Positions 1-64,000 of a stretch of DNA of 64,000 nucleotides are shown here, piece by piece. The notes below the pieces were generated by a model that was given only the letters and a program-made list of their open reading frames with translations, was not told where the DNA came from and made no database searches. Position numbers and translations under genes: made by a program. Source of the DNA: Paeniglutamicibacter quisquiliarum (GTDB taxonomy: Bacteria; Actinomycetota; Actinomycetes; Actinomycetales; Micrococcaceae); assembly GCF_019084045.1 (NCBI RefSeq), contig NZ_JAHRED010000007.1, positions 124,001-188,000 of the forward strand, read 5' to 3'. Each line of letters opens with the position of its first letter. Position 1 is the stretch's first letter.

Positions 1-1463
1 GCGGCAAGGCCCTCGGCCAGCTTCTGGTCGAATTCCTTGCTCGAGTAGTCGCCGTCGTTGGAACCGGCACCGGTGCCGTACAGCGGGCCAAGGAAGTTGT
101 AGAGCGACGGGTAGTCTGCCTGCCAGCCGGCGCGCGAGGCCCCGGTGAGCTTCTTGGAGACCACCAGTTCGCGCATTTCCTTGAACGTCGGGATCGGGTT
201 CAGCTCGGCCTTGATTCCCAGGGTGTTGGAAATCTGGTTGGCCATTGCCTCGATGTATTCCTTGTTGCCCGCACCATCGATGTTTGAGGTCATGGTGAAG
301 GTCTTGTCGGCCGGCCACGGATCAATCTTGTCGGCCTCGGCCCACAGTTCCTTGGCCTTCTCGGCGTTAAAAGTCAGCACCTCGTTGCCCGGGAGGGCAT
401 CGGAGTAGCCGTCGAGGACCGGGGAGGTGAAGTCCTTGGCGATCTGCTTGCCGCCGAAGAAGATGTTGTCGATGATTTCCTGGCGGTTGATGGACATCGA
501 GATGGCCTGTCGGCGCAGCTCGCCGGCCTCGCCCTTGAACTCGGGCAGGTAGCTGGCAATCGTCATGGTGGCGTTGCCCGCGTATGCCTGGTTGACCCAG
601 CGGTCGCCGAGGTCGTCCTGGTAGTTCTGCAGAGCGCTCGGCGGGATCTGGTCGAGCACATCGAGGTTGTTGGCCAACAGGTCCTGGTAGGCGGCATCGA
701 AGGTGCTGTAGATCTTGAACGAAACGCCGCCATTGGCCGCGGTTCGCGGGCCGGAGTAGTCGGCGTTCGGGACCAGGTCGATCTGAACGTTGTGCTTCCA
801 GCCGTCTTCGGCCAGCTTGTACGGGCCGTTGCCTGCAGGCTTTTCGCCGAAGGCCTTCGGGTCCTCGAATGCGGCGGCGGGCAGCGGGTAGAAGGCGGTG
901 TAGCCCAGGCGCAGCGGGAAGTCGGACTCCGCGCGCTTGAGTTCAACGGTGAAGGTGGTGTCGTCCACGACCTTCAGGCCCTCCATGGTCTCCTCGGTGG
1001 CACCCTCGGCGCTAACCGTGTCGTAGCCCTTGATGGACTCGAAGAAGTACGAGTTCAGCTGCGCGTTCTTGGCTGCGGCGCCAAAGTTCCAGGCGTCCAC
1101 GAACGACTTGGCCGTGACGGCCTCGCCGTTGGTGAACTTCTGGCCGGTCTTGATCTTGATGGTGTAGGTCTTGGCGTCGGTGGTCTCAATGGACTCCGCC
1201 AGTTCATTGACCGGCTTGCCGTCGATGTCGTAGCTGACCAGCCCGGTGAAGAGCAGATCCATCACGCGTCCGCCACCAACCTCGTTGGTGTTGGCCGGCA
1301 ACAGGCCGTTCTGCGGTTCGGTCGAGTTCGCCGTGATGACCTTCGACGGATCTCCGCCGGTGGTTTCGTCGGCTTCCTCTGCGCCGCCGCCACCACAGGC
1401 GGTCAGGGTAAGGGCCAGGGCTGCGGAAAGCACAAGGGCCTTCGAGGTGCGGTTGTAACGCAT
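1..1463 (-). CDS. ABC transporter peptide-binding lipoprotein (SBP family 5), partial
   Basis: Solute-binding lipoprotein of an oligopeptide/dipeptide-type ABC importer, expected on the outer face of the membrane. The N-terminus is a lipoprotein signal with lipobox LTAC followed by GGGGAEEADE. The body has SBP_bac_5 features such as ITANSTEPQNGLLPANTNE near the mature N-terminus and a DppA/OppA-like YKLAEDGWKHN segment. The start is the ATG at 1461-1463, preceded by a GAGGAGAAAG ribosome-binding site. The C-terminus lies beyond the left edge of the window, so about 487 codons are visible. No permease or ATPase gene is visible here; they would lie to the left. The substrate cannot be told from sequence. 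Confidence 0.88.
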   Translation of the reverse strand, partial: MRYNRTSKALVLSAALALTLTACGGGGAEEADETTGGDPSKVITANSTEPQNGLLPANTNEVGGGRVMDLLFTGLVSYDIDGKPVNELAESIETTDAKTYTIKIKTGQKFTNGEAVTAKSFVDAWNFGAAAKNAQLNSYFFESIKGYDTVSAEGATEETMEGLKVVDDTTFTVELKRAESDFPLRLGYTAFYPLPAAAFEDPKAFGEKPAGNGPYKLAEDGWKHNVQIDLVPNADYSGPRTAANGGVSFKIYSTFDAAYQDLLANNLDVLDQIPPSALQNYQDDLGDRWVNQAYAGNATMTIASYLPEFKGEAGELRRQAISMSINRQEIIDNIFFGGKQIAKDFTSPVLDGYSDALPGNEVLTFNAEKAKELWAEADKIDPWPADKTFTMTSNIDGAGNKEYIEAMANQISNTLGIKAELNPIPTFKEMRELVVSKKLTGASRAGWQADYPSLYNFLGPLYGTGAGSNDGDYSSKEFDQKLAEGLA

Positions 1464-1680
1464 TCTTTCTCCTCAACGAGTTTGTTTGGTTGGCGTGAGC
1501 GAGTGTTTTGTGCAGCGCCAACCATGGTGAGTCTCATCACTCACAAGTGACACTACTCATAAATCTCTGAAACAACCAATGAACGACTGCTTCGAAACAG
1601 AATCTTAATGATTCTGCAACTTATGACAGGACAACTTTCCGTAGGCTTTGTTGTCATCTCCTCACATCGGTCGGGTGACG

Positions 1681-3090
1681 TTATACCAGCCCCATCAACA
1701 TGGCGGGATCTTCGAGAACGCTGCCGATTTCGGCAAGGAACCTGGCTCCTTGTTCCCCGTCGACAACGCGGTGGTCGAAGGACAGCGAGAGCACCATGAC
1801 CTGCCGCAGGGCGATCTCGCCCAGGTGCTCCCACGGCATCTTGCGGACCTGCCCCATGGCGAGGATCCCGGCCTGTCCGGGAGGCAGGATCGGCGTGCCG
1901 CCGTCCACTCCGAAGACCCCCACGTTGCTGATGCTGAAGGTGCCTCCGGAGAGCTGGGCCGGGGTGATGGTCCCGGTGCGTGCCGCAACTGTCAGCTCCC
2001 CCATTTCCCCGGCCAGGGCGGCCAGGTTCATGCGCTGGGCGCCGTGCACGACGGGCACCATGAGACCGCGATCCGTCGCCGCGGCGATTCCCAGGTTCAC
2101 GTGGCCGAATTCGACGATTTCCCCGCTCTCCCCGTCCCATCGCGAGTTCAGGGTGCGGTGCCGGGCCAGGGCCAGGGTCACCACCTTGGCCACCAGGGTG
2201 GTCAGGGTGATTTTCTGCTCGGCCAACTGCCGGGAGGTGCGCAGCCTTTGAAGCAGCGCCATGGTTTCGGTGACATCGACGCTCAGGAACTCGGTGACAT
2301 GCGGCGCGGTGAAGGCACTGGCGACCATCGCCGCGGCCGTCGCCTTCCGCACTCCCTTTACGGGCGTGCGGGTCTCTTGCCAGGAGTCTTCGCTTTCGCG
2401 GGGCGCCGGGGCCTTGGTGTCGGTGGCCCCGCTGCCCACCCCCTCCGAGGCCCGCAGGACGTCTTCGCGCGTGATCAGCCCGTCGGTGCCGGTGCCCTTG
2501 AGCGATCCCAGGTCGATGTTGTGGTCCCGGGCGAGCTTTCGCACCGGTGGCCTGGCCCGCAGGTGGCCGATCCCCCGCGGTTCCCCGTCGGCGCTTCCGA
2601 CGATCCTCAGCCCCGGCTTCGGGGAATCCTCTCCTGCAACCGGGGCGGCGGCGGAAGCAGGTGCGGAAGCCACCGCCGGTGCCTGCTCGGGTGTACTCCG
2701 GGGCGCCTGGGTGCTGCGCGCCCTACGTGTCGGGTGCCCGTTGGATTCGACCGCGGCGCCGTAGCCGACCAGCGTCGGCTGTCGCTTGGCGGGGGCCTCT
2801 GCCCCGTCCGACGGGCTCGACGCGGAGGCGCCCGAGTTGTCCGGCACATCGAAGGAAATGAGGGGATTGCCGACCTCGACGACTGCGCCGACCGGCTCGT
2901 AGACCTTTTTCACGACCCCGCTGAAGGGCGAGGGAAGTTCCACGACGGCCTTGGCGGTCTCCACCTCGGCAATCACCTGGTTCAGTTCCACGGCGTCGCC
3001 CTCGGCCACGCGCCAGGACAGAATCTCGGATTCGGTCAGGCCCTCGCCGAGGTCAGGCAGCTTGAAGAGTTTCTCCATGGTGGCGTTCAT
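1681..3090 (-). CDS. bkdC: 2-oxoacid dehydrogenase complex E2, dihydrolipoamide acyltransferase (branched-chain type)
   Basis: Acyltransferase core of a 2-oxoacid dehydrogenase complex, 469 aa. An N-terminal lipoyl domain (about residues 5-80) carries the lipoyl-lysine motif VETAKAVVE. It is followed by an Ala/Pro/Ser-rich linker, a peripheral subunit-binding domain (PPVRKLARDHNIDL) and the catalytic domain ending with the SFDHRVVDG active-site motif. The start MNATMEKLFKLPDLGEG at 3090 overlaps the E1-beta stop as ATGA, showing translational coupling. The gene is last in an E1a-E1b-E2 operon. No E3 (lipoamide dehydrogenase) gene is present, so E3 must come from elsewhere. The single lipoyl domain and the Lrp neighbour favour a branched-chain oxoacid complex over pyruvate dehydrogenase, but this is inferred. 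Confidence 0.9.
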   Translation of the reverse strand: MNATMEKLFKLPDLGEGLTESEILSWRVAEGDAVELNQVIAEVETAKAVVELPSPFSGVVKKVYEPVGAVVEVGNPLISFDVPDNSGASASSPSDGAEAPAKRQPTLVGYGAAVESNGHPTRRARSTQAPRSTPEQAPAVASAPASAAAPVAGEDSPKPGLRIVGSADGEPRGIGHLRARPPVRKLARDHNIDLGSLKGTGTDGLITREDVLRASEGVGSGATDTKAPAPRESEDSWQETRTPVKGVRKATAAAMVASAFTAPHVTEFLSVDVTETMALLQRLRTSRQLAEQKITLTTLVAKVVTLALARHRTLNSRWDGESGEIVEFGHVNLGIAAATDRGLMVPVVHGAQRMNLAALAGEMGELTVAARTGTITPAQLSGGTFSISNVGVFGVDGGTPILPPGQAGILAMGQVRKMPWEHLGEIALRQVMVLSLSFDHRVVDGEQGARFLAEIGSVLEDPAMLMGLV

Positions 3091-4094
3091 CCTTCCTCTC
3101 CCAGCAGTTCCGGCGTCCGGCGCATGGCCCGGTCGACCCCGTCCAGGATCCGGTCGAGGTCGGGGAGGTGGTGGCTTTCGAGCTTCGAGGGCGGGTAGGG
3201 GATGTCGAACCCGGTGACCCGGACCGGGGCGTGGTCCAGGTGGTCGAAGCAGCGCTCGGTCAGGCTTGCAGCCAGTTCCGCGCCGATCCCGCCGAACTTG
3301 CCCGCCTCGTGGGTGATGAGCACCCGCCCGGTCTTGCGCACGGAAGCCGAAAGGGTCCCGAAGTCCACCGGCTCGATGCTGCGCAGGTCGATGACTTCGA
3401 TATCGATGCCCTCGTCCCGGGCCGCGGCCGCGGCATCCATGGCGGTCTTTACCAGCGGCCCGTAGGCCACCAGCGTCAGGTCGGTGCCCTCGCGCACCAC
3501 CTGCGCGCGGTAGAGCGACCCGGGGTCCGGGACCAGGTCCGTGTCCACCTCCCCGCGCACGTGGTAGCGGCGCTTGGGTTCGAGGAAGATCACCGGGTCG
3601 TCGTCCGCGATCGCCTGCTGCAGCATGGTGTAGGCATCCTGCGGGTTCGAGGGGGAAACCACGCGCAGCCCGGCGGTGTGGGCGAAGTAGGCCTCCGGGG
3701 ATTCGGAGTGGTGCTCCGGCGAGCCGATGCCGCCGCCGAAGGGGATGCGGATGGTCACCGGCAGCTTGACGTTGCCGCGGGAGCGGAAATGCATCTTGGC
3801 CAGCTGGGAGACGATCTGGTCGAAGGCCGGGTAGACGAATCCGTCGAACTGGATCTCGACCACCGGGCGGTAGCCGCGGAAGGCCAGCCCGATGGCGGTT
3901 CCCACGATGCCGGATTCGGCCAGCGGGGTGTCGATGACCCGGTGCGCACCGAAGTCCTTTTGCAGTCCGTCGGTGATCCGGAAGACGCCGCCGAGCTTTC
4001 CGATGTCCTCGCCCATGAGCACGACCTTGGAATCGCGTTCCATGGAGGCGCGCAACGAGGTGTTCAGGGCCTGTGAGAAGGTGAGGGTTTTCAT
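3087..4094 (-). CDS. bkdB: 2-oxoacid dehydrogenase E1 component, beta subunit
   Basis: Beta subunit of the thiamine-diphosphate-dependent E1 decarboxylase, 335 aa, the usual family length. Recognisable segments are MGEDIGKLGGVFRITDGL near the N-terminus, the ESGIVGTAIGLAFRGYRPV region, GGGIGSPEHHSESPEAYF in the middle and the C-terminal transketolase-type domain with THEAGKFGGIGAELAA. The start is ATG at 4094 (MKTLTFSQALN), overlapping the E1-alpha stop by ATGA. Longer upstream reading in this frame is out-of-frame E1-alpha DNA and was rejected. Together with the alpha subunit it decarboxylates a 2-oxoacid and passes the acyl group to the E2 lipoyl arm. Confidence 0.92.
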   Translation of the reverse strand: MKTLTFSQALNTSLRASMERDSKVVLMGEDIGKLGGVFRITDGLQKDFGAHRVIDTPLAESGIVGTAIGLAFRGYRPVVEIQFDGFVYPAFDQIVSQLAKMHFRSRGNVKLPVTIRIPFGGGIGSPEHHSESPEAYFAHTAGLRVVSPSNPQDAYTMLQQAIADDDPVIFLEPKRRYHVRGEVDTDLVPDPGSLYRAQVVREGTDLTLVAYGPLVKTAMDAAAAARDEGIDIEVIDLRSIEPVDFGTLSASVRKTGRVLITHEAGKFGGIGAELAASLTERCFDHLDHAPVRVTGFDIPYPPSKLESHHLPDLDRILDGVDRAMRRTPELLGEEG

Positions 4095-5221
4095 TTGGTT
4101 CCCTGCGCTTCCGCGGCAAAGCCGGCGAGGTAGGTGGCGTAGTTTTCGCGCTGTTCCTCCAGCCCCGGGTGGGGATGGCTGTAGACGTGGGCGAAGAGGT
4201 CGTCGACCGAGGGGTCGGGCATCGTGGTGATGGCCTCGCGGAGCCCTGCCGCCAGCTCGTCGGCCGCGGCCCCGGAGCGCTTCTTCAGCTCCTCCAGGTC
4301 CGCGCCGAGGGTGTCGAGGTGCGCGGCGATCCGGTCCAGCGGGTCCTTCGCCGCCCATTCCTCCAGCTCCAGCGCATCGCGGTAGCGGGTGGGGTCATCG
4401 GCCGTGGTGTGTGCGCCCATCCGGTACGTGACGGCCTCGATGAAGGCCGGTCCGCTGCCGGTGCGCACGTGGGCCAGGGCGGCGCGGGTTGCCGCCATGA
4501 CGGCCAGGACGTCGTTGCCGTCCACGCGCCAGGTGGCCAGGCCGAAGCCGGCGGCGCGGTCGGCGATGTGGCCGGTGGTTTGCCGGGCCACGGGTTCGGA
4601 GATGGCCCAGTGGTTGTTCTGGCAGAAGAACACCAGCGGCGCCTGGTAGCTGGCGGCGAAGACCATGGCCTCGCTGACATCCCCCTGGCTGGTGGCCCCG
4701 TCCCCGAAGTAGGTGATGGCCGCGGCCGAGGAGCCGTCGAATTTCAATCCCATGGCATATCCGGCCGCATGCAGGGTCTGTGCCCCGATGACGATCTGCT
4801 GGTTGGCCATGTTGACCTCGTAGGGGTTCCATCCGCTGGGGGCGGCCCCGCGCCACATGCGCAGCAAATCGTGCGGGTTCACCCCGCGGCAGTAGGCCAC
4901 CCCGTGCTCGCGGTAGGAGGGGAAGATGAAGTCGTCGTTTTCCAGCGCGCGGCCGGATCCGATCTGGGCGGCTTCCTGGCCCAGCAGCGGGGCCCAGAGG
5001 CCGAGCTCTCCCTGGCGCTGCAGCGCGGTGCCTTCGGAGTCCAGCCGGCGGATGCAGGCCATGTCGATGTAGAGCTTTTCCAGGGCCGGGACGTCGATGT
5101 CCTTCACCCATTCGTCGATCTCTTCACAGCGATTGCGGGTGCCGTCGGGGGCGATCACCTGGAGGTAGGTATCGGGACCCTCGGGGGTGGAGGGGTCAAA
5201 CGTGGGGGACACGGTCAGCAT
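4091..5221 (-). CDS. bkdA: 2-oxoacid dehydrogenase E1 component, alpha subunit
   Basis: Alpha subunit of the ThDP-dependent E1 enzyme, 376 aa from the chosen ATG at 5221 (MLTVSPTFDPS). It shows the phosphorylation-loop-like segment RMGAHTTADDPTRYR and the ThDP/Mg-binding region YFGDGATSQGDVSEAMVFAA with the following FFCQNNHWAIS. Family members in actinobacteria are annotated either as pyruvate or as branched-chain oxoacid E1-alpha. It is the first gene of the operon and is read divergently from an Lrp/AsnC regulator. A longer in-frame ORF to 5338 exists but has an Arg-rich non-conserved N-terminus. The substrate is uncertain. Confidence 0.9.
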   Translation of the reverse strand: MLTVSPTFDPSTPEGPDTYLQVIAPDGTRNRCEEIDEWVKDIDVPALEKLYIDMACIRRLDSEGTALQRQGELGLWAPLLGQEAAQIGSGRALENDDFIFPSYREHGVAYCRGVNPHDLLRMWRGAAPSGWNPYEVNMANQQIVIGAQTLHAAGYAMGLKFDGSSAAAITYFGDGATSQGDVSEAMVFAASYQAPLVFFCQNNHWAISEPVARQTTGHIADRAAGFGLATWRVDGNDVLAVMAATRAALAHVRTGSGPAFIEAVTYRMGAHTTADDPTRYRDALELEEWAAKDPLDRIAAHLDTLGADLEELKKRSGAAADELAAGLREAITTMPDPSVDDLFAHVYSHPHPGLEEQRENYATYLAGFAAEAQGTK

Positions 5222-5405
5222 CCTTTGCGTCGATGGCGAATCAGGTGCGGCATTCCGGTGGGACGTGCCGTTCCTGCGGGTGCGGCCTCGTCGCCGCCAC
5301 CTATCTGTGATGCTACTCACGTAATGCAGTGCGCACAATCCTTGTTCGATTCATTGCGCAGCTTGCACTATTCGGCGAGGTCACACGGTGCTAATCTTGC
5401 GCATT
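5222..5405. promoter_or_regulatory. Divergent promoter region between the oxoacid dehydrogenase operon and its Lrp/AsnC regulator
   Basis: This 184-bp gap holds the promoters for both directions. The hexamer TGCGCA occurs three times, at 5330, 5355 and 5398, the last directly before the regulator start codon. Repeated short palindromes are typical of Lrp-type autoregulation and local control. Assignment as binding sites is inference. Confidence 0.45.
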
Positions 5406-5927
5406 ATGCAACAACTTGATGCCACTGACCTTCGGATCCTTTCCGCGCTGAGCCACCGCCCCAAGGCCAGCGCCGTGGCGCTGGCCACCGAGCTGGGCCT
5501 GAGCCGCAACACCGTCCAGGCGCGCCTGGTGCGACTGGAAACCAGCGGCGCCCTGCTGCCCTTCGAGCAGCGCGTGAACCCGGCGGCCCTGGGATTCGGG
5601 CTGGTCAGCTTCGTGCACATCCACGTGCGGCAGCGGCTGCTGGAAAGCATCGTGGATCGGCTGCGGGGCATCCCGGAAATCATCGAGGCGCACGGGGTGA
5701 CCGGCTCGGCCGACATCCTGGCACGCGTGGTGGCCGGCAGCGCGGAGGAGCTCTTCCGGGTCAACGGGCAGATCCTCGCCATCGAGGGCGTGGAGCGCGC
5801 CGACACCTCGCTGTCGATGGCCGAGCTGATCCCGCACCGCACCACCGCCCTGATGGAGATGCGGCTCGGATCCCTTTCGGGCGCCGCGGCCCCGACCCGG
5901 GAAACCGGCTCCCCCGCCGCCGGCTGA
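5406..5927 (+). CDS. Lrp/AsnC family transcriptional regulator
   Basis: Feast/famine-type regulator, 173 aa from the ATG at 5406 (MQQLDATDLRILSAL); an ATG-like start 18 bases earlier is also in frame. An N-terminal winged helix-turn-helix is seen (ATELGLSRNTVQARLVRLE, about residues 28-46). It is followed by an AsnC ligand-binding domain with VTGSADILARVVAGSAEEL and VERADTSLSM. It is transcribed away from the E1a-E1b-E2 operon, a common arrangement for BkdR-type regulators that respond to branched-chain amino acids. The target and ligand are inferred from position. Confidence 0.9.
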   Translation: MQQLDATDLRILSALSHRPKASAVALATELGLSRNTVQARLVRLETSGALLPFEQRVNPAALGFGLVSFVHIHVRQRLLESIVDRLRGIPEIIEAHGVTGSADILARVVAGSAEELFRVNGQILAIEGVERADTSLSMAELIPHRTTALMEMRLGSLSGAAAPTRETGSPAAG

Positions 5928-5970
5928 CTTGCCTTAGGCGGCGCACGGGAAAGCCCTGAGGCACGACAAA

Positions 5971-6011
5971 GGCGGTGCCGTTTCCCTATGGGGGAAGAAA
6001 ACGACACCGCC
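5971..6011. terminator. Hairpin terminator between convergent genes
   Basis: GGCGGTG (5971-5977) pairs with CACCGCC (6005-6011), extended by CGTTT/AAACG after one C/A mismatch. It sits between the Lrp regulator end and the symporter end, so it can serve both strands. No long T run is present. Confidence 0.6.
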
Positions 6012-6069
6012 CATGCGCCTCGGTGGAAGCGGGGCATTGCCCGCCTTCACCGTGGATCTTGCATCGCCA

Positions 6070-7698
6070 CTAGTGGTCGACGGCCTTTTCGGCACCGACA
6101 CCTGTCAGCGAGCGGACCTCCATTTCCGCGGACTTGATCGGGTCCTCGGTGTGCTTGTCGAGCACCGAGCCGAGCCAGCCGAGGAAGAAGGCCAGCGGGA
6201 TCGAGACGATGCCGGGGTTCGCCAGCGGGAAGATCGAGAAGTCGGCGCCCGGGATCATGGAGGTCGGCAGGCCCGACATGACCGGGGAGAAGACGATCAG
6301 CAGGATGGCCGAGGCCAGGCCGCCAACCATGGACCAGACAGCGCCCTGGGTGGTGAACTTCTTCCAGAACAGCGAGTACAGGATGGTGGGCAGGTTGGCC
6401 GATGCGGCGACCGCGAAGGCCAGGGCCACCAGGAAGGCGACGTTCTGCCCCTGGGCGCCGATGCCGCCGACGATGGCGAAGATGCCGATGACGATGACGG
6501 TGCGGCGTGCCACCTTCATTTCCTTCTCCGGGGTGCTCTTGCCCTTGGCGATGACCGAGGCGTAGACGTCGTGGGCGAAGGATGCCGCCGCGGTGATGGT
6601 CAAGCCTGCGACCACCGCAAGGATCGTGGCGAAGGCGACCGCGGAGATCAATCCCAGCAGCAGCGGGCCGCCGAGTTCGAAGGCCAACAGCGGTGCCGCG
6701 GAGTTCACGCCGCCCGGTGCCGCCTTGATCTTGTCGGCGCCGATCATGGCTCCGGCTCCGTAGCCGAGCACCAGGGTGAAGAGGTAGAAGGCGCCGATGA
6801 GCCAGATGGCCCAGACCACCGAGCGGCGGGCTTCCTTGGCGGTGGGAACCGTGTAGAAGCGCATCAGCACGTGCGGCAGGCCGGCGGTGCCGAGCACCAG
6901 GGCCAGGGCCAGGGAGATGAAGTCGATCTTCGAGGTCTCCGACTTGCCGTACTGCAGTCCCGGGTTCAGGATGTCCGGGGTGCCGGCGGATTCAACCGCG
7001 GCACCGAGCAGTGCGGAGAAGTTGAAGCCGTAGGCGGCCAGCACCATGATGGTCATGATGAAGGCTCCGGCAATCAGCAGGCAGGCCTTGATGATCTGCA
7101 CCCAGGTGGTGCCCTTCATGCCGCCGATCAGCACGTACACGATCATCAGTGCGCCGACGACCACGATGACCAGGGACTGGCCCAGCCGGTCGTCGATGCC
7201 CAGCAGCAGGGACACCAGCGCGCCGGCGCCGGCCATCTGGGCCAGCAGGTAGAAGACGCAGACCGCAAGGGTCGAGATCGCCGCGGCGATGCGCACCGGG
7301 CGCTGCTTGAGGCGGAAGGAGAGCACGTCGGCCATGGTGAACTTGCCGGTGTTGCGCAGCAGCTCGGCGACCAGCAGCAGGGCCACCAGCCAGGCGACCA
7401 GGAAGCCGATGGAGTAGAGGAAACCGTCATAGCCGTTGATGGCGATGGCCCCGACGATGCCCAGGAACGATGCGGCCGAGAGGTAGTCCCCGGCGATCGC
7501 GGTGCCGTTCTGCGTCCCGGTGAAGGAACGCCCGCCGGCGTAGTAGTCGGCGGCGGTCTTGTTGTTGCTCGAGGCCTTGAGCACCACGATCAGGGTGATG
7601 CCCACGAAGAGTCCGAAGATGCCGATGTTGACCCACGGGTTGCCGACCTTGGTCGATTCGGCGGCCGCGGCGAGGACCGATGAAGTGAGGACGTTCAT
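6070..7698 (-). CDS. Sodium:solute symporter, acetate/monocarboxylate type (ActP-like)
   Basis: Integral membrane symporter of the SSS family, 542 aa, with about 13 hydrophobic segments. It carries the family hallmarks YYAGGRSFTGTQNGTAIAGD and SAASFLGIVGAIAINGYDG near the N-terminus and GLPHVLMRFYTVPTAKEARR in the middle, all close to acetate permease ActP. It is preceded by a DUF485 protein ending only 3 nt before its start, the same partnership as YjcH-ActP in E. coli. The substrate is likely acetate, pyruvate or propionate. The gene ends convergent with the Lrp regulator. Confidence 0.9.
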   Translation of the reverse strand: MNVLTSSVLAAAAESTKVGNPWVNIGIFGLFVGITLIVVLKASSNNKTAADYYAGGRSFTGTQNGTAIAGDYLSAASFLGIVGAIAINGYDGFLYSIGFLVAWLVALLLVAELLRNTGKFTMADVLSFRLKQRPVRIAAAISTLAVCVFYLLAQMAGAGALVSLLLGIDDRLGQSLVIVVVGALMIVYVLIGGMKGTTWVQIIKACLLIAGAFIMTIMVLAAYGFNFSALLGAAVESAGTPDILNPGLQYGKSETSKIDFISLALALVLGTAGLPHVLMRFYTVPTAKEARRSVVWAIWLIGAFYLFTLVLGYGAGAMIGADKIKAAPGGVNSAAPLLAFELGGPLLLGLISAVAFATILAVVAGLTITAAASFAHDVYASVIAKGKSTPEKEMKVARRTVIVIGIFAIVGGIGAQGQNVAFLVALAFAVAASANLPTILYSLFWKKFTTQGAVWSMVGGLASAILLIVFSPVMSGLPTSMIPGADFSIFPLANPGIVSIPLAFFLGWLGSVLDKHTEDPIKSAEMEVRSLTGVGAEKAVDH

Positions 7699-7701
7699 GG
7701 C

Positions 7702-8046
7702 CTACTCCCCTTCCTGTGCTTCGAGGCGCTTGCGGATCGCGGTGGCCTTCGGGTCGAGCTTCTTGTTGCTGTAGGACACGTAGGCGGCGGTGATGCCGAA
7801 GGTGGAAACAAATTGCAGCAGGCCCAGCAGCAGGCCGACGTTGAAATTGCCCCACACCTTGATGGACATGAATTCGTGCGCATAGTCGGCCAACAGGACG
7901 TAGGCGAAGTACCACAGCAGGAAAATGGCTGCCATGGGGAAAACAAAGCTGCGGTGCGTCTTGCGCAGTTCGCGGAACTCTTCCGAGTCCTGCTCTTTCT
8001 CAAAATCGATGCCGGTCCCAAGGTCCGACTCTTCGGTGGTGCTCAT
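7702..8046 (-). CDS. DUF485 domain membrane protein (YjcH-like)
   Basis: Small inner-membrane protein of 114 aa with two hydrophobic helices (about residues 35-55 and 70-93) and charged ends. The segment FRELRKTHRSFVFPMAAIFL is typical of DUF485. In known operons this family precedes an acetate-type symporter, as here, where it lies 3 nt upstream. It probably assists or regulates the transporter; its molecular role is not established. Confidence 0.88.
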   Translation of the reverse strand: MSTTEESDLGTGIDFEKEQDSEEFRELRKTHRSFVFPMAAIFLLWYFAYVLLADYAHEFMSIKVWGNFNVGLLLGLLQFVSTFGITAAYVSYSNKKLDPKATAIRKRLEAQEGE

Positions 8047-8287
8047 GACTCCTCCTTCACAAGGGGCTCAAGGCGCCAGGAGCGGTACCTTGCCCGATGC
8101 GGCCGATCCGGGCCGGACTGTGGGGTACGCCACCTGGCAGGGTGACTGAGATCACTCTGCGCCATTGGCCCGCCACACGGGAAGGGGGCCGGGCACGGCA
8201 ACCGCCAAACGGTCCCCCGGGTGCGCCAAGCGGCACCCGCCGGCGACGAACGGCACGCCGCTCCGCGCTCCGCGTAGGCTTGGGAAC

Positions 8288-9487
8288 ATGCTCTCCACCG
8301 CACTGCAGATGACCCTGATTGTCGCCACCGTCGTGGTCGGCGGCGCCCTGGTGGGATTCCTCGGGTTCAGGATCGCGCGCTCCACCCGCGACCTGGGAAC
8401 CGACGCCGAGAAGGCCACCTTCGAGACCCTGCACCGGGTCTCGGTCGCGGCCCCGCACCTGGCCCAGGGCCTCACCCCGGAGGGCGCCGCCACGGCCGGC
8501 AAGCACCTGCGCGCCCTGCTGGCCGCCCAGGGGCTGGTCATCACCGACACCTCCGCGGTGCTCGCGGTGGACGGCACGCTCCCGGACTCCGGGGAACAGG
8601 GCACCGCCGCGGCGCTGGAGCTCGCCGCCGCCGCGCTGTCGGCCACCCGCACCCAGGTGCGGCGCTCGGATGCCGGGGACATGGTCTGCGCCCCGATCAT
8701 GGTCGGGGACGTCCCGGTCGGCACCGTCTGCGCGTACATCCCGCGCGCCGGGGCCGGGTTCGTGCGCGCGGTGGCCGAGGTCGCGGCCTGGGTTGCCGCG
8801 CAGGTGGGCCTGGCCGAGCTCGACGCCTCCCGGGCCCTGCTCATGGAGGCGGAGGTCAGGGCGCTGCGCGCGCAGATCAGCCCGCACTTCATCTACAACT
8901 CGCTGAACGCGATCGCCTCGTTCATCAACACCGACCCGGCCCGGGCCCGGGAGCTGGTGGTGGAGTTCGCCGACTTCACCCGATACTCCTTCCGCCGGCA
9001 CGGGGACTTCACGACGCTGGCCGAGGAACTCACCGCCATCGACAGGTACCTGCTGCTGGAAAAGGCGCGCTTTGGCGAGCGCATCAAGGTCTCCCTGGCC
9101 ATTGCCCCGGAGGTGCTGGCCACCGCCATCCCGTTCCTGAGCCTGCAGCCGCTGGTGGAAAACGCGGTGCGCCACGGCCTGGAGTCCAAGCCCGGCGGCG
9201 GAAGGATCACCATCAGCGCCTCGGATTCGGGCGAGTACGCGCTGATCACCGTGGAGGACGACGGGGTGGGCATCGACCCGGTCTCCCTGGCGGCGGTGCT
9301 CGCCGGCACCACCGAATCCATCCACGTGGGCCTGCGCAACGTGGACGTTCGGCTGCGCCAGGTCTACGGGGACGCCCACGGGCTGGTCATCGACACCGCC
9401 CCGGGCGCCGGCACCCTGATCACCATGCGCATCCCCAAGTTCCGCCCCGGCGTGGAGCCCACCGCCCCGGGCCTGTCCGCGCACTAG
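8288..9487 (+). CDS. LytS-family sensor histidine kinase
   Basis: Membrane sensor kinase of 399 aa, starting at ATG 8288 (MLSTALQMTLIVATVV). One N-terminal transmembrane segment (about residues 5-25) is followed by a GAF-like region. A His-kinase domain of the LytS/YehU class then carries the phospho-acceptor in ISPHFIYNSLNAIASFI. An HATPase domain follows (PLVENAVRHGL, VEDDGVGI). LytS-type kinases with one TM helix and a GAF-like domain include pyruvate-responsive sensors in other bacteria. Divergence from the upstream symporter and linkage to a second symporter support a role in sensing a carboxylate. An upstream in-frame ATG at 8165 gives an Arg/Pro-rich tail and was rejected. Confidence 0.9.
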   Translation: MLSTALQMTLIVATVVVGGALVGFLGFRIARSTRDLGTDAEKATFETLHRVSVAAPHLAQGLTPEGAATAGKHLRALLAAQGLVITDTSAVLAVDGTLPDSGEQGTAAALELAAAALSATRTQVRRSDAGDMVCAPIMVGDVPVGTVCAYIPRAGAGFVRAVAEVAAWVAAQVGLAELDASRALLMEAEVRALRAQISPHFIYNSLNAIASFINTDPARARELVVEFADFTRYSFRRHGDFTTLAEELTAIDRYLLLEKARFGERIKVSLAIAPEVLATAIPFLSLQPLVENAVRHGLESKPGGGRITISASDSGEYALITVEDDGVGIDPVSLAAVLAGTTESIHVGLRNVDVRLRQVYGDAHGLVIDTAPGAGTLITMRIPKFRPGVEPTAPGLSAH

Positions 9488-9532
9488 CGCGCCGGGGCCG
9501 GTTCGGCGAGGCGTGCGGGTAAAATGACGTGC

Positions 9533-10249
9533 ATGATAAACGTGGTCGTCGCCGACGATGAACTGCCTGCCGTGGAGGAACTGGCATATTTGTTGTCGCT
9601 CGATTCACGGGTGGGCACCATCCACCGGGCCAACTCCGGGGCCGAGGCGCTCAAGGCCCTGGAGGAATTCGAGGTCGACGCCCTCTTCCTGGACATCCAC
9701 ATGCCCGCGCTGTCGGGGCTGGACATCGCCCGGGTCATCTCCCGCTTCACCCGTCCCCCGGCCGTGGTCTTCGTGACCGCCGACGAGGACCAGGCGCTGG
9801 AGGCCTTCGAGCTGGCGGCGGTGGACTACGTGCTCAAGCCCGTGCGCCCCGAACGCCTGGCCGAGTCGGTCCGCCGCATCTGCGAGCTGGCCGAGGAGGA
9901 CACCGCGAAGCCGGACATGGTCACGGTGGAAAAGGGCGGGATCACCAAGATGATCCGCCGCGACGAGATCCGCTACGTGCAGGCGCAGGGCGACTACGCC
10001 CGGCTGCACACCGCGGACGCCAGCTACCTGATCCGGGTCCCGCTCAACGACCTGGAACAACAGTGGGGACCGGCCGGCTACGTGCGCATCCACCGCTCCT
10101 ACCTGGTGGCCATGGACAAGATCGACACCGTCAAGCTCGCCACCGGCAAGGCCGTGGTGGTCATCGGCGGCACCGAACTGCCGGTCAGCCGCCGCGCCCT
10201 GCCCTACCTGCGCGAGAAGCTGGCGGCGAACCGAGTCCGGCCGCTGTGA
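9533..10249 (+). CDS. LytTR-family response regulator
   Basis: Response regulator of about 238 aa; ATGs at 9524 and 9533 are both possible, and MINVVVADDE fits the family. The receiver domain has the acidic pair ADDE, the phospho-acceptor D54 in LFLDIHMPALSG and the conserved VLKPV lysine. The C-terminal LytTR DNA-binding domain runs from about residue 130, with YVQAQGDYARLH and RIHRSYLVAMDKI. It follows the LytS-type kinase by 45 nt and its stop overlaps the next GTG start. It likely activates one or both neighbouring symporter operons. Confidence 0.92.
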   Translation: MINVVVADDELPAVEELAYLLSLDSRVGTIHRANSGAEALKALEEFEVDALFLDIHMPALSGLDIARVISRFTRPPAVVFVTADEDQALEAFELAAVDYVLKPVRPERLAESVRRICELAEEDTAKPDMVTVEKGGITKMIRRDEIRYVQAQGDYARLHTADASYLIRVPLNDLEQQWGPAGYVRIHRSYLVAMDKIDTVKLATGKAVVVIGGTELPVSRRALPYLREKLAANRVRPL

Positions 10250-10677
10250 GCGAGACCGGCGCAGCCGCCCCGGGCCCGCGCGGGGCCCCCGGGCCCCGCC
10301 AGGGCCCGGCACCCGATGGCACGCTGCCGGCGCCCAGCGGCGCCCGCGTGCGGGTCAGCGCCCCCGCCGGCACCATGTTGAACATCGTCCGCCGCTCCGC
10401 CCCGGATGCCGCAGACACCTTCTACGTCCACTCGCTCATCCGCTCGCAGCTGCGCCTGGCCGCATCGGTTGCCCTGGGCTTCCTGCTGCTGCTGGTGGGC
10501 CTGGCCGTCATGGTGTTCACCTGGCCGCAGATCAACGACATCCGCCTGGCCACGATCCCGCTGCCCTGGTGGATCCTGGGCGTGGGGGTGTACCCGCTGA
10601 TCATGCTCTGCGCGTTCCTCTTCAACCGGGCCGCTGCCCGCAACGAGGCAAAGTACCGGAGCATCGCCAAGAAATGA
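10246..10677 (+). CDS. DUF485-like small membrane protein preceding a symporter
   Basis: Protein of 143 aa starting at GTG 10246, overlapping the regulator stop (GTGA). The first 60 residues are Pro/Gly/Ala-rich and probably disordered. The C-terminal half has two transmembrane helices (about residues 70-95 and 108-125) around a short loop, resembling DUF485 proteins in size, topology and position. Its stop overlaps the start of the downstream symporter as ATGA. The role is inferred as transporter partner; sequence similarity to the first DUF485 protein at 7702-8046 is weak by eye. Confidence 0.75.
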   Translation: MSETGAAAPGPRGAPGPRQGPAPDGTLPAPSGARVRVSAPAGTMLNIVRRSAPDAADTFYVHSLIRSQLRLAASVALGFLLLLVGLAVMVFTWPQINDIRLATIPLPWWILGVGVYPLIMLCAFLFNRAAARNEAKYRSIAKK

Positions 10678-12158
10678 TCAATCCCGCGGTTGCCCTGCTT
10701 TCGGTGTTGCTGGTGTCCCTGGCGACGGTGCTCATCGCCGTCAACGGGCTGCGGCTCTCGCGCACCACCGGGGACTTCTATGTGGCCTCGCGCACCGTCA
10801 AGCCCTGGTGGAACGCCAGCGCCATCGGCGGGGAATACCTTTCCGCGGCATCGTTCCTGGGCATTGCCGGTCTGATCGTGGTCTCCGGGCAGGACGGGCT
10901 GTGGTTCCCCATCGGGTACACGGCCGGCTACCTGATGCTGCTGCTTTTCGTGGCGGCACCGTTGCGCCGCTCGCGTGCCTACACGATCCCGGACTTCGCG
11001 CAGATCCGGCTCGGATCCATGAAATTGCGCCGGCTCACCAGCTTCCTGGTGGTGGTCATCTGCTGGCTGTACATCGTCCCGCAGCTGCACGGGGCCGCAC
11101 TGACCCTGGGCATCAGCACCGGGCTGCCGGGCTGGCTCGGTTCGCTGCTGGTGATGGGGGTCGTGTGCCTCACGGTGCTGGCCGGCGGCATGCGCTCGAT
11201 CACCTTCGTCCAGGCCTTCCAGTACTGGCTCAAGCTCGCGGCACTGGCGATCCCCGCGGTCTTCTTGCTGCTGCACCTGGGGCTGGCCGGGGAATCGGCG
11301 ACCCTGGGCGGCGCGGTCTTTGACCGGGCGGCCGACCCGGCGGCGAACCAGGGCCTGTACTACAACATCTCCCTGCTGGTGGCCCTGCTCTTCGGCACGC
11401 TGGGCCTGCCGCATGTGCTGGTGCGTTTCTACACCAACCCGGACGGGCCCTCTGCGCGCAAGACCACCGCGATCGTGCTGGGCCTGCTGGCCCTGTTCTA
11501 CCTCTTCCCCACGGTGCTGGGAATCCTGGGCCGCGCCTACACGCCCGAGCTGGCCACCAGCGGCAACGCCGATGCCACGGTGTTGCTGCTGCCCGGGCGC
11601 ATCGTGGGCGGGACCGCCGGGGATGCGCTGACCGCGATCATCATCGGCGGGGCCTTCGCCGCGTTCCTTTCCACCTCCTCGGGGCTGGTGGTGTCCCTGG
11701 CCGGGACCATCTCGCAGGACCTTTTCCGCGGCACGGTGCGCGGATTCAGGATCTCCACGCTCATCGCCACCGCCGTCCCCCTGCTGCTGGCCATGGGCAC
11801 CTCCAGCCTGGCCCTGGCCGGGGCCATCGGCTCGGTCTTCGCCTTCACCGCCGCGACCATCTGCCCGCTGCTGCTGCTGGGCATCTGGTGGCGCGGGCTC
11901 ACCGTCGCCGGGGCCATTTCCGGCATGGTGACCGGCGCCGTGGCCTGCGCGACCTCGCTGATCCTGGCGGCAGCGCTGCCCAACGAGGCGCAGTCGTTCC
12001 ACGCGCTGCTCGCCCAGCCCGCCGGCTGGTGCGTGCCGCTGGCGTTCCTGGTCATGTTCTTCGTGTCCCTGGCCACCAGGCGCCGTGCCCCGGTGCGCAT
12101 CGACGAGGTCATGGCCCGGCTGCATGTGCCCGAGCCGCAGGCCGGCCCGCTGCCCTGA
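10674..12158 (+). CDS. Sodium:solute symporter (second ActP/MctC-like copy)
   Basis: SSS-family symporter of 494 aa starting at ATG 10674. Shared features with the first symporter are DFYVASRTVKPWWNASAIGG, GEYLSAASFLGIAGLIVVSG and GLPHVLVRFYTNPDGPSARK. It is translationally coupled to the small membrane protein, which is in turn coupled to the LytTR regulator. The four genes kinase, regulator, small protein and symporter therefore form one transcription unit. A monocarboxylate substrate is likely. Why the organism keeps two such systems back to back is not evident from the sequence. Confidence 0.9.
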   Translation: MINPAVALLSVLLVSLATVLIAVNGLRLSRTTGDFYVASRTVKPWWNASAIGGEYLSAASFLGIAGLIVVSGQDGLWFPIGYTAGYLMLLLFVAAPLRRSRAYTIPDFAQIRLGSMKLRRLTSFLVVVICWLYIVPQLHGAALTLGISTGLPGWLGSLLVMGVVCLTVLAGGMRSITFVQAFQYWLKLAALAIPAVFLLLHLGLAGESATLGGAVFDRAADPAANQGLYYNISLLVALLFGTLGLPHVLVRFYTNPDGPSARKTTAIVLGLLALFYLFPTVLGILGRAYTPELATSGNADATVLLLPGRIVGGTAGDALTAIIIGGAFAAFLSTSSGLVVSLAGTISQDLFRGTVRGFRISTLIATAVPLLLAMGTSSLALAGAIGSVFAFTAATICPLLLLGIWWRGLTVAGAISGMVTGAVACATSLILAAALPNEAQSFHALLAQPAGWCVPLAFLVMFFVSLATRRRAPVRIDEVMARLHVPEPQAGPLP

Positions 12159-12190
12159 GCCGCCGGCCGGGCAAGCCGGCGCCGGGGCAC

Positions 12191-12236
12191 AAAAAAATGC
12201 GGCTGGCCCGGTGTCCGACACCAAGCCAACCGCATT
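12191..12236 (-). terminator. Rho-independent terminator of the DivIVA-motif gene
   Basis: AATGCGG (12196-12202) pairs with CCGCATT (12230-12236), with inner TGGC/GCCA and GGTGT/ACACC pairing. On the minus strand the stem is followed by seven T residues (A run at 12191-12197). It lies between convergent genes. Confidence 0.8.
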
Positions 12237-12259
12237 GAATCCTTCGGCGACCGCCGAGG

Positions 12260-12844
12260 CTAGTCGATCGAGGCCATGAGCTCCACGACGCGGTCCAGGA
12301 ACGCATCGACCTGCGACTCCTCGTAGCCGTGTTCGCCCTCTGCCCGGCGGAACTCCGCGCGGCGCACCGCGTCCACGCTCATCGGGACATCCTTCTCGAA
12401 GTAGTCGATCAGCTGGGCGCAGAGCTTGTCCACATCCTGCACGTTGTAGCTCGAGGCACTGGTGCGCGAGGGCCGGCGGAAGCGTTCCCCCGGGGACCGG
12501 TGCAGGCGTCCGCGCAGGATCGCCGAGAGCCGGCCGACCTGCTGCAGCCAGGCGTCCTCGCCGTTGGACTGGATCAGGGCGTCGCGTTCCCGCTGGGCAA
12601 AGACGTCCTCGAGCCGGTCCAGGGCGCCGTCGACCTCGCGGGCGCTGTAGCCGCCGCGCTGGGCCGGGAAGACGGTGCGGCGCACCATGTGGCTGGTGAC
12701 AATCGAATCATCGTCGCCGTCGCCGTTGAAAGTGGCTCGGGCGCGGGCGAGGAACACATCCACCTGTTTGGTGTTGTAGCCGAATTCCTTTTCCCCCACG
12801 CGCTCAAAGGGGCTGGGGGCCGGCTGTGCCTTGTCCTGACTCAC
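12260..12844 (-). CDS. DivIVA-motif repeat protein
   Basis: Soluble 194-aa protein with four copies of a DivIVA-type motif (GY or SY, then VD and a hydrophobic stretch). They are FGYNTKQVDVFLARA at about 21-35, GGYSAREVDGALDRL at 64-78, SSYNVQDVDKLCAQL at 131-145 and HGYEESQVDAFLDRV at 172-186. DivIVA/Wag31 proteins normally have one such N-terminal motif followed by long coiled coil; here the coiled coil is missing. It follows the rpsB-tsf-pyrH-frr-cdsA block at a 139-nt distance. A role in cell pole or division organisation is possible but not shown. Confidence 0.75.
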   Translation of the reverse strand: MSQDKAQPAPSPFERVGEKEFGYNTKQVDVFLARARATFNGDGDDDSIVTSHMVRRTVFPAQRGGYSAREVDGALDRLEDVFAQRERDALIQSNGEDAWLQQVGRLSAILRGRLHRSPGERFRRPSRTSASSYNVQDVDKLCAQLIDYFEKDVPMSVDAVRRAEFRRAEGEHGYEESQVDAFLDRVVELMASID

Positions 12845-12983
12845 AATTCTTTCCTTGATCTCGGTATTGCGTACCGGAAAACCGGCACCTTGGTGCTGCG
12901 GGTGGTGCGATGGACCGGATCCGACCGCGGAGCGGTCGCACCTGCCTGCATATCCATCTTAGGGATGCATTGGCACCGGCGCC

Positions 12984-13916
12984 CTACAGCGCGCCGGGCA
13001 TCAGCAAAATGGTGAGGATGTACGTCGCCGGAATCGCGAAAACCACCGAATCGAGCCGGTCCATGACTCCGCCATGGCCGGGCAGGATGTTGCTCATGTC
13101 CTTGATGCCCAGCTCCCGCTTGACCATGGACTCGGCCAGGTCCCCGGCCGTCGCGGCAACAACCGTCGCCACCGCCAGCGGGATGCCGACCCACCAGGGA
13201 GCGTCCAACAGGAACACCGCCGCGGCAATGCCCACCACGGTGGCCCCGGCGACCGACCCGGCAAAGCCCTCCCAGGACTTCTTGGGGCTGATCTTCGGGG
13301 CCATCGGGCGTTTTCCGAACAGCACGCCCACCAGGTACCCGAACGTGTCGTTGGAGACCACCAGCAACAACATGGTTGTCACCAACAAGTGCCCGTCCGG
13401 AGCGTTCAGCAGCAGCACCGCGAAGCTCAGCAACAGCGGCACCCACGTCAGGACGAAGATGCTTGCAACGATCGAGGCCACGGACTTGGCCGGGCCCTCG
13501 ATGATGCGCCACAGGAAGACCAGCAGCGCGCTGGCGGTGAACGCCATGCCCAGGGCCTCGAGGCCGCCGTAGTACGCGGAGAACGGCAGGGCAACCCCGG
13601 CAACGGCCAGGGGAACCAACGGGGTGTCGACTCCCCCGCCGTTCAGCGCGCGGGAAACCTCCCAACTGCCAACGACGCCGAAGATGGCCACCGTGGCGAC
13701 GAACGCCAGCGGCAGCCAAAACAGCCCCGTCAACACCACGGCCAGCAGCACGAGGCCGACGACGATGGCCGCGGGCAGGTCGCGCCCTGCCCGCGATGGC
13801 TTGGTCCGCTTGGCCTTGCGGCCTCGCCGGGTCAATGGTTCAAGCCCGCCGGGTTCCGGCGTCGGCTCCGGAAGGGATCCTGCGGATCCTTCGCTCGGCT
13901 CGGTGGGATTGGACAT
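12984..13916 (-). CDS. cdsA: Phosphatidate cytidylyltransferase
   Basis: Makes CDP-diacylglycerol from phosphatidic acid and CTP, the entry point to phospholipid synthesis. The 310-aa protein has a charged N-terminal extension of about 45 residues, then some eight membrane segments and the C-terminal CDP-DAG synthase signature GDLAESMVKRELGIKDMSN followed by LPGHGGVMDRLDS. The start ATG at 13916 overlaps the frr stop by one base (TAATG). The location next to frr and pyrH is conserved in many bacteria. Confidence 0.95.
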   Translation of the reverse strand: MSNPTEPSEGSAGSLPEPTPEPGGLEPLTRRGRKAKRTKPSRAGRDLPAAIVVGLVLLAVVLTGLFWLPLAFVATVAIFGVVGSWEVSRALNGGGVDTPLVPLAVAGVALPFSAYYGGLEALGMAFTASALLVFLWRIIEGPAKSVASIVASIFVLTWVPLLLSFAVLLLNAPDGHLLVTTMLLLVVSNDTFGYLVGVLFGKRPMAPKISPKKSWEGFAGSVAGATVVGIAAAVFLLDAPWWVGIPLAVATVVAATAGDLAESMVKRELGIKDMSNILPGHGGVMDRLDSVVFAIPATYILTILLMPGAL

Positions 13917-14473
13917 TAGACTTCCAGCAGCTCGGCTTCCTTGCGCTTGAGCAGGTCGTCGATGCCGTCGGTGTGGGACTTGGTCAGTGCGTCGAGGTCC
14001 TTTTCGGCGCGTGCGCCTTCGTCCTCGCCGACTTCGCCGTCCTTGACCAGCTTGTCAATGGCGTCCTTGGCCTTGCGGCGCAGGTTGCGCAGCGCGACCT
14101 TGGCGTCCTCGCCCTTGACGCGCACGACCTTGACGTACTCCTTGCGGCGTTCCTCGGTCAGCACCGGCATGATCACGCGGATGGACTTGCCGTCGTTGGA
14201 CGGGTTGGCGCCGACCTCGGAATCGCCCAGGGCCTTTTCGATCTCGCGCAGTGCGCTGACGTCGTACGGGCTGATCATGATGGTGCGTGCGTCCGGGGTG
14301 GCGAAGGATGCCAGCTGCTGCAGCGGGGTCGGGGTGCCGTAGTAGTCCACCATGACCTTGGCGTACATTCCCGGGTGGGCGCGGCCCGTGCGAATCGCCG
14401 AGAAATCCTCCTTGGCGGATTCGATGGTGCGGTCCATCTTGTCGGCAACTTCGGCGAGTGTTTCCTCAATCAC
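13916..14473 (-). CDS. frr: Ribosome recycling factor
   Basis: Splits post-termination ribosomes together with EF-G. The 185-aa length is exactly typical. Conserved stretches include IRTGRAHPGMYAKVMVDYYG and KEYVKVVRVKGEDAKVALRN, with the C-terminal three-helix-bundle helix. It lies between pyrH (98 nt upstream) and cdsA (1-nt overlap). Confidence 0.97.
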   Translation of the reverse strand: MIEETLAEVADKMDRTIESAKEDFSAIRTGRAHPGMYAKVMVDYYGTPTPLQQLASFATPDARTIMISPYDVSALREIEKALGDSEVGANPSNDGKSIRVIMPVLTEERRKEYVKVVRVKGEDAKVALRNLRRKAKDAIDKLVKDGEVGEDEGARAEKDLDALTKSHTDGIDDLLKRKEAELLEV

Positions 14474-14570
14474 GGTCTACTCCTTTGAATCGGCTCCCAG
14501 TACATGGGCGGCCGGGTAATTTTGGGCTTGTGAACAATCCTATGCCACGCAAGCGCATGGCGAGGGGCAC

Positions 14571-15323
14571 CTAGATGGTGACGCGGGTGCCGATCTTTTC
14601 GCCAAGGATCGCGCGGGTGACGTTTCCGTCGCCTTCCATGCCGAAGACCATCATCTCCAGCTTGTTGTCCTTGCACATGGTCATAGCGGTCTGGTCCATG
14701 ACGCGGATGTCCTTGATGAGCGCCTCCTCGTAGGTGAGGTGCTCGAGCTTGGTGGCGGTGGGGTCCTTCTTCGGGTCCGCGGTGTAGACGCCGTCGACCC
14801 CGCTCTTGGCCATCAGCACCACGTCGGCGTCGACCTCGAGGGCACGCTGGGCCGCCACGGTGTCGGTGGAGAAGTACGGCAGGCCGGCACCGGCGCCGAA
14901 GATGACGACGCGGTCCTTTTCCATGTGGCGGATGGCGCGTCGCGGGATGTAGGTCTCGGCGACCTGGGCCATGGAGATCGCGGACTGGACGCGGGTGTCG
15001 ACGCCGGCCTGCTCCAGGAAGTCCTGCAGGGCCAGGCAGTTCATGACGGTGCCCAGCATGCCCATGTAGTCGGCTCGCGAGCGGTCCATGCCGGAGGCCG
15101 AGAGCTCGGCGCCGCGGAAGAAGTTTCCGCCGCCGACGACGATGGCGACCTCGACCTTGCCCACGGTCGCGGCGATCTGCTCGGCAATGCCGCGCACGGT
15201 GACCGGGTCCACGCCCAGCTTGCCGCCGCCGAAGACCTCTCCGGAAAGCTTCAGCAAGACCCTGCGGCGACGCGGGGCCTGGGTGTGTTCATGCGATTCG
15301 GGGGTTGCTTCCATGGGTGTCAT
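14571..15323 (-). CDS. pyrH: UMP kinase
   Basis: Phosphorylates UMP to UDP in pyrimidine nucleotide synthesis. The 250-aa protein belongs to the amino-acid-kinase fold and has [13 protein letters not shown] at the N-terminus, [14 protein letters not shown], and the C-terminal [19 protein letters not shown]. An N-terminal extension of about 18 residues precedes the core; a later start cannot be excluded. Located between tsf and frr. Confidence 0.96.
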
Positions 15324-15415
15324 TCCTCCTGCGTGCGGGTCGGTGCGGGCCCACGTTGTAGCTGTTGGGGGTGTTGCCGGCCCCCGGGCCTCAATGGCCC
15401 GGGAGCTGGCAGGAA

Positions 15416-15450
15416 AAAGGGGCGGCCACCTTCAAGTGGCCACCCCCTTT
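15416..15450 (-). terminator. Terminator downstream of tsf
   Basis: AAAGGGG-C-GGCCAC (15416-15429) pairs with GTGGCC-A-CCCC(C)TTT (15436-15450), followed on the minus strand by a T run (A run at 15414-15418). It separates the rpsB-tsf unit from pyrH. A second GC-rich hairpin at 15383-15403 lies between it and pyrH. Confidence 0.75.
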
Positions 15451-15520
15451 ACCTTGGTGTGAAGCAAATGGTTGCCGGTGCCGGGGCGCCGAGAACCAAT
15501 TTACCTGCTGTTGAAGCTAA

Positions 15521-16360
15521 TTAGGCTCCGACGCGGAAACGTGCGAAGGCGGTGGCGTTGACGCCGGCTTCTTCCAGCACCTTGCCCACGGTCTTCTTGG
15601 CGTCCTTGGCGAATGCCTGGTCGACCAGCACCTGCTCCTTGAAGAAGCCGGTCAGGCGTCCTTCAACGATCTTGGTCATGGCGGCTTCCGGCTTGCCCTC
15701 GGCGACAGCGGTCTCCTGGGCGATGCGGCGCTCGGATTCGACGATCTCGGCGTCGATGTCGTCGCGGGAAAGCACGGTCGGTGCCATTGCAGCGGTGTGC
15801 ACTGCAACGTCGTGTGCAACGGTGGCAGCGGCTTCGCCGGCGCCGTCCACTGCGACGAGAACGCCAACCTGTGCCGGCAAGTCCTTGGAGGTCTTGTGCA
15901 GGTAGGCATCAACCGATGCGCCCTCAATGCGGGACAGGCGACGGACGATGACCTTTTCGCCCAGGACTGCGCCCTCTTCGGTGACGACGTCGGCAAGGGT
16001 CTTGCCGTCGACGTCGACTGCCAGCAGGGTCTCCAGGTCGGCTGCGGCCGAGGAAACGGCAACTTCCAGGACCCGGGCAGCCAGTGCGATGAACTTGTCG
16101 TTCTTGGCGACGAAGTCGGTCTCGCAGGAAAGCTCGATCATGACGCCGACGGTGCCGTCGACGACCTTGGCGGCAACGAGGCCTTCCGAGGTCGAGCGGC
16201 CTTCGCGCTTGGTGGCGCCCTTGAGGCCCTTGATGCGGATGAGCTCCATGGCCTTTTCGGCGTCGCCGTTGGCCTCGTCGAGGGCCTTCTTGACGTCCAT
16301 CATGCCAGCGCCGGTGCGCTCGCGCAGTGCCTTAATGTCAGCAGCGGTGTAGTTTGCCAC
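15521..16360 (-). CDS. tsf: Translation elongation factor Ts
   Basis: Guanine nucleotide exchange factor for EF-Tu. The 279-aa protein starts MANYTAADIKALRERTG when begun at GTG 16360, which matches the family start; an ATG four codons upstream (16372) is also in frame. The N-terminal UBA-like domain has TGAGMMDVKKAL and the core has CETDFVAKND, the canonical EF-Ts signature. It follows rpsB with an unusually structured 140-nt spacer. Confidence 0.96.
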   Translation of the reverse strand: MANYTAADIKALRERTGAGMMDVKKALDEANGDAEKAMELIRIKGLKGATKREGRSTSEGLVAAKVVDGTVGVMIELSCETDFVAKNDKFIALAARVLEVAVSSAAADLETLLAVDVDGKTLADVVTEEGAVLGEKVIVRRLSRIEGASVDAYLHKTSKDLPAQVGVLVAVDGAGEAAATVAHDVAVHTAAMAPTVLSRDDIDAEIVESERRIAQETAVAEGKPEAAMTKIVEGRLTGFFKEQVLVDQAFAKDAKKTVGKVLEEAGVNATAFARFRVGA

Positions 16361-16402
16361 GTGCAACCCCATTCATAAGTGGTTTTGAGCTTTTTCGCCG
16401 AA

Positions 16403-16488
16403 GGACGGGCCGATAGTGGCCCGTCCCGCGGTTTGTCCCGGGCTGCCGGCGCTCCCCCGCAAAGGGAGGAGCGCCGGCAGCCCGGGAC
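16403..16488 (-). promoter_or_regulatory. Two strong hairpins in the rpsB-tsf intergenic mRNA
   Basis: A perfect 21-bp stem pairs 16435-16455 with 16468-16488 around a 12-nt loop. A second stem of 9 bp pairs GGACGGGCC (16403-16411) with GGCCCGTCC (16418-16426). Both lie between the rpsB stop and the tsf start. They could be a partial terminator, an attenuator or an mRNA stability element setting the S2:EF-Ts ratio. A T-rich stretch (complement of GCTTTTTCG is A-rich) is absent on the tsf side, so full termination is not indicated. Confidence 0.6.
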
Positions 16489-16500
16489 CTTGGTTTGTGA

Positions 16501-17382
16501 CTACTCGGCCGAAGCGGCCGGTGCTTCCTCGGCTGCCGGGGCAGCCTCAGCGGCAGGTGCTTCTTCAGCAGCCGGAGCGGCTTCAGCAGCAGCTTCGGCG
16601 GCAGGTGCCTCGGCCTTGCCGGCCTCGAGCAGTTCGCGCTCCCACTCGGCCAACGGCTCGGCCGGAGCTTCGGTGTTGCCTGCAGCCTTGTTGTTGCGGG
16701 CGATGAGGCCAGCGGCAACGGCGTCGGCAACGACGCGGGTGAGCAGGTTGACGGAGCGGATGGCGTCGTCGTTGCCCGGGATCGGGTACTGGACTTCATC
16801 CGGGTCGCAGTTGGTGTCGAGGATGGCAACAACCGGGATGCCCAGCTTGCGTGCCTCGTCGATGGCCAAGTGCTCCTTCTTGGTGTCAACAACCCAGAGG
16901 ACCGAAGGGGTCTTCGTCAGGTTGCGGATACCGCCAAGGTTGGTCTGAAGCTTGGTCAGCTCGCGCTTGAGCAGCAGCAGCTCCTTCTTGGTGTGGCCCG
17001 AACCGGCAACATCCTCGAAGTTGATCTCTTCCAGTTCCTTCATGCGCGAGATGCGCTTGGAAACGGTCTGGAAGTTGGTGAGCATGCCACCGAGCCAGCG
17101 CTGGTTGACGAAGGGCTGGCCAACGCGGGTAGCCTGCTCCGAAATTGCTTCCTGAGCCTGCTTCTTGGTGCCAACGAACAGAACGGTGCCGCCGTGGGCA
17201 ACGGTCTGCTTGACGAACTCGTAGGCGCGGTCGATGTACGACAGCGACTGCTGCAAGTCAATGATGTAGATGCCGTTGCGCTCCGTGAAGATGAAACGCT
17301 TCATCTTCGGGTTCCAACGACGGGTCTGGTGTCCAAAGTGAACGCCGCTGTCGAGCAGCTGGCGCATGGTTACGACTGGCAT
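16501..17382 (-). CDS. rpsB: 30S ribosomal protein S2
   Basis: Small-subunit ribosomal protein, 293 aa starting at ATG 17382 ([19 protein letters not shown]). Conserved features include [20 protein letters not shown] and [17 protein letters not shown]. The last 50 residues are an Ala/Glu/Pro-rich tail typical of high-GC actinobacterial S2 but variable in length. It is the first gene of the rpsB-tsf unit. A GGAAGGAG ribosome-binding site precedes the start. Confidence 0.97.
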
Positions 17383-17816
17383 GTCGCAACTCCTTCCGGC
17401 AGTAGCTGGCCGGCCCATCACTGGGCCGCGGTAACTGCCATTGTTATCGGTTGATGGTGCGCATCCGGAATTGGACGCGACCCCTGGCATGAGCAGAACG
17501 GCAATTCGTTCCTTGCCCGGCCCCTCCCGAAGTAATTCGGACCGCGGGCCTGGAAGTCGCACACACAACCAATCGCCACGAAAGCGGGATTTTCAGGTGT
17601 GGATGACTCATACGCGAAGTCAGTTCCTTGCCTTCCCCCCGTCAGCGCAGGCGTCAAGAGGGCACAGGGAACCGCATGCTCAAGTGTACTACAGGCGGGC
17701 GGCCCGAAATTTGACCCGTCCGCACAGGAACAGGGGACGTGCATCACACCGCTGAGCCCTCCACAGGGCAGCGGGCAGCGGCCGGCGGGCCGGCCCGGCC
17801 GAAGCATGCTGGGGGC
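17383..17816. other. Intergenic region between rpsB and the M23-like gene
   Basis: A 434-bp gap holding the divergent promoters and the rpsB 5' leader. Several small reading frames are present but none shows coding character. No known leader motif or clear -10/-35 pair was recognised with confidence. Confidence 0.5.
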
Positions 17817-18338
17817 ATGAAAACAGTTTCAGCCCTGGCAGGCTTCGCGATCGGCACCGTGGTGCTGCTGGCCCCGGCCAGCGGGCTTCCGCCAGCCCCC
17901 GGCCCGGCCAGCCAACGCGCCGCCCCGGCGGGCGCGTGGAGCTGGCCGCTGCCACCGATTCCGCGGGTGGTGGGCGGATTCGACCCGCCGGCCCAGCGTT
18001 GGCTTAGCGGCCACCGGGGCGCCGATCTGGAGGCGGGGCCCGGCGACGCCGTCAGCGCGCCCGCCGACGGCATCGTGTCCTTCTCCGGAACCATCGTGGA
18101 TCGTCCCGTCATTGTCATCAACCATGGATCGGGGCTGCTTTCCAGCTTCGAGCCGGTGCGCAGCACCCTGGCCGTCGGTGCCATCGTCTCCGCCAAGGAT
18201 GAGATCGGTGTGGTCGGAACCGGTGCTCACTGCGATGCTCGCTGCCTGCACTGGGGCCTGCGGCTGGACGGGGAGTACATCGATCCGTTGCTCACGATCA
18301 TCGATACCCGTCCCTCGATCCTTCTGCCGCTGGATTAG
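17817..18338 (+). CDS. Secreted M23 (LytM-like) peptidase-fold protein
   Basis: Exported 173-aa protein with a signal peptide (MKTVSALAGFAIGTVVLLAP) starting at ATG 17817. The remainder is an M23/LytM beta-barrel: HRGADLEAGPGDAVSAPADG, VIVINHGSGLLSSFEPV and CLHWGLRLDGEYIDPL. Zn ligands of active LytM enzymes (HxxxD and HxH) appear as HRGAD and LHWG. The second H of the HxH motif seems absent, so this may be a non-catalytic regulator of cell-wall hydrolases. The gene ends convergent with the next gene, overlapping stops by 3 nt. Confidence 0.82.
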   Translation: MKTVSALAGFAIGTVVLLAPASGLPPAPGPASQRAAPAGAWSWPLPPIPRVVGGFDPPAQRWLSGHRGADLEAGPGDAVSAPADGIVSFSGTIVDRPVIVINHGSGLLSSFEPVRSTLAVGAIVSAKDEIGVVGTGAHCDARCLHWGLRLDGEYIDPLLTIIDTRPSILLPLD

Positions 18339-19537
18339 CCTTGGGGCTGGCCCTGGGACCTGAATTCGCGATCCGCCGCCGCATAGACCTCAACCATGAG
18401 TTGGGTCTGCCGGCTTTGCAGGAACGACGCCGGGTCGAAGGAAGACGTCTGTGGTCCGCGGCCCGACCGCAGCTCATCGACGCACCTGCCCAGGGCGTCG
18501 GCCAGTCCGCCGATTGAGTCGTCCTCGGTGAGCCAATAGACCCCCTCCGGCAGGTCGTCGGCGATGCTTCGGTCGCTGAGCAGTGACGGTGTGCCCAGGG
18601 CAGCAGCCTCATAGACGGTCATGCCCTGGGTCTCGAATCCCTGGGACGTCTGGACCAAGGCGTCGGCCCGACGCAGCTCGTCAAGCATTTTCCCGTAGGG
18701 AACCTTGCCGCGGATGACCACTGTCGGCTTGTCCATTGACTTGGCCTTGGCTTCCGCCTTGGCCCGATCCGCGCCGTCGCCAAAGACATGGATCTCCGCG
18801 TCGATGTTGGACATGGCAACCGCGTCCAGGAATGGAAGCAGGCGCTTCTCCGCGCTGAACCGCCCCACCCACGCCAGCCTCGGTCGGGGGCCGGGTTCTG
18901 CCGGCGGCCGGGCCAGCAGCCCCGCCGCTATTCCGTCGTCCATGCCGTTGGGGACGACATCGACGTGTGCAAAGACGTGTTCGTCCTGCAGCAGCCGGGC
19001 GAAATGGCTGGAGGGGGCCGTTACTCGTTGGGCACGGTCGGTGAACCTTCGCAGGTATGTCCATGCGTTGGCAGCCACTGGCAGGCCGGTGTGCAGGAAA
19101 GCCTTCTGCGCGAGGCCGAACCCGCGCTGGACCAGGCCCGGCAGCGGCATCGTTGCGGCGATTCCCACATCGAGCCGGTTGTGCATGGTGTGGACGACCG
19201 GAAGGTTGTTGTCCCTGGCGAAGCGGTAGCCGATGATGGCCTGCCAGAAGTCCGCCTGGACGTGCACGACGTCGATTGGCCCGCGGGCGGCCATGGCGGC
19301 GGCCAGCAACCTGTCGCTGACCTTGCCGGGGATGGTCATGGAATACTCCCCCGGCCCCAGCGGCACGGAGGGGAGCTCGATGACCGCCGGGTCACTTGCA
19401 TGGTTGCCCCGGTATCTGGGCGAAACAATCGTCACCCGGTGCCCCGCCAGCTCGAGGAACCGCCGCTGCAGCCGCACGGAGGTTTGCATTCCCCCCAGGG
19501 TGTCGGGGTGCTGGTCGACAAACATGACGCAATGCAT
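18335..19537 (-). CDS. Glycosyltransferase family 4 protein
   Basis: Predicted cytosolic GT-B fold glycosyltransferase, 400 aa. The N-terminal acceptor domain has DQHPDTLGGMQTSVRLQRRF with the glycine-rich loop. The C-terminal domain has LAWVGRFSAEKRLLPFLDA and the donor-binding ETQGMTVYEAAALGTPSL (EX7E-type). A related GT4 protein lies just upstream at 20001-21188 beyond a tRNA, so both may work on lipid or cell-envelope glycans. Donor and acceptor are unknown. The gene shares stop-codon bases with the convergent M23-like gene. Confidence 0.85.
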   Translation of the reverse strand: MHCVMFVDQHPDTLGGMQTSVRLQRRFLELAGHRVTIVSPRYRGNHASDPAVIELPSVPLGPGEYSMTIPGKVSDRLLAAAMAARGPIDVVHVQADFWQAIIGYRFARDNNLPVVHTMHNRLDVGIAATMPLPGLVQRGFGLAQKAFLHTGLPVAANAWTYLRRFTDRAQRVTAPSSHFARLLQDEHVFAHVDVVPNGMDDGIAAGLLARPPAEPGPRPRLAWVGRFSAEKRLLPFLDAVAMSNIDAEIHVFGDGADRAKAEAKAKSMDKPTVVIRGKVPYGKMLDELRRADALVQTSQGFETQGMTVYEAAALGTPSLLSDRSIADDLPEGVYWLTEDDSIGGLADALGRCVDELRSGRGPQTSSFDPASFLQSRQTQLMVEVYAAADREFRSQGQPQG

Positions 19538-19747
19538 TTACCGGGCGCGTCCTTTCGGTGCGTAAAGAAGTATGTTCGGCGTGCGGTGCATGCCCGGGCC
19601 AATGGCCGAAGGTTTCACCTCGCCGCCGCAAATCGAGCCTAACGGAGATGCGTCGACCACTGGGCAAGCCACGTCGGGCTTCACGCGGGAACGCGGAGGA
19701 TCAGGCGTCTTTGCGCGAAACCAACCCAGCAAAGCATGAGCCAACGA

Positions 19748-19794
19748 AAAAGGCCCGGCCAAAATCCCTTGACGGAGATCTCGGCTAGGCCTTT
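19748..19794 (-). terminator. Terminator of the CAU tRNA gene
   Basis: AAAGGCC pairs with GGCCTTT across a 30-nt interval with inner GGCC/GGCT pairing; an A run at 19747-19751 gives T residues on the minus strand. It lies just downstream of the tRNA. Confidence 0.6.
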
Positions 19795-19800
19795 CACATG

Positions 19801-19874
<74 letters not shown>

Positions 19875-20000
19875 AACATCGGAATGAACCATCAATTCCC
19901 CGCCACTGGCGGGATTCGGTGAAACATCCCCAGCCATCCTAATGGATTCCCCCGCGGCTTTTCATCTTTCCCTGCCAAAAACCCATGGCCAGCACCGATA

Positions 20001-21188
20001 TTAGGGAAGGAAGTCCTCAGCCACGGCACCGCGGTAGATCGCCTCGAAGGTATCCATGGTCTTGCTGTGGCTGTGCACAGAGACCTTTGCGTGCCCGGCC
20101 TTGCCCATGACGGCTCGTTCCTCGGGTGCCAGCGCAAGGATCGAGTCCAACTTGGCAGCCAGTTCGGCGCGGTCCCCCGGTTCGAACAGGTGCCCGTTGA
20201 CCCCGTCATCGACCAGGTGCGGCAACGCCATCGCGTTGGCCAGCACCACGGGCTTGGAGGCAGACAGGGCTTCCAATGTCACCAGGGACTGGAGTTCCGC
20301 GGTGCCGGGCTGGCAAAACACGTCGCAGCGCAGGTAGGCGCTGCGGAGTTCCTCGTCATCGACGTGGCCAAGGAAGTGCACGCGGCTCGCAACCCCGTTT
20401 TCCCGGGCCAGCTTTTCCAGCGGGCCCCGCTGTTCGCCGCCGCCAATGACTTCCAGGTGGGCGTCGGGCACGGTCTTCATCAGCGACAGGGCGTCAATGA
20501 TTTCATTGACGTTCTTCTCCACCGCCAACCTGCCAACGAACAGGATCGTGGGGTACGGGTTGCGGTCGATCGTCTCCGTGGCCCCGAGTTCATAGTTGCT
20601 GGATTCGATGCCGTTGGACAGCGGGAGGACCTTGCCCAAACGCGCATACTGCGTCATGGCCCGGGCCGCCAGCGGGGTCGGCGTGGTGACGACGTTCGCC
20701 TTGCCCATGATCTTGCCCATGTCGCGCCAGGAGTTGCGGGCCACGATCCGCTTGAACCACTGGGGGAACGGCAGGAACGGATCCAGGTTCTCCGGCATGA
20801 AGTGGTTGGTCGCCACCGTCCGGATGCCCTGCTTCTTGCCGAAGGCCAGCGCGCCCTGGCCGATCATGTAGTGGCACTGTGCGTGGACGACGTCCGGCTT
20901 GATCTCGTTGAGCAGCGCCTTGATTTCCGGGTTCACTTCCCAGGGGAAACAAATGCGGAAGTACTCGTGGGTCGGCACCGCATGCGAGCGCAACCGGTGG
21001 ACGGTGGCCTCGGGCAGGACCTCGGTGACCGTGGGTCCCTTGTCCGGCCGGGTGGCCATGACATGCACCTCGTGCCCGCGCTCGGTCATGGCCGTGGCCA
21101 ACCGGTAGCAAAAAACTGCTGCCCCGTTGACGTCCGGATGATAGGTATCCGCCGCAATCACGATCTTCAATGGTTTCTCGCCCGTCAC
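20001..21188 (-). CDS. Glycosyltransferase family 4 protein
   Basis: GT-B glycosyltransferase of 395 aa resembling glycolipid and diacylglycerol glycosyltransferases. N-terminal features are IAADTYHPDVNGAAVFCYRL and VHAQCHYMIGQGAL; a C-terminal domain has FVGRLAVEKNVNEIIDALS and CQPGTAELQSLVTLEALSAS (EX7E-like donor site). It is 92 nt downstream of the DMT transporter and CDP-alcohol phosphatidyltransferase pair, which fits lipid or lipoglycan work, but donor and acceptor are unknown. Confidence 0.85.
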   Translation of the reverse strand: MTGEKPLKIVIAADTYHPDVNGAAVFCYRLATAMTERGHEVHVMATRPDKGPTVTEVLPEATVHRLRSHAVPTHEYFRICFPWEVNPEIKALLNEIKPDVVHAQCHYMIGQGALAFGKKQGIRTVATNHFMPENLDPFLPFPQWFKRIVARNSWRDMGKIMGKANVVTTPTPLAARAMTQYARLGKVLPLSNGIESSNYELGATETIDRNPYPTILFVGRLAVEKNVNEIIDALSLMKTVPDAHLEVIGGGEQRGPLEKLARENGVASRVHFLGHVDDEELRSAYLRCDVFCQPGTAELQSLVTLEALSASKPVVLANAMALPHLVDDGVNGHLFEPGDRAELAAKLDSILALAPEERAVMGKAGHAKVSVHSHSKTMDTFEAIYRGAVAEDFLP

Positions 21189-21280
21189 GGGGTGTGTTCA
21201 CTCCTTGACATGACCGCATTTCGAGGCCACGGTTGTCGTTTCATTGTCTTGGTTGGGCAATAACAGGGGTTTGTCATCGA

Positions 21281-22192
21281 CTATTTGCCATCGGCAACCC
21301 TGGTGCGCCGCTTGGCCTCGGCCTTGCGTTCAAGCACGTCCGGGTGATGGCGCGATAGCGCGATTACCCCAACGATAGCAATGCATCCGGCGCCCACCAT
21401 GCTAAGCGCCATGGCGGGTTGGACATTGGGATCCAATTCACCCAAGATCACAATCCCGATGGAGATCCCCACGATGGGGTCGATCACCGTCAGCCCGGCA
21501 ATGACCAAGTCCGGGGGGCCCTTCGAATAGGCATTCTGCACGAAGTAGGAACCCAACAGTCCCGCAACGGCCACGGCTATAAGGGAATACCAGGAAACGT
21601 TGGCCAGGAATCGGCCGTTGGGATCCAGCAGGGACACGGATATGGTGCGCACCAACACCGCCACGAACCCGAAAAGGACCCCGGCGCCCAGGATGTAGAA
21701 GAACGCTCCAAGCCGATGCGGCAACAGCACCACCGCTCCACCGAATACGGCCACGGCGATCGCCAGGATCAATATGGTGACCAGTTCCTGGCCACTGGTG
21801 ATCCGGTGTTCCTCGGCGCTGACCTCGATGGCCAGGAAGACGAACGCCGCGCTGCCCACCATGCAGGCAGTGATCGCCAGGATCGTGGGCCGGTTCATCT
21901 TGATGTGGTGCTCGCGGGCATTGACCACCGTGGTGATGACCAGCGCAATCGCACCAATGGGTTGGACCACCGTCAACGGTGCGCTTGCCAAGGCATACAC
22001 ATTCAGGCTCATCCCCATGGCGAGCAAAAGCAGCCCGAACACCCAGCGGGGCGACCTGAAAAGTCGGAGCAGCCCCCATCCTGTGACGTCCAGTCCGCCG
22101 GCGCTGGCACGCACCGCGCTCGATTGCCGCTGCGTTCCAAATGCCAGAAAGAACGCCCCGGCGATCGCGGCCGTGACCGCTAGCCAGACCAT
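21281..22192 (-). CDS. DMT-superfamily membrane transporter
   Basis: Integral membrane protein of 303 aa with about nine to ten hydrophobic helices and a basic C-terminal tail (RKAEAKRRTRVADGK). It resembles the DMT/EamA or NIPA-like family, with MGMSLNVYALASAPLTVVQP and GPPDLVIAGLTVIDPIVGIS in repeated halves. It overlaps the upstream phosphatidyltransferase by 13 nt, so the two are co-translated. A role in moving a lipid precursor or a cation is possible; no substrate can be named. Confidence 0.8.
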   Translation of the reverse strand: MVWLAVTAAIAGAFFLAFGTQRQSSAVRASAGGLDVTGWGLLRLFRSPRWVFGLLLLAMGMSLNVYALASAPLTVVQPIGAIALVITTVVNAREHHIKMNRPTILAITACMVGSAAFVFLAIEVSAEEHRITSGQELVTILILAIAVAVFGGAVVLLPHRLGAFFYILGAGVLFGFVAVLVRTISVSLLDPNGRFLANVSWYSLIAVAVAGLLGSYFVQNAYSKGPPDLVIAGLTVIDPIVGISIGIVILGELDPNVQPAMALSMVGAGCIAIVGVIALSRHHPDVLERKAEAKRRTRVADGK

Positions 22193-22815
22193 TCAGTTCC
22201 CGACCTGAGAGCCTTGGCCTTGCGCCGGGCCAGTAGGAAATACTGCACCGCCGCAATCACGTGGAGAACGCAGGCCAGTGCCAAGGCCCAGGTCGCGATG
22301 TCGCCCAGGATTGTTCCCCTGCCCCAGTTGGTGTTCCCCAGGAGCAACAACGGGGTTCCGACCAATAGCAGGGCGGTACGGAATTTCCCAAGGTTGCTGA
22401 CCGGCAGGTTGGGGTTGCCATGAAAGAGCACCCACGCGTTGATGATCAATACGGCATCGGGGATCACAATGGAGAACACCAGCCAAGCAGGGGCGATCCC
22501 GGTGGCCACAAAGGTCGTGGCGATGACAATCAGGGCCACCCTGTCGGCGACGGGGTCCAGCCATTTGCCAACGGTGGATATCTGGTCGAGGCGCCGGGCA
22601 GCAAAGCCATCGATCCAGTCGGAGGAACCGAGGATTGCCAAGGTGAGTGTCGCCCAGCCGTAGTGCATGGTCAGCGTCTGCCAGACAAATAGCGGTACCA
22701 GCAGGAATCTGAGGACAGTTATCAGGTTCGGAACCGTCCAGAATGTGGTGAGCTCGCGGTATTCAAAATTGTCGCGTGTTCCCGCTCCAAAGATGCGCAT
22801 GCCCTCCTCTTTCAT
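22180..22815 (-). CDS. CDP-alcohol phosphatidyltransferase family protein
   Basis: Membrane enzyme of 211 aa that joins a CDP-activated lipid head to an alcohol. The full family signature is present: DGFAARRLDQISTVGKWLDP followed by VADR, giving DG-x2-AR-x8-G-x3-D-x3-D. Six hydrophobic segments are predicted. The product could be a phosphatidylglycerol-phosphate-like lipid; a true PgsA assignment is not secure. It overlaps the DMT transporter. Confidence 0.88.
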   Translation of the reverse strand: MKEEGMRIFGAGTRDNFEYRELTTFWTVPNLITVLRFLLVPLFVWQTLTMHYGWATLTLAILGSSDWIDGFAARRLDQISTVGKWLDPVADRVALIVIATTFVATGIAPAWLVFSIVIPDAVLIINAWVLFHGNPNLPVSNLGKFRTALLLVGTPLLLLGNTNWGRGTILGDIATWALALACVLHVIAAVQYFLLARRKAKALRSGTEWSG

Positions 22816-22963
22816 GGTCTGTTCCGGGGTCCGGGGCTGGTGGGCTAATCAAGGGCATTTGTTTTCCTCAGGTGTCGCTCGTCCTGCTTCGAAACTGCTG
22901 CAGGAACGGCGTCCGGGGGTGGAACGGTTCAGGAATTTCAGCCTGACCGCACCGGGGCATTGC

Positions 22964-23839
22964 CTACTTGCGCACCAACTTGCGCAGGAAAACAAAGAAC
23001 ATCGTCACCGATCCGGCCATGATGGCCAACGGCCGCCACCGTTCGCGCAGGGCCTCCTTGGCATTGTCGCCTTCGAGACCGCTGAGCGAGGCAAGCTTTC
23101 CGGTTGCCCGTTCCGCCCCTTCGGAGAATTTTTCCGAAGCGGTGTCCGCCAGGTGCCTGGCCTTGCCGGCGGCCTTGGTCACCGCATCGCCGGCGGCCTG
23201 CCCGGCGTCCGAGAACTTTTCTCCCAGATGAAGGGGAGCCTCAAGTTTTTGTCCCAGGCCATCGCGATGCAGGGCAATCTCCTCGCGACGTTCACGGGTA
23301 CGGATGATCAACTCGTTGTGCGTGGGCTTCTCGGCCTTTGCCTCGTGGGCATCGTCCTTCTTGGCGTCCTTCTCATCCTTCTTCTTCGATGGCTTCGGCT
23401 CATCGAGCGTCGAAACATCGAAGGCGCTGCCGTCCTTGACCACCCCGAGGTCGTGCCGGATTCCCCGGATCGCTTCCTCCGGCACCAGCGGCATGGACTT
23501 CTTGATCTTGAAGAAGGCGAATGCCGCAAAGATTAGTGCAAGGACCAGGAAGCCGGCCGCCACGAGCAGCGCTGCCAGCCACGGATCGATGACGGTACCG
23601 ATGCCCATTATCAGGGCCACGACCAAGGCAATCACCATCAAGCCAAGCAATGCCAGCGCCACGATTCCGGCGCCTGCCGCAATGCCGACGCTGATGCCCT
23701 TTGACTTGAGGACGATGGCGGCAATGCGCGCTTCGTCAGCCAATTGGTTTGGAATCAGGTGGCTTAGTCCGCCCACCTGTCCCTTGATGGTTCGTGGCGT
23801 TGACTGGTATTGGGTTCCAGTCGATTCCGATCCAGACAT
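22964..23839 (-). CDS. Phage-holin-like and DUF3618-like two-domain membrane protein
   Basis: 291-aa protein in two parts. The N-terminal half (residues 15-120) resembles the holin-superfamily domain Phage_holin_3_6, with two transmembrane helices (IVALALLGLMVIALVVALIM; WLAALLVAAGFLVLALIFAA). A Lys/Asp/Ala-rich linker follows (about 150-180). The second part looks like DUF3618, with IRTRERREEIALHRDGLGQK, an amphipathic helix-rich stretch and a last hydrophobic helix. Such proteins occur in actinobacteria as housekeeping envelope proteins; lysis function is not implied. Confidence 0.7.
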   Translation of the reverse strand: MSGSESTGTQYQSTPRTIKGQVGGLSHLIPNQLADEARIAAIVLKSKGISVGIAAGAGIVALALLGLMVIALVVALIMGIGTVIDPWLAALLVAAGFLVLALIFAAFAFFKIKKSMPLVPEEAIRGIRHDLGVVKDGSAFDVSTLDEPKPSKKKDEKDAKKDDAHEAKAEKPTHNELIIRTRERREEIALHRDGLGQKLEAPLHLGEKFSDAGQAAGDAVTKAAGKARHLADTASEKFSEGAERATGKLASLSGLEGDNAKEALRERWRPLAIMAGSVTMFFVFLRKLVRK

Positions 23840-23959
23840 GGTGTCTCCATTTCATGCGGCCTAGGCCCGGCCCGCTCCACCCAAAACTATCACCCGGACG
23901 TGCCTAAACGGCTCAACCTGAAGAGGTACACCCAGGGTATGAGATCGCGTGAAGACAAG

Positions 23960-23992
23960 AAAACCCCGCCCTCCAATGGAGAACGGGGTTTC
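23960..23992 (-). terminator. Terminator of the first tRNA-Asn gene
   Basis: AAACCCCG pairs with CGGGGTTT around CCCTCCAATGGAGAA. It lies 10 nt downstream of the tRNA on the minus strand. Confidence 0.7.
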
Positions 23993-24001
23993 TCATGTAC
24001 G

Positions 24002-24074
24002 CTCCTCCGACTGGACTTGAACCAGTAACCCTTCGATTAACAGTCGAATGCTCTGCCAATTGAGCTACGGAGGA
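24002..24074 (-). tRNA. tRNA-Asn (GUU), copy 1
   Basis: A 73-nt cloverleaf with acceptor TCCTCCG/CGGAGGA, discriminator G, anticodon loop CTGTTAA (GUU) and T-arm ACTGGTTCAAGTCCAGT. CCA is not encoded. A second identical copy lies at 27598-27670. Confidence 0.97.
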
Positions 24075-24171
24075 ATGAAGCAGGTAAAACACTACCAGAG
24101 CCCCGATTGGAAACCCAAATCGGAATCGCCCCATGCGCCCCTTTCGCCCCCAACCACGGGGGCGGCCGCCG

Positions 24172-25854
24172 CTACCGCTGGCGTTGGACCCGGCCCTCGT
24201 CCCAGACCGGTTCCGCGGACTCATAGACCTTCCCGTCGGAGCCGAACACCAGGAACCTGTCAAAGGAGCGGGCGAACCAGCGGTCGTGGGTCACGGCCAG
24301 CACGGTGCCCACGAACGATTCGATGGCACGTTCCAGGGCCTCCCCCGAGTGCAGGTCGAGGTTGTCGGTGGGTTCATCGAGCAGCAGCAGCGTTGCGCCC
24401 GAGAGCTGCAGCAGCAGGATCTGGAAACGTGCCTGCTGTCCGCCGGAGAGGGAATCGTATTTCTGCTCCGCCTGGCCGGCCAGGCCGTAGCCGTCGAGCG
24501 CCCCGGAGGCTGCCTCCCGGGCCATGCCCGAGCGGTGTTCGTCGCCCCGGTGCAGGATATCCAGCAGTGTCCGGCCCATGAGGTCGGGTCGGCTGTGGGT
24601 CTGGGCAAAGAAACCGGGGCGGATGCGCGCACCGAGCTTCACGGTTCCGTTGTGCGGGACCTCGGCGATCTCGACCTCCGAGACGGGCAGGTGTTCGCGT
24701 TCCGGGTCCGTTCCCCCGGCCGCCAGCAGCCGCAGGAAGTGGGACTTGCCCGAACCGTTTGATCCTAGGATCGCCACGCGGTCCCCAAACCAAATCTCGT
24801 TGCTGAAGGGCTTCATCAGGCCCGTGAGTTCAAGTTTCTCGGCCACGATCGCGCGCTTGGCCGTTCGGCCGCCCTTGAGCCGCATGTTGACGTTCTGCTC
24901 CAACGGGATGGCCTGGGGCGGGCCCGCCTCGAGGAACTTCGCAAGGCGGGTTTGCGCGGCGTGGTACCTGTTGGCCATGTCGGAGCGGAAGGCCGCCTTG
25001 TTCTTGTACATGTTCACCAACTCCTTGAGCTTGGCGTGTTCCTCGTCCCAGCGCTTGCGCAGTTCCTCAAAGCGCTCGTTGCGTTCGCGCCGTGCTTCCA
25101 CATAGGAGCCGAACGCCCCGCCGTGGATCCACGCGGTGGCCCCGGAGTGGCCGGGCTCGAGGGTGACGATGCGGTTCGCTGCGTTGTTCAGCAATTCTCG
25201 GTCGTGGCTGATGAACAGGACGGTTTTCGGCGAGTCGTTGAGCATCGCCTCGAGCCAGCGCTTGCCTGGGACGTCGAGGTAGTTGTCCGGCTCGTCGAGC
25301 AGCAGCAATTCGTCGGGACCTTCGAAGAGGGCCTCGAGCACCAGGCGCTTTTGCTCTCCGCCGGAGAGCGTCGAGGCAAGGCGGTGGGCGGCGCGGTCGA
25401 AGGGCACCCCGAGGGCCGCCATGCAGACCTTGTCCCACGCGGTTTCCAGTTCGTAGCCGCCGGCGTCCCCCCAGTCGATGATGGCCTGGGCGTAGCGCAT
25501 CTGGACCTTTTCGTCGTCGGACTCCATCATCAGCAGCTCGGTCTCGTCCACGGCCTTCGCCGCAGCCGCCAGGTCCGCCGAGGCGGTGGAGACCAGCAGG
25601 TCGCGCACGGTGGATTCGTCGCGCACCTGGCCAACGAACTGCCGCATGATGCCCATGCCGCCGGAACGGCTGACCGCACCTTCATCCGATTTGAGGTCGC
25701 CGGCGATGATCTTGAAGAGCGTCGTCTTTCCTGCCCCGTTGGGGCCGATGAGAGCAGTCTTGGATCCCGAGGTGACCTTGAACGTCACGCCGCCCAGGAG
25801 CTGGGTTCCGTCGGAGAGGAAGTAATGGATGTCGGATACGTCGATATGAGCCAC
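24172..25854 (-). CDS. ABC-F family ATPase
   Basis: Soluble 560-aa protein with two ATPase domains and no membrane segment, the layout of ABC-F translation factors. The first domain has Walker A GPNGAGKTTLFKI and signature LSGGEQKRLVLEAL; the second has LGSNGSGKSHFLRLL and LSGGQQARFQILLL. The linker (about 250-330) is charged and helical (ERNERFEELRKRWDEEHAKL). Family members act on the ribosome in translation quality control or antibiotic protection; nothing here identifies a resistance role. It sits between the two tRNA-Asn copies. Confidence 0.9.
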   Translation of the reverse strand: MAHIDVSDIHYFLSDGTQLLGGVTFKVTSGSKTALIGPNGAGKTTLFKIIAGDLKSDEGAVSRSGGMGIMRQFVGQVRDESTVRDLLVSTASADLAAAAKAVDETELLMMESDDEKVQMRYAQAIIDWGDAGGYELETAWDKVCMAALGVPFDRAAHRLASTLSGGEQKRLVLEALFEGPDELLLLDEPDNYLDVPGKRWLEAMLNDSPKTVLFISHDRELLNNAANRIVTLEPGHSGATAWIHGGAFGSYVEARRERNERFEELRKRWDEEHAKLKELVNMYKNKAAFRSDMANRYHAAQTRLAKFLEAGPPQAIPLEQNVNMRLKGGRTAKRAIVAEKLELTGLMKPFSNEIWFGDRVAILGSNGSGKSHFLRLLAAGGTDPEREHLPVSEVEIAEVPHNGTVKLGARIRPGFFAQTHSRPDLMGRTLLDILHRGDEHRSGMAREAASGALDGYGLAGQAEQKYDSLSGGQQARFQILLLQLSGATLLLLDEPTDNLDLHSGEALERAIESFVGTVLAVTHDRWFARSFDRFLVFGSDGKVYESAEPVWDEGRVQRQR

Positions 25855-25918
25855 CGTCCCATCCTACTGACCTCCCGGCGCGGTCTCCCCACCGTCTCGC
25901 GCAGGGACGGGCGGCGCC

Positions 25919-27343
25919 TCATTGCCGGAGCACGGGACCAATCACCAGCAGCCGCCGGTCGCGCACCCAAACGGCGCCGGTGCTTCGATGCTCCGCGGCG
26001 GTCGCGAAACGGTAGCGATAGGTCAGCACGCGCACGAAGCGCGGCGGCCTTCCGGAGAACGGATCGTGGCGCAACAACGCCAGGGTCCGGGCGTCGGCCT
26101 CCAAAAGCCTGGACAGCAGCGCGTGGAACCAGCGCTGGTGGATGGAGTCAAAGGGCAGGAACCACATCATCCAGTCCAGGCGCAGGTGGTAGGGCGCGAA
26201 TTGGCGCGGCCGCCGGTCCACGTCCCCCGGTTTCCCCTTGAACCCGTATTCCCGCCAGGACGCTTCGTCGGGAGCCTCGTCCTCGGTGCCCTCGATGACG
26301 ACCTCGATCCGTTCCCGGGTCACCGTGCCGAACGCACCATAGGCATTGCCCAATTGCCACCGGTTAAAGGATGCATTCATGCGCTGGTGTGGGGAGAACA
26401 GGTTGCGCAGCGCCGGAATCGAAGCCACGGCCAGGATCACCGTGCCGGCCAGCACCACCACCGTCCACCACACCGGAGCCTCGGCGGGCGGCACACCTTC
26501 CGGCGGTAGCCAGGGAATGATCCGGTGCAGCACCGGATCACTGACCCGGCAGAAGGCCAGCACAATGGTGATCCAGTTCAACCAGGCGAAGTTGCCGGTC
26601 GCCACCAGCCAGAGCTGTGTGGCAATGACAATGCCGGCGGCGATGGAGGCGATCGGCTGGGGCGCAAACAGAAGAAACGGAACCACCAATTGCGCCCCGT
26701 GGTTCCCCGCCGCCTCGCAGCGATGCCACCATCGCGGGGCCAAGTGCGCCAGGCGGCTGAACGGTCCGGGCATTGGCTGGGTCTGGTGGTGGTAGTACAT
26801 GGCCGTGAGGTTGCGCCAGGCCTGATCGCCACGCCACTTGATCATGCCTGCCCCGAATTCCAACCGGAACACCAGCCAGGCAATCAGCAGCAGGATGGTT
26901 TGCGGCGGCGGGACCTGCCGGGAACCGAGCAGGCCCACGGTGAACCCGGCCTCCAGCAAGAGCATTTCCCAGCCGAAACCGTAGAAGATCTGTCCGACAT
27001 TGACGATCGACATGTACAGGCCCCACAGCGCCAGGAATCCGGCCAAGGGCAGCCAAGGGGGCCCCATTTGGGGAAGGCCGAGGACCAGCACCCCCGACAT
27101 GACGCACCCGGCGATACACACGGTCGACAGTTTCCTGTCCGAGTACCCCATCCGGCTGAACAGCGACGGTCCACGGGCACCGCGGCCGCGCAGCAACCTG
27201 GGCACTGGCAGCAATCCGTGCTCGCCGGCGAGGGCGAGGAACTGGTTCAGCGTGGAAATGAAGGCGATCAGATATATCAACGCGACGCCGCGTTGCAGGA
27301 TTTCCCGGGCCATGCCGTAGTCGGTAGCCGCCAGCCATTCCAT
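25919..27343 (-). CDS. Lipase maturation factor family protein
   Basis: Integral membrane protein of 474 aa with about 7-8 hydrophobic helices. It ends with a soluble C-terminal part containing YGAFGTVTRERIEVVIEGTE, EYGFKGKPGDVDRRPRQFAP and YHLRLDWMMWFLPF. These are characteristic of the lipase maturation factor family (vertebrate LMF1/2 and bacterial homologues). In vertebrates LMF1 helps fold dimeric lipases in the ER; the bacterial function is not established. No lipase gene is adjacent. It is divergent in character from its neighbours and sits between duplicate tRNA-Asn genes. Confidence 0.85.
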   Translation of the reverse strand: MEWLAATDYGMAREILQRGVALIYLIAFISTLNQFLALAGEHGLLPVPRLLRGRGARGPSLFSRMGYSDRKLSTVCIAGCVMSGVLVLGLPQMGPPWLPLAGFLALWGLYMSIVNVGQIFYGFGWEMLLLEAGFTVGLLGSRQVPPPQTILLLIAWLVFRLEFGAGMIKWRGDQAWRNLTAMYYHHQTQPMPGPFSRLAHLAPRWWHRCEAAGNHGAQLVVPFLLFAPQPIASIAAGIVIATQLWLVATGNFAWLNWITIVLAFCRVSDPVLHRIIPWLPPEGVPPAEAPVWWTVVVLAGTVILAVASIPALRNLFSPHQRMNASFNRWQLGNAYGAFGTVTRERIEVVIEGTEDEAPDEASWREYGFKGKPGDVDRRPRQFAPYHLRLDWMMWFLPFDSIHQRWFHALLSRLLEADARTLALLRHDPFSGRPPRFVRVLTYRYRFATAAEHRSTGAVWVRDRRLLVIGPVLRQ

Positions 27344-27551
27344 GGAACCAGACTAGATTCACCGGGACTGTACGACCATGCCGGAGGGAACCGGTTTCCG
27401 GCATTCTCGCCGAGCCGGTCACCGACATTCGGCGAAGCAGGCAGTTCTCGAGGGGGTTTGCCGTTCGCCTGTAGGACAGCGCGATGAATGCCTGGCCGCC
27501 ATGTCGAGGGCGGGAGAGGCCCCGGCTGCCCGGGCAGCTTCTAAATACAAA

Positions 27552-27588
27552 AGAATCCGCATTTCCTGTGAAGAAAATACGGATTCCT
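27552..27588 (-). terminator. Terminator of the second tRNA-Asn gene
   Basis: GAATCCG pairs with CGGATTC (arms about 27553-27559 and 27580-27586) just downstream of the tRNA; A-rich flanks give T residues on the minus strand. Confidence 0.65.
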
Positions 27589-27597
27589 TTGATTTGG

Positions 27598-27670
27598 CTC
27601 CTCCGACTGGACTTGAACCAGTAACCCTTCGATTAACAGTCGAATGCTCTGCCAATTGAGCTACGGAGGA
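27598..27670 (-). tRNA. tRNA-Asn (GUU), copy 2
   Basis: Identical over all 73 nt to the copy at 24002-24074, with identity extending to 77 nt (27597-27673). The acceptor is TCCTCCG/CGGAGGA, the anticodon GUU and the discriminator G. It lies upstream of the lipase maturation factor gene and downstream of dnaG, all on the minus strand. Confidence 0.97.
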
Positions 27671-27736
27671 ATGCAACGAAAAATACTCTACACAAGGTTC
27701 CGGGAAAACAAAAATCGTCCCGGACCCGCGCCGCGC

Positions 27737-29614
27737 TTAGTCCTGGCGCAGCGCCCTGCGGCGCAATTCCAGCTCCAAAAGCTCCCGATTGATGCGCTGG
27801 AAGCCCTCCGGATCGCCCGCGGGATCCATGCGTTGCAGCTCCCCCATCTTCTCTGCCTTCAGGTGTGTGATTTGCAACTCGAAAAGGCGATTGATGATGT
27901 CGTTGCAATAGCGCAGCAATGCCTCGTTGCTGTTGGCCGGCAACGGAGTCACTGCCAGCTCGGAAACGAATGAGCGCAGCGGTTCGGGGACTTCCTGGCG
28001 GATGGCCTCGACCCACTGTGACGGGGTGGCGCCGGCCAGCCCGGCGGCGCGGACGGCATCGTGGACCGCGGCGTGGGCAGGTGCCATGAACCGGGCATCG
28101 TAGAATGCCTGCCACTGTTCGGGTGTCAGCTGCGCCGGCTGCTGCAGCACAACCTCGAGCGCCTCGCGCTCCATTCGTGAGACCGGGTCGCGCGGATCGG
28201 GACGGGAGTAGACGGGGGCGGCAGGCTGCTCCGGTGCCGCATGGCCGGCGTTGCCGTGGACAGGTTCCGCCGACTTGGGCATCCGGTTGCGGCGCACCGA
28301 GGCCCCCACGGCGCGGTTGACGTCCTCCATGTCCATGCCCAGCCACCCGGCCAGTTCACGGGCGTAGGCCGGGCGAATGGCCGAATCGCGGATCTCCGCC
28401 ACGATGGGGGCACTGACGCGCAGCGCCTGAACCCGCCCCTCGACGGTGTTGAGGTTGAAGTTCTTCAGGCCGGCCTTGATGGCAAACTCGAAGAGCGGGC
28501 GCTTGGAGTCGATGAGCTCGCGCACCGCCTCCGGGCCACGGGTCTGGCGCAGGTCGCACGGGTCCGCCCCGCTCGGCTCCACCGCGACGTAGGTTTGGGC
28601 AATGAACTTTTGGTCTTCCTCAAAGGCCCGCAGGGCGGCCTTCTGGCCGGCGGCGTCGCCGTCGAAGGTGAAGACCACCTCGCCGCCGGATCCGTCGTCG
28701 CGCAACAGCCGGCGGGCAATCTTGATGTGGTCCGCGCCAAAGGCGGTGCCGCAGGTTGCCACCGCGGTCCCGATGCCCGACAGGTGGCAGGCCATCACAT
28801 CGGTGTAGCCCTCGACGACGACCAACTGGCGGGTCTTGGTGATTTCCTTCTTGGCCAGGTCGACCCCGTAAAGGACCTGGGACTTCTTGTAGAGCTGGGT
28901 CTCGGGGGTGTTCAGGTACTTGGGGCCCTGGTCGTCCTCGTAGAGCTTGCGCGCACCGAACCCGATGGTGGCACCGGTGAGGTCGCGGATGGGCCAGATC
29001 AACCGGCCGCGGAACCTGTCGTAGATCCCGCGGTTGCCCTCGGAAAAGATGCCGGTGAGCTTGAGTTCCTCGTCGTGGAAGCCGCGGCCACGCAAGTGCT
29101 TGAGCAGGGCGTCCCAGCCCTGGGGTGCGTAGCCGACGCCGAAGTGCGCGGCGGCCTCCGCATCGAAGTCGCGCTCGGAGAGGAACTTCCGGGCGGTTTC
29201 GGCACCGTGGGTGGTGAGCTGCTCGCGGAAGAACTCCTCGGAGATCTTGTGCGCGTCGAGCAGGCGCTGGCGGCGGCCGGTGTCCTCGCGGCGCGGGCCG
29301 GTGCCGCCGTCTTCGTAGTGAAGCTCGACGCCGACGCGGGCGGCCAGCTGTTCGACGGTCTCGGAGAAGGTGCCGTGGTCCATCTTCTGCATGAAGGCGA
29401 TCACGTCGCCGGACTCGCCGCAGCCAAAGCAGTGGAAGGAGCCGACCTGCGGGCGCACGTGGAAGGACGGGGAACGCTCGTCGTGGAAGGGGCACAGGCC
29501 CTTCCACGAGCCGACACCGGCGGATTTCAGCGTCACATACCCGTCGATGACTTCCTTGATGTCCGTGCGGTTGCGGACTTCGTCGATATCTTCACGCTTA
29601 ATCAGGCCTGCCAT
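27737..29614 (-). CDS. dnaG: DNA primase
   Basis: Makes RNA primers at the replication fork. The 625-aa protein starts MAGLIKREDIDEVRNRTDI at ATG 29614. It has the zinc-binding CHC2 domain (CPFHDERSPSFHV and HCFGCGESGDVIAFM), the TOPRIM core with VVVEGYTDVMACH and FTFDGDAAGQKAALRAFEED, and the C-terminal helicase-binding part. The longer reading frame to 30220 lies antisense-frame to dgt and was rejected. dgt lies directly upstream, as in many actinobacteria. Confidence 0.96.
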   Translation of the reverse strand: MAGLIKREDIDEVRNRTDIKEVIDGYVTLKSAGVGSWKGLCPFHDERSPSFHVRPQVGSFHCFGCGESGDVIAFMQKMDHGTFSETVEQLAARVGVELHYEDGGTGPRREDTGRRQRLLDAHKISEEFFREQLTTHGAETARKFLSERDFDAEAAAHFGVGYAPQGWDALLKHLRGRGFHDEELKLTGIFSEGNRGIYDRFRGRLIWPIRDLTGATIGFGARKLYEDDQGPKYLNTPETQLYKKSQVLYGVDLAKKEITKTRQLVVVEGYTDVMACHLSGIGTAVATCGTAFGADHIKIARRLLRDDGSGGEVVFTFDGDAAGQKAALRAFEEDQKFIAQTYVAVEPSGADPCDLRQTRGPEAVRELIDSKRPLFEFAIKAGLKNFNLNTVEGRVQALRVSAPIVAEIRDSAIRPAYARELAGWLGMDMEDVNRAVGASVRRNRMPKSAEPVHGNAGHAAPEQPAAPVYSRPDPRDPVSRMEREALEVVLQQPAQLTPEQWQAFYDARFMAPAHAAVHDAVRAAGLAGATPSQWVEAIRQEVPEPLRSFVSELAVTPLPANSNEALLRYCNDIINRLFELQITHLKAEKMGELQRMDPAGDPEGFQRINRELLELELRRRALRQD

Positions 29615-29685
29615 ACCACCCAGTCTAGTGACGAAACGGGAGCGCATGCGCCGTTTCGCTGCGGGGTGTGGATCGGGCGGCGGAG

Positions 29686-30969
29686 CTAGAAGAGGCGTTC
29701 GTTGAAGCTCTTGCCCAGCACCAGGGTGGCGTGCCATTCGATGGCCGAGGCGTCGGTGAGCGAGGCCACCTGGTCGATGACGGTGCGCAGCCGCCCCGCG
29801 TCGTCGGCGGCGTCGCGCCAGTCCGCGGCGAAGAGCGGCTCGAGGTACTTGTCCCCGGTCTCGGCCAGCAGGGTCACCAGCTCGCCCAGGATCTCGTTTT
29901 GCCGCGCGTAGATGGGCTTGCGCTCGTCGCTGGTCATCACGTAGGCGGTGGCCAGGCCCTTCATCGCGGCGATCTCGTGCTCGGTGGACTCGGGGACGAT
30001 GAGCGCCGCGTTGAAGCGGGTCAGTTCCCCGGGCCCGAACTGCTCGCGGGTCGCGTCGATGGCGGATTGGCAGAAGCGCCCGATGAACTGGCTGGTCATG
30101 TCCTTCAGCGCCGCCATGGAGCGGCGCGAGCCGTCGGCGTGCGGCACCCATTCGTTGGTGGCCTCGAGGCGGGAGAAGGCGGCATCGATGACGTCGTCCT
30201 CCACGTGTGGCAAATACCACTGCCGGGTGAAGGTGATGGCCCTGGCGCGCTCGGCACGGTCCTTGATCCAGCGCAGCTGGAAGCGCCCGGCGTTGATCGC
30301 GTCCTCCACGTCGTGCACCGAGTAGGAGATGTCGTCGGCCAGGTCCATGACCTGGGCCTCGATGCAGGTCTGCCGCGGCCGGGCGCCGGAGCCGGAGCGC
30401 AGCCAGTCAAAGACCGGGGCGTCATCGACGTAGACGCCGAACTTCTTGGTCTTCTTGCCGTTCTTTTCCGGGGCGTCGGCCCGCAGCCACGGGTACTTGC
30501 AGGCGGCATCCAGCGAGGCGCGGGTGAGGTTCAGCCCGGCGGAGGCACCGGTGTGCCGGAAGGTCTTGGTCTCGATGCGGGTGAGCAGGCGCAGGGTCTG
30601 CGCGTTGCCCTCGAAGCCGCCGATGTCGCCGGCCAGTTCGTTGAGCGTGTTCTCCCCGTTGTGCCCGAACGGCGGGTGGCCCAGGTCGTGGGCCAGGCAG
30701 GCGGTGTCAACCACGTCCGGGTCGCAACCCAGGGTGGCGCCGAGCTCGCGGCCCACCTGGGCCACCTCCAGGGAATGGGTGAGCCTGGTGCGCACGAAGT
30801 CGTCGGAGGACGGGGCCACGACCTGGGTCTTGGCCCCCAGCCGGCGCAGCGCCGAGGAATGGAGCACCCGGGCGCGGTCGCGCTCGAACGCGGTCCGGTA
30901 CGCCTTCTTGGGCGGTTCGGGTACCCAGCGATCCTGGTCCGCCTCGGTGTATCCGGGAATCTGCAACAT
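29686..30969 (-). CDS. dgt: Deoxyguanosinetriphosphate triphosphohydrolase-like protein
   Basis: HD-domain triphosphohydrolase that degrades dGTP to deoxyguanosine and tripolyphosphate. The 427-aa protein (start ATG 30969) has RVLHSSALRRLGAKTQVVAP, SSDDFVRTRLTHSLEVAQVG, the metal-binding HD motif CLAHDLGHPPFGHNGE and LADDISYSVHDVEDAI. It is 8 nt downstream of dusB and upstream of dnaG, so dusB-dgt-dnaG is a probable operon. Confidence 0.94.
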   Translation of the reverse strand: MLQIPGYTEADQDRWVPEPPKKAYRTAFERDRARVLHSSALRRLGAKTQVVAPSSDDFVRTRLTHSLEVAQVGRELGATLGCDPDVVDTACLAHDLGHPPFGHNGENTLNELAGDIGGFEGNAQTLRLLTRIETKTFRHTGASAGLNLTRASLDAACKYPWLRADAPEKNGKKTKKFGVYVDDAPVFDWLRSGSGARPRQTCIEAQVMDLADDISYSVHDVEDAINAGRFQLRWIKDRAERARAITFTRQWYLPHVEDDVIDAAFSRLEATNEWVPHADGSRRSMAALKDMTSQFIGRFCQSAIDATREQFGPGELTRFNAALIVPESTEHEIAAMKGLATAYVMTSDERKPIYARQNEILGELVTLLAETGDKYLEPLFAADWRDAADDAGRLRTVIDQVASLTDASAIEWHATLVLGKSFNERLF

Positions 30970-30977
30970 TGGGCTCC

Positions 30978-32174
30978 TTAGCCGCCGGAAACGTCTAGTT
31001 CGGCCGCGGAAATCATGGCCTTGTGCTTTTCGTCCATCTCGCGCGTGGCAAGCCAGCCGTCGGGCAGGTGCGTCTTCTTCGGGGAGCCGGCGCGTCCGCG
31101 CTGGCCCTCGGCGTCCTTGCCCGGGTACGGCATGGAGTGATCCAGCTGGGACAGCAGCTCGCGCAGCACCTCGAGGGTGGGCACCTGGGCCAGGGCGGAG
31201 CGGATGTCCCCGCCGACCGGGTAGCCCTTGAAGTACCAGGCCATGTGCTTGCGGATGTCGCGCAGGCCCTTGAACTCGTCCTCGAAGTATTCGGTCAGCA
31301 GTTCCGCGTGGCGGTAGACGGTCTCGGCGACCTTGGCCAGTCCGGGGGTGTAGCGCGTGTCGGTGCCCTCGAAGGCAGCCTGCAGGTCCCCGAAGAGCCA
31401 AGGGCGGCCCATGCAGCCGCGGCCCACGACGATGCCGTCGACGCCGGTCTGCTTGACCATCGCCACGGCGTCCTCGGCGCTCCAGATATCTCCGTTGCCC
31501 AGCACCGGCATGTCCGGCAGGGACTCGCGCAGCTTGGCAATCGCGTCCCAGTCGGCCTTGCCGGAGTAGTACTGGCTGGCGGTGCGCCCGTGCAGGGCGA
31601 CGGCCGCAACGCCGTGGTCGCGGGCGATCTTGCCCGATTCGATGTAGGTGAGGTGGTCCTCGTTGATACCCTTGCGCATCTTGATGGTCAAGGGCACGTC
31701 CCCGCGGGCGGCCTCGGTGGTGGCCGCCTTGATGATGGAGGTGAAGAGGTCGGTCTTCCAGGGCAGCGCCGCTCCCCCGCCCTTGCGGGTGACCTTGGGC
31801 ACCGGGCAGCCGAAGTTCAGGTCGATGTGGTCCGCGCGGTCTTCCTCGACGATCAGGCGCACGGCGGCACCAACGGTCTTGGGGTCCACGCCGTAGAGCT
31901 GCACCGAGCGCAGTTCCTCATCCGGATCGTGGGAGATGATGCGCATGGACTCGGCGTTGCGCTCCACCAGGGCCCGGGAGGTGACCATCTCGGTGACGTA
32001 CACCCCGCCGCCGTATTCGCGGCAGAGCCGGCGGAAGGCCTTGTTGGTGATGCCTGCCATGGGGGCAAGGATCACCGGGGTGTCAATGGTGTGCTTGCCC
32101 AGCTGGAGCGGGGGCAGCTCAAGTTTCGCCGTCGAGGGCGCGCCGGTCTGGGTTACGTCGGAAATTGCAGTCAC
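30978..32174 (-). CDS. dusB: tRNA-dihydrouridine synthase
   Basis: Flavin enzyme that reduces uridine to dihydrouridine in tRNA D-loops. The 398-aa TIM-barrel protein has PVILAPMAGITNKAFRRLCR, the catalytic-cysteine motif NFGCPVPKVTRKGGGAALPW and FMN-binding GNGDIWSAEDAVAMV and VVGRGCMGRPWLF. The first 20 residues are a non-conserved extension. It leads the dusB-dgt pair. Confidence 0.95.
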   Translation of the reverse strand: MTAISDVTQTGAPSTAKLELPPLQLGKHTIDTPVILAPMAGITNKAFRRLCREYGGGVYVTEMVTSRALVERNAESMRIISHDPDEELRSVQLYGVDPKTVGAAVRLIVEEDRADHIDLNFGCPVPKVTRKGGGAALPWKTDLFTSIIKAATTEAARGDVPLTIKMRKGINEDHLTYIESGKIARDHGVAAVALHGRTASQYYSGKADWDAIAKLRESLPDMPVLGNGDIWSAEDAVAMVKQTGVDGIVVGRGCMGRPWLFGDLQAAFEGTDTRYTPGLAKVAETVYRHAELLTEYFEDEFKGLRDIRKHMAWYFKGYPVGGDIRSALAQVPTLEVLRELLSQLDHSMPYPGKDAEGQRGRAGSPKKTHLPDGWLATREMDEKHKAMISAAELDVSGG

Positions 32175-32419
32175 TAACCCATTCTCTCAAATAGATCCAA
32201 ATCCGTGGCGGCCGGGGGCCAACTTGTGCATCACACCGGGAATGGCACCAGGCGCAGCCGTGCAACATCGTGGGCGGCTGGACTTGAAGGGCGGCCAAGA
32301 GGATCGTCTCCTCGGGGGCGAAGCTGGAGACCCGTCAGCTCTGGTCGGCGGCCGGCGCGATGTGCCTCGCCTTCCTGCCGGTGGCCGCGGTCGCGTGCGC
32401 CGCCGTCGCGCGGCGAAAC

Positions 32420-32977
32420 TCACTCCGCCCGTCGATAGTGCACGGCGATTGCGCCGTTGCCCAGCGGCTCCGCCGAGATCAGCTCGAGGCGTCGTGTGCC
32501 GGGCAGCCCGCCCTGGTACAAGGTCGGGCCGTGGCCGGCGATCATGGGATGGACGAGGAACTTGTACTCGTCGATCAGATCCAGTCGATCCAGCCCCGTC
32601 GCGAGTTTGCCGCTTCCGACGAGCACTCCCCCGGGGGTCCGATCCTTGAGCTCCCGCACCGACGTGCGCAGATCGCCGGCGACGTGGTGGCTGTTGGCCC
32701 ACGGGAAGTCGCTTCGCGTCGAGGACACGACATACTTCGGCTTGGCCTCCAGCATGAGCGCCCACTCCCGCATCGCCGGCGGCGCACCGACGTCGCCGCG
32801 GGCGACCGCCGGCCAGTAGCTCTCCATCATCTCGTAGGTGGTGCGGCCCCAGAGCATTGCGCCGCTCTCGTCCAGCAGGCGAGTGTAGTGGGCGTGCGTC
32901 TCGTCGTCGGCGATACCCTCCTCGTGGTCGACGCAACCATCCAGGGTGACGTTGATGATGAACGTTAGAAGGCCCAT
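32420..32977 (-). CDS. RibD C-terminal / dihydrofolate reductase family protein
   Basis: Single-domain NADPH-dependent reductase-like protein of 185 aa starting MGLLTFIINVTLDGCVDHEE at ATG 32977. Family features are MLWGRTTYEMMESYWP and GGVLVGSGKLATGLDRLDLI. The family contains many uncharacterised reductases related to RibD and DHFR; the substrate is unknown. It stands alone between dusB and the GH101 gene. Confidence 0.88.
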   Translation of the reverse strand: MGLLTFIINVTLDGCVDHEEGIADDETHAHYTRLLDESGAMLWGRTTYEMMESYWPAVARGDVGAPPAMREWALMLEAKPKYVVSSTRSDFPWANSHHVAGDLRTSVRELKDRTPGGVLVGSGKLATGLDRLDLIDEYKFLVHPMIAGHGPTLYQGGLPGTRRLELISAEPLGNGAIAVHYRRAE

Positions 32978-33398
32978 GCGACGATTCCTCCTCTGCCATC
33001 GGCTCCCGCGACGAACGCAGCGGGCCATCATGCCCACGGCGTGTACATCGACCGTAGAAGTGGCACGTGGCACGCGTCAAGGAGGTCGGGAGGCAGTGCG
33101 AGGCGGAGGCGCAGACACAATACACCCGCGGGAGGCCACGCGCATGACCCTGCTCGCAAGGCCCCCGGCCCCGGCAACGCCCCCTGGCTGCCCCTCGTCG
33201 CCACCGCTTGCTATGGATCACAATTTGGCGCCTTTCCCAGCCCAGCGCGGAAGCAAGAACTTCGAGAAATACCTTTACCAACGAGAGTGGGCCGTGTCAC
33301 ACTATGGTTGTTATCCATAACATATCTGTACGGTTTGGCACCGCGCTGGGTGGGGACGTCGTGTGAGCCTGGACCGCTCGCAACTAACAAGGAGCACG
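32978..33398. promoter_or_regulatory. Upstream region of the GH101 gene with a 14-bp palindrome
   Basis: A 421-bp gap. At 33309-33322 lies the perfect palindrome TGTTATCCATAACA, about 90 bp before the GH101 start. TTGTTA and TATCTG inside or next to it are -35/-10-like. This suggests operator control, for example by a LacI- or GntR-type regulator; no regulator gene is adjacent. The rest shows no gene. Confidence 0.5.
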
Positions 33399-36300
33399 AT
33401 GCGAAGTTCACCACGCAAGACTCGAAGAGCCATCAGCCTCACGGCGATCGGAGCCCTCACGGCGTCCGCGCTGGTCCCCCTCGGGATGGCCGGCGCGAGC
33501 GCCATGCCCGAAGCACCCGACGGGGCAACGGGCACCATTTCCTCAGCGGAACTCAAGGTCACGGTTTCCCGCGACTTCCCCCAGGTGCTCAGGTACACCG
33601 ATGCCTCGACCTCGGCATCCCTTGAGGCAAGCACCAAGGCGATCGATGCAATCAAGGTCAACGGCGAGACCCACAAGGTCGTGGTGACCTCGGAGCCGGT
33701 GGACGGCTCGGCGATGGACTACCGTCTCACCGTTCCCGGCATTCCCGGTGCCGCCATCGACGCGCGGATCAGCGTCGAGGACTCCGTCATGACCTTCCGC
33801 GTCACCGGCATCAAGGACGGCACCGACACCAAGGTCCGCACGCTGGGCATCCCCGGGAACAACCTGGTCAGCGTGTCCTCGGCCGTCACCGGCGCCCAGG
33901 TCGCCACCGCCAACATCTCCGTGGACCGCGCGAAGTCCGGTGACACCTTCACGAACGTCACGGACTCCACGCCCGTCGACGCCGAACCACGCGGGTCGGC
34001 ATTCGCGCTGGCCAACTCCGGCGATCTCGCCGCCGCGCTCGAGTCGAACTCGCTGCACGACACCTCGGCGGGCCCCGGCTACCGCAGCCAGGGCCGCTTC
34101 GAACGCCAGGCCGTCAAGGACGGCGAGCATGTGCGCGTGGGCATCTCCAGCGGCGACTGGCTCTACCGCGCCAACGAATCGAACGAGACCGAGGAGTTGC
34201 CGTGGTCCAAGGTGAAGATCACCGCCGACGCCAACGGCGATCACACCGTCAACTGGCAGGACGCGGCCATCGCGTTGCGCGACATCGCGGTGCTCCCCCA
34301 CAAGGGCGGCGACGTCAAGGACAAGGTGGTGCAGCGGATCCCATTCAATTTCGCCTCCCAGGCCACGCACCCGTTCCTGCGCACGCTCGATGACACCAAG
34401 CGCATCGCGCTTGCCACCGACGGGCTGGGCCAGTCTGCCATCCTCAAGGGGTTCGGCAGCGAGGGCCACGACTCGGCCAACACCGACTTCGCCGACAACT
34501 ACAACACCCGCGCCGGAGGCCTGAAGGACCTAAACCAGCTCCTGAAGGCCAGCAAGAAGTGGAACGCCTCCTACGGCGTGCACATCAACCAGACCGAGGC
34601 CTACCCCGAATCGAAGTTCTTCTCCGAGGACCTCGTGGACCCGAAGGCCAAGGGCTGGAGCTGGCTGGACCAGTCGTACTACATCAACCAGCGCAAGGAT
34701 ATCCTCACCGGAAACCTGGCCGAGCGCATCAAGAAGTTCCGCGAGCAGACCGACGAGAACCTGGACATGGTCTACGTCGACGTCTACTACCAGTACGGCT
34801 GGCTGGCCGATCGCCTGCAGAAGGAACTGGTCAAGAACGGCTTCCGCGTCAGCTCCGAGTGGGCCTATTCGCTGGACAGGCACAACACCTGGTCGCACTG
34901 GGCCACGGACGAGAACTACGGCGGATCCAACAACAAGGGCGTCAACTCGGAGATCATCCGCTTTGCACTCAATTCGCAGAAGGACACCTGGAACCCGCAC
35001 CCGCTGCTGGGCAACGCGAACATCGTCGAATGGGAAGGCTGGACGGGGCAGACCGACTACAACGCCTTCTACCAAAACATCTGGAAGAAGAACCTTCCGG
35101 CCAAGTACCTGCAGCAGCAGGAGATCATGAAGTGGGAAAAGGACCGGATCGACCTCACCGGCGGCGTGACCGTCACCGGCACCTCGGCGGCCGAAAGGGT
35201 CATCACCGACTCGGGAACCGAGGTCCTGCGCGGGGACACCTACCTGCTGCCCTGGGCCGCCGACGGCACCTACGAGGCCGGCACGAGTGAACCTTCCAAG
35301 TTCTACCACTACAGCGCCAATGGCGGCACCAGCACCTGGACGCTGCCCGAACGCTTCCGCCAGAACGGCGACTACAAGCTGTACCGGCTCACCGACACCG
35401 GGCGCGAACTGGCGGGCGAGCCGACGGCGCGCCGGGGCAAGCTCACCCTGACCGCCAAGGCCGGGCAACCCTACGTGCTGGTCGGCGACGACCGGCCGGT
35501 CCTGCCCCAGGCCCCGGGCTTCGGCCAGGGCACACCCGTCGCCGACCCCGGCTTCAACGCCGCCACCCTCACGGCCTGGAACCCCTCCGGCGCCGCCGCC
35601 ACCGAACGCAACGCCAAGGGCCACCGCTACGCCGTCCTGGGCGAGGGCCCCGCGGCGATCACCCAGCGGCTGGGCGAGCTGAAACCGGGAACCTACTCGG
35701 TCAGCGCCTGGGTCGAGGTGGAGCAGGGACAAACGCGCGAGACGACCCTCTCCGTCACGGGCGAGGGCATGCAATCGGCATCCAACACCATCTCCAGCTC
35801 CCGGGCCACCAACTACGTCGCCGCGGATGAAAAGCACGGCACCAACTTCCAGCGGCTGCGCGTGCTCGTGGACGTGAAGGCAACGGGCAACCCCACGCTG
35901 CGGATCTCCGCCGGGCAGGGTGCAGCCAAGGTGCGCATCGACGACGTGCGGGTCGTTTCAACCTCCAAGGTCCCCACCGCCGGGGTGATCTCGGAGGACT
36001 TCGAGGACATCGACCAGGGCTGGGGGCCGTTCGTGAAGGGCAACGCCGGCGGGTCCACCGACCCCCGCACCCACCTGGCCGAACTCAACGCCCCCTACAC
36101 GCAGTCCGGCTGGAACGGGAAGAAGACCGACGACGTCATCGACGGCAGCTGGTCGCTGAAGTCCCATGCCGAGAACAAGGCGCCGGGCGGGGGCCCGGGC
36201 CTGGTGTACCGGACCAGCAACTACACGCTCCCGCTGAAGCCAGGCCACGAGTACCGGGTCAGCTTCGACTACCAGAACGCGCTGGCGGGCGAATACAACT

Positions 36301-37301
36301 GGGTCGGCGGCTATGCCGCGGCCAGCGGCACGGTCAAGACCCAGACCACCGCCCTGCCCAGCCAACTGGAGACCGCCCGCTTCCAGGACACCATCGTCGC
36401 CGGCGGTTGCGGCGACACCTGGGTGGGCCTGGAACGGGTCGGCGGCAACTCGGAGGCCGACTTCTCGCTGGACAACCTGCTCATCGAGGACCTCGGCGAG
36501 GCGGCAGGCATCCCCGCCTGCGCGCAGGTCGACGTCGCGCTTCAGGGAGACGTGATCAAGCAGGACCAGGAGAACACGTTCACCACGACGTTCACCAGCG
36601 ACGAACCGGCGGACATCAAGGACCTGGAGGTGGGACTCGAACTCCCCGAGGGCTGGACCGCCACCGCCCGGGACGCGGCCTCCGCGCACACGCTGGCACC
36701 GGGTGCGACACTGAAGACCACCTGGAAGGTGGTTCCCCCGGCATCCGCCGACGGCGACTACACCGTCGGCACGCGGGCGACCTACACCACCACCGCCGAC
36801 CCGGTGGGGGCGCGCACCGTGTCCGACGACGTGTCCGTGTACACGCTGCCGGCACCTCCCGCGGGCACCGTCTACGCCAGCGACCACCAGTGGGTCAGCG
36901 CCGAGAACGGCTGGGGCCCGGTGGAGCGGGACAGGGCCAACGGCGAAAACGGGCAGGGCGACGGTCCTGCCCTGACGCTCAACGGCGTGGTCTACGCCAA
37001 GGGCCTGGGTGCCCACGCACCGAGCACCGTGCGCTACTTCACGGGCGGAAAGTGCTCATCCTTCACCGCCGACGTCGGCATCGACGACGCGCAGAAGACC
37101 CTGGGCTCGGTCGGCTTCACCGTGCTGGCCGACGGCAAGTCAGTCGCCGCCTCCCCGGTGATGCGCGCCAGCAGCGCGACCCACGCGCTGAGCGCCGACA
37201 TCACCGGGGCGCAGTACGTGGACCTGGTGGCCGACGTTGCCGGTGACGGCAACGGGAACGACCACGCCGACTGGGCCGACGCGAAGTTCACCTGCTCGTA
37301 G
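33399..37301 (+). CDS. Secreted endo-alpha-N-acetylgalactosaminidase (GH101), multi-domain
   Basis: Predicted to hydrolyse the alpha link between core-1 Gal-beta-1,3-GalNAc and Ser/Thr of mucin-type glycoproteins outside the cell. The 1300-aa protein starts at ATG 33399 behind AAGGAGC and has a signal peptide ending near ASA at residue 35. The catalytic region (about 340-600) has YGVHINQTEAYPESKFF, MVYVDVYY with probable nucleophile D461, SSEWAYSLDRHNTWSHW with probable acid/base E487, and GGSNNKGVNSEIIRFALNSQ. Galactose-binding-like modules follow. A NEW3-type domain spans about 1044-1140 (LPEGWTATARD) and a C-terminal NPCBM domain about 1155-1300 (NGVVYAKGLGAHAPSTVRYF). No sortase or LPXTG signal is seen. 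It is unusual for a soil-type actinobacterium. Confidence 0.93.
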   Translation: MRSSPRKTRRAISLTAIGALTASALVPLGMAGASAMPEAPDGATGTISSAELKVTVSRDFPQVLRYTDASTSASLEASTKAIDAIKVNGETHKVVVTSEPVDGSAMDYRLTVPGIPGAAIDARISVEDSVMTFRVTGIKDGTDTKVRTLGIPGNNLVSVSSAVTGAQVATANISVDRAKSGDTFTNVTDSTPVDAEPRGSAFALANSGDLAAALESNSLHDTSAGPGYRSQGRFERQAVKDGEHVRVGISSGDWLYRANESNETEELPWSKVKITADANGDHTVNWQDAAIALRDIAVLPHKGGDVKDKVVQRIPFNFASQATHPFLRTLDDTKRIALATDGLGQSAILKGFGSEGHDSANTDFADNYNTRAGGLKDLNQLLKASKKWNASYGVHINQTEAYPESKFFSEDLVDPKAKGWSWLDQSYYINQRKDILTGNLAERIKKFREQTDENLDMVYVDVYYQYGWLADRLQKELVKNGFRVSSEWAYSLDRHNTWSHWATDENYGGSNNKGVNSEIIRFALNSQKDTWNPHPLLGNANIVEWEGWTGQTDYNAFYQNIWKKNLPAKYLQQQEIMKWEKDRIDLTGGVTVTGTSAAERVITDSGTEVLRGDTYLLPWAADGTYEAGTSEPSKFYHYSANGGTSTWTLPERFRQNGDYKLYRLTDTGRELAGEPTARRGKLTLTAKAGQPYVLVGDDRPVLPQAPGFGQGTPVADPGFNAATLTAWNPSGAAATERNAKGHRYAVLGEGPAAITQRLGELKPGTYSVSAWVEVEQGQTRETTLSVTGEGMQSASNTISSSRATNYVAADEKHGTNFQRLRVLVDVKATGNPTLRISAGQGAAKVRIDDVRVVSTSKVPTAGVISEDFEDIDQGWGPFVKGNAGGSTDPRTHLAELNAPYTQSGWNGKKTDDVIDGSWSLKSHAENKAPGGGPGLVYRTSNYTLPLKPGHEYRVSFDYQNALAGEYNWVGGYAAASGTVKTQTTALPSQLETARFQDTIVAGGCGDTWVGLERVGGNSEADFSLDNLLIEDLGEAAGIPACAQVDVALQGDVIKQDQENTFTTTFTSDEPADIKDLEVGLELPEGWTATARDAASAHTLAPGATLKTTWKVVPPASADGDYTVGTRATYTTTADPVGARTVSDDVSVYTLPAPPAGTVYASDHQWVSAENGWGPVERDRANGENGQGDGPALTLNGVVYAKGLGAHAPSTVRYFTGGKCSSFTADVGIDDAQKTLGSVGFTVLADGKSVAASPVMRASSATHALSADITGAQYVDLVADVAGDGNGNDHADWADAKFTCS

Positions 37302-37322
37302 GCACCCGCCTGCCAAACGACA

Positions 37323-37365
37323 ATGGCGCCGGATGCCCCCGTTTTACGGGGGCATCCGGCGCCAT
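37323..37365. terminator. Long hairpin between convergent genes
   Basis: A perfect 19-bp stem (37323-37341 with 37347-37365) around a 5-nt TTTTA loop. It lies 22 nt after the GH101 stop and before the GNAT gene stop, so it may stop transcription on both strands. No T tract follows. Confidence 0.75.
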
Positions 37366-37384
37366 CGGCGTTGTTGCGGTGCGG

Positions 37385-38302
37385 CTACGCGGTGGCCACG
37401 ATGTGCGTGGTCGCGATGACGGTGGCCTGGCCGGCGGCAACCAGGATGTCGATGAGCGAGGAGAGCACGGGCATGGAGCCGTCAACCTCCAGCTTCACCG
37501 GGTGCTGGTGCGCCAGCATGGCCAACATCCCGCGGATGGGCTCCGCCGACTCGTCCTGGCTGAGTTCCGGGTTCCAGCCCAGCAGCACGTCCGCCGGCGC
37601 ATCGGCGCGCGCCGGGGTGTAGCTGATGGCAAAGGTCAGGATCTTCCCGCCCTGCGCCTTGGGCCTGTCGCGCAGCACGATCACGCCCTGCGCGCCGGTG
37701 GCGTCGTCGAGCAGCATCTTCTGCGCGCTGCCGAGGGTCATGTTTGCCGGGTCCCACTCATGGGTCGAGTTGTAGAACTCCACGACCAACTTGGTCAGCT
37801 CCACGCTGCCGGTGGCGATGTCGTCCAGGGTCAGCCCGTCGTCATGGAAAACCGGCATCTGCAGGCCGCCGGGCTCCACCACGACGTCGCGGGCAACCTG
37901 GATTTCCGCCATGCCCAGCGACGCGCAGAACCCCGCCGCGGCCGCGGCATCGGTTCCGGGAGTCACGGTGTAGCGGGCCTTGAGCTCGGAGGGCTGGCCG
38001 GCCGGCACCAGGGCGCGCAGCCGCGCCACCAGTTCGGTGCCGACCCCGGTGCGCCGGTGTTCGCGCGCCACCTCGACGTAGAGCCACAGCCGCGTGGGGT
38101 GCAACGTCGAGGCGAACACCACGCCCGCCGCCACGGCAATGCCCTGGTCGGTGGCCACCAGCGCGCGGCTGAACGGCGCGTTGGAATCGTTCCGGAACAT
38201 CGTGCGGTCCTGGTGGGCGTGCGGGGACGCGGGGTCGCCGAAGATCTCCAGCAGCGCCAGGTCGTCCCCGTCCCGCCAGGGCCGGAATTCGAGTGTCGAC
38301 AT
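37385..38302 (-). CDS. GNAT family N-acetyltransferase
   Basis: Predicted acyl-CoA-dependent acetyltransferase of 305 aa. The N-terminal GNAT domain has LWLYVEVAREHRRTGVGTEL, whose RRTGVGT is the acetyl-CoA loop; the C-terminal half looks like a second, degenerate GNAT fold (GVIVLRDRPKAQGGKILTF). Size and two-domain layout resemble mycothiol synthase MshD, but key similarity was not recognised, so no specific substrate is named. Its stop lies 5 nt after the glyS start region in the same orientation, giving a likely glyS-GNAT pairing. Confidence 0.8.
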   Translation of the reverse strand: MSTLEFRPWRDGDDLALLEIFGDPASPHAHQDRTMFRNDSNAPFSRALVATDQGIAVAAGVVFASTLHPTRLWLYVEVAREHRRTGVGTELVARLRALVPAGQPSELKARYTVTPGTDAAAAAGFCASLGMAEIQVARDVVVEPGGLQMPVFHDDGLTLDDIATGSVELTKLVVEFYNSTHEWDPANMTLGSAQKMLLDDATGAQGVIVLRDRPKAQGGKILTFAISYTPARADAPADVLLGWNPELSQDESAEPIRGMLAMLAHQHPVKLEVDGSMPVLSSLIDILVAAGQATVIATTHIVATA

Positions 38303-38306
38303 GTTC

Positions 38307-39692
38307 CTAGGCTCCGTTGAGGCGCTCGGACAGGTAGGTGCGCACCTTGTCCAGTGCCACGCGTTCCTGGGTCATGGTGTCGCGGTCGCGAATGGTCACT
38401 GCCTGGTCCTCGAGGGTGTCGAAGTCCACGGTGATGCAGAACGGGGTGCCGATCTCGTCCTGGCGGCGGTAGCGGCGGCCAATGGCACCCGCGTCGTCGA
38501 AGTCGATGTTCCAGGTCTTGCGCAGCTCGGCGGCCAGCGCCTTGGCCTTCGGGGACAGGTCCTCGTTGCGCGAGAGCGGAAGCACCGCGGCCTTGACCGG
38601 GGCCAGGCGCGGGTCGAGCTTGAGCACGGTGCGCTTGTCCACCCCGCCCTTGGCGTTCGGGGCCTCGTCCTCGACGTAGGCGTCGACCAGGAAGGCCATC
38701 ATCGAACGGGTCAGGCCGAAGGACGGCTCGATCACGTACGGGGTGTAGCGTTCGCCGGTGGCCTGGTTGAAGTAGCTCAACTCGGTGCCCGAGCCCTTGG
38801 AGTGAGACGTCAGGTCGTAGTCGGTGCGGTTGGCGACGCCCATGAGCTCGCCCCACTCCGAGCCCTGGAAGCCGAAGCGGTACTCGAAGTCGATGGTGCC
38901 GGCCGAGTAGTGGGCGCGCTCGTCCTCCGGGACGTCGAAGCGGCGCAGGTTCTCCTCGTTGATGCCCAGGTCCAGGAACCAGGCCCAGCAGTCCTCGACC
39001 CATTTGTCGAAGAACGCCGGGGCGTCCTCGGGCGCGGTGAAGAACTCGATTTCCATCTGCTCGAACTCGCGGGTGCGGAAGATGAAGTTGCCCGGCGTGA
39101 TTTCGTTGCGGAACGCCTTGCCGATCTGGCCGATGCCGAACGGGGGCTTCTTGCGCGAAGCGGTGAGCACGTTGTTGAAGTTAACGAAGATGCCCTGGGC
39201 GGTTTCCGGGCGCATGTAGGCCATGCCGGCGGCGGTGTCGACCGGGCCCAGGAACGTCTTCATCAGCCCGGAGAACATCTGCGGCTCGGTGAACTGGCCC
39301 TTGGTGCCGCAGTCGGGGCAGGCGATTTCGCTCATGCCGTCGACCGGCTTGCGCTTCTTCTTGGCCTCGAAGGCCTCGAGGAGGTGGTCCTGGCGGTGGC
39401 GCTTGTGGCAGGAGGTGCACTCGACCAGCGGGTCGGTGAACGTGGCGACGTGGCCCGAGGCCTCCCAGACGGCCTTGGGCAGGATGATGGAGGAGTCGAG
39501 TCCCACCATGTCCTCGCGCCCGCGCACGAAGGTCTGCCACCATTCGCGCTTGATGTTTTCCTTCAATTCGGTGCCCAGGGGTCCGTAGTCCCATGCGGAG
39601 CGGGATCCGCCGTAGATTTCACCGGCCTGAAAGACGAAGCCGCGCCGCTTGGCGAGGGAGATGACTTGATCGAGCTTGGACTGAGGCGCCAT
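38307..39692 (-). CDS. glyS: Glycyl-tRNA synthetase (alpha2 type)
   Basis: Charges tRNA-Gly. The 461-aa single-chain class II synthetase begins [20 protein letters not shown] and has [20 protein letters not shown], a zinc-binding pair [13 protein letters not shown] and [11 protein letters not shown], class II motif 2-like [20 protein letters not shown] and the C-terminal anticodon-binding domain. This is the archaeal/eukaryotic-like form used by actinobacteria instead of GlyQS. Confidence 0.95.
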
Positions 39693-39927
39693 AACAACTC
39701 CAATGGTTCACGAGGCCGCTGGTTGCGGTCCGTTGGGCGAAAACATACTCGCCCAGCCTAACGTGTTTGGGTTGTGAAGTTCGAGCGTCCCGGTGGCCCG
39801 TGGCCGTGAGGCGGACCACCCCCTGGCTCCCGCCCCGGGTGAGGTCCGGGACCCCTTGGGCGCGGGGGCACCCAGCGAATCCCCGGCAGCGGATCCCCGG
39901 CGTCAAGGTCCCTCCGGCGGGCACGGA

Positions 39928-40521
39928 TCAGTCGGCGACCGCCGGAAGGGCATCGAGCGGGTCCAGAAGGGCGCCGCGCATCTCCTCGCCGAGCTTCGGC
40001 GGCACGTCGACGTCCACGTCCAGGGCCTGCAGGATCCGGCTGAGGTAGTTCCGGGCCGCCGCCGCCAGTGCGATGTCGACGATTTCCCGGTCGGAGAAGT
40101 CGAGATCGCGCAGTCGCCGGCTGTCGGTCTCCTCCATGGCGGCCGAATCGGTACTCAGCCTCACGGCGAAGTCCATCATGGCGACCTCGGCCTCCTCTAG
40201 GCCGGCGGTGTGGTAGTCCCTGGCGATGCGCAGCAGTTCCTGCTCATCGAAGTACTTCAGGGACTTGTTTCCGTGGGCCAGCCGGCAGTGCCGGGACCCG
40301 ATCCCGAGCGCCGCGGCCAGGGTCACCAGTTCGTATCTGCGCATGCCCAGCGAGCCGGCGATCGACCCCTGCAGGGCCTTCCATGCCTCGAAGGCCTCGG
40401 GATTGATGGCCAGCACCTTGGTGTGGCTGGGGACGTACCCCAGGGCCGCCCGGTCGGCGGCATACGCGGCGGCGACGGCGCCCTGCGCCTCGCCCTCGCC
40501 GGCGGTGTGGAGAATACTCAT
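39928..40521 (-). CDS. Peroxidase-related / AhpD-like protein
   Basis: AhpD/carboxymuconolactone decarboxylase-fold protein of 197 aa starting MSILHTAGEGEAQGAVAAAY at ATG 40521. The active-site region reads IGSRHCRLAHGNKSL, giving one Cys and one His. The second Cys of the AhpD CxxC motif is absent, as in the peroxidase-related branch of the family. The function is unknown; alkylhydroperoxidase activity is not shown. A preceding in-frame stretch to 40755 has Arg-rich sequence and was rejected. Confidence 0.8.
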   Translation of the reverse strand: MSILHTAGEGEAQGAVAAAYAADRAALGYVPSHTKVLAINPEAFEAWKALQGSIAGSLGMRRYELVTLAAALGIGSRHCRLAHGNKSLKYFDEQELLRIARDYHTAGLEEAEVAMMDFAVRLSTDSAAMEETDSRRLRDLDFSDREIVDIALAAAARNYLSRILQALDVDVDVPPKLGEEMRGALLDPLDALPAVAD

Positions 40522-40696
40522 GGCGTGGCGCCTCCCGGTTCCCATCGACAGGGATTCGGCCGCGCTTCCATGCCCGTTCTCTTTTCCCTGTTGGCGCGAT
40601 CCTAGGCCAGTCGGGCCCGCAGGTACATGGGGCCGATGCCCCAAATCTCCGGGCATCCTTGTCCGGTCCCCCACCGTCCGGGGACGGCGGCTGCGG

Positions 40697-41686
40697 CTAT
40701 TTCCGCGTCCGGCGCATCCTGCCAAAGGGGATCGAGGCCAGCGCGACGGCCGCAAGCGTCAACAGCGTCCCGGCGATCGTCGCACCGTTGACGACGGCTC
40801 CGGGGGCGGGGACGACCACGTCGATGAGCAGCGACCCAACGAGTTGGCCGCAGATCATGCCCAATCCGGTCAGCAGCACGCCCAGGTGCTTGACTAGGAA
40901 CGCCGAAAGCCCGATGAACACGCATCCCAGTGGGCCGCCCAGGTAGTACCACCACTGGGCGGGCAGGGACTCCGGGAGCCCGACCAGCGGCAGGCGCACC
41001 AGCAGCAGGAGCGCGAGCATGAGCCCGCCGACGAAGAAGTTCACCAGCGTTGCCGCCACCGGCGTCCCGTAGGCCTGCGCCTGGACGCCGTTGGCCGCGG
41101 ATTGGAATCCCATGAGGAAGCCCACCACCAGCGGGATGGCCATCGGCAGCAGCAGGACGGCGATGGATGCGGCCGACCCCATCCTGGGGCTCACGGCCCA
41201 GATGACGCCGGCAATGGTCAATCCGGCACCGAGCGCGCGGAGCGTGCTGATGCGCCGCCGCCCGCCGGGCCCGAAGCCGATGCCGTCAACCAACAGGGAA
41301 CCCAGTGTCTGGCCCGTGACGATGGAGACGGTGAACAGCGCGACGCCCAGCAGTGGCACCGTCAGCGTCTGGGAGATCACCACGAAAGCGCCGACGCAGC
41401 CGGCTGCCAGGTACCAGAGGGGGAAACGCCTCTCGCGCAGGGCGCGCGGGATCGCCATGGCCCCGGCGCGCGCACCGGGCAATAGCAGTGAGGCGATGGC
41501 CAGCACGATCAGTCCGGAGGTGAAGCTGACCAGCGAGGCGGCCACCGGATCCCCCAGCCGGAGCCCCAGGGCGCCGTTGATCCGGCTCTGGATTGGCATC
41601 GCCAACCCGGCCACCACGGCGGTCGCCACATAGAGGGGCGCCAGGGAGCGTTTCTTGCGCAGGGCGGGAGCCGGCGATGAAATCAT
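40697..41686 (-). CDS. DMT transporter, DUF606 (YdcZ) family, subunit 2
   Basis: Membrane protein of 329 aa starting MISSPAPALRKKRSLAPLYV at ATG 41686, overlapping the stop of the upstream paralogue by ATGA. About ten helices form two DUF606 repeats, with MPIQSRINGALGLRLGDPVA, LGVALFTVSIVTGQTLGSLL and MGFQSAANGVQAQAYGTPVA in repeat 2. DUF606 proteins form pairs that probably work as a heterodimer; the substrate is not known. Confidence 0.85.
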   Translation of the reverse strand: MISSPAPALRKKRSLAPLYVATAVVAGLAMPIQSRINGALGLRLGDPVAASLVSFTSGLIVLAIASLLLPGARAGAMAIPRALRERRFPLWYLAAGCVGAFVVISQTLTVPLLGVALFTVSIVTGQTLGSLLVDGIGFGPGGRRRISTLRALGAGLTIAGVIWAVSPRMGSAASIAVLLLPMAIPLVVGFLMGFQSAANGVQAQAYGTPVAATLVNFFVGGLMLALLLLVRLPLVGLPESLPAQWWYYLGGPLGCVFIGLSAFLVKHLGVLLTGLGMICGQLVGSLLIDVVVPAPGAVVNGATIAGTLLTLAAVALASIPFGRMRRTRK

Positions 41687-42663
41687 GATGCCTTCCGTGT
41701 CTTCCAGCGTGGTTGCCCGTTGGGTTGCCACGAGGCCACCAGGACCGCCACCAGCGTGACCAGCGTTCCGACGATTTCGTTTGCACCCACCAATTCGGGC
41801 GAAATGACCAGGTCCATGACGAGGGAGCCGACCAATTGCCCCGTCACCAGCCCCATGCCCAAAAGCAGTGCCCCCAGCCGGGGAACCAGGGTGACACCCG
41901 TGACAACGAAGAGGATGCCCAGCGGCCCGGCAAAGTACATCCACCACAGAGGCGCGTGGGAGAACCCGAATGATTCAATCCGCAGCACGGCCGCAAGTGC
42001 CATGGCCAGCAGCAACCCGGCAGCGGCGGCCACGTAGTTGATGGCCGTTGCCGTGGTGGTGGAGCCATAGGCCTTCCCGGCACGGCCATTCATGGATTGC
42101 TGGAAGCTGACCAAAAGTCCTGCCCCGGCAGCGACGGCCAGGGCAATAAGGGCCCGGGGCGCTTCGGCCGCCTGCGCTCCCGTACCCCAGGCGGCAATCA
42201 CCGCGCCAATGACCAATAGCCCCGCGCCGAGGAGTCGGATGCGGGTGACCGGCTGCTTCCCGGCCGGGCTGAACCCAATCATGTCGATGACGATGCTCGA
42301 CAGGGTCCTGGCACCGACAACCGCGACGGCGAAGAGTGCCAAACCGATGCTGCCCACGCTCATGGCCTGGGCAACCATGTAATACGAGCCGACCAGTCCG
42401 GCCAACAGGAACCACCTCGGGATCGTGCGGTCGCGCCACACGGAGCCGAATTGCCTCCACCCTGCACGGGCCCCGGGAATCGCCACGCTCGCCACCAGGA
42501 GGCAGGCCAGGGACGTGAGCGCGCTGAGAAACGCCGCCGAAAGGTACCCACCGAGGAACCCCGCGCCCTCGGAGGTGATCAAGGCCTGCAGGGGCATCAG
42601 CATCCCGGCCGAGGCGGCCAGCGCCAAGGGGACTGCATGTGCTTGCGGTTCGGGGCGTGCCAC
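41683..42663 (-). CDS. DMT transporter, DUF606 (YdcZ) family, subunit 1
   Basis: Membrane protein of 326 aa with about ten helices in two similar halves, including GLALFAVAVVGARTLSSIVI and MGLVTGQLVGSLVMDLVISP. It has the same fold as the downstream partner at 40697-41686 and is coupled to it through ATGA. Its start is ATG 42663. The pair likely acts as one small-molecule transporter; the substrate is unknown. Confidence 0.85.
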   Translation of the reverse strand: MARPEPQAHAVPLALAASAGMLMPLQALITSEGAGFLGGYLSAAFLSALTSLACLLVASVAIPGARAGWRQFGSVWRDRTIPRWFLLAGLVGSYYMVAQAMSVGSIGLALFAVAVVGARTLSSIVIDMIGFSPAGKQPVTRIRLLGAGLLVIGAVIAAWGTGAQAAEAPRALIALAVAAGAGLLVSFQQSMNGRAGKAYGSTTTATAINYVAAAAGLLLAMALAAVLRIESFGFSHAPLWWMYFAGPLGILFVVTGVTLVPRLGALLLGMGLVTGQLVGSLVMDLVISPELVGANEIVGTLVTLVAVLVASWQPNGQPRWKTRKAS

Positions 42664-42807
42664 TGATCTCCTTGGGGACGGGTTTCCTACTAGTGCAACC
42701 TACTGCGAAGCCCCCAAGGCATGGGCATTATGTCGCCAACACCACAAAACCTGCCTCACGCCCTCCGCTCGTGCATATGCGGTCGGCCGATGCGCCATGA
42801 TGGATAC

Positions 42808-43035
42808 ATGGCAAATTCCGAAACATTCCCCATCCAAATCCGCGACGAGTCGATTCGACTGGGTCAACTGCTGAAACTGGCATCGTTGGCCGACGACGGA
42901 TTCCACGCCAAGCAGCTGATCGAGGATGGCCTGGTGCAGGTCAACGGCGAAATCGAGACGCGCCGCGGGGCCCAGATCCGCAATGGCGACACTGTGACCG
43001 TCCACGGCGAGACCATCCGCGTGGAGACCGCCTAG
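42808..43035 (+). CDS. S4 domain RNA-binding protein (YbcJ-like)
   Basis: Small RNA-binding protein of 75 aa starting MANSETFPIQIRDESIRLGQ at ATG 42808. The S4 fold is complete: LGQLLKLASLADDGFHAKQL, EDGLVQVNGEIETRRGAQIR and NGDTVTVHGETIRVE. YbcJ-family proteins bind structured RNA, with unknown specific role. It stands alone between two minus-strand transcription units. Confidence 0.9.
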   Translation: MANSETFPIQIRDESIRLGQLLKLASLADDGFHAKQLIEDGLVQVNGEIETRRGAQIRNGDTVTVHGETIRVETA

Positions 43036-43067
43036 CAACCGTCCGCCCCCAGGGCGGGCGTCCGGAA

Positions 43068-43418
43068 TCATGCGTTCCAGGTAACCGCCACGATCCCCTG
43101 CACATCATCCAAACTCATGCCCGCATTGCGCGCGGCTGCCACAAGACGTCGAACTTCCCGCAAGGCCGGGGCGTCGAGCAGCTGGCCGGGATTCACGCGA
43201 GTACCGTTTGCGCGTCCCGTGCGCACCAGTCCTGCGGCCTCCAGTTCCTTGTAGGCCTTGGCAACGGTTCCGGCGGCAATCCGCAAGTCGCCGGCCAACT
43301 GGCGCACCGACGGCAACCGGTCGTCCGCCTCCAGCTCCCCCGACTGGATCAGAGCCGTTATTTGCGCACGGATTTGTTCGGCAGGTCCGCTGGGATGCGA
43401 TGCGTCCAGGGTGATCAT
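43068..43418 (-). CDS. GntR/YtrA-family transcriptional regulator
   Basis: Short GntR-type regulator of 116 aa starting at ATG 43418 (MITLDASHPSGPAEQIR). It has a winged helix-turn-helix with IQSGELEADDRLPSVRQLAG and AAGTVAKAYKELEAAGLVRT, plus a short C-terminal helical part, the pattern of the YtrA subfamily. Its start overlaps the stop of the upstream membrane protein gene by ATGA, so it likely controls that operon. The candidate operator at 44518-44539 lies upstream of the operon. Confidence 0.88.
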   Translation of the reverse strand: MITLDASHPSGPAEQIRAQITALIQSGELEADDRLPSVRQLAGDLRIAAGTVAKAYKELEAAGLVRTGRANGTRVNPGQLLDAPALREVRRLVAAARNAGMSLDDVQGIVAVTWNA

Positions 43419-44476
43419 GCAATGGCCCGGGCCGTCGCAGGGAACTGCAGCGGGCGCACAGTTGCCCCCACCCACCCCAGCAATCGCACCAGCAGAACGG
43501 CGCCGACAATCAGTAGCAACAACGCGACCACGGCCATGGCCAGCGCCAGCGCTGTCAGCAATGGATCCGCAGTCATGCCGGGCACACCGCCCCCATCGAA
43601 GACCTGGCCCACGACGTAGGGCGCGTTCATTCCGGAACCGTGCAGGGCCGAGGCCGCGAACAGCAGCAAGGGCGCTACCTGGAAGCAGAGCATCGCGCTA
43701 AAGCCCGTGCTGACCACGTAGCCGACATTGGTCCGCACCGCATCGTCGAAGGCACGAAGCCGCATCCCGCGCATCCGCGGTCGACGGGCATTGGAGCTCA
43801 GTGCCCACAGACCCAGCCCGGATCCCAACATCAGTAGCGCCAGCACCGGGATTCCGTAGTACCACCCCGGGAACGGCCCAATCGATCCGGCCCCCAGCTG
43901 GACTTGGGTCACGACCATGTTTTGGTCAAGTTCCGCGCCGCCGGCCGATACGTATGGGAGGTTGCGGAAGCGTCCCCGCTCGTCCGGTCCCGACAGGATC
44001 CCTGCAACGACGAGCCCCGCGGCCGATGCCCCGAGCAACACCGCCGGCATCACGATCCCCCAGGCCGGGCCGAACATTCCGGTCGAGCGCGGCGTCAGCT
44101 CGGCGCTGGTGTGCAGCGATAATTCCGGGGAGATGTCGGAGAACTCGTGCGGGATGCGCCAGGCCACGAAGACCAGGGCGGCCAGGACCCACATAGCTGC
44201 GGGGGCGGCGGCCAGGGGCAGCCCGGCCGCGCCAGGGTATTCAGCGTGAAGGACCAGCGCCGCGACGCCGCCCAAGGCCATCACCGCCAGTGCCACGACG
44301 GTGCGTGCCCGCAGGCTGCGCAGCACCCTGCCGGCGTTGGCCCGCTCGATGATGGTGCCGGCGGCGGCAAGCGACAGCAAGTTGGAGCGTTGCTGGGTGA
44401 AGATGTTTCGCCTGACAAGCAGGACGATGCCGACCGAAAAGCCGAGGAGCAGCAGTAGGGCGAATCCGTTGACCAT
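43415..44476 (-). CDS. Uncharacterised membrane protein coupled to a GntR/YtrA regulator
   Basis: Integral membrane protein of 353 aa starting MVNGFALLLLLGFSVGIVLL at ATG 44476. About eight hydrophobic helices are visible, with a soluble loop (WRIPHEFSDISPELSLHTSA) near residues 115-135. No family was recognised with confidence; DUF1648-type membrane proteins often accompany YtrA regulators. The gene is first in the operon and translationally coupled to the regulator gene. Its function is unknown. Confidence 0.75.
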   Translation of the reverse strand: MVNGFALLLLLGFSVGIVLLVRRNIFTQQRSNLLSLAAAGTIIERANAGRVLRSLRARTVVALAVMALGGVAALVLHAEYPGAAGLPLAAAPAAMWVLAALVFVAWRIPHEFSDISPELSLHTSAELTPRSTGMFGPAWGIVMPAVLLGASAAGLVVAGILSGPDERGRFRNLPYVSAGGAELDQNMVVTQVQLGAGSIGPFPGWYYGIPVLALLMLGSGLGLWALSSNARRPRMRGMRLRAFDDAVRTNVGYVVSTGFSAMLCFQVAPLLLFAASALHGSGMNAPYVVGQVFDGGGVPGMTADPLLTALALAMAVVALLLLIVGAVLLVRLLGWVGATVRPLQFPATARAIA

Positions 44477-44478
44477 GG

Positions 44479-44539
44479 GGCTCCCGTTGTTGGAACGGGA
44501 GCCAACCAGCCACCCGCTTGTATCAATAAAGCAATACAA
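44479..44539. promoter_or_regulatory. Candidate GntR operator region
   Basis: TTGTAT (44518-44523) and ATACAA (44534-44539) form an inverted repeat with a 10-bp spacer, about 42 bp upstream of the membrane protein start. A second inverted repeat, GGCTCCCGTT (44479-44488) and AACGGGAGCC (44494-44503), lies just before the start codon. Either could serve the adjacent GntR regulator. Assignment is inference. Confidence 0.45.
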
Positions 44540-44580
44540 ACAGGTGGCCGCTTCTTGTGTCAATGGATCGGTACAAAAAC

Positions 44581-45249
44581 CTAGATTTTTGCACCCTTCA
44601 GCACGACATGGCTCAGGAACTCGTGCACATGGGACATTTCCTGCGCGTTCACCGAGTGGAACATGTTGGTATAAAGCACCTTGGTGACGTGGACGTCGCT
44701 GGTGGCCCAGGCATGCGTGTACTCGATCTTGTCCTGGGTGATGACCGGATCGGCCTGGTCCCTTCCCCAGAACACCGGCTTCCGCATTTCCTTGAGCTTC
44801 TCGTCCTGGAAGAAGCCCGCTCCCTCTTCCGGCACCGCAAAACCGGACAGGCCGATGACCGTGGAGATCGCATCGGGCTGGTGCCGCAGCAGGGACGTGG
44901 CCACCGCCATGCCCATGGAGAATCCGAGCAGGCTCACCGATGAATGCTGCTTACTAACCGGCTCAAGCCAGGACCACAGGTCGGCGATGGAGTTCTTGAC
45001 GGCATCAAATGAATAATCCAGGTCCTGCATCAGCGGGAACCAGGTGTACCCCGGCCCCAATGACTGCGGGGCCCGAACCGAGACAATCGTGAATTCCTCC
45101 GGCAACATGGGGGCGAGCCCCATGAGGTCCTCTTCATTGGAGAGGTAGCCGTGCAAAAGCACCAGCAGCGGGGTGCCGGCGCGTTCGGATTCCGGGCGCG
45201 ACCAAATGACAGTGGGGTTCCAACTTGTTTCACTCACCAGACCAGTCAA
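44581..45249 (-). CDS. Alpha/beta hydrolase, phospholipase/carboxylesterase type
   Basis: Predicted serine esterase of 222 aa. The N-terminal oxyanion-hole segment is LLVLLHGYLSNEEDLMGLAP, the nucleophile elbow is LLGFSMGMAVATSL (Ser), and FWGRDQADPVITQDKIEYT carries the catalytic Asp. The family covers phospholipase/carboxylesterases; the exact substrate is not known. The expected His is near MFHSVNAQEM at the C-terminus. It faces the SGNH hydrolase gene across a divergent promoter. Confidence 0.87.
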   Translation of the reverse strand: MTGLVSETSWNPTVIWSRPESERAGTPLLVLLHGYLSNEEDLMGLAPMLPEEFTIVSVRAPQSLGPGYTWFPLMQDLDYSFDAVKNSIADLWSWLEPVSKQHSSVSLLGFSMGMAVATSLLRHQPDAISTVIGLSGFAVPEEGAGFFQDEKLKEMRKPVFWGRDQADPVITQDKIEYTHAWATSDVHVTKVLYTNMFHSVNAQEMSHVHEFLSHVVLKGAKI

Positions 45250-45329
45250 GCAGAAGTCCGCCGCATTCGGCGATCCGCCAAGTAACCTACGCTTAGGTAA
45301 CTTACGTATTCTTTGATAAGAATATCTTC
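45250..45329. promoter_or_regulatory. Divergent promoter region with an inverted repeat
   Basis: AAGTAACCTA (45280-45289) and TAGGTAACTT (45294-45303) form a one-mismatch inverted repeat around CGCT. TAGGT half-sites resemble metal-regulator boxes of the DtxR type, but the full consensus is not met. Confidence 0.4.
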
Positions 45330-46190
45330 GTGAACAACGTCATTGAAACACCTTCCTCAGCTTCCAGCCCACCGAGCATCGGAAGTCATCCGTGGGGTCG
45401 CTATGTCGCCATCGGGGATTCCTTCACGGAAGGCGTCGGCGATGACGACCCCCGCAGCCCCGGGAACTACCGCGGCTGGGCCGACCGGGTTGCCGAACAG
45501 CTCAGCCAGGGTGTCGATGATTTCGCCTATGCCAACCTGGCCATTCGGGGACGCCTCATCACCCAGATCTTTGACGAGCAGGCGGGGCCGGCACTGGAGT
45601 TGAAGCCGGACCTCATCAGCCTGTGCGCCGGCGGCAACGACGTGATTCGCCCGGGTGGCGACCCTGACGCCACCGCCGACAAGCTCGACGCGCTCATGCG
45701 GGTACTGGCCACCTCAAATGCCACGATCCTGCTCTTCACCGGTCCCGACATCCGCGATACCCCGGTACTGGGCGGAATCCGGGGCAAGGTTGCCATCTAC
45801 AACGAAAACGTGCGCACGATCGCTGCCCGTTACGATGCGGTGGTGGCGGACATGTGGTCGCTGCGGGAGTTACACCAACCGCGCATGTGGGCCGATGACC
45901 GCCTGCATTTCTCACCCCTGGGCCACCACACCATCGCGGCAATGGCCCTGGATGCCCTGAACGTCCCGCACCAGCTGCAACAACTTGAACCAAGCGAGGC
46001 CGAGATCAAGAACTGGCGCGAGGCCCGCCGCGACGACCTGATCTGGGCGCGCACGCACCTGGCCCCATGGGTGCTGCGCCGCCTGCGCCACCAGTCCTCC
46101 GGTGACGGCATCTCGCCGAAGCGACCCCTCGCCATCCCTTTCACCGAGCAGCCGCCCAACGCGTCCCTGGGCAATGGTCCCGCGATCTGA
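45330..46190 (+). CDS. SGNH/GDSL-family hydrolase
   Basis: Probable esterase or lipase of 286 aa, translated from GTG 45330. SGNH blocks are visible: block I VAIGDSFTEGVGDDD with the nucleophile Ser, block III GGNDVI and the catalytic Asp/His pair DRLHFSPLGH near residues 193-202. No signal peptide is seen, so it is likely cytosolic. Possible substrates include acetylated sugars or lipids. The first ATG or GTG choice is not decisive. Confidence 0.9.
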   Translation: MNNVIETPSSASSPPSIGSHPWGRYVAIGDSFTEGVGDDDPRSPGNYRGWADRVAEQLSQGVDDFAYANLAIRGRLITQIFDEQAGPALELKPDLISLCAGGNDVIRPGGDPDATADKLDALMRVLATSNATILLFTGPDIRDTPVLGGIRGKVAIYNENVRTIAARYDAVVADMWSLRELHQPRMWADDRLHFSPLGHHTIAAMALDALNVPHQLQQLEPSEAEIKNWREARRDDLIWARTHLAPWVLRRLRHQSSGDGISPKRPLAIPFTEQPPNASLGNGPAI

Positions 46191-46427
46191 TCGGGTGGAC
46201 CCCAGGCCCCGGCGAATGGCGGTGGCACTCCCCCGACATCACGAATGGAAAACGTTTGGTGGAATTCGTCTCGGTTTTTGCCGACGCGTGTTTGACTAGT
46301 GTCGAAAGCGAGATCACGACCCAGTTTGCCCCGGCATTCGACACCTTGAGGACGGCAACCCATCAACGATTCAAGCACCACCACAATTGACGGCCTTCCC
46401 CCCGAGGTCCTGGGACCCCAGGACTCC

Positions 46428-46772
46428 GTGGATTTCGGCTATGTCGACCCCGACCCGGATTTCCTGCCCGGCGGAATGGGCGGCGTTTTCGAGGCAATAC
46501 CCGTTTTCATGGTCATCTTCGCGATTGTGTTTATCGGGATCGTGGCCTTCGTGATATTCGTCTGGATACGAAACTACAAGGCCAGCAAGAACGCCGGAAT
46601 GGACATCTTTACACTGGAAACCGATCTGGCGACGCGTGCCGCCAATTCCCAAATGTTTGCTCCCCGGCAAACCCGCGAACAAAAGTTGGCCGAACTCGAA
46701 GGACTTCTGGCCCGGGGCGTCATCACCCGGGATGAATACACCCAGGCGCGCCTGAAGATCCTGACCGACTAG
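46428..46772 (+). CDS. SHOCT-domain membrane protein
   Basis: Protein of 114 aa from GTG 46428. It has one transmembrane helix (about residues 24-45, VFMVIFAIVFIGIVAFVIFV) and a C-terminal SHOCT motif REQKLAELEGLLARGVITRD-EYTQARLKIL. SHOCT motifs are short helical ends common in actinobacterial membrane proteins; the function is unknown. In-frame reading upstream (INDSSTTTIDGLPPEVLG) looks coding but has no ATG, GTG or TTG until 46428, so the true start may be a rare ATC at 46362 behind GAGGA. Confidence 0.75.
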   Translation: MDFGYVDPDPDFLPGGMGGVFEAIPVFMVIFAIVFIGIVAFVIFVWIRNYKASKNAGMDIFTLETDLATRAANSQMFAPRQTREQKLAELEGLLARGVITRDEYTQARLKILTD

Positions 46773-46795
46773 GTCCGGCACGCGAGGCGGAAATG

Positions 46796-46836
46796 CATGG
46801 CCCCGGCGGGGGAAGGACCCCCAAACCGGAGCCATG
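46796..46836. terminator. Terminator between convergent SHOCT and metX genes
   Basis: CATGGC (46796-46801) pairs with GCCATG (46831-46836), with inner CCCCGG/CCGG and GGGGG/CCCCC pairing. It lies 23 nt beyond the SHOCT gene stop and 9 nt beyond the metX stop. Confidence 0.7.
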
Positions 46837-46845
46837 TCCGTTCAG

Positions 46846-48024
46846 CTACCCGGCGTCGGCCTGCAGTCCGGATTCCCGCGCGAAAATGTGTTCATCCAGG
46901 GCATCGCTTAGTTGCTCGATGTCGGTCAGGAAGCCGTCATGGCCAATCGGCGACGTGATGTAGTGGACCTTGCCGGGAATCGGCAGCAACCCGGCAAGGC
47001 GCTCCGACTGCTCTGGCCAGTACAAGCGATCCGAGTCCACGGCGGCCACCAGGACATTCACATTTTCCAGTCGTGCCACGGCCGCTTCGATGGATCCATG
47101 GCCCCTGCCGATATCGTGGCTCATGAGCGCCTCGGTCAGCACCAAATAACTGTTGGCGTCGAAGCGGCCCACCAGCTTGCTGGCTTGGTGGTCCAGGTAG
47201 CTTTCCACCTGGTACCGGCCGCGGTCCAGCCCGGGGCTGGAGACCGGCAATTCGTCGCCTTGCGGCGCCCGCCCGAAACGGACGTCCAGTTCGGCCGCCG
47301 TGCGGTAGGTGATGTGGGCAATGCGCCGCGCGATCCCCAGCCCCGCGGAGGGCACGAGTTCGTTCGCGTAGTAGTCGCCCCCGGCGAAATCAGGGTCCAG
47401 CCTGATCGCGGCCGTTTGCGCCTGGGCGAAGGCAATCTGCTCGGCCGACGATTCGGCCGAGGCGGCCACGACCACGCAATTCCTCACCCGCTCCGGGAAC
47501 TCGATGGCCCACTCCAGGGCCCGTGCCCCGCCCATGGATCCGCCCAGTACGGTGTGCCACGCGGCGATGCCCAGCTCGTCGGCCAGACGCGCCTCGAGAC
47601 GCACCGAGTCCTTGATGGTGGTGAACGGGAACCGCGATCCCCAGGGAACCCCGTCCGGGTCCAGGCTGGCCGGACCGGTGCTTCCGGAGCAGCCGCCGAC
47701 CATGTTCGCGGCAACCACGAAGTAGCGATCGGTGTCCACGGTCTTGCCGGGGCCGACGAAGCCGTCCCACCAGCCGGGCTCGGTCGAGGCCCCGCGCGCC
47801 ACATGGCTGTCCCCGGTCAGGGCATGGGCAATGTAGATCGCGTTTGAGGCGTCGACGTTCAGCGTTCCCCAGGTTTCGTAGCCCAGCACGATGTCCGGCA
47901 GCGTCGAGCCGGTTTCAAAGGTGTAGGCACCGGTGTGCAGGTGCCGCAGGATGCCGTCCGGGGCAAAGTCCAGCCCCGCGGCGGTTTCTGCGTCATATAG
48001 GACCACGTTTGTCTCCACACTCAC
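46846..48024 (-). CDS. metX: Homoserine O-acetyltransferase
   Basis: Alpha/beta-hydrolase enzyme that transfers acetyl from acetyl-CoA to homoserine in methionine synthesis. The 392-aa protein begins VSVETNVVLYDAETAAG (GTG 48024, overlapping the metY stop by GTGA). Features are LGYETWGTLNVDASNAIYIA, GGCSGSTGPASLDPDG and the nucleophile-elbow LGGSMGGARALEWAIEFPE. It is co-transcribed with metY behind a SAM riboswitch. Confidence 0.95.
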   Translation of the reverse strand: MSVETNVVLYDAETAAGLDFAPDGILRHLHTGAYTFETGSTLPDIVLGYETWGTLNVDASNAIYIAHALTGDSHVARGASTEPGWWDGFVGPGKTVDTDRYFVVAANMVGGCSGSTGPASLDPDGVPWGSRFPFTTIKDSVRLEARLADELGIAAWHTVLGGSMGGARALEWAIEFPERVRNCVVVAASAESSAEQIAFAQAQTAAIRLDPDFAGGDYYANELVPSAGLGIARRIAHITYRTAAELDVRFGRAPQGDELPVSSPGLDRGRYQVESYLDHQASKLVGRFDANSYLVLTEALMSHDIGRGHGSIEAAVARLENVNVLVAAVDSDRLYWPEQSERLAGLLPIPGKVHYITSPIGHDGFLTDIEQLSDALDEHIFARESGLQADAG

Positions 48025-49364
48025 AAGGTGCCCTGCAGCTCGACCTCGGCCGCGGCGGCCACGGCCTCGAAGCCCGCCTGCAGGTCGGCGATGATGTCCA
48101 CGACGTTTTCGATGCCGACGCTCAACCGGACCAGGCCCGGGGAGACGCCCGCGGCGACCTGCTCCGCCTCGCTAAGCTGCGCATGGGTGGTGGAGGCGGG
48201 GTGGATGACCAGGGAGCGCACGTCCCCGAGGTTGGCCACGTGCGAGTGCAGCTCCAGCGCGTCGACGAAGCCCTGGCCGGCCGCGCTTCCGCCCGCCAGC
48301 TCGAAGGACACGATGGCCCCGATGCCGCGCGGCCCGTACTTGCGGCCCCGCTCGAACCACTGGCTGGACTCGAGCCCTGCATAAAGCACCCGCTCAACCT
48401 GCGGCCGGGCCTCAAGCCACTGAGCGACCTCCACCGCGTTGGCGACGTGGCGCTCCATGCGCAGCGAGAGGGTTTCGAGCCCCTGGGCAATCAGGAACGC
48501 GTTGAAGGGGGCAACGGCCGAGCCGAGGTCGCGCAGCAATTGCACGCGAGCCTTGAGCACGTAGGCGAGGTTGGCTCCCAGTGCCCCGTTGACGCCGAGG
48601 TCCCGGGCATAGACCAGCCCGTTGTAGGAATCGTCCGGGGTGTTGAAGCCCGGGAACCTTTCCGGGTCGGCGGCGAAGTCGAAATTGCCCGAATCCACGA
48701 TGACCCCGGCGATCGCGGTGCCGTGCCCGCCAAGGTACTTGGTGGCCGAGTGGATCACGATGTCGGCGCCCCACTCGATGGGACGGATGAGGTACGGGGT
48801 GGCCAGGGTGTTGTCGACAATCAGCGGCACCCCGGACTCGTGTGCGATGGCGGAGACGGCCTCGATGTCGAGCACGTCCTGGCGCGGATTGGAGACCACC
48901 TCGCCGAAGAATGCCTTGGTGTTGGGCTTGACCGCCGCGCGCCAGCCGTCCAGGTCGTCGGGATCCGCCACGAACGTGACCTCGATGCCGAGCTTGCGCA
49001 GCGTGTGCTTGAGCAGGTTCTGCGTCCCGCCATACAGGCTGGGGCTGGCCACGATGTGGTCGCCGGCCTCGGCGAGGTTCAGGATGGCGAAGGTCGTCGC
49101 TGCCTGGCCCGAAGCAAGCAGCAGGGCCCCCACGCCACCTTCGAGGCTGGCAATGCGCTGCTCCACGGCGTCCTGCGTCGGGTTGCCGATTCGCGTGTAA
49201 ATGGGTTCCAGCTCGGCGAGGGCAAAGCGGGCGGCCGCGCTCTCGGCACTCGGGAACACAAACGAGCTGGTTTGGTAGATCGGCAGGGCGCGCGCGCCGG
49301 TTGCGGCGTCGGGCTCCTGTCCCACATGGATCTGACGGGTTTCAAAGGACCAGTTGTTAGACAT
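48021..49364 (-). CDS. metY: O-acetylhomoserine sulfhydrylase
   Basis: PLP enzyme of the Cys/Met metabolism family that forms homocysteine from O-acetylhomoserine and sulfide. The 447-aa protein starts MSNNWSFETRQIHVGQEP at ATG 49364. It shows the family active-site region IVIHSATKYLGGHGTAIAG with the PLP lysine in SATK and substrate region ALGANLAYVLKARVQLLRD. O-acetylserine use is also possible in this family. It leads metY-metX and carries an upstream SAM-IV riboswitch. Confidence 0.95.
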   Translation of the reverse strand: MSNNWSFETRQIHVGQEPDAATGARALPIYQTSSFVFPSAESAAARFALAELEPIYTRIGNPTQDAVEQRIASLEGGVGALLLASGQAATTFAILNLAEAGDHIVASPSLYGGTQNLLKHTLRKLGIEVTFVADPDDLDGWRAAVKPNTKAFFGEVVSNPRQDVLDIEAVSAIAHESGVPLIVDNTLATPYLIRPIEWGADIVIHSATKYLGGHGTAIAGVIVDSGNFDFAADPERFPGFNTPDDSYNGLVYARDLGVNGALGANLAYVLKARVQLLRDLGSAVAPFNAFLIAQGLETLSLRMERHVANAVEVAQWLEARPQVERVLYAGLESSQWFERGRKYGPRGIGAIVSFELAGGSAAGQGFVDALELHSHVANLGDVRSLVIHPASTTHAQLSEAEQVAAGVSPGLVRLSVGIENVVDIIADLQAGFEAVAAAAEVELQGTL

Positions 49365-49471
49365 CTCTTCCCCTTCAAGGATTCGTAGGGGTATGCCCGA
49401 AGCCGACTCCGGTTGTGGCCGTGTCTTGGCTGGGGGCAATCCCGCGCTTGTCCCACGTCTTTTTGACGCAG

Positions 49472-49556
49472 GGCCTGGTCTTCACCCGGGGCACCCCACC
49501 GCGGCGGAGGGTTGCCGTTCAGCAAGCCGGGGCCTTCTGCTGAAACTCATGACCTT
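49472..49556 (-). promoter_or_regulatory. SAM-IV riboswitch aptamer upstream of metY
   Basis: On the minus strand the aptamer starts GGTCATGAG and ends GAAGACC, closing stem P1. Between them lie the family hallmarks GGCTTGCTGA, CGGCAACCCTCC and CGGTGGGGTGCCCCGGGTGA. This fits the SAM-IV consensus known in actinobacteria. It ends about 110 nt before the metY start, leaving room for an expression platform (hairpin at about 49447-49468). Rising SAM should lower metY-metX expression. Confidence 0.85.
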
Positions 49557-49721
49557 GGCATTAAGTCTGGCCCAGCGCTTCATATGTTCGCAACCACGTC
49601 TCAAATTGTGACGAGCCGAAGGGCAACCGCACTACCCCGCAGCCGTTTGAACCAAGCAACCACAAAGCAAGTTAGGCAATCCTAAGTCGAGAGCCAGATC
49701 ACAAAGTGCCATGATAGGCAC

Positions 49722-50366
49722 ATGATGAGGTTGGACCATGTAACTTACGCTTGTGGACCCGACGGCCTCGCGGCAACTGCCGCTCGGATCGGCGAGGCCC
49801 TTGGACTCGAATCTGTAAAGGGCGGTGTACACCCACGTTTTGGTACGCGCAATGTCATCTTCCCGCTGAAGAATGGCCAGTACCTGGAAGTTGTCGAAGT
49901 CTTGAACCACCCGTCGTCGGACAAGGCGCCGTTTGGCCAGGCCGTTCGCGCCCGCTCCGAACTCGGTGGCGGCTGGATGGGCTGGTGCGTCGCGGTTGAC
50001 GACTTGGCTCCGGCGGAAGAGCGCCTGGGCCGGGGCTCGGTTCCGGGAAACCGCAAATTCCCGGATGGGCAGGAACTGACCTGGCGCCAGATCGGCATCA
50101 ACGGCCTGATCGCCGATCCGCAGGTTCCTTACCTGTTGCGCTGGGACGACGGAACCGAGGAGCTTCACCCGTCAAAGGCACTGGAACCGGTTGGCAAGAT
50201 CTCCTCGATCAGCATTGCCGGCTCCAGCGAACGCGTTGCCGACTGGCTCGGACAGCCCGAGCAGTTGCCCGTTGGCGAGGTTGCCGTCGATTGGCAGGCT
50301 CCCAACGGGACACCGGGAATCCTTTCGGTGACCTTCGAAACGCCCAAGGGACAAATCACGCTGTAA
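49722..50366 (+). CDS. VOC / glyoxalase-like protein
   Basis: Cytosolic 214-aa protein of the vicinal-oxygen-chelate superfamily. It has MRLDHVTYACGPDGLAATAA, VKGGVHPRFGTRNVIFPLKN with YLEVVEVL, and ITADPQVPYLLRW-like reading IADPQVPYLLRWDD in the second half. Metal ligands could be H6 and E56-like residues, but no specific reaction can be named. The tail IAGSSERVADWLGQPEQ is family-typical. Confidence 0.85.
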   Translation: MMRLDHVTYACGPDGLAATAARIGEALGLESVKGGVHPRFGTRNVIFPLKNGQYLEVVEVLNHPSSDKAPFGQAVRARSELGGGWMGWCVAVDDLAPAEERLGRGSVPGNRKFPDGQELTWRQIGINGLIADPQVPYLLRWDDGTEELHPSKALEPVGKISSISIAGSSERVADWLGQPEQLPVGEVAVDWQAPNGTPGILSVTFETPKGQITL

Positions 50367-50390
50367 CCACGCAGCGCGGGGAACCACGAT

Positions 50391-50431
50391 CAAGGTGGGG
50401 TTGGCCGGATGATCCGGCTAGCCCCACCTTG
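50391..50431. terminator. Terminator between convergent VOC and small membrane genes
   Basis: CAAGGTGGGG (50391-50400) pairs with CCCCACCTTG (50422-50431), extended by GGCCGGA/TCCGGCT-like pairing. It serves both strands. Confidence 0.75.
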
Positions 50432-50433
50432 CC

Positions 50434-50709
50434 TCATTTCCGGTCGGTTCCGCCGGCAGCAGCCTGCAGATCGTCCTTCAGGATTTCGAAGTGCTTCACC
50501 ATGATGGATCCGATGGCCATGAACAGGCCGCCCACCAGCAATGCCTGCTGAAGTCGGACTTCCATCCCGAAGACCAGTTCCTCACCCGGCAACATGGTTT
50601 CGTAGTACCACTTCCAGATCGGATTTCCGATCACGGCCGTGCCCGCACCAACCAAGGCGAGGACGAGGCCGAGTCGGAGCATGGTTTTCGAACTCAAGAG
50701 TTGGGGCAT
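50434..50709 (-). CDS. Small two-helix membrane protein, paralogue A
   Basis: 91-aa protein starting MPQLLSSKTMLRLGLVLALV at ATG 50709. Two hydrophobic helices are visible, near the start and at ALLVGGLFMAIGSIM. Its start resembles that of the gene immediately upstream (MPRALSSQKMFRVGLVLGIL), so the two are tandem paralogues. No known function. An upstream ATG at 50751 gives a longer reading and is less likely because of this alignment. Confidence 0.65.
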   Translation of the reverse strand: MPQLLSSKTMLRLGLVLALVGAGTAVIGNPIWKWYYETMLPGEELVFGMEVRLQQALLVGGLFMAIGSIMVKHFEILKDDLQAAAGGTDRK

Positions 50710-50790
50710 CGCTGCTTCTCGACTTTCCTGGGGTTTTCCGCTTCTGGCCACCTGCCACCGGCCGACATTTCCCGGCCGTGGTTCCGGTGG

Positions 50791-51084
50791 CTAATCCCGC
50801 GGCAGTCCTGACTCCGGCCACGTCGCGCTTCTCACGGAGGCGACGGCCTCTTCCGCTGAGCGAACCACGAAGGATCCGGCCAGCAGGAACAGCCCGCCAA
50901 AGAAGGTGCCTTGCTGGATCACGGCGGCCAGCCCACCCACCAGGCCCGTGAGCGGGTAATTGAGGCCGCCGAGGTTGATCAGCCAGTTCAGGAGCGGTGA
51001 AACGATGATGTAGAAAAGGGCTCCAAGAATACCCAACACCAGACCAACACGGAACATTTTCTGTGAGCTCAGGGCCCGGGGCAT
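50791..51084 (-). CDS. Small two-helix membrane protein, paralogue B
   Basis: 97-aa protein starting MPRALSSQKMFRVGLVLGIL at ATG 51084. The second helix reads TFFGGLFLLAGSFV. It aligns along its length with the downstream paralogue at 50434-50709, with which it forms a tandem pair separated by 81 nt. Its function is unknown. The ORF extending to 51186 includes an Arg-rich tail and was rejected. Confidence 0.65.
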   Translation of the reverse strand: MPRALSSQKMFRVGLVLGILGALFYIIVSPLLNWLINLGGLNYPLTGLVGGLAAVIQQGTFFGGLFLLAGSFVVRSAEEAVASVRSATWPESGLPRD

Positions 51085-51219
51085 ATCCTGCTCCTTGGTT
51101 GACGGGTCCAGGCCCCGGCGCCGGAATTCGGTGCGCATTCCCGGTGGTCTGGTTTCCTTGAGCCTAGCAACGTGCCCCCAAAGCACAAGTGTTCACGAAC
51201 AAAGTGATCAAACCGTGTT

Positions 51220-52032
51220 TTATGAACCAAGACCGATGGCCGTGCCGACCAGCGCGTAACCTACGAACCCGGCAATATCCAACAATGCATGGGCGATCAC
51301 CAGCGGCATGACCCTGCCCTTCCTCGAGTACACGTAGCCAAAGACCACGCCCATCGCGACGTTCCCGATGAAGGGACCGATCCCCTGATACAGGTGGTAG
51401 CTGCCCCGCAGCACGGCGCAGGCAAGGATGATTTGCCACTTGCCCCAGCCCAGGCGCCCGAGTCTCTCGAAGAGGTAGCCGACCACGATCACCTCTTCCA
51501 GGATGCCGTGGCGGATCGCGGAGAAGACCAGCACGGGGACCGTCCACCAATAGTCGTCCAGCGCCGCCGGCACGATGATCGTGGTCAGCCCGAGGGCACG
51601 GCCCGCCGCGTAGACACCAAGCGTTCCGACGCCCATGGCCAGAAACAGGCCGGTTCCCCAGCCCAGGTCCCGAACCGGCCGCGCCAAGTCAAAGCCGAGC
51701 CGGGCAAAGGGGCTGCCCCCGGGAATCCTCCAGAGCAGGTACAACACCAGCATCACCGGCACCAGGCCGAAGAAGATGTCGAGCAGCTGGTAGGTCAGGT
51801 CGAAGTACTGGCGCTGGTTCAGCGAATTGTTCAGCGAAGTGGTCTGCGAGCCCAGGGGCGCACGGGTCATCTTGTCGATGAGGTTCACGATCGCGTAAAT
51901 GCCCGATTGGCCCAGGGACAAGCCCAGGACGATGAGCAGCTCGATCTTCAATCCGCGGCGCGTCCCGGCTTCCGCCACCGTGCTTTCCAACGCTGCGCTG
52001 GATGCGGTGTTCCCCTGCGCTTCTGAGATCAT
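51220..52032 (-). CDS. CPBP-family (Abi) intramembrane protease-like protein
   Basis: Membrane protein of 270 aa starting MISEAQGNTASSAALEST at ATG 52032. The C-terminal half has the CPBP motifs EEVIVVGYLFERLG, RGSYHLYQGIGPFIGN and VIAHALLD. The CPBP Arg in EExxxR is replaced by Val (EEVIVV) and the Phe of FxxxH is Arg, so catalytic competence is uncertain. Family members act as prenyl-protein proteases or in bacteriocin immunity; no bacteriocin gene is nearby. Confidence 0.8.
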   Translation of the reverse strand: MISEAQGNTASSAALESTVAEAGTRRGLKIELLIVLGLSLGQSGIYAIVNLIDKMTRAPLGSQTTSLNNSLNQRQYFDLTYQLLDIFFGLVPVMLVLYLLWRIPGGSPFARLGFDLARPVRDLGWGTGLFLAMGVGTLGVYAAGRALGLTTIIVPAALDDYWWTVPVLVFSAIRHGILEEVIVVGYLFERLGRLGWGKWQIILACAVLRGSYHLYQGIGPFIGNVAMGVVFGYVYSRKGRVMPLVIAHALLDIAGFVGYALVGTAIGLGS

Positions 52033-52095
52033 GACGTCGATCCTACGTGTTGATCCTGTGTATCCGCACACCCGTTGGCCTGCAAGGATGGAGGG

Positions 52096-52938
52096 GTGAG
52101 ACGAGATGCGCTGCCCCGCGAATACGAGCTGGCGAATGCCCTATATCCCGGACCGGACTGGAAGTCCGCGCACGTGGACGAAGGCGGCCAGTTCCACCTG
52201 GTGCTGGTGGCCGAGGACCAGGCGGTGATGCGCATGGGTCGCACCGCCGAGTCGTCCGCCCGGCTGCAGCGGCGCGTGGACCTGATCCAGGCGCTGTCGG
52301 GCCTCTTCAGTTTCCAGCTGCCCACAGCACTGGGCCCGGTCTGGCACGGCGATGATTTCTCCGCGGTCATCCAGCGCTACATCCCGGGTGCGGCGCACCC
52401 GCCGCACACCGGTGACGCACCACGCCTGCGCTCCGTGCTCGAGGAACTGGCGGCCGTGGACCTGCGGCCGCTTGACGGACTGCTGGCCGAGCCGTATTCG
52501 TTCCGGGGACCGTGGACCGCGCCGAAGATCGACGCGACCTTGTGCGCCTTGCCGCTGGAGTTGGCCGGAGCCGCGCGGCAGGTCCTGGACACCATCCCCG
52601 CCTTCGGGGCAGTGGCGCCTTCGCTGGTCCACGGGGACCTCGCGGGGCACAACATGCGCTGGCGCGATGGCAATCTGCTCGGCATCCTGGACTGGGACCT
52701 GGCCGCGGCATGGGACCCTGCGCTGAACACCGCATATCTCTGTCTCTGGCACGGCACCGACTTCGCCGAGGCCATTGCCCCGAGCCCCGAGGTGGCCTGG
52801 CGCGCCCGAATTTGGCTGGGTGCCATGGCACTGGAGAGCGTCTACGACGCTTCATTGGATCCGGGCCGGGACCTTGGTGCACTGATCGGGAAGATCGGCC
52901 CGCGCCTCGTGGCCGCTGCCGCCGCCACCCGCGGCTAG
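52096..52938 (+). CDS. Aminoglycoside phosphotransferase-family (APH) kinase-like protein
   Basis: Small-molecule kinase-fold protein of 280 aa from GTG 52096 behind GGATGGAG. The catalytic loop is SLVHGDLAGHNMRWRDGN and the metal-binding segment is GILDWDLAAAWDPALN, the hallmarks of the APH superfamily. The expected N-terminal ATP-binding Lys is not obvious. The substrate is unknown and resistance is not implied. The gene shares its stop codon with the convergent DeoR regulator (overlapping CTAG). Confidence 0.85.
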   Translation: MRRDALPREYELANALYPGPDWKSAHVDEGGQFHLVLVAEDQAVMRMGRTAESSARLQRRVDLIQALSGLFSFQLPTALGPVWHGDDFSAVIQRYIPGAAHPPHTGDAPRLRSVLEELAAVDLRPLDGLLAEPYSFRGPWTAPKIDATLCALPLELAGAARQVLDTIPAFGAVAPSLVHGDLAGHNMRWRDGNLLGILDWDLAAAWDPALNTAYLCLWHGTDFAEAIAPSPEVAWRARIWLGAMALESVYDASLDPGRDLGALIGKIGPRLVAAAAATRG

Positions 52939-53741
52939 CGCGGCGCGCCCGGCCGTGGGTCGGCAACAATGACGGGAATGCCCGACTCCACCAATTCGCG
53001 CTGCTGCTCGGCGGTGATCCCGTCATCGGTGATCAGCGCGCTGAAGGTCGACCTGGCCAGCGTTGCAAAGGCGCTGTGCCCGATCTTAGAGGAGTCGCAC
53101 ACCAGGTAGCTGCGGCGCGCCCGGCGGATCATCAAGTCGTTGATGGAAGCCTCGAACTCGTCCGAGACCGTTGGACCGATGTGCGCCTCCAGCCCGTTGA
53201 TGCCCACGAAGGCAACGTCCAGGGTGACCTTCTCCAGGGATTGCTCCGCAAAGGGACCGACCAGCTCGTAGGACCGCGGGTTCAGCACTCCCCCGGTGAC
53301 CATCACCTTCACGTGCGTGCGCACCGCCAGCATCGAGGCGATGTTGACGGCGTTGGTGACCACGGTGAACGTGGTCCGCCCGGAATCGTTGACCAGCTCG
53401 CGGCGCATCCCCAGTTGCGTGGCAATGGCGCTGGACGTCGTGCCGCCCGACAGGCCCACCACCATGTCCTGGGTGACCATGGAGGCCGCGAGCACCGCGA
53501 TGGCGTGCTTCTGCACCGCCGCGTCTTCCTTTTGGTAGCGAACCGGCAGGTCGTAGGCCACGGTGTTGGACACCGCTCCCCCGTGGGTGCGCGAGAGCAG
53601 CGAGGAGGCAGCCAACGAGTCCAGGTCCCGGCGTGCGGTGGCGGGCGAGACCTCGAGCCTGCGCACGATGTCCTCGACCTCGATCTTCCCGAAGCGGGAA
53701 AGCATCTCGAGGATGGCGTTGAGGCGTTCTTCGCGTTTCAC
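52935..53741 (-). CDS. DeoR/GlpR-family transcriptional regulator of the sugar cluster
   Basis: Repressor of 268 aa from GTG 53741 (VKREERLNAILEMLSRFGKI). An N-terminal DeoR helix-turn-helix reads IVRRLEVSPATARRDLDSLA with SLLSRTHGGAV, followed by the effector-binding DeoRC domain (VGLSGGTTSSAIATQL, VTGGVLNPRSYELVGP). It is last in the ABC importer operon region and likely controls both that operon and the catabolic operon upstream. The effector is probably a phosphorylated amino sugar or tagatose phosphate. Confidence 0.9.
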   Translation of the reverse strand: MKREERLNAILEMLSRFGKIEVEDIVRRLEVSPATARRDLDSLAASSLLSRTHGGAVSNTVAYDLPVRYQKEDAAVQKHAIAVLAASMVTQDMVVGLSGGTTSSAIATQLGMRRELVNDSGRTTFTVVTNAVNIASMLAVRTHVKVMVTGGVLNPRSYELVGPFAEQSLEKVTLDVAFVGINGLEAHIGPTVSDEFEASINDLMIRRARRSYLVCDSSKIGHSAFATLARSTFSALITDDGITAEQQRELVESGIPVIVADPRPGAPR

Positions 53742-53928
53742 CTTTTCACCCGTCTGTCGTCGTGTGGCCGGTTGGGGGGGAATCAACCGACAGTTCTCTG
53801 CTGCGGGGGCCGCGTGCTGCTGGGGCCCGGCCCGTTCGCCGGGCCGGCCGTCACCGCATTCGGTTCCGATGTTCCGCGGAAGGCGAGGTCACCAGGGTTT
53901 TGGCGAACGGCGCCGCGGGCACGGGATC

Positions 53929-54786
53929 CTACTTTACAGCTCCGGCGGCAAGGCCGCCGATCAGCCGCTTCTCAATGAGCATGAACAGGACAATCACCGG
54001 GATGATGGCCACGATCGAGACGCCGAAGACATATTGCCAGGCGGTGGAATACTGTCCCACGAACCTGGTCAGCGCCACCGACAGCGGCTGGTTCTCCGCG
54101 GTGGAGAGGATGACCAGGGAGGCGGCGAATTCGTTCCAGCAGGAGACGAAGGTGAAGATCACCGCGGTCACGATGCCCGGCCAGACCAGCGGCAGGTTGA
54201 TACGGAAGAGCACCCGGAGCTTTCCGGCCCCGTCGATCTGGGCGGCCTCGTCGACCTCCTTGGGAACGGAGGCAAAGAACGAATGCATGATCCACACGGC
54301 GAAGGCCAGGTTGAAGGCGGCGTTGATCAGGATCATGGCCAGCCAGGTGTCGTAGAGATTCATGGCGAGCATCTGCTTGAACAGGCCCGCGGTCAGCACC
54401 GCCGGCTGCAGCATCTGGGTGACGATCACCAGGAACATGAAGACCATCTTGCCCGGGAACTTGAAGCGGGCGGTGTAGTAGGCGGCCGGGGTGGCCACCA
54501 GCAGCACCAGCAAGGTGGCCGAGAGGGAGATGACGATGGTGGAGATGAGGTTGAAGGCCACCGGTGTTTCGGGGGTGTCCCACATGGTCAGGTAGTTCGA
54601 CCACTGCGCCCCTTCCCGCGGCATGTAGCTTGGCGGGATGGCAAGGATTTCGGCCTGGGTCTTGAGCGACCCAAAGAACATGATCCCGTAGGGAATCAGG
54701 AACGCGACGGCAACCAGCAAGCCCACAACCATGCGCCAAATGACGGTTCGGCGGGACGCACGGTCCTCGGTGATCAGGATCGACAT
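53929..54786 (-). CDS. Carbohydrate ABC transporter permease (MalG type)
   Basis: Six-helix permease of 285 aa starting MSILITEDRASRRTVIWRMV. The EAA loop that docks the ATPase reads EVDEAAQIDGAGKLRVLFRI. It lies 7 nt downstream of the MalF-type permease. No ATPase gene is present, so a shared MsiK-like ATPase encoded elsewhere is likely, as is common for actinobacterial sugar importers. Confidence 0.92.
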   Translation of the reverse strand: MSILITEDRASRRTVIWRMVVGLLVAVAFLIPYGIMFFGSLKTQAEILAIPPSYMPREGAQWSNYLTMWDTPETPVAFNLISTIVISLSATLLVLLVATPAAYYTARFKFPGKMVFMFLVIVTQMLQPAVLTAGLFKQMLAMNLYDTWLAMILINAAFNLAFAVWIMHSFFASVPKEVDEAAQIDGAGKLRVLFRINLPLVWPGIVTAVIFTFVSCWNEFAASLVILSTAENQPLSVALTRFVGQYSTAWQYVFGVSIVAIIPVIVLFMLIEKRLIGGLAAGAVK

Positions 54787-54793
54787 GGGATTC

Positions 54794-55717
54794 CTAGACC
54801 TCCCTCATGGGCTTGACCGTCTTGACGTAGATCGCGACAATCACCAGCACGATCGCGAAGTTCACCACCGAGAGCGCCGAGGAGATGTCCAGCCGGCGGT
54901 CGAATTGCAGCACCTTGAAGATGTAGGTCATCAAGGTGTCCGCGCTGTAGCCGGGAATGGAACCGGTGATGATCTTCAGGATCGGCAGGTTGTTGAACAC
55001 GTTGATGATGTTGATCAGCACGGCAACCGCCAGCGCCCCGCGCAGCTGCGGCAGGATCACGAAAATGTAGGTTCCCCAGCGATTCGCCCCGTCCATGCGG
55101 GCGGCCTCCAACGTCTCGTTGGGGATCGCCTGCAGGCCGGCCAGGAGCGTGTAGGTGGTGAACGGAATCGACACGAAGATCGCAACCACGATGGCCACCG
55201 CCATGGCCGGGACGGCGTTCTTGGTGAACCCGTAGCCCTCGTCCAGGACGCCGATGTCGGTGAGGAACTTGTTGAAGATCCCGTAGTTGGGATCCGCCGC
55301 GTAGTAGAACACGGTGGTGGTCATGACCACCGACGCCGCCCACGGGACGATGACTGCCATGCGCACCAGGGTCCGCCCGGGGAAGGGCTTGTTCAGGAAC
55401 TGCGCCAGCGCCAGCGAAATCACCACGGTGATTGCCACCACGACCACCACCCAGACCACGGTGTTCAGCAGGATGCGCGGCAGCGCCGGGTCGGCGAAGA
55501 CCTTGGAGAAGTTCGCGAATCCCACGCCCTCGAGGTCGGTGCCGACCTGCGAGATCTTCCGGGTGGAGTTGTAGATCATGTATCCGGCCGGGAACACCAC
55601 GATGGCCAGGATCAGCAGGAGGGCCGGCCCGATCCAGGGCAGCGCCGAGAGGAACGACCCGCCTTCCCTGGCGGAGGTGCGCGCGGATCTGCGCTTCGGG
55701 GCGGTTGCGACGCTCAT
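54794..55717 (-). CDS. Carbohydrate ABC transporter permease (MalF type)
   Basis: Permease of 307 aa with about six helices and an EAA loop ETLEAARMDGANRWGTYIF. It follows the binding protein gene with a 107-nt gap and precedes the MalG-type permease. The N-terminus is basic (MSVATAPKRRSARTSA), with a first helix near residues 25-47. Confidence 0.92.
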   Translation of the reverse strand: MSVATAPKRRSARTSAREGGSFLSALPWIGPALLLILAIVVFPAGYMIYNSTRKISQVGTDLEGVGFANFSKVFADPALPRILLNTVVWVVVVVAITVVISLALAQFLNKPFPGRTLVRMAVIVPWAASVVMTTTVFYYAADPNYGIFNKFLTDIGVLDEGYGFTKNAVPAMAVAIVVAIFVSIPFTTYTLLAGLQAIPNETLEAARMDGANRWGTYIFVILPQLRGALAVAVLINIINVFNNLPILKIITGSIPGYSADTLMTYIFKVLQFDRRLDISSALSVVNFAIVLVIVAIYVKTVKPMREV

Positions 55718-55824
55718 GGCGGGGGTCTCCTGCGTTACGGGGACGGAAATTGGTTGGCCTCAACCGCGGACGGGGCTCCCATGGTGGAGGTGAGCCCCGT
55801 CCGTCTCGGCCGGGAGCGGTGCAG

Positions 55825-57087
55825 CTAGCTGGCCGCGTCGGCCTTGGCCTGGATTTCCTTCAGGACCTCCGCAGCGCTCTTGCCCGTGTCGATCTGCCCC
55901 ATCAACGACTTGAACGCGCCATCGGTGGCGTTCCATGCAGGGTTGGTGGTCGGGTAGAACACCGCATTGGGCAACATGTCCAGGAACGGCTTGAGCGTCT
56001 CGTCGCCCGCCAGCTTCTCGGAGCCGGACTTGGTGGTCGGCAGGAAGCCCTCGGTGGACACCCAATCGGTGTAGACGTCGGCGGCGAAGAAGTAGTCCAT
56101 GAACTTCTTGACGGCCGCGGTCTTGGACCCGTCGTTCTTGAACGACATCAGGCGGTCGGCGACGCCGAGGGTTGCCGGGGCACCGGACTTGGTGGCCACC
56201 GGCGCGATGCCGTACTCAAGGTCGGGGTTCTCCTTCTCGATCTGGCCAACGGTCTGCGGCAGCCCATAGGCGAAACCCAGCTTGCCCTGGACGAAGGTGT
56301 TGAGCATCGGGGTGCGCTGGGTGGCCCCCGGGTTCTTTTGCGTGGCCCCGTCCTTGATCATCTTCTGCATGTACTCGGTGGCCTCGACGTTGGCCGGGGT
56401 GTCCACGGCAATGCTGGCGGTGTCGCCGAAGTTGCCGCCGTTGCCGGCGAACCAGATCATCGATTCGCCCTGCGCTTCTTCGCTGCCCAGCGGCATGCCG
56501 TAGCCGTCGGCCTTGGTCTTCTCGCTCACGGCCATGGCTGCGTCGTGGAGTTCGTCCCAGGTCTTGGGGACCGCGGAGATCCCGGCCTCCTCCATCAGCG
56601 TCTTGTTGTAGAACAGGGCGCGGGCCGAGGCAATCAGCGGCAGGCCGTACTGGGTTCCTTCGAGCTTTTCGTTGTCGGCAAACGAGGGCTGGAAGTCGGC
56701 CACGGTCGCCTCGGAGGCGATGTCGGTGGCCGGGGCCAGCAGTCCCTCGGCGGCGAATTCGGCGAAGGCGCCGCCGTTGTAGATGTCGGGTGCCTTGTTG
56801 CCCTGGACCTTCGTCTTCAGCACGCTTTCCAGGTTTTCCCAGGACTGGATCTCAAGGTTGATCTTCACGTCCGAGTTGGCAGCCTCGAAGTCCTTGATCA
56901 CGCCCTCCCACAGGGCCTTGGTTCCGGTGGAATAGCTGGGAACCAGCATGTCCAGGGTGGTGACGCTGCCGGGGGCGCCGGACTCGCCGCCGTCGGTGGT
57001 GCCCCCGCCGAATCCGCAAGAGGTCAGCAGCAGCGCGGCGGCCGCAGCGCCGGCAATGAATGTTCCTCGGAGAGTGCGCTTTTTCAT
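55825..57087 (-). CDS. Sugar ABC transporter substrate-binding lipoprotein
   Basis: Extracellular binding lipoprotein of 420 aa starting MKKRTLRGTFIAGAAAAALL at ATG 57087, with lipobox LTSC followed by GFGGGTTDGGES. The mature part fits the family 1 sugar-binding proteins (DMLVPSYSTGTKALWEGVIK, APDIYNGGAFAEFAAEGLL). It is first in the importer operon, preceded by a strong palindromic operator at 57151-57188. The substrate is probably an amino sugar or GalNAc-containing oligosaccharide, inferred from the catabolic genes. Confidence 0.92.
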   Translation of the reverse strand: MKKRTLRGTFIAGAAAAALLLTSCGFGGGTTDGGESGAPGSVTTLDMLVPSYSTGTKALWEGVIKDFEAANSDVKINLEIQSWENLESVLKTKVQGNKAPDIYNGGAFAEFAAEGLLAPATDIASEATVADFQPSFADNEKLEGTQYGLPLIASARALFYNKTLMEEAGISAVPKTWDELHDAAMAVSEKTKADGYGMPLGSEEAQGESMIWFAGNGGNFGDTASIAVDTPANVEATEYMQKMIKDGATQKNPGATQRTPMLNTFVQGKLGFAYGLPQTVGQIEKENPDLEYGIAPVATKSGAPATLGVADRLMSFKNDGSKTAAVKKFMDYFFAADVYTDWVSTEGFLPTTKSGSEKLAGDETLKPFLDMLPNAVFYPTTNPAWNATDGAFKSLMGQIDTGKSAAEVLKEIQAKADAAS

Positions 57088-57112
57088 CGGTCCTCGTTCC
57101 AGGTGGTCGATG

Positions 57113-57188
57113 TGATCGTTTGTCACTTCACAACGACAAGAGTGATGTTATGTGCTTTATTTGCAATTAGAACGATCAATAAAGCACA
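57113..57188. promoter_or_regulatory. Candidate DeoR-type operator and promoter of the importer operon
   Basis: A perfect 11-bp inverted repeat TGTGCTTTATT (57151-57161) and AATAAAGCACA (57178-57188) with a 16-nt spacer lies about 64-101 bp upstream of the binding-protein start. The decamer TGATCGTTTG (57113-57122) recurs upstream of the SIS gene at 61654-61663, and AACGATCA (57171-57178) inside the spacer is its complement. A second imperfect repeat, TCGTTTGT...ACAACGA, spans 57116-57136. On the minus strand, TAACAT and TTCTAA are -10/-35-like and overlap the palindrome. Confidence 0.6.
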
Positions 57189-57386
57189 CCTTCCCTCGAT
57201 TATGCTGTGACCACGGACACGCCGTCAAGTGGTCGGGAGTCCAATCCCGGGAAATTTCCACGTTGGCCGGGAAGGTGCGGGTAAAGCCTTGTCACCCGGG
57301 GATTTTTGGGCGCATGCCCGAGCGCGAAACAGGGTATGGGGTGCCGTGGCGGGAAGACTGCGGGACGGGGTACTCGAAAGCGCGAA

Positions 57387-57809
57387 CTACTCGGCGGAGG
57401 GGCGCTGCCGCTGCCTTTTCGTTTCCGAACGCCGGCTCTTTGCGGCGAGGCGCCGTTTCTTCGAACCCCTGGTCGGTTTTGTTGCGCGCCGGCTCGCGGG
57501 CTCCGGGGCGAGGCCGGCGGCCACCAGCTCGGCGAGCTTGCGCAGGGCGGTTTCGCGATTCCGAAGTTGGGAACGCTGCTCCGAGGCGGTCACCGTGATC
57601 ACCCCTGAAACGAGGCGACGCCCGAGGCGGGTGAGCAACATCGTGCGCTGGTCCTCGGTGAGCGCCAGCGATTCGGCGATGTTCCAGAAGAGTTCTACCC
57701 GGCTGTCCGACGTGTTGACGTGCTGGCCCCCGGGCCCGGAGGAGCGCGAGAACCGCCAGCCCAATTCCGCCGCGGGAATCGTGAGCTCGGGCGACACCAA
57801 CAGATCCAT
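57387..57809 (-). CDS. arfB: Alternative ribosome-rescue factor ArfB (GGQ-domain peptidyl-tRNA hydrolase)
   Basis: 140-aa release-factor-like hydrolase that rescues stalled ribosomes. It starts MDLLVSPELTIPAAELGWRF and has the GGQ catalytic motif SRSSGPGGQHVNTSDSRVEL with Q29. The basic tail (KKRRLAAKSRRSETKRQRQR) inserts in the mRNA channel. It lies inside the sugar-gene run between the aldolase and binding-protein genes, with no functional link. Confidence 0.92.
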   Translation of the reverse strand: MDLLVSPELTIPAAELGWRFSRSSGPGGQHVNTSDSRVELFWNIAESLALTEDQRTMLLTRLGRRLVSGVITVTASEQRSQLRNRETALRKLAELVAAGLAPEPASRRATKPTRGSKKRRLAAKSRRSETKRQRQRPSAE

Positions 57810-57888
57810 GCATTAAGTGTTGCACGATGCGGCCCGGGGCCCGGGCCGCCGGGAGCGGCGGCACCCGTTGCATCACCGGGACGGATTC

Positions 57889-58731
57889 CTAGGGGCGCCG
57901 CCCGGCGAAAAGGCGCAGCAGGCGCGCGGTTTCGGCGGCCATGGCCTCCCGGCCGCGTGCCAGGTACTTGCGCGAATCGACCACCTCGGGGTTTTCCTCG
58001 AGGTACTGGCGAATGGCACGGGTGAAGAAGCCGTTCAGGTGCGTGGAGACATTGATCTTGGTCATGCCCGCCTCGATGGCAGCCACGATGTTCTCGTCGC
58101 TGACCCCCGAGGATCCGTGAAGCACCAGCGGAACATCCAGTGCGGCGCGGATCCGTCCGATCAGCTCGATATCCAGCGCCGCGGATCGATCGAGCATGGC
58201 GTGGGAGGATCCCACCGCCACGGCCAGGGCGTCCACGCCGGTGGCACCCACGAAAGACGCCGCCTCCACGGGATCCGTGCGCACACCCGGTGCGTGGGCG
58301 CCGTCCTTGCCGCCGACCTTGCCCAGCTCCGCCTCGACGTAGACCCCGGCGGCGTGAGCGTACTCGGCCACTCGCCTGGTGGCGGCGACGTTGTCGTCGT
58401 ACTCCAGGTGTGCCCCGTCAAACATGATCGAGCCGAAGCCCAGGTCCACCGCCGCGCGGGCGAGATCTTCCGATTCCGCGTGGTCCAGGTGCACGGCCAC
58501 GGGAACCGCCGCGTTTCGGGCGGCGGCGAGGGTTGCCAGGGACACCGGCTCCAGGCCCCCGTGGTAGGCGACGCAATTTTCGGAGATCTGCAGGATCACC
58601 GGGGTTTGCGCCAGCTCGGCGCCCCGGATCAGCGCCTCGGCGCTTTCCAGGTGGATGACGTTGAAGGCACCCTGGCCGATGTTGGCGCTACGGGCGGCGT
58701 TCATGATTTCTGCGGTATTGACCAGGGGCAC
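57889..58731 (-). CDS. Class II ketose-bisphosphate aldolase (tagatose-type)
   Basis: Zinc-dependent aldolase of 280 aa. It has VAVHLDHAESEDLARAAVDL with the first metal ligand, FGSIMFDGAHLEYDDNVAAT, EAELGKVGGKDGAHAPGVRT and LVLHGSSGVSDENIVAAIEA. The GatY/KbaY-type layout next to a PfkB kinase suggests cleavage of tagatose-1,6-bisphosphate to DHAP and glyceraldehyde-3-phosphate. Fructose-bisphosphate is also possible. Confidence 0.9.
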   Translation of the reverse strand: MPLVNTAEIMNAARSANIGQGAFNVIHLESAEALIRGAELAQTPVILQISENCVAYHGGLEPVSLATLAAARNAAVPVAVHLDHAESEDLARAAVDLGFGSIMFDGAHLEYDDNVAATRRVAEYAHAAGVYVEAELGKVGGKDGAHAPGVRTDPVEAASFVGATGVDALAVAVGSSHAMLDRSAALDIELIGRIRAALDVPLVLHGSSGVSDENIVAAIEAGMTKINVSTHLNGFFTRAIRQYLEENPEVVDSRKYLARGREAMAAETARLLRLFAGRRP

Positions 58732-58781
58732 CGTGGATGCGTCCTTTCAAGTGGTGTGGAGGGGGCGTGCCGCAGGTGCGG

Positions 58782-59717
58782 CTAGCGCTCCGTGGAGGAA
58801 TCAAGGATGAGTGCGCGGGCAAGGTCCGGGTGCGAGGGATGCAGCTCCCCCGCCGTCGGCATCAGCACCGCGGAGGCGGCCCAGGCCGCCGCGCGGGGAA
58901 GGATCACCGAGTCGTGGTCCTCGCGCCGGTGCAGGCCCACCGCGACGGCGGCGACCACCGAGTCCCCGGCGCCGGTGGGATTGCCCGACAGGGGCTCGGG
59001 CAGGCGGGCGGATGCCCATTGCCCGGGGGTTGCGGCGGCAAAGTGGAAGAGGCCCGCCGCTCCGGCGCTCGCATAGACATGCCCGGCCCCGGCAGCCAAG
59101 AGCATCGCGGCACCCGCCGCCAGCGAATCGGTGCCGGTGGTCTCGGCCAGCTCGTGGTGGTTGGGCTTGAGCACCGTGGCCCCGGCGCGGGCAGCGGCCA
59201 GCAATGCGGGGCCGGAGGTGTCGATGATGCTGGGGATGCCGCGGCGTGCCGCTTCCCGCACGCACCACGGATAGAAATCCTCGTCCGCCCCCTGGGGCAA
59301 TGACCCGGAGGCCACCAGGACCGTTGCCCCGCGGTCCAGCTGCGCGAGGATCCGCGCGCGGACGGCGTCCCATTCGTGCGTGCCCAGCGCCCCTCCGCGT
59401 TCGTTGAATACCGTGGTGCGACCCGTTGCGTGCTCGACCACGGCGAAACTTCGCCGGGTCTCGGCCGCGACGGGGATCAGTGCGTGCCCGACCCCGGCGG
59501 ATTCCAGTTCCCGGGTGAACACCCGCCCGTTGGCCCCGCCCACCGGAGCCAGCGCAATGACCTCGCAGCCCTGGGAGTGGGCCACCCGGGCCACGTTCAG
59601 TCCCTTGCCGCCGGCCCGGCGCATCGGGGCATCGACGCGGTTGGTCCCGCCCACGTCCATGACCTCGAGGCCGTAGGTCTCATCGACGGCGGGGTTCGGT
59701 GTGATCGTCAGGATCAT
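58782..59717 (-). CDS. PfkB-family hexose-phosphate kinase (1-phosphofructokinase / tagatose-6-phosphate kinase type)
   Basis: Ribokinase-fold kinase of 311 aa starting MILTITPNPAVDETYGLE at ATG 59717, overlapping the ROK kinase stop by ATGA. It has the GGKGLNVARVAHSQGCEV glycine loop and the catalytic NPTGAGDSVVAAVAVGL. Acting with the downstream aldolase (50 nt away), the likely substrate is tagatose-6-phosphate. Fructose-1-phosphate is an alternative. Confidence 0.92.
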   Translation of the reverse strand: MILTITPNPAVDETYGLEVMDVGGTNRVDAPMRRAGGKGLNVARVAHSQGCEVIALAPVGGANGRVFTRELESAGVGHALIPVAAETRRSFAVVEHATGRTTVFNERGGALGTHEWDAVRARILAQLDRGATVLVASGSLPQGADEDFYPWCVREAARRGIPSIIDTSGPALLAAARAGATVLKPNHHELAETTGTDSLAAGAAMLLAAGAGHVYASAGAAGLFHFAAATPGQWASARLPEPLSGNPTGAGDSVVAAVAVGLHRREDHDSVILPRAAAWAASAVLMPTAGELHPSHPDLARALILDSSTER

Positions 59718-60643
59718 GGCTTCGCGCCAAGCGCCTCGGCGGCTTTCAGGAAGGCGCCGCGCAGGCCCGCATCCTCGCCGAGCTGGGCCGGGACGATGAG
59801 CGGTTCCCGATGGTAGGAGAGCCTGCTGCGGACCGAGTGGCGCAGCGGTTCCAGCAGCGCCTCCCCGGCCTGGGCCAGCCCGCCGCCGATGATGACAGCC
59901 TCGGGGGCGATGGAGGCGCTGAGCTGGGCGATGGAAAAGGCGATGGCCTGCACGGCCTCGTCCCAGATCCTTGCCGCCGTAGGGTCCCCGGCGGCCATGG
60001 CCTCGAGCACCTCGCGGGCGCCGCGCACCTGGGTGCCGGTCGCCTGCGCGTAGCGCCTGGCGATGGCACCGGCCGATCCGAGGGTTTCCAGGCAGCCGTG
60101 GGCGCCGCAGGGGCAATCGAGCCCGCCCGGCACCGCCGCGTGGCCGAGTTCGCCAGCATATCCGCCGGCCGAGACCGGGCGCCCGTCGACGAAAAGCGCT
60201 GCGGCAACGCCGGTCCCGATGACCAGCATAACCGCGTTGCGGACCTTGCTTCCCAGCGCGGCACCTGCCCCGAATTCGAGTTCCGCGGCGCCGGCCATCG
60301 CCACGTCGTGGCCGAAGCCGACCGGGAGGCCGAAGGCCCGGGCAGCCATGTCGCGAAGGGGGGCATCGCGCCACCCGAGGTTTGCGGAGAACAGCCCGCG
60401 CCCGCGCTGCTCGTCGACGAGCCCGCACACCAGCAGCCCGACTGCCGCGGGGCGGAGAGCGGGCGCCTCCGCCATCACGTCGCTCCCCAGCCCGTGGAGC
60501 TGCTCGATCAGCGTTTCCGCGGGCTGCGCGGTGTCGCGCCGGGTGGGGACCCGGCGAATGCCCAGCAGGTTTCCCGCGTCGTCGCAGAGCGCAGCCTTGA
60601 TGTCGGTGCCTCCGACATCGAAGAGCAGGTATGGAGGGTTCAT
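59714..60643 (-). CDS. ROK-family sugar kinase
   Basis: Sugar kinase of 309 aa. It has the ATP-binding DVGGTDIKAALCDDAGNLLG, a substrate region GHDVAMAGAAELEFGAG, and the zinc-binding ROK signature DCPCGAHGCLETLGS. ROK kinases phosphorylate free hexoses or amino sugars. In this cluster it is a candidate GalNAc/galactosamine kinase. It lies 26 nt downstream of the SIS gene and is coupled to the PfkB kinase. Confidence 0.9.
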   Translation of the reverse strand: MNPPYLLFDVGGTDIKAALCDDAGNLLGIRRVPTRRDTAQPAETLIEQLHGLGSDVMAEAPALRPAAVGLLVCGLVDEQRGRGLFSANLGWRDAPLRDMAARAFGLPVGFGHDVAMAGAAELEFGAGAALGSKVRNAVMLVIGTGVAAALFVDGRPVSAGGYAGELGHAAVPGGLDCPCGAHGCLETLGSAGAIARRYAQATGTQVRGAREVLEAMAAGDPTAARIWDEAVQAIAFSIAQLSASIAPEAVIIGGGLAQAGEALLEPLRHSVRSRLSYHREPLIVPAQLGEDAGLRGAFLKAAEALGAKP

Positions 60644-60669
60644 GGTGTCAGGGACTCCCGGTCGCTTGC

Positions 60670-61578
60670 CTAGGCCTCGTCGGAGAGGATGACCGAGCGC
60701 GTCAGGTTGCGCGGGGCATCCGGGTTCATGCCCCGGGCGCGGGCTCGGTCCAGCGTGACACGGTGGATGCGGGCCAGCTCGGCCAGCGGGTGCACGTCGT
60801 TGTTGATGTACAGGGCGCCGGTGCGCACCATGTCCCCGGCCAGTCCCTCGGGCTCCTCGCCGAGCATCCAGGTGACGCGGTTGGGTGCGGCGATGGCGAT
60901 GGGGCCGTGGCGGTAGTCCATGGCGGGGTAGGACTCGGTCCAGCCCTGCACGGCCTCGCGCATCTTCAGCGCCGCCTCGTGGGCCAGCCCGACGCTCCAG
61001 CCGCGGCCCAGGAAGGTGAATTGCTCGGCGTCGATCAGTTCCGCCGGGGTCTGTGCGGCGACGGCAACCCGGGCCTCGGCTACGGCGTCGGTGAGGTCCA
61101 CGCCGACGCTGGTGAGCAGGTAGGCCAGTGCGGTGGTGGCAAAGCGGGTCTGCACCACCGATTCCTCGTCCGCGTACGGCAGCTGGACCACGGCGTCGAC
61201 CTTGGACACGATCGGGGAGGTGATGTCGCCGATGACCGCGACGGTCGGGATGGATCCGTCAAGCTCCGCCAGCAGTTCCAGGACCTCGGAGGTGGTGCCC
61301 GAGCGGGTGATGGCCACCAGCACGTCGTAGTCGCGGGTGGCGATGAAGGCCTCGGAGGCGGCGAAGGCATCGGTGACGCCCTTGCCGGCGGATTCGCGTG
61401 CGGCGGCGTAGGCCTGGGCCATGAACCAGGAGGTGCCGCAGCCCACGACGGCCACGCGCTTGCCGTCGGCCGGCAGCAGGCTCTCTGCCTTGGACTGGGC
61501 GATTGCACGTTCCCACATCTCGGGCTGCGAGGTGAGTTCGGCGTCCATGTGGTGGCCAAGCTGGCTGGTGTCGCTCAA
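60670..61578 (-). CDS. SIS-domain sugar isomerase/deaminase-like protein (AgaS-like)
   Basis: Protein of 302 aa from TTG 61578 behind AAGGAG (LSDTSQLGHHMDAELTSQ). The two SIS domains are VAVVGCGTSWFMAQAYAAAR with ITRSGTTSEVLELLAELDG, and FLGRGWSVGLAHEAALKMRE with SYPAMDYRHGPIAIA. This layout is shared with AgaS and the GlmS isomerase domain. It is probably a ketose/aldose-amino-sugar-6-phosphate deaminase or isomerase. It heads the catabolic operon; an ATG 51 nt upstream (61629) is less likely. Confidence 0.88.
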   Translation of the reverse strand: MSDTSQLGHHMDAELTSQPEMWERAIAQSKAESLLPADGKRVAVVGCGTSWFMAQAYAAARESAGKGVTDAFAASEAFIATRDYDVLVAITRSGTTSEVLELLAELDGSIPTVAVIGDITSPIVSKVDAVVQLPYADEESVVQTRFATTALAYLLTSVGVDLTDAVAEARVAVAAQTPAELIDAEQFTFLGRGWSVGLAHEAALKMREAVQGWTESYPAMDYRHGPIAIAAPNRVTWMLGEEPEGLAGDMVRTGALYINNDVHPLAELARIHRVTLDRARARGMNPDAPRNLTRSVILSDEA

Positions 61579-61641
61579 GACAGTCTCCTTCTGTGACCCG
61601 GTGCCCGTGAAGGTGCCCGGGAATGGCAAGCTCTTCCCTAC

Positions 61642-61663
61642 TATGATTGCTTATGATCGTTTG
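61642..61663. promoter_or_regulatory. Candidate DeoR operator upstream of the SIS gene
   Basis: TATGATTGCT (61642-61651) and TATGATCGTT (61652-61661) are tandem 10-bp near-repeats, a spacing typical of DeoR-family sites. The downstream half (TGATCGTTTG) is identical to one upstream of the importer operon at 57113-57122. It lies about 64-85 bp upstream of the TTG start. Confidence 0.5.
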
Positions 61664-61782
61664 ACTTGTCTACCGATCACAAAAAGTCTTAAGCGACGGG
61701 GCTCGTTTCATGCCCCGTCACGCTTGGAACCCGCGCCACCGGCCCCGGGGTGTTCGCGCCGGCAACGAGCCGGAAAACGAAA

Positions 61783-61831
61783 GGGGGCCGGCGCCGGACC
61801 CAAGAAAATCCTGGATCCGGCGCCGGCCCCC
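61783..61831 (-). terminator. Terminator of tpx
   Basis: A perfect 16-bp stem (GGGGGCCGGCGCCGGA at 61783-61798 with its complement at 61816-61831), just downstream of the tpx stop. On the minus strand it is followed by CTTTCGTTTTCC. Confidence 0.75.
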
Positions 61832-61843
61832 TCGGCCTAGGCG

Positions 61844-62344
61844 TTAGTTGGACAGTGCCGCGATGGCTGCGTCGTAGTTCGGCTCGGTCGTGATTTCCGG
61901 GACGACCTCGGTGTGCAGGACGGCGCCGTTCTCGTCCAGGACGACGATCGCGCGGGCCAGCAGGCCCTGCATCGGGCCGTCGCCCAGGGTGAGGCCGAAT
62001 TCGGCGCCGAAGTCGGAGCGGAAGGTAGAGGTCGGAACGACGTTTTCGATGCCCTCGGCACCGCAGAAACGGCCCAGCGCGAACGGCAGGTCGGCCGAGG
62101 CGCAGACGACGGCGGTGTTCTCGAGTCCCGAGGCCAGCTCGTTGAAGCGGCGGACCGAGGAAGCGCAGACGCCGGTGTCGATGGACGGGAAGATATTCAG
62201 CACGACGCGCTTGCCGCGCAGCTCGGTGCTGGTGACATCGCCGAGGTCGGCGCCGGTGAGCGTGAAGTCAGGAGCGGTTTCGCCAACGGCGGGCAGCTCG
62301 CCAATGATCTGGACGGGGGAACCTTTGAGTGCAGTAATAGCCAT
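61844..62344 (-). CDS. tpx: Thiol peroxidase
   Basis: Atypical 2-Cys peroxiredoxin of 166 aa that reduces hydroperoxides with thioredoxin. The peroxidatic Cys is C60 in [18 protein letters not shown], and the resolving Cys is C94 in [15 protein letters not shown]; an extra C81 is present. The length equals that of E. coli Tpx. It is an independent gene, with a strong terminator downstream. Confidence 0.95.
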
Positions 62345-62389
62345 GCTCCTTGTTTATCACGAAGGTGCCCTCCCTCACGAAGTGGTTCG

Positions 62390-63589
62390 CTAGAGGCGTC
62401 CCGCCGCCAGCACCCCCGCACGGAATACCGGACCGGTCAGGTTCATGCCCGGCCGGTAGGCCAGGTGCGCCACCGAGGGGGCGTTGAGCAGCTGGATGTC
62501 CGCCCGTTTTCCGACCTCCAGGGACCCCACGGCCTCCTGCACGCCCAGCGCGAGCGCTCCCCCGTAGGTGGCCGCGACAATGGCCTCCTCGATGCTCAGG
62601 TGCATCTGCAATACGGCCGTGGCCACGCAAAACGCCATGGATGAGGTGTAGGAGGTCCCGGGGTTGCAATTCGAGGCCAGGGCGATTTGCACCCCGGCGT
62701 CCAGCAGTTCCCGGCCAGGTGCCAGGGGCTGGCGGGTTGAAAGGTCGCAGGCCGGCAGGCAGGTCGCCACCGTCCCCGGAACGCCCGTTCGCCTGGCCGC
62801 ATCCCAGTCCTTCCAGGAACCGGCGAGCGCCGTCACATCCGCTTCATCTAGGTAGTTCACGTGGTCAACGCTGGCGGCACCGAACTCCACTGCCAGTTGC
62901 ACCCCGGGACCGGGGCCCAGCTGGTTGCCGTGGACGCGCAGCCCCAGGCCGGCATCCCGCGCCGCGGTGAGGACCTGGCGGGACTGCGCCTCGTTGAAGG
63001 CCCCTCGCTCGCAGAAGACGTCGGCAAACTGCACGTAGGGGGCCACGCGTTCGAGCATTTCCCCGCAGACCAGGTCCGTGTACTCCTGGGCGTCCATGCC
63101 CGCGGGCACCAGGTGGGCCCCGAGGAACGTCACCTTATCCACGACCGTCGAGGCGATGCGGGCATGCCGCGCTTCCTCTTCCACGCCCAATCCGTATCCG
63201 GTCTTGGTCTCCAGATAGGTGGTTCCCCCTGCCAGCGCCTCGGCGGCACGCCCCATGACCAGGCGGGTGAGGTCGTAGTCGCTGGCCGCCCGCGTCGCCG
63301 CGGTGGTGACGGCGATGCCGCCGGCCGCATAATCCTGCCCGGCCATGCGCGCCACGAACTCGGCGCTGCGGTCCCCGGCGAAGACCAGGTGGCTGTGTGA
63401 ATCCACCCAGCCCGGCAGCGCCGCCCGGTGGCCGGCGTCGATGGTCTTCCCTGCCCGCGGGGCCTCGGTCGCGGGCCCGATCCAGGCGATCTTGTCCCCG
63501 TCAATGAGGATTGCCGCGTCCTTGACGACACGGAGCTCGGCATCGGCCGTGAAGGCCTCGGACAGATTGGTGATCAGCGTGGTGCTCAT
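62390..63589 (-). CDS. hutI: Imidazolonepropionase
   Basis: Amidohydrolase of 399 aa in histidine degradation; it opens imidazolone-propionate to formimino-glutamate. It has the metal-binding WVDSHSHLVFAGDRSAEFVA, ETKTGYGLGVEEEARHARI and the C-terminal SNCNPGTSYTSSMAFCVATA. Its start overlaps the hutF stop by ATGA, forming a hut operon that continues beyond the window. Confidence 0.95.
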   Translation of the reverse strand: MSTTLITNLSEAFTADAELRVVKDAAILIDGDKIAWIGPATEAPRAGKTIDAGHRAALPGWVDSHSHLVFAGDRSAEFVARMAGQDYAAGGIAVTTAATRAASDYDLTRLVMGRAAEALAGGTTYLETKTGYGLGVEEEARHARIASTVVDKVTFLGAHLVPAGMDAQEYTDLVCGEMLERVAPYVQFADVFCERGAFNEAQSRQVLTAARDAGLGLRVHGNQLGPGPGVQLAVEFGAASVDHVNYLDEADVTALAGSWKDWDAARRTGVPGTVATCLPACDLSTRQPLAPGRELLDAGVQIALASNCNPGTSYTSSMAFCVATAVLQMHLSIEEAIVAATYGGALALGVQEAVGSLEVGKRADIQLLNAPSVAHLAYRPGMNLTGPVFRAGVLAAGRL

Positions 63590-64000
63590 GAAAACTCCGG
63601 GTTCTCGGTGAAGAAGGCGGTGTACAGCTTGGCCGGGTCGCCCAGCCGGGTGTGGATGCCGTCGCGGGCGACAAGCTGCCCGTTGATGTGGACCTCGGCG
63701 ATGTCGGCCGCCGTGGCGGTGAGCGGGAGCTGGCCGGATCGCGAGCCGGCGGTGCGCACCGAATCGGTGCGCACCAGCAGGAAGTCGTCGTTGTCCCCCA
63801 GCCCCAGGGAGCGCAGCCCGCCCTCGCGGGCGGCGGCGGAGAGCTCCGTGGGCGAGAACCGTCCGCGCTTGCCGCTGCGCAGGCGCTCGGCATGTTCAAG
63901 GGCGCGCTGCTCGAGGTAGGGATCGAGCACCGCGTGCTGGTCGCTGCCCAGGCAAATGTGGGCGCCGGCGTCGGCAAGTTCCCGGGCGGGCCCGATCCCG
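63586..64000 (-). CDS. hutF: Formimidoylglutamate deiminase, C-terminal part (partial)
   Basis: Only about 138 codons of the C-terminus are in the window; the 5' part lies to the right. The visible part has the metal-binding ICLGSDQHAVLDPYLEQRA and the tail GRFSPTELSAAAREGGLRSL, and DIAEVHINGQLVARDGIHTR at the end. It fits the HutF branch of the amidohydrolases, which deaminates N-formimino-glutamate. Guanine-deaminase-like enzymes are an alternative. It is coupled to hutI. Confidence 0.85.
   Translation of the reverse strand, partial: GIGPARELADAGAHICLGSDQHAVLDPYLEQRALEHAERLRSGKRGRFSPTELSAAAREGGLRSLGLGDNDDFLLVRTDSVRTAGSRSGQLPLTATAADIAEVHINGQLVARDGIHTRLGDPAKLYTAFFTENPEFS

Follow-up and report, generated by a model that had tools for sequence, protein, structure and literature searches.

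To our knowledge, most work on the use of mucin-type O-glycans concerns gut and mucosal bacteria. Streptococcus pneumoniae carries a GH101 enzyme (SpGH101) and a GH35 beta-1,3-galactosidase (BgaC) in one organism. Its aga operon for GalNAc is described as being under the control of AgaR, with import by a PTS (PMC5018945). In the GNB/LNB pathway of Bifidobacterium, as outlined in PMC6109692, the GH101 enzyme EngBF frees galacto-N-biose (Gal-beta-1,3-GalNAc, GNB), which is taken up by an ABC importer; the members named are EngBF, the GltABC importer, the phosphorylase LnpA and NahK. The same outline presents the gnb system of Lactobacillus casei, in which the release of GNB is left to other microbes and import is by a PTS. 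There, the GH35 enzyme GnbG, with a preference for phosphorylated GNB, splits the disaccharide intracellularly, followed by deacetylation (GnbF) and deamination (GnbE) of the amino sugar phosphate (PMC6109692). The aga/AgaS pathway of the Proteobacteria is presented in PMC2996990 as a deaminase followed by tagatose-6-phosphate steps, with a kinase and a permease (AgaK and AgaP) replacing the PTS in Shewanella. In Bacteroides thetaiotaomicron, as far as described in PMC11992087, the mucin-induced PUL BT4240-50 encodes a GNB-active beta-1,3-galactosidase (of GH2, not GH35) together with a GalNAc kinase, with capture of the SusD type.

In the window analysed here, a stretch of 64,000 nucleotides from Paeniglutamicibacter quisquiliarum, a GH101 gene lies 15.6 kb from an amino-sugar cluster (52935-61581). 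We consider it likely that these represent the front end (GH101) and the back end (cluster) of a pathway for core-1 mucin-type O-glycans. The likeness to the pneumococcal set lies in a GH35 beta-galactosidase encoded on another contig of the same genome, C32, whose best PDB match is 4mad and whose second is 4e8c, which we take to be pneumococcal BgaC; where S. pneumoniae uses a PTS, the genome has ABC importers, its operator is linked to LacI, a ROK kinase is present and AgaS is not. As for Bifidobacterium, the solute-binding protein (SBP) encoded on C32 has its best PDB match, by sequence similarity, in 2z8d (E 1.7e-53), the GNB/LNB binding protein of that genus. However, GH112 was not found in the genome and a GH35 hydrolase is predicted for the splitting step, while GalNAc would leave via tagatose-6-phosphate and not via a 1-kinase and an epimerase. 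The GH35 enzyme is also what recalls the gnb system of L. casei, from which the genome would differ by its predicted GH101 enzyme, ABC importer and ROK kinase. Compared with the aga/AgaS pathway, the SIS protein stands outside the AgaS family, a deacetylase was not seen in the cluster and GH101 is coupled to it.

The GH101 enzyme and the amino-sugar cluster

The GH101 gene is complete (ORF 33363-37301, ATG at 33399), and seven Pfam domains were found above cut-off in its protein: PF12905, PF18080, PF17451, PF21466, PF17974, PF10633 (NEW3) and PF08305 (NPCBM). The catalytic domain PF12905 scored 402.5 bits (cut-off 25). The best PDB matches were EngBF structures, and D461 and E487 aligned with the 'LDVW' Asp and the 'TTEW' Glu of EngBF (2zxq), presumably the catalytic residues. 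By eye, the N-terminus shows a basic start, a hydrophobic stretch and an Ala-rich end, as in a signal peptide, and the enzyme may be secreted. It would release Gal-beta-1,3-GalNAc from O-glycoproteins. The cluster consists of DeoR, ABC, aldolase, PfkB, ROK and SIS genes, some of whose start codons are uncertain.

33399..37301, + strand: GH101 endo-alpha-N-acetylgalactosaminidase, 1300 aa, NEW3 and NPCBM modules, signal-like N-terminus
52935..53741, - strand: DeoR-family regulator (PF00455, PF08220); AgaR model 148.8 bits, below the cut-off of 260
53929..54786, - strand: ABC permease (PF00528)
54794..55717, - strand: ABC permease (PF00528)
55825..57090, - strand: ABC solute-binding protein SBP1 (PF01547)
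57889..58731, - strand: class II aldolase, predicted tagatose-1,6-bisphosphate aldolase (PF01116; TIGR00167 above cut-off)
58782..59717, - strand: PfkB-family kinase, predicted tagatose-6-phosphate kinase (PF00294; NCBIfam TIGR03168 hexose kinase above cut-off)
59714..60643, - strand: ROK-family sugar kinase, predicted GalNAc or galactosamine kinase (PF00480)
60670..61581, - strand: SIS-domain protein, predicted galactosamine-6-phosphate deaminase/isomerase (PF01380)

The original prediction had named a GH101 gene with NEW3 and NPCBM modules, D461 and E487 in the catalytic positions, and a cluster of ABC importer, SIS, ROK, PfkB, class II aldolase and DeoR genes, all of which is borne out by the Pfam domains and the EngBF alignment. 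Its label 'AgaS-like' for the SIS protein was dropped: the AgaS model TIGR02815, whose cut-off is 529.2 bits, scores it at only 26.3. The best NCBIfam score of this protein was with GlmD, at 85.1 bits (cut-off 580), and its PDB matches were 2cb0, 2dec and 8eol; from sequence, it is predicted to be a galactosamine-6-phosphate deaminase/isomerase outside the AgaS family.

The PfkB kinase and the aldolase belong to the right superfamilies, with scores below the specific tagatose equivalog cut-offs. The best PDB match of the kinase was 2jgv, a tagatose-6-phosphate kinase; the aldolase matched fructose-bisphosphate aldolase best, and AgaY (1gvf) at E 1.3e-48. For the ROK kinase, glucokinases came first, followed by ManNAc and GlcNAc kinases. 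No deacetylase of the AgaA type was found among the cluster genes scanned with Pfam and NCBIfam models. Two NagA proteins above cut-off are encoded elsewhere in the genome, on contigs C31 and C32, one adjoining nagB in a GlcNAc module and the other adjoining nucS; nagB likewise scored above cut-off.

Distribution and synteny

GH101 was found in 35 of 295 Micrococcaceae genomes and the SIS gene in 85 (E up to 1e-30; one match partial). All 35 GH101 genomes contain SIS (hypergeometric 2.7e-22), and cruder controls for kinship gave 0.0012 at genus level and 2.5e-6 as the within-genus product. None of the 295 genomes showed GH101 without SIS; 50 of the 85 SIS genomes are without GH101. The two genes are divergent neighbours in 26 of the 35 GH101 genomes, across two deep GH101 clades, and this adjacency extends to a deep clade whose identity to the window enzyme is about 40%, as well as to lineages at 51-62%. 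Within the genus of the window, GH101 occurs in 4 of 15 genomes, the matched domains of GH101 and SIS lying 24-37 kb apart in those four. In genome G158, SIS is represented by a match of only 55% identity on another contig. Among 80 named GH101 loci with flanks of at most 10 kb, many of them shorter, SIS was near GH101 in eight, all from Arthrobacter or Paenarthrobacter, and was not found near it in other genera. For the GH101 tree, 51 of 59 matches were used, leaving out duplicates and any second locus from a genome already represented; it carries a long-branch warning for L243, G158, G008, G290, G020 and G077. Gene maps were made with a simple gene caller, which called zero genes in L075.

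The original prediction, which proposed such a comparison of synteny, regarded GH101 and the cluster as one glycoprotein-use system and neither as standard in Micrococcaceae. The rarity holds for GH101, less so for SIS. The link between the two is supported, because SIS co-occurs with GH101 in every GH101 genome and directly adjoins it in most of them; what needs amending, besides the AgaS label, is the regulation and the choice of importer. SBP1, the binding protein of the window importer, is rare in GH101 genomes: it was found in 36 of the 295 genomes (E up to 1e-60), every one SIS-positive, and in 6 of the 35 with GH101 versus 30 of the 50 SIS genomes without it (Fisher p 1.2e-4, kinship not controlled). 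The ABC system encoded on C32 is more likely than the window importer to carry the released disaccharide.

The GH35, lacI and ABC importer locus

On contig C32, lacI lies between the GH35 gene and the ABC importer genes; in the extracted locus (L137), GH35 occupies 8102-9856 and the SBP gene 11348-12664. A signal peptide was not seen by eye in the GH35 open frame, and the enzyme is predicted to be an intracellular BgaC-like beta-1,3-galactosidase. GH35 is present in 34 of the 35 GH101 genomes; the exception, G158, is alone in having the phosphorylase GH112. In this alternation, unrelated enzymes seem to perform the same step. GH112 was rejected as the splitting enzyme in the genome of the window, where the search that detects it in G158 gave 0 matches. 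The GH35 survey covered 61 genomes, 26 of them GH101-negative and hand-chosen; GH35 was present in 11 of these 26, which is no fair background rate. In three Oerskovia genomes, lacI and the genes for SBP, permease, permease, GH35 and GH101 stand side by side. The parts of the proposed pathway are scattered in the genome of the window and together in relatives.

Promoter elements

Three elements were located in the window upstream of the GH101 and SIS genes.

33209..33222, + strand: possible second operator TGCTATGGATCACA, 100 bp upstream of TGTTATCCATAACA
33309..33322, + strand: LacI-type operator-like palindrome TGTTATCCATAACA, exact match, 77 bp before the GH101 ATG
61640..61682, - strand: conserved block before the SIS gene (TGATCG...CGATCATAAGCAATCATAG), likely DeoR operator; footprint of 8 same-genus sequences including the window

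The LacI-type palindrome has two matches in the window at up to two mismatches, against 0.12 expected. In the whole genome, TTGTTATNNATAACA occurs three times, once in the promoter of GH101 and twice in the surroundings of lacI, by GH35 and the ABC genes; the backwards-pattern control gave 0. LacI presumably reads this palindrome. With up to one mismatch, it precedes GH101 in at least 20 of the 35 GH101 genomes, among the matches listed. In 13 (g10, g20, g26 and G158), some of which were searched only over the 1.5 kb preceding the catalytic domain, no match was found upstream of GH101, and G052 and G113 were counted as neither present nor absent. At the position of the second operator, TGATATGGATCACA was found in three same-genus genomes, and two Oerskovia genomes have its reverse complement, as read by eye, in the stretch that separates lacI from the SBP gene.

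Of 7 genomes of genus g24 that were probed, 6 have a lacI relative (52-56%) adjoining GH35, with the LacI-type palindrome in between. The palindrome-bearing importer of this genus is not orthologous to the C32 importer and its SBP gave no match to the GNB-binding protein; one importer for all palindrome regulons was thus ruled out. Among the 43 genomes with the palindrome pattern are eight from g3 whose variant is TT/AA-centred and probably represents another element. In genome G246, the palindrome precedes the gene of an M66 protease (StcE-like family). M66 matches were found in 9 of the 295 genomes at E below 1e-40 and in 20 at E up to 0.001. The protease was rejected as a regular partner, since only three of the nine carry GH101 and it is absent from the genome of the window.

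The block before the SIS gene is weaker in two g23 genomes. A related sequence, ACAAACGATCACA, lies at 57111-57123 before SBP1, with a match count not above chance. At up to two mismatches, the search detected neither the SIS block in the promoter of GH101 nor the LacI-type palindrome in that of SIS. A regulator common to GH101 and the cluster is therefore not supported, and co-induction need not mean one regulator.

Proposed pathway and alternative explanations

In the pathway that we favour, secreted GH101 would release GNB from Ser/Thr of glycoproteins, after which the GNB-type ABC importer encoded on C32 would take it up and the BgaC-like GH35 enzyme would hydrolyse it in the cell. Both sugars of the pair would be consumed. 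The LacI repressor beside importer and GH35 would act on the operator common to GH101. GalNAc would be phosphorylated by the ROK kinase (we infer both the substrate and the position phosphorylated) and deacetylated by one of the two NagA proteins encoded outside the cluster. The SIS protein would then yield tagatose-6-phosphate by deamination/isomerisation, PfkB would phosphorylate this to tagatose-bisphosphate and the class II aldolase would split the product.

The cluster could instead serve free galactosamine or GalNAc, or bacterial or fungal galactosamine polymers, through its own importer, with GH101 as a separate add-on partly feeding it. This is unlikely in our judgement. The many SIS genomes without GH101, the enrichment of SBP1 among them and the different motifs before SIS and GH101 agree with it; against it, none of the 295 genomes showed GH101 without SIS, and GH101 is usually its neighbour. 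Both readings are compatible as one common core with two entry routes. It is rather improbable that the SIS/ROK/PfkB/aldolase set degrades another sugar, such as a fructosamine or glucosamine derivative, and that GH101 is near through shared inheritance. PfkB and aldolase would be needless for glucosamine, already covered by nagB elsewhere in the genome; the PfkB kinase is closest to a tagatose-6-phosphate kinase, and distant GH101 lineages adjoin the same set. What speaks for another sugar is that the SIS protein weakly matches GlmD, GlmS and NagB-II models and not AgaS, that glucokinases are the best ROK matches, and that a deacetylase was not seen in the cluster. Mere coincidence, an unrelated GH101 gene about 16 kb from the cluster, is highly improbable given the co-occurrence, the adjacency in other genera and the GH35/GH112 alternation, even with the wide spacing of the two genes in the window's genus and the few genomes there that carry GH101.

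Beyond this genome, the chances seem about even that Micrococcaceae and some related actinobacteria have a distinct modular core-1 pathway, with a LacI front end (GH101, GNB importer and GH35) and a DeoR back end. Its SIS protein would found a non-AgaS clade of galactosamine-6-phosphate deaminases, and the joining of the front to this back end would have happened repeatedly, with distant GH101 lineages. The analysis points to an operator of defined sequence, a candidate deaminase outside the AgaS family, and GH101 and GH35 enzymes that are new. Many Arthrobacter-like bacteria are soil dwellers; if true, the presence of this pathway in them would suggest mucin-type O-glycoproteins as a food source in soil.

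The GH101 enzyme and the window cluster

The predicted GH101 protein was confirmed as a complete gene, giving 1300 aa when translated from its ATG. Seven Pfam domains each scored over cut-off (PF12905 at 402.5 bits), Pfam bore out the NEW3 and NPCBM modules, and Bifidobacterium EngBF structures were the top PDB matches. D461 and E487 stand where they had been placed, aligned with the 'LDVW' Asp and 'TTEW' Glu of EngBF. One GH101 copy was found in the genome. The cluster likewise runs as described, from a DeoR regulator through an ABC importer, class II aldolase, PfkB and ROK genes to a SIS-domain protein.

33399, ATG of the GH101 gene
40697-41731 and 41683-42663, minus strand, neighbouring pair of YdcZ-family membrane proteins (PF04657), which may be a tandem duplication or form a paired exporter
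52075-52938, plus strand, APH-fold protein adjoining the DeoR gene
52935-61581, minus strand, cluster from DeoR (52935) through SIS (61581)

The label 'AgaS-like' for the SIS protein had to be dropped, the protein scoring below the cut-off of the AgaS family model; the best PDB matches were GlmS-like proteins, presumably archaeal, and NagB-II-type deaminases. The protein is predicted to be a galactosamine-6-phosphate deaminase/isomerase. No deacetylase was seen among the cluster genes. Two NagA proteins over cut-off are encoded in the genome, one adjoining nagB and the other nucS, and the presence of a separate nagB speaks against a need for the SIS protein in glucosamine use.

Between dusB and GH101, gene content differs among the three mapped Paeniglutamicibacter genomes (locus L076, 4315-7004; locus L077, 12336-16364; window, 32420-32977), which suggests a variable insertion spot. 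At locus L075 of genome G144, the family search matched the GH101 catalytic domain as two separate fragments, and two internal stops interrupt the second; this is likely a decayed gene, though GH35 and SIS are present there.

Co-occurrence and adjacency of GH101 and SIS

A set of 295 Micrococcaceae genomes was searched with the GH101 family and the window SIS protein (E up to 1e-30 for the latter). GH101 was present in 35 genomes and SIS in 85, including all 35 with GH101 (the match in genome G158 being just 55% identical to the window protein). The hypergeometric value of 2.7e-22 is inflated by kinship, and therefore two cruder controls were used. At genus level, 16 of the 32 genera have SIS, and all eight with GH101 are among these (chance 0.0012). 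Multiplying the chances computed inside each genus gave 2.5e-6, mostly due to genus g10, where GH101 occurs in 4 and SIS in 5 of 23 genomes and all four GH101 genomes carry SIS.

The two genes are divergent neighbours in 26 of the 35 genomes, with 1.1-1.8 kb from the SIS match to the GH101 catalytic domain. The other nine show distances of 6 kb (one), 24-37 kb (four Paeniglutamicibacter genomes), and at least 81 kb or separate contigs (four). Gene maps of 20 kb, drawn with a simple purpose-written gene caller, gave the order hutI / GH101 / SIS-ROK-PfkB-aldolase-DeoR in several genera, and SIS-ROK-PfkB-aldolase-ABC-DeoR without adjoining GH101 in Paeniglutamicibacter and genus g23. In most maps of these last two genera the APH-fold gene adjoins the cluster; its product, with a weak likeness to capreomycin/viomycin phosphotransferases far under their cut-offs, is probably an ordinary small-molecule kinase.

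In a GH101 tree that carries a long-branch warning, some of the SIS-neighbouring enzymes form a deep clade, with about 40% identity to the window enzyme, and the rest fall in lineages that share 51-62% with it. Since these lineages are distant, the association seems to have at least two origins. Of 197 GH101 loci found, 80 named loci were kept, with flanks of 10 kb at most and often less; within these flanks, SIS lay near GH101 in just eight, all Arthrobacter or Paenarthrobacter. Co-occurrence and adjacency thus support the link between GH101 and the cluster made in the original prediction; its extent and wiring had to be revised, the system being bigger and wired differently.

A shared palindrome and a second locus

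A palindromic site, TTGTTATCCATAACA, lies in the GH101 promoter 77 bp upstream of the ATG and is kept in Paeniglutamicibacter and genus g24. The genome has three copies of the pattern TTGTTATNNATAACA, one in the GH101 promoter and two on contig C32 with 1.2 kb between them; its backwards-pattern control had 0 matches in 13 genomes. The shorter TGTTATNNATAACA was found in 43 of 295 genomes, its backwards control in six, with one match each. With up to one mismatch, the palindrome stands upstream of GH101 in 20 of the 35 genomes (four Paeniglutamicibacter, 13 g24, G193, G008 and G020), and the search found none in 13 (g10, g20, g26 and G158), 33 being scored.

On C32, a lacI gene lies between the two sites; beyond them, a GH35 beta-galactosidase is encoded to one side and an ABC importer to the other. 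LacI would be the protein that reads the palindrome. The importer's binding protein best matched the binding protein for galacto-N-biose (Gal-beta-1,3-GalNAc, GNB) and lacto-N-biose, 2z8d (E 1.7e-53), and occurs in 6 of 15 Paeniglutamicibacter genomes, among them all four with GH101. Best matches of the GH35 were 4mad and 4e8c, BgaC enzymes from Bacillus circulans and Streptococcus pneumoniae that favour beta-1,3 linkages. A GH35 of this kind (E up to 1e-100) occurs in 34 of the 35 GH101 genomes; G158, the sole one without it, alone has a GH112 phosphorylase, adjoining its GH101 and an ABC importer.

The set is contiguous (lacI, solute-binding protein, permease, GH35, GH101) in three Oerskovia genomes (Cellulomonadaceae; three of the 80 loci), at identities of 52-53% for lacI, 49-51% for the binding protein, 66% for the permease and 48-49% for GH35. 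GH35 and lacI also adjoin GH101 in Isoptericola and one Microbacterium. Nearly all Streptomyces GH101 loci had none of the sought genes in the flanks examined, which were often short. A lacI relative (52-56%) adjoins GH35, with the palindrome in between, in six of seven g24 genomes probed; these genomes carry an importer that is not orthologous to the one on C32 and did not match the GNB-binding protein.

Two side observations concern the palindrome. Eight genomes of genus g3 carry a variant, TGTTATTTATAACA, in 1-3 copies per genome, often close to contig ends; it probably belongs to an unrelated repeat. In genome G246 (locus L154, 9086-12778), a palindrome of the GH101 type stands upstream of an M66 peptidase (StcE/TagA-like family) that also carries a ricin-type lectin domain; the regulon of that genome looks as though it had recruited a glycoprotein protease.

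Importers and regulators

SBP1, the binding protein of the window importer, was found in 36 of 295 genomes, every one SIS-positive. It is scarcer in GH101 genomes (6/35) than in other SIS genomes (30/50; Fisher p 1.2e-4, kinship uncorrected), and its importer is therefore probably not the one for GNB; it may take up galactosamine or GalNAc. A conserved promoter block of its own precedes the SIS gene, so the GH101/GNB half and the cluster half are probably controlled separately, by LacI and DeoR respectively.

Proposed pathway

GH101 would cleave core-1 O-glycans outside the cell, the C32 importer would bring in GNB, and GH35 would split it. Galactose would enter central metabolism, and GalNAc would be converted to triose phosphates by ROK, NagA, SIS, PfkB and aldolase in turn. 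The computed basis comprises domains, conserved residues, co-occurrence, adjacency, the shared palindrome, the Oerskovia cluster and the alternation of GH35 with GH112. Precedent for such steps exists in Streptococcus pneumoniae, where GH101 and the GH35 BgaC occur together with an aga operon.

According to the available text of PMC6109692, Bifidobacterium combines GH101 with an ABC importer and a phosphorylase, and L. casei imports by a PTS and then employs GnbG (GH35) together with a deacetylase and a deaminase. AgaS is taken as a signature of GalNAc use in the part available of PMC5583593, where non-orthologous replacements are known. Among the literature searched on GH101, GNB or galactosamine in actinobacteria, a search that left most subscription journals outside, no title or abstract opening describes the pathway in Micrococcaceae; Arthrobacter is mentioned once in the available text of PMC11992087, as a sialidase source. 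The entry route of the present set resembles that of Bifidobacterium, and its end is like the aga pathway but without AgaS; the set thus joins a Bifidobacterium-like entry and GH35 splitting to an aga-like end.
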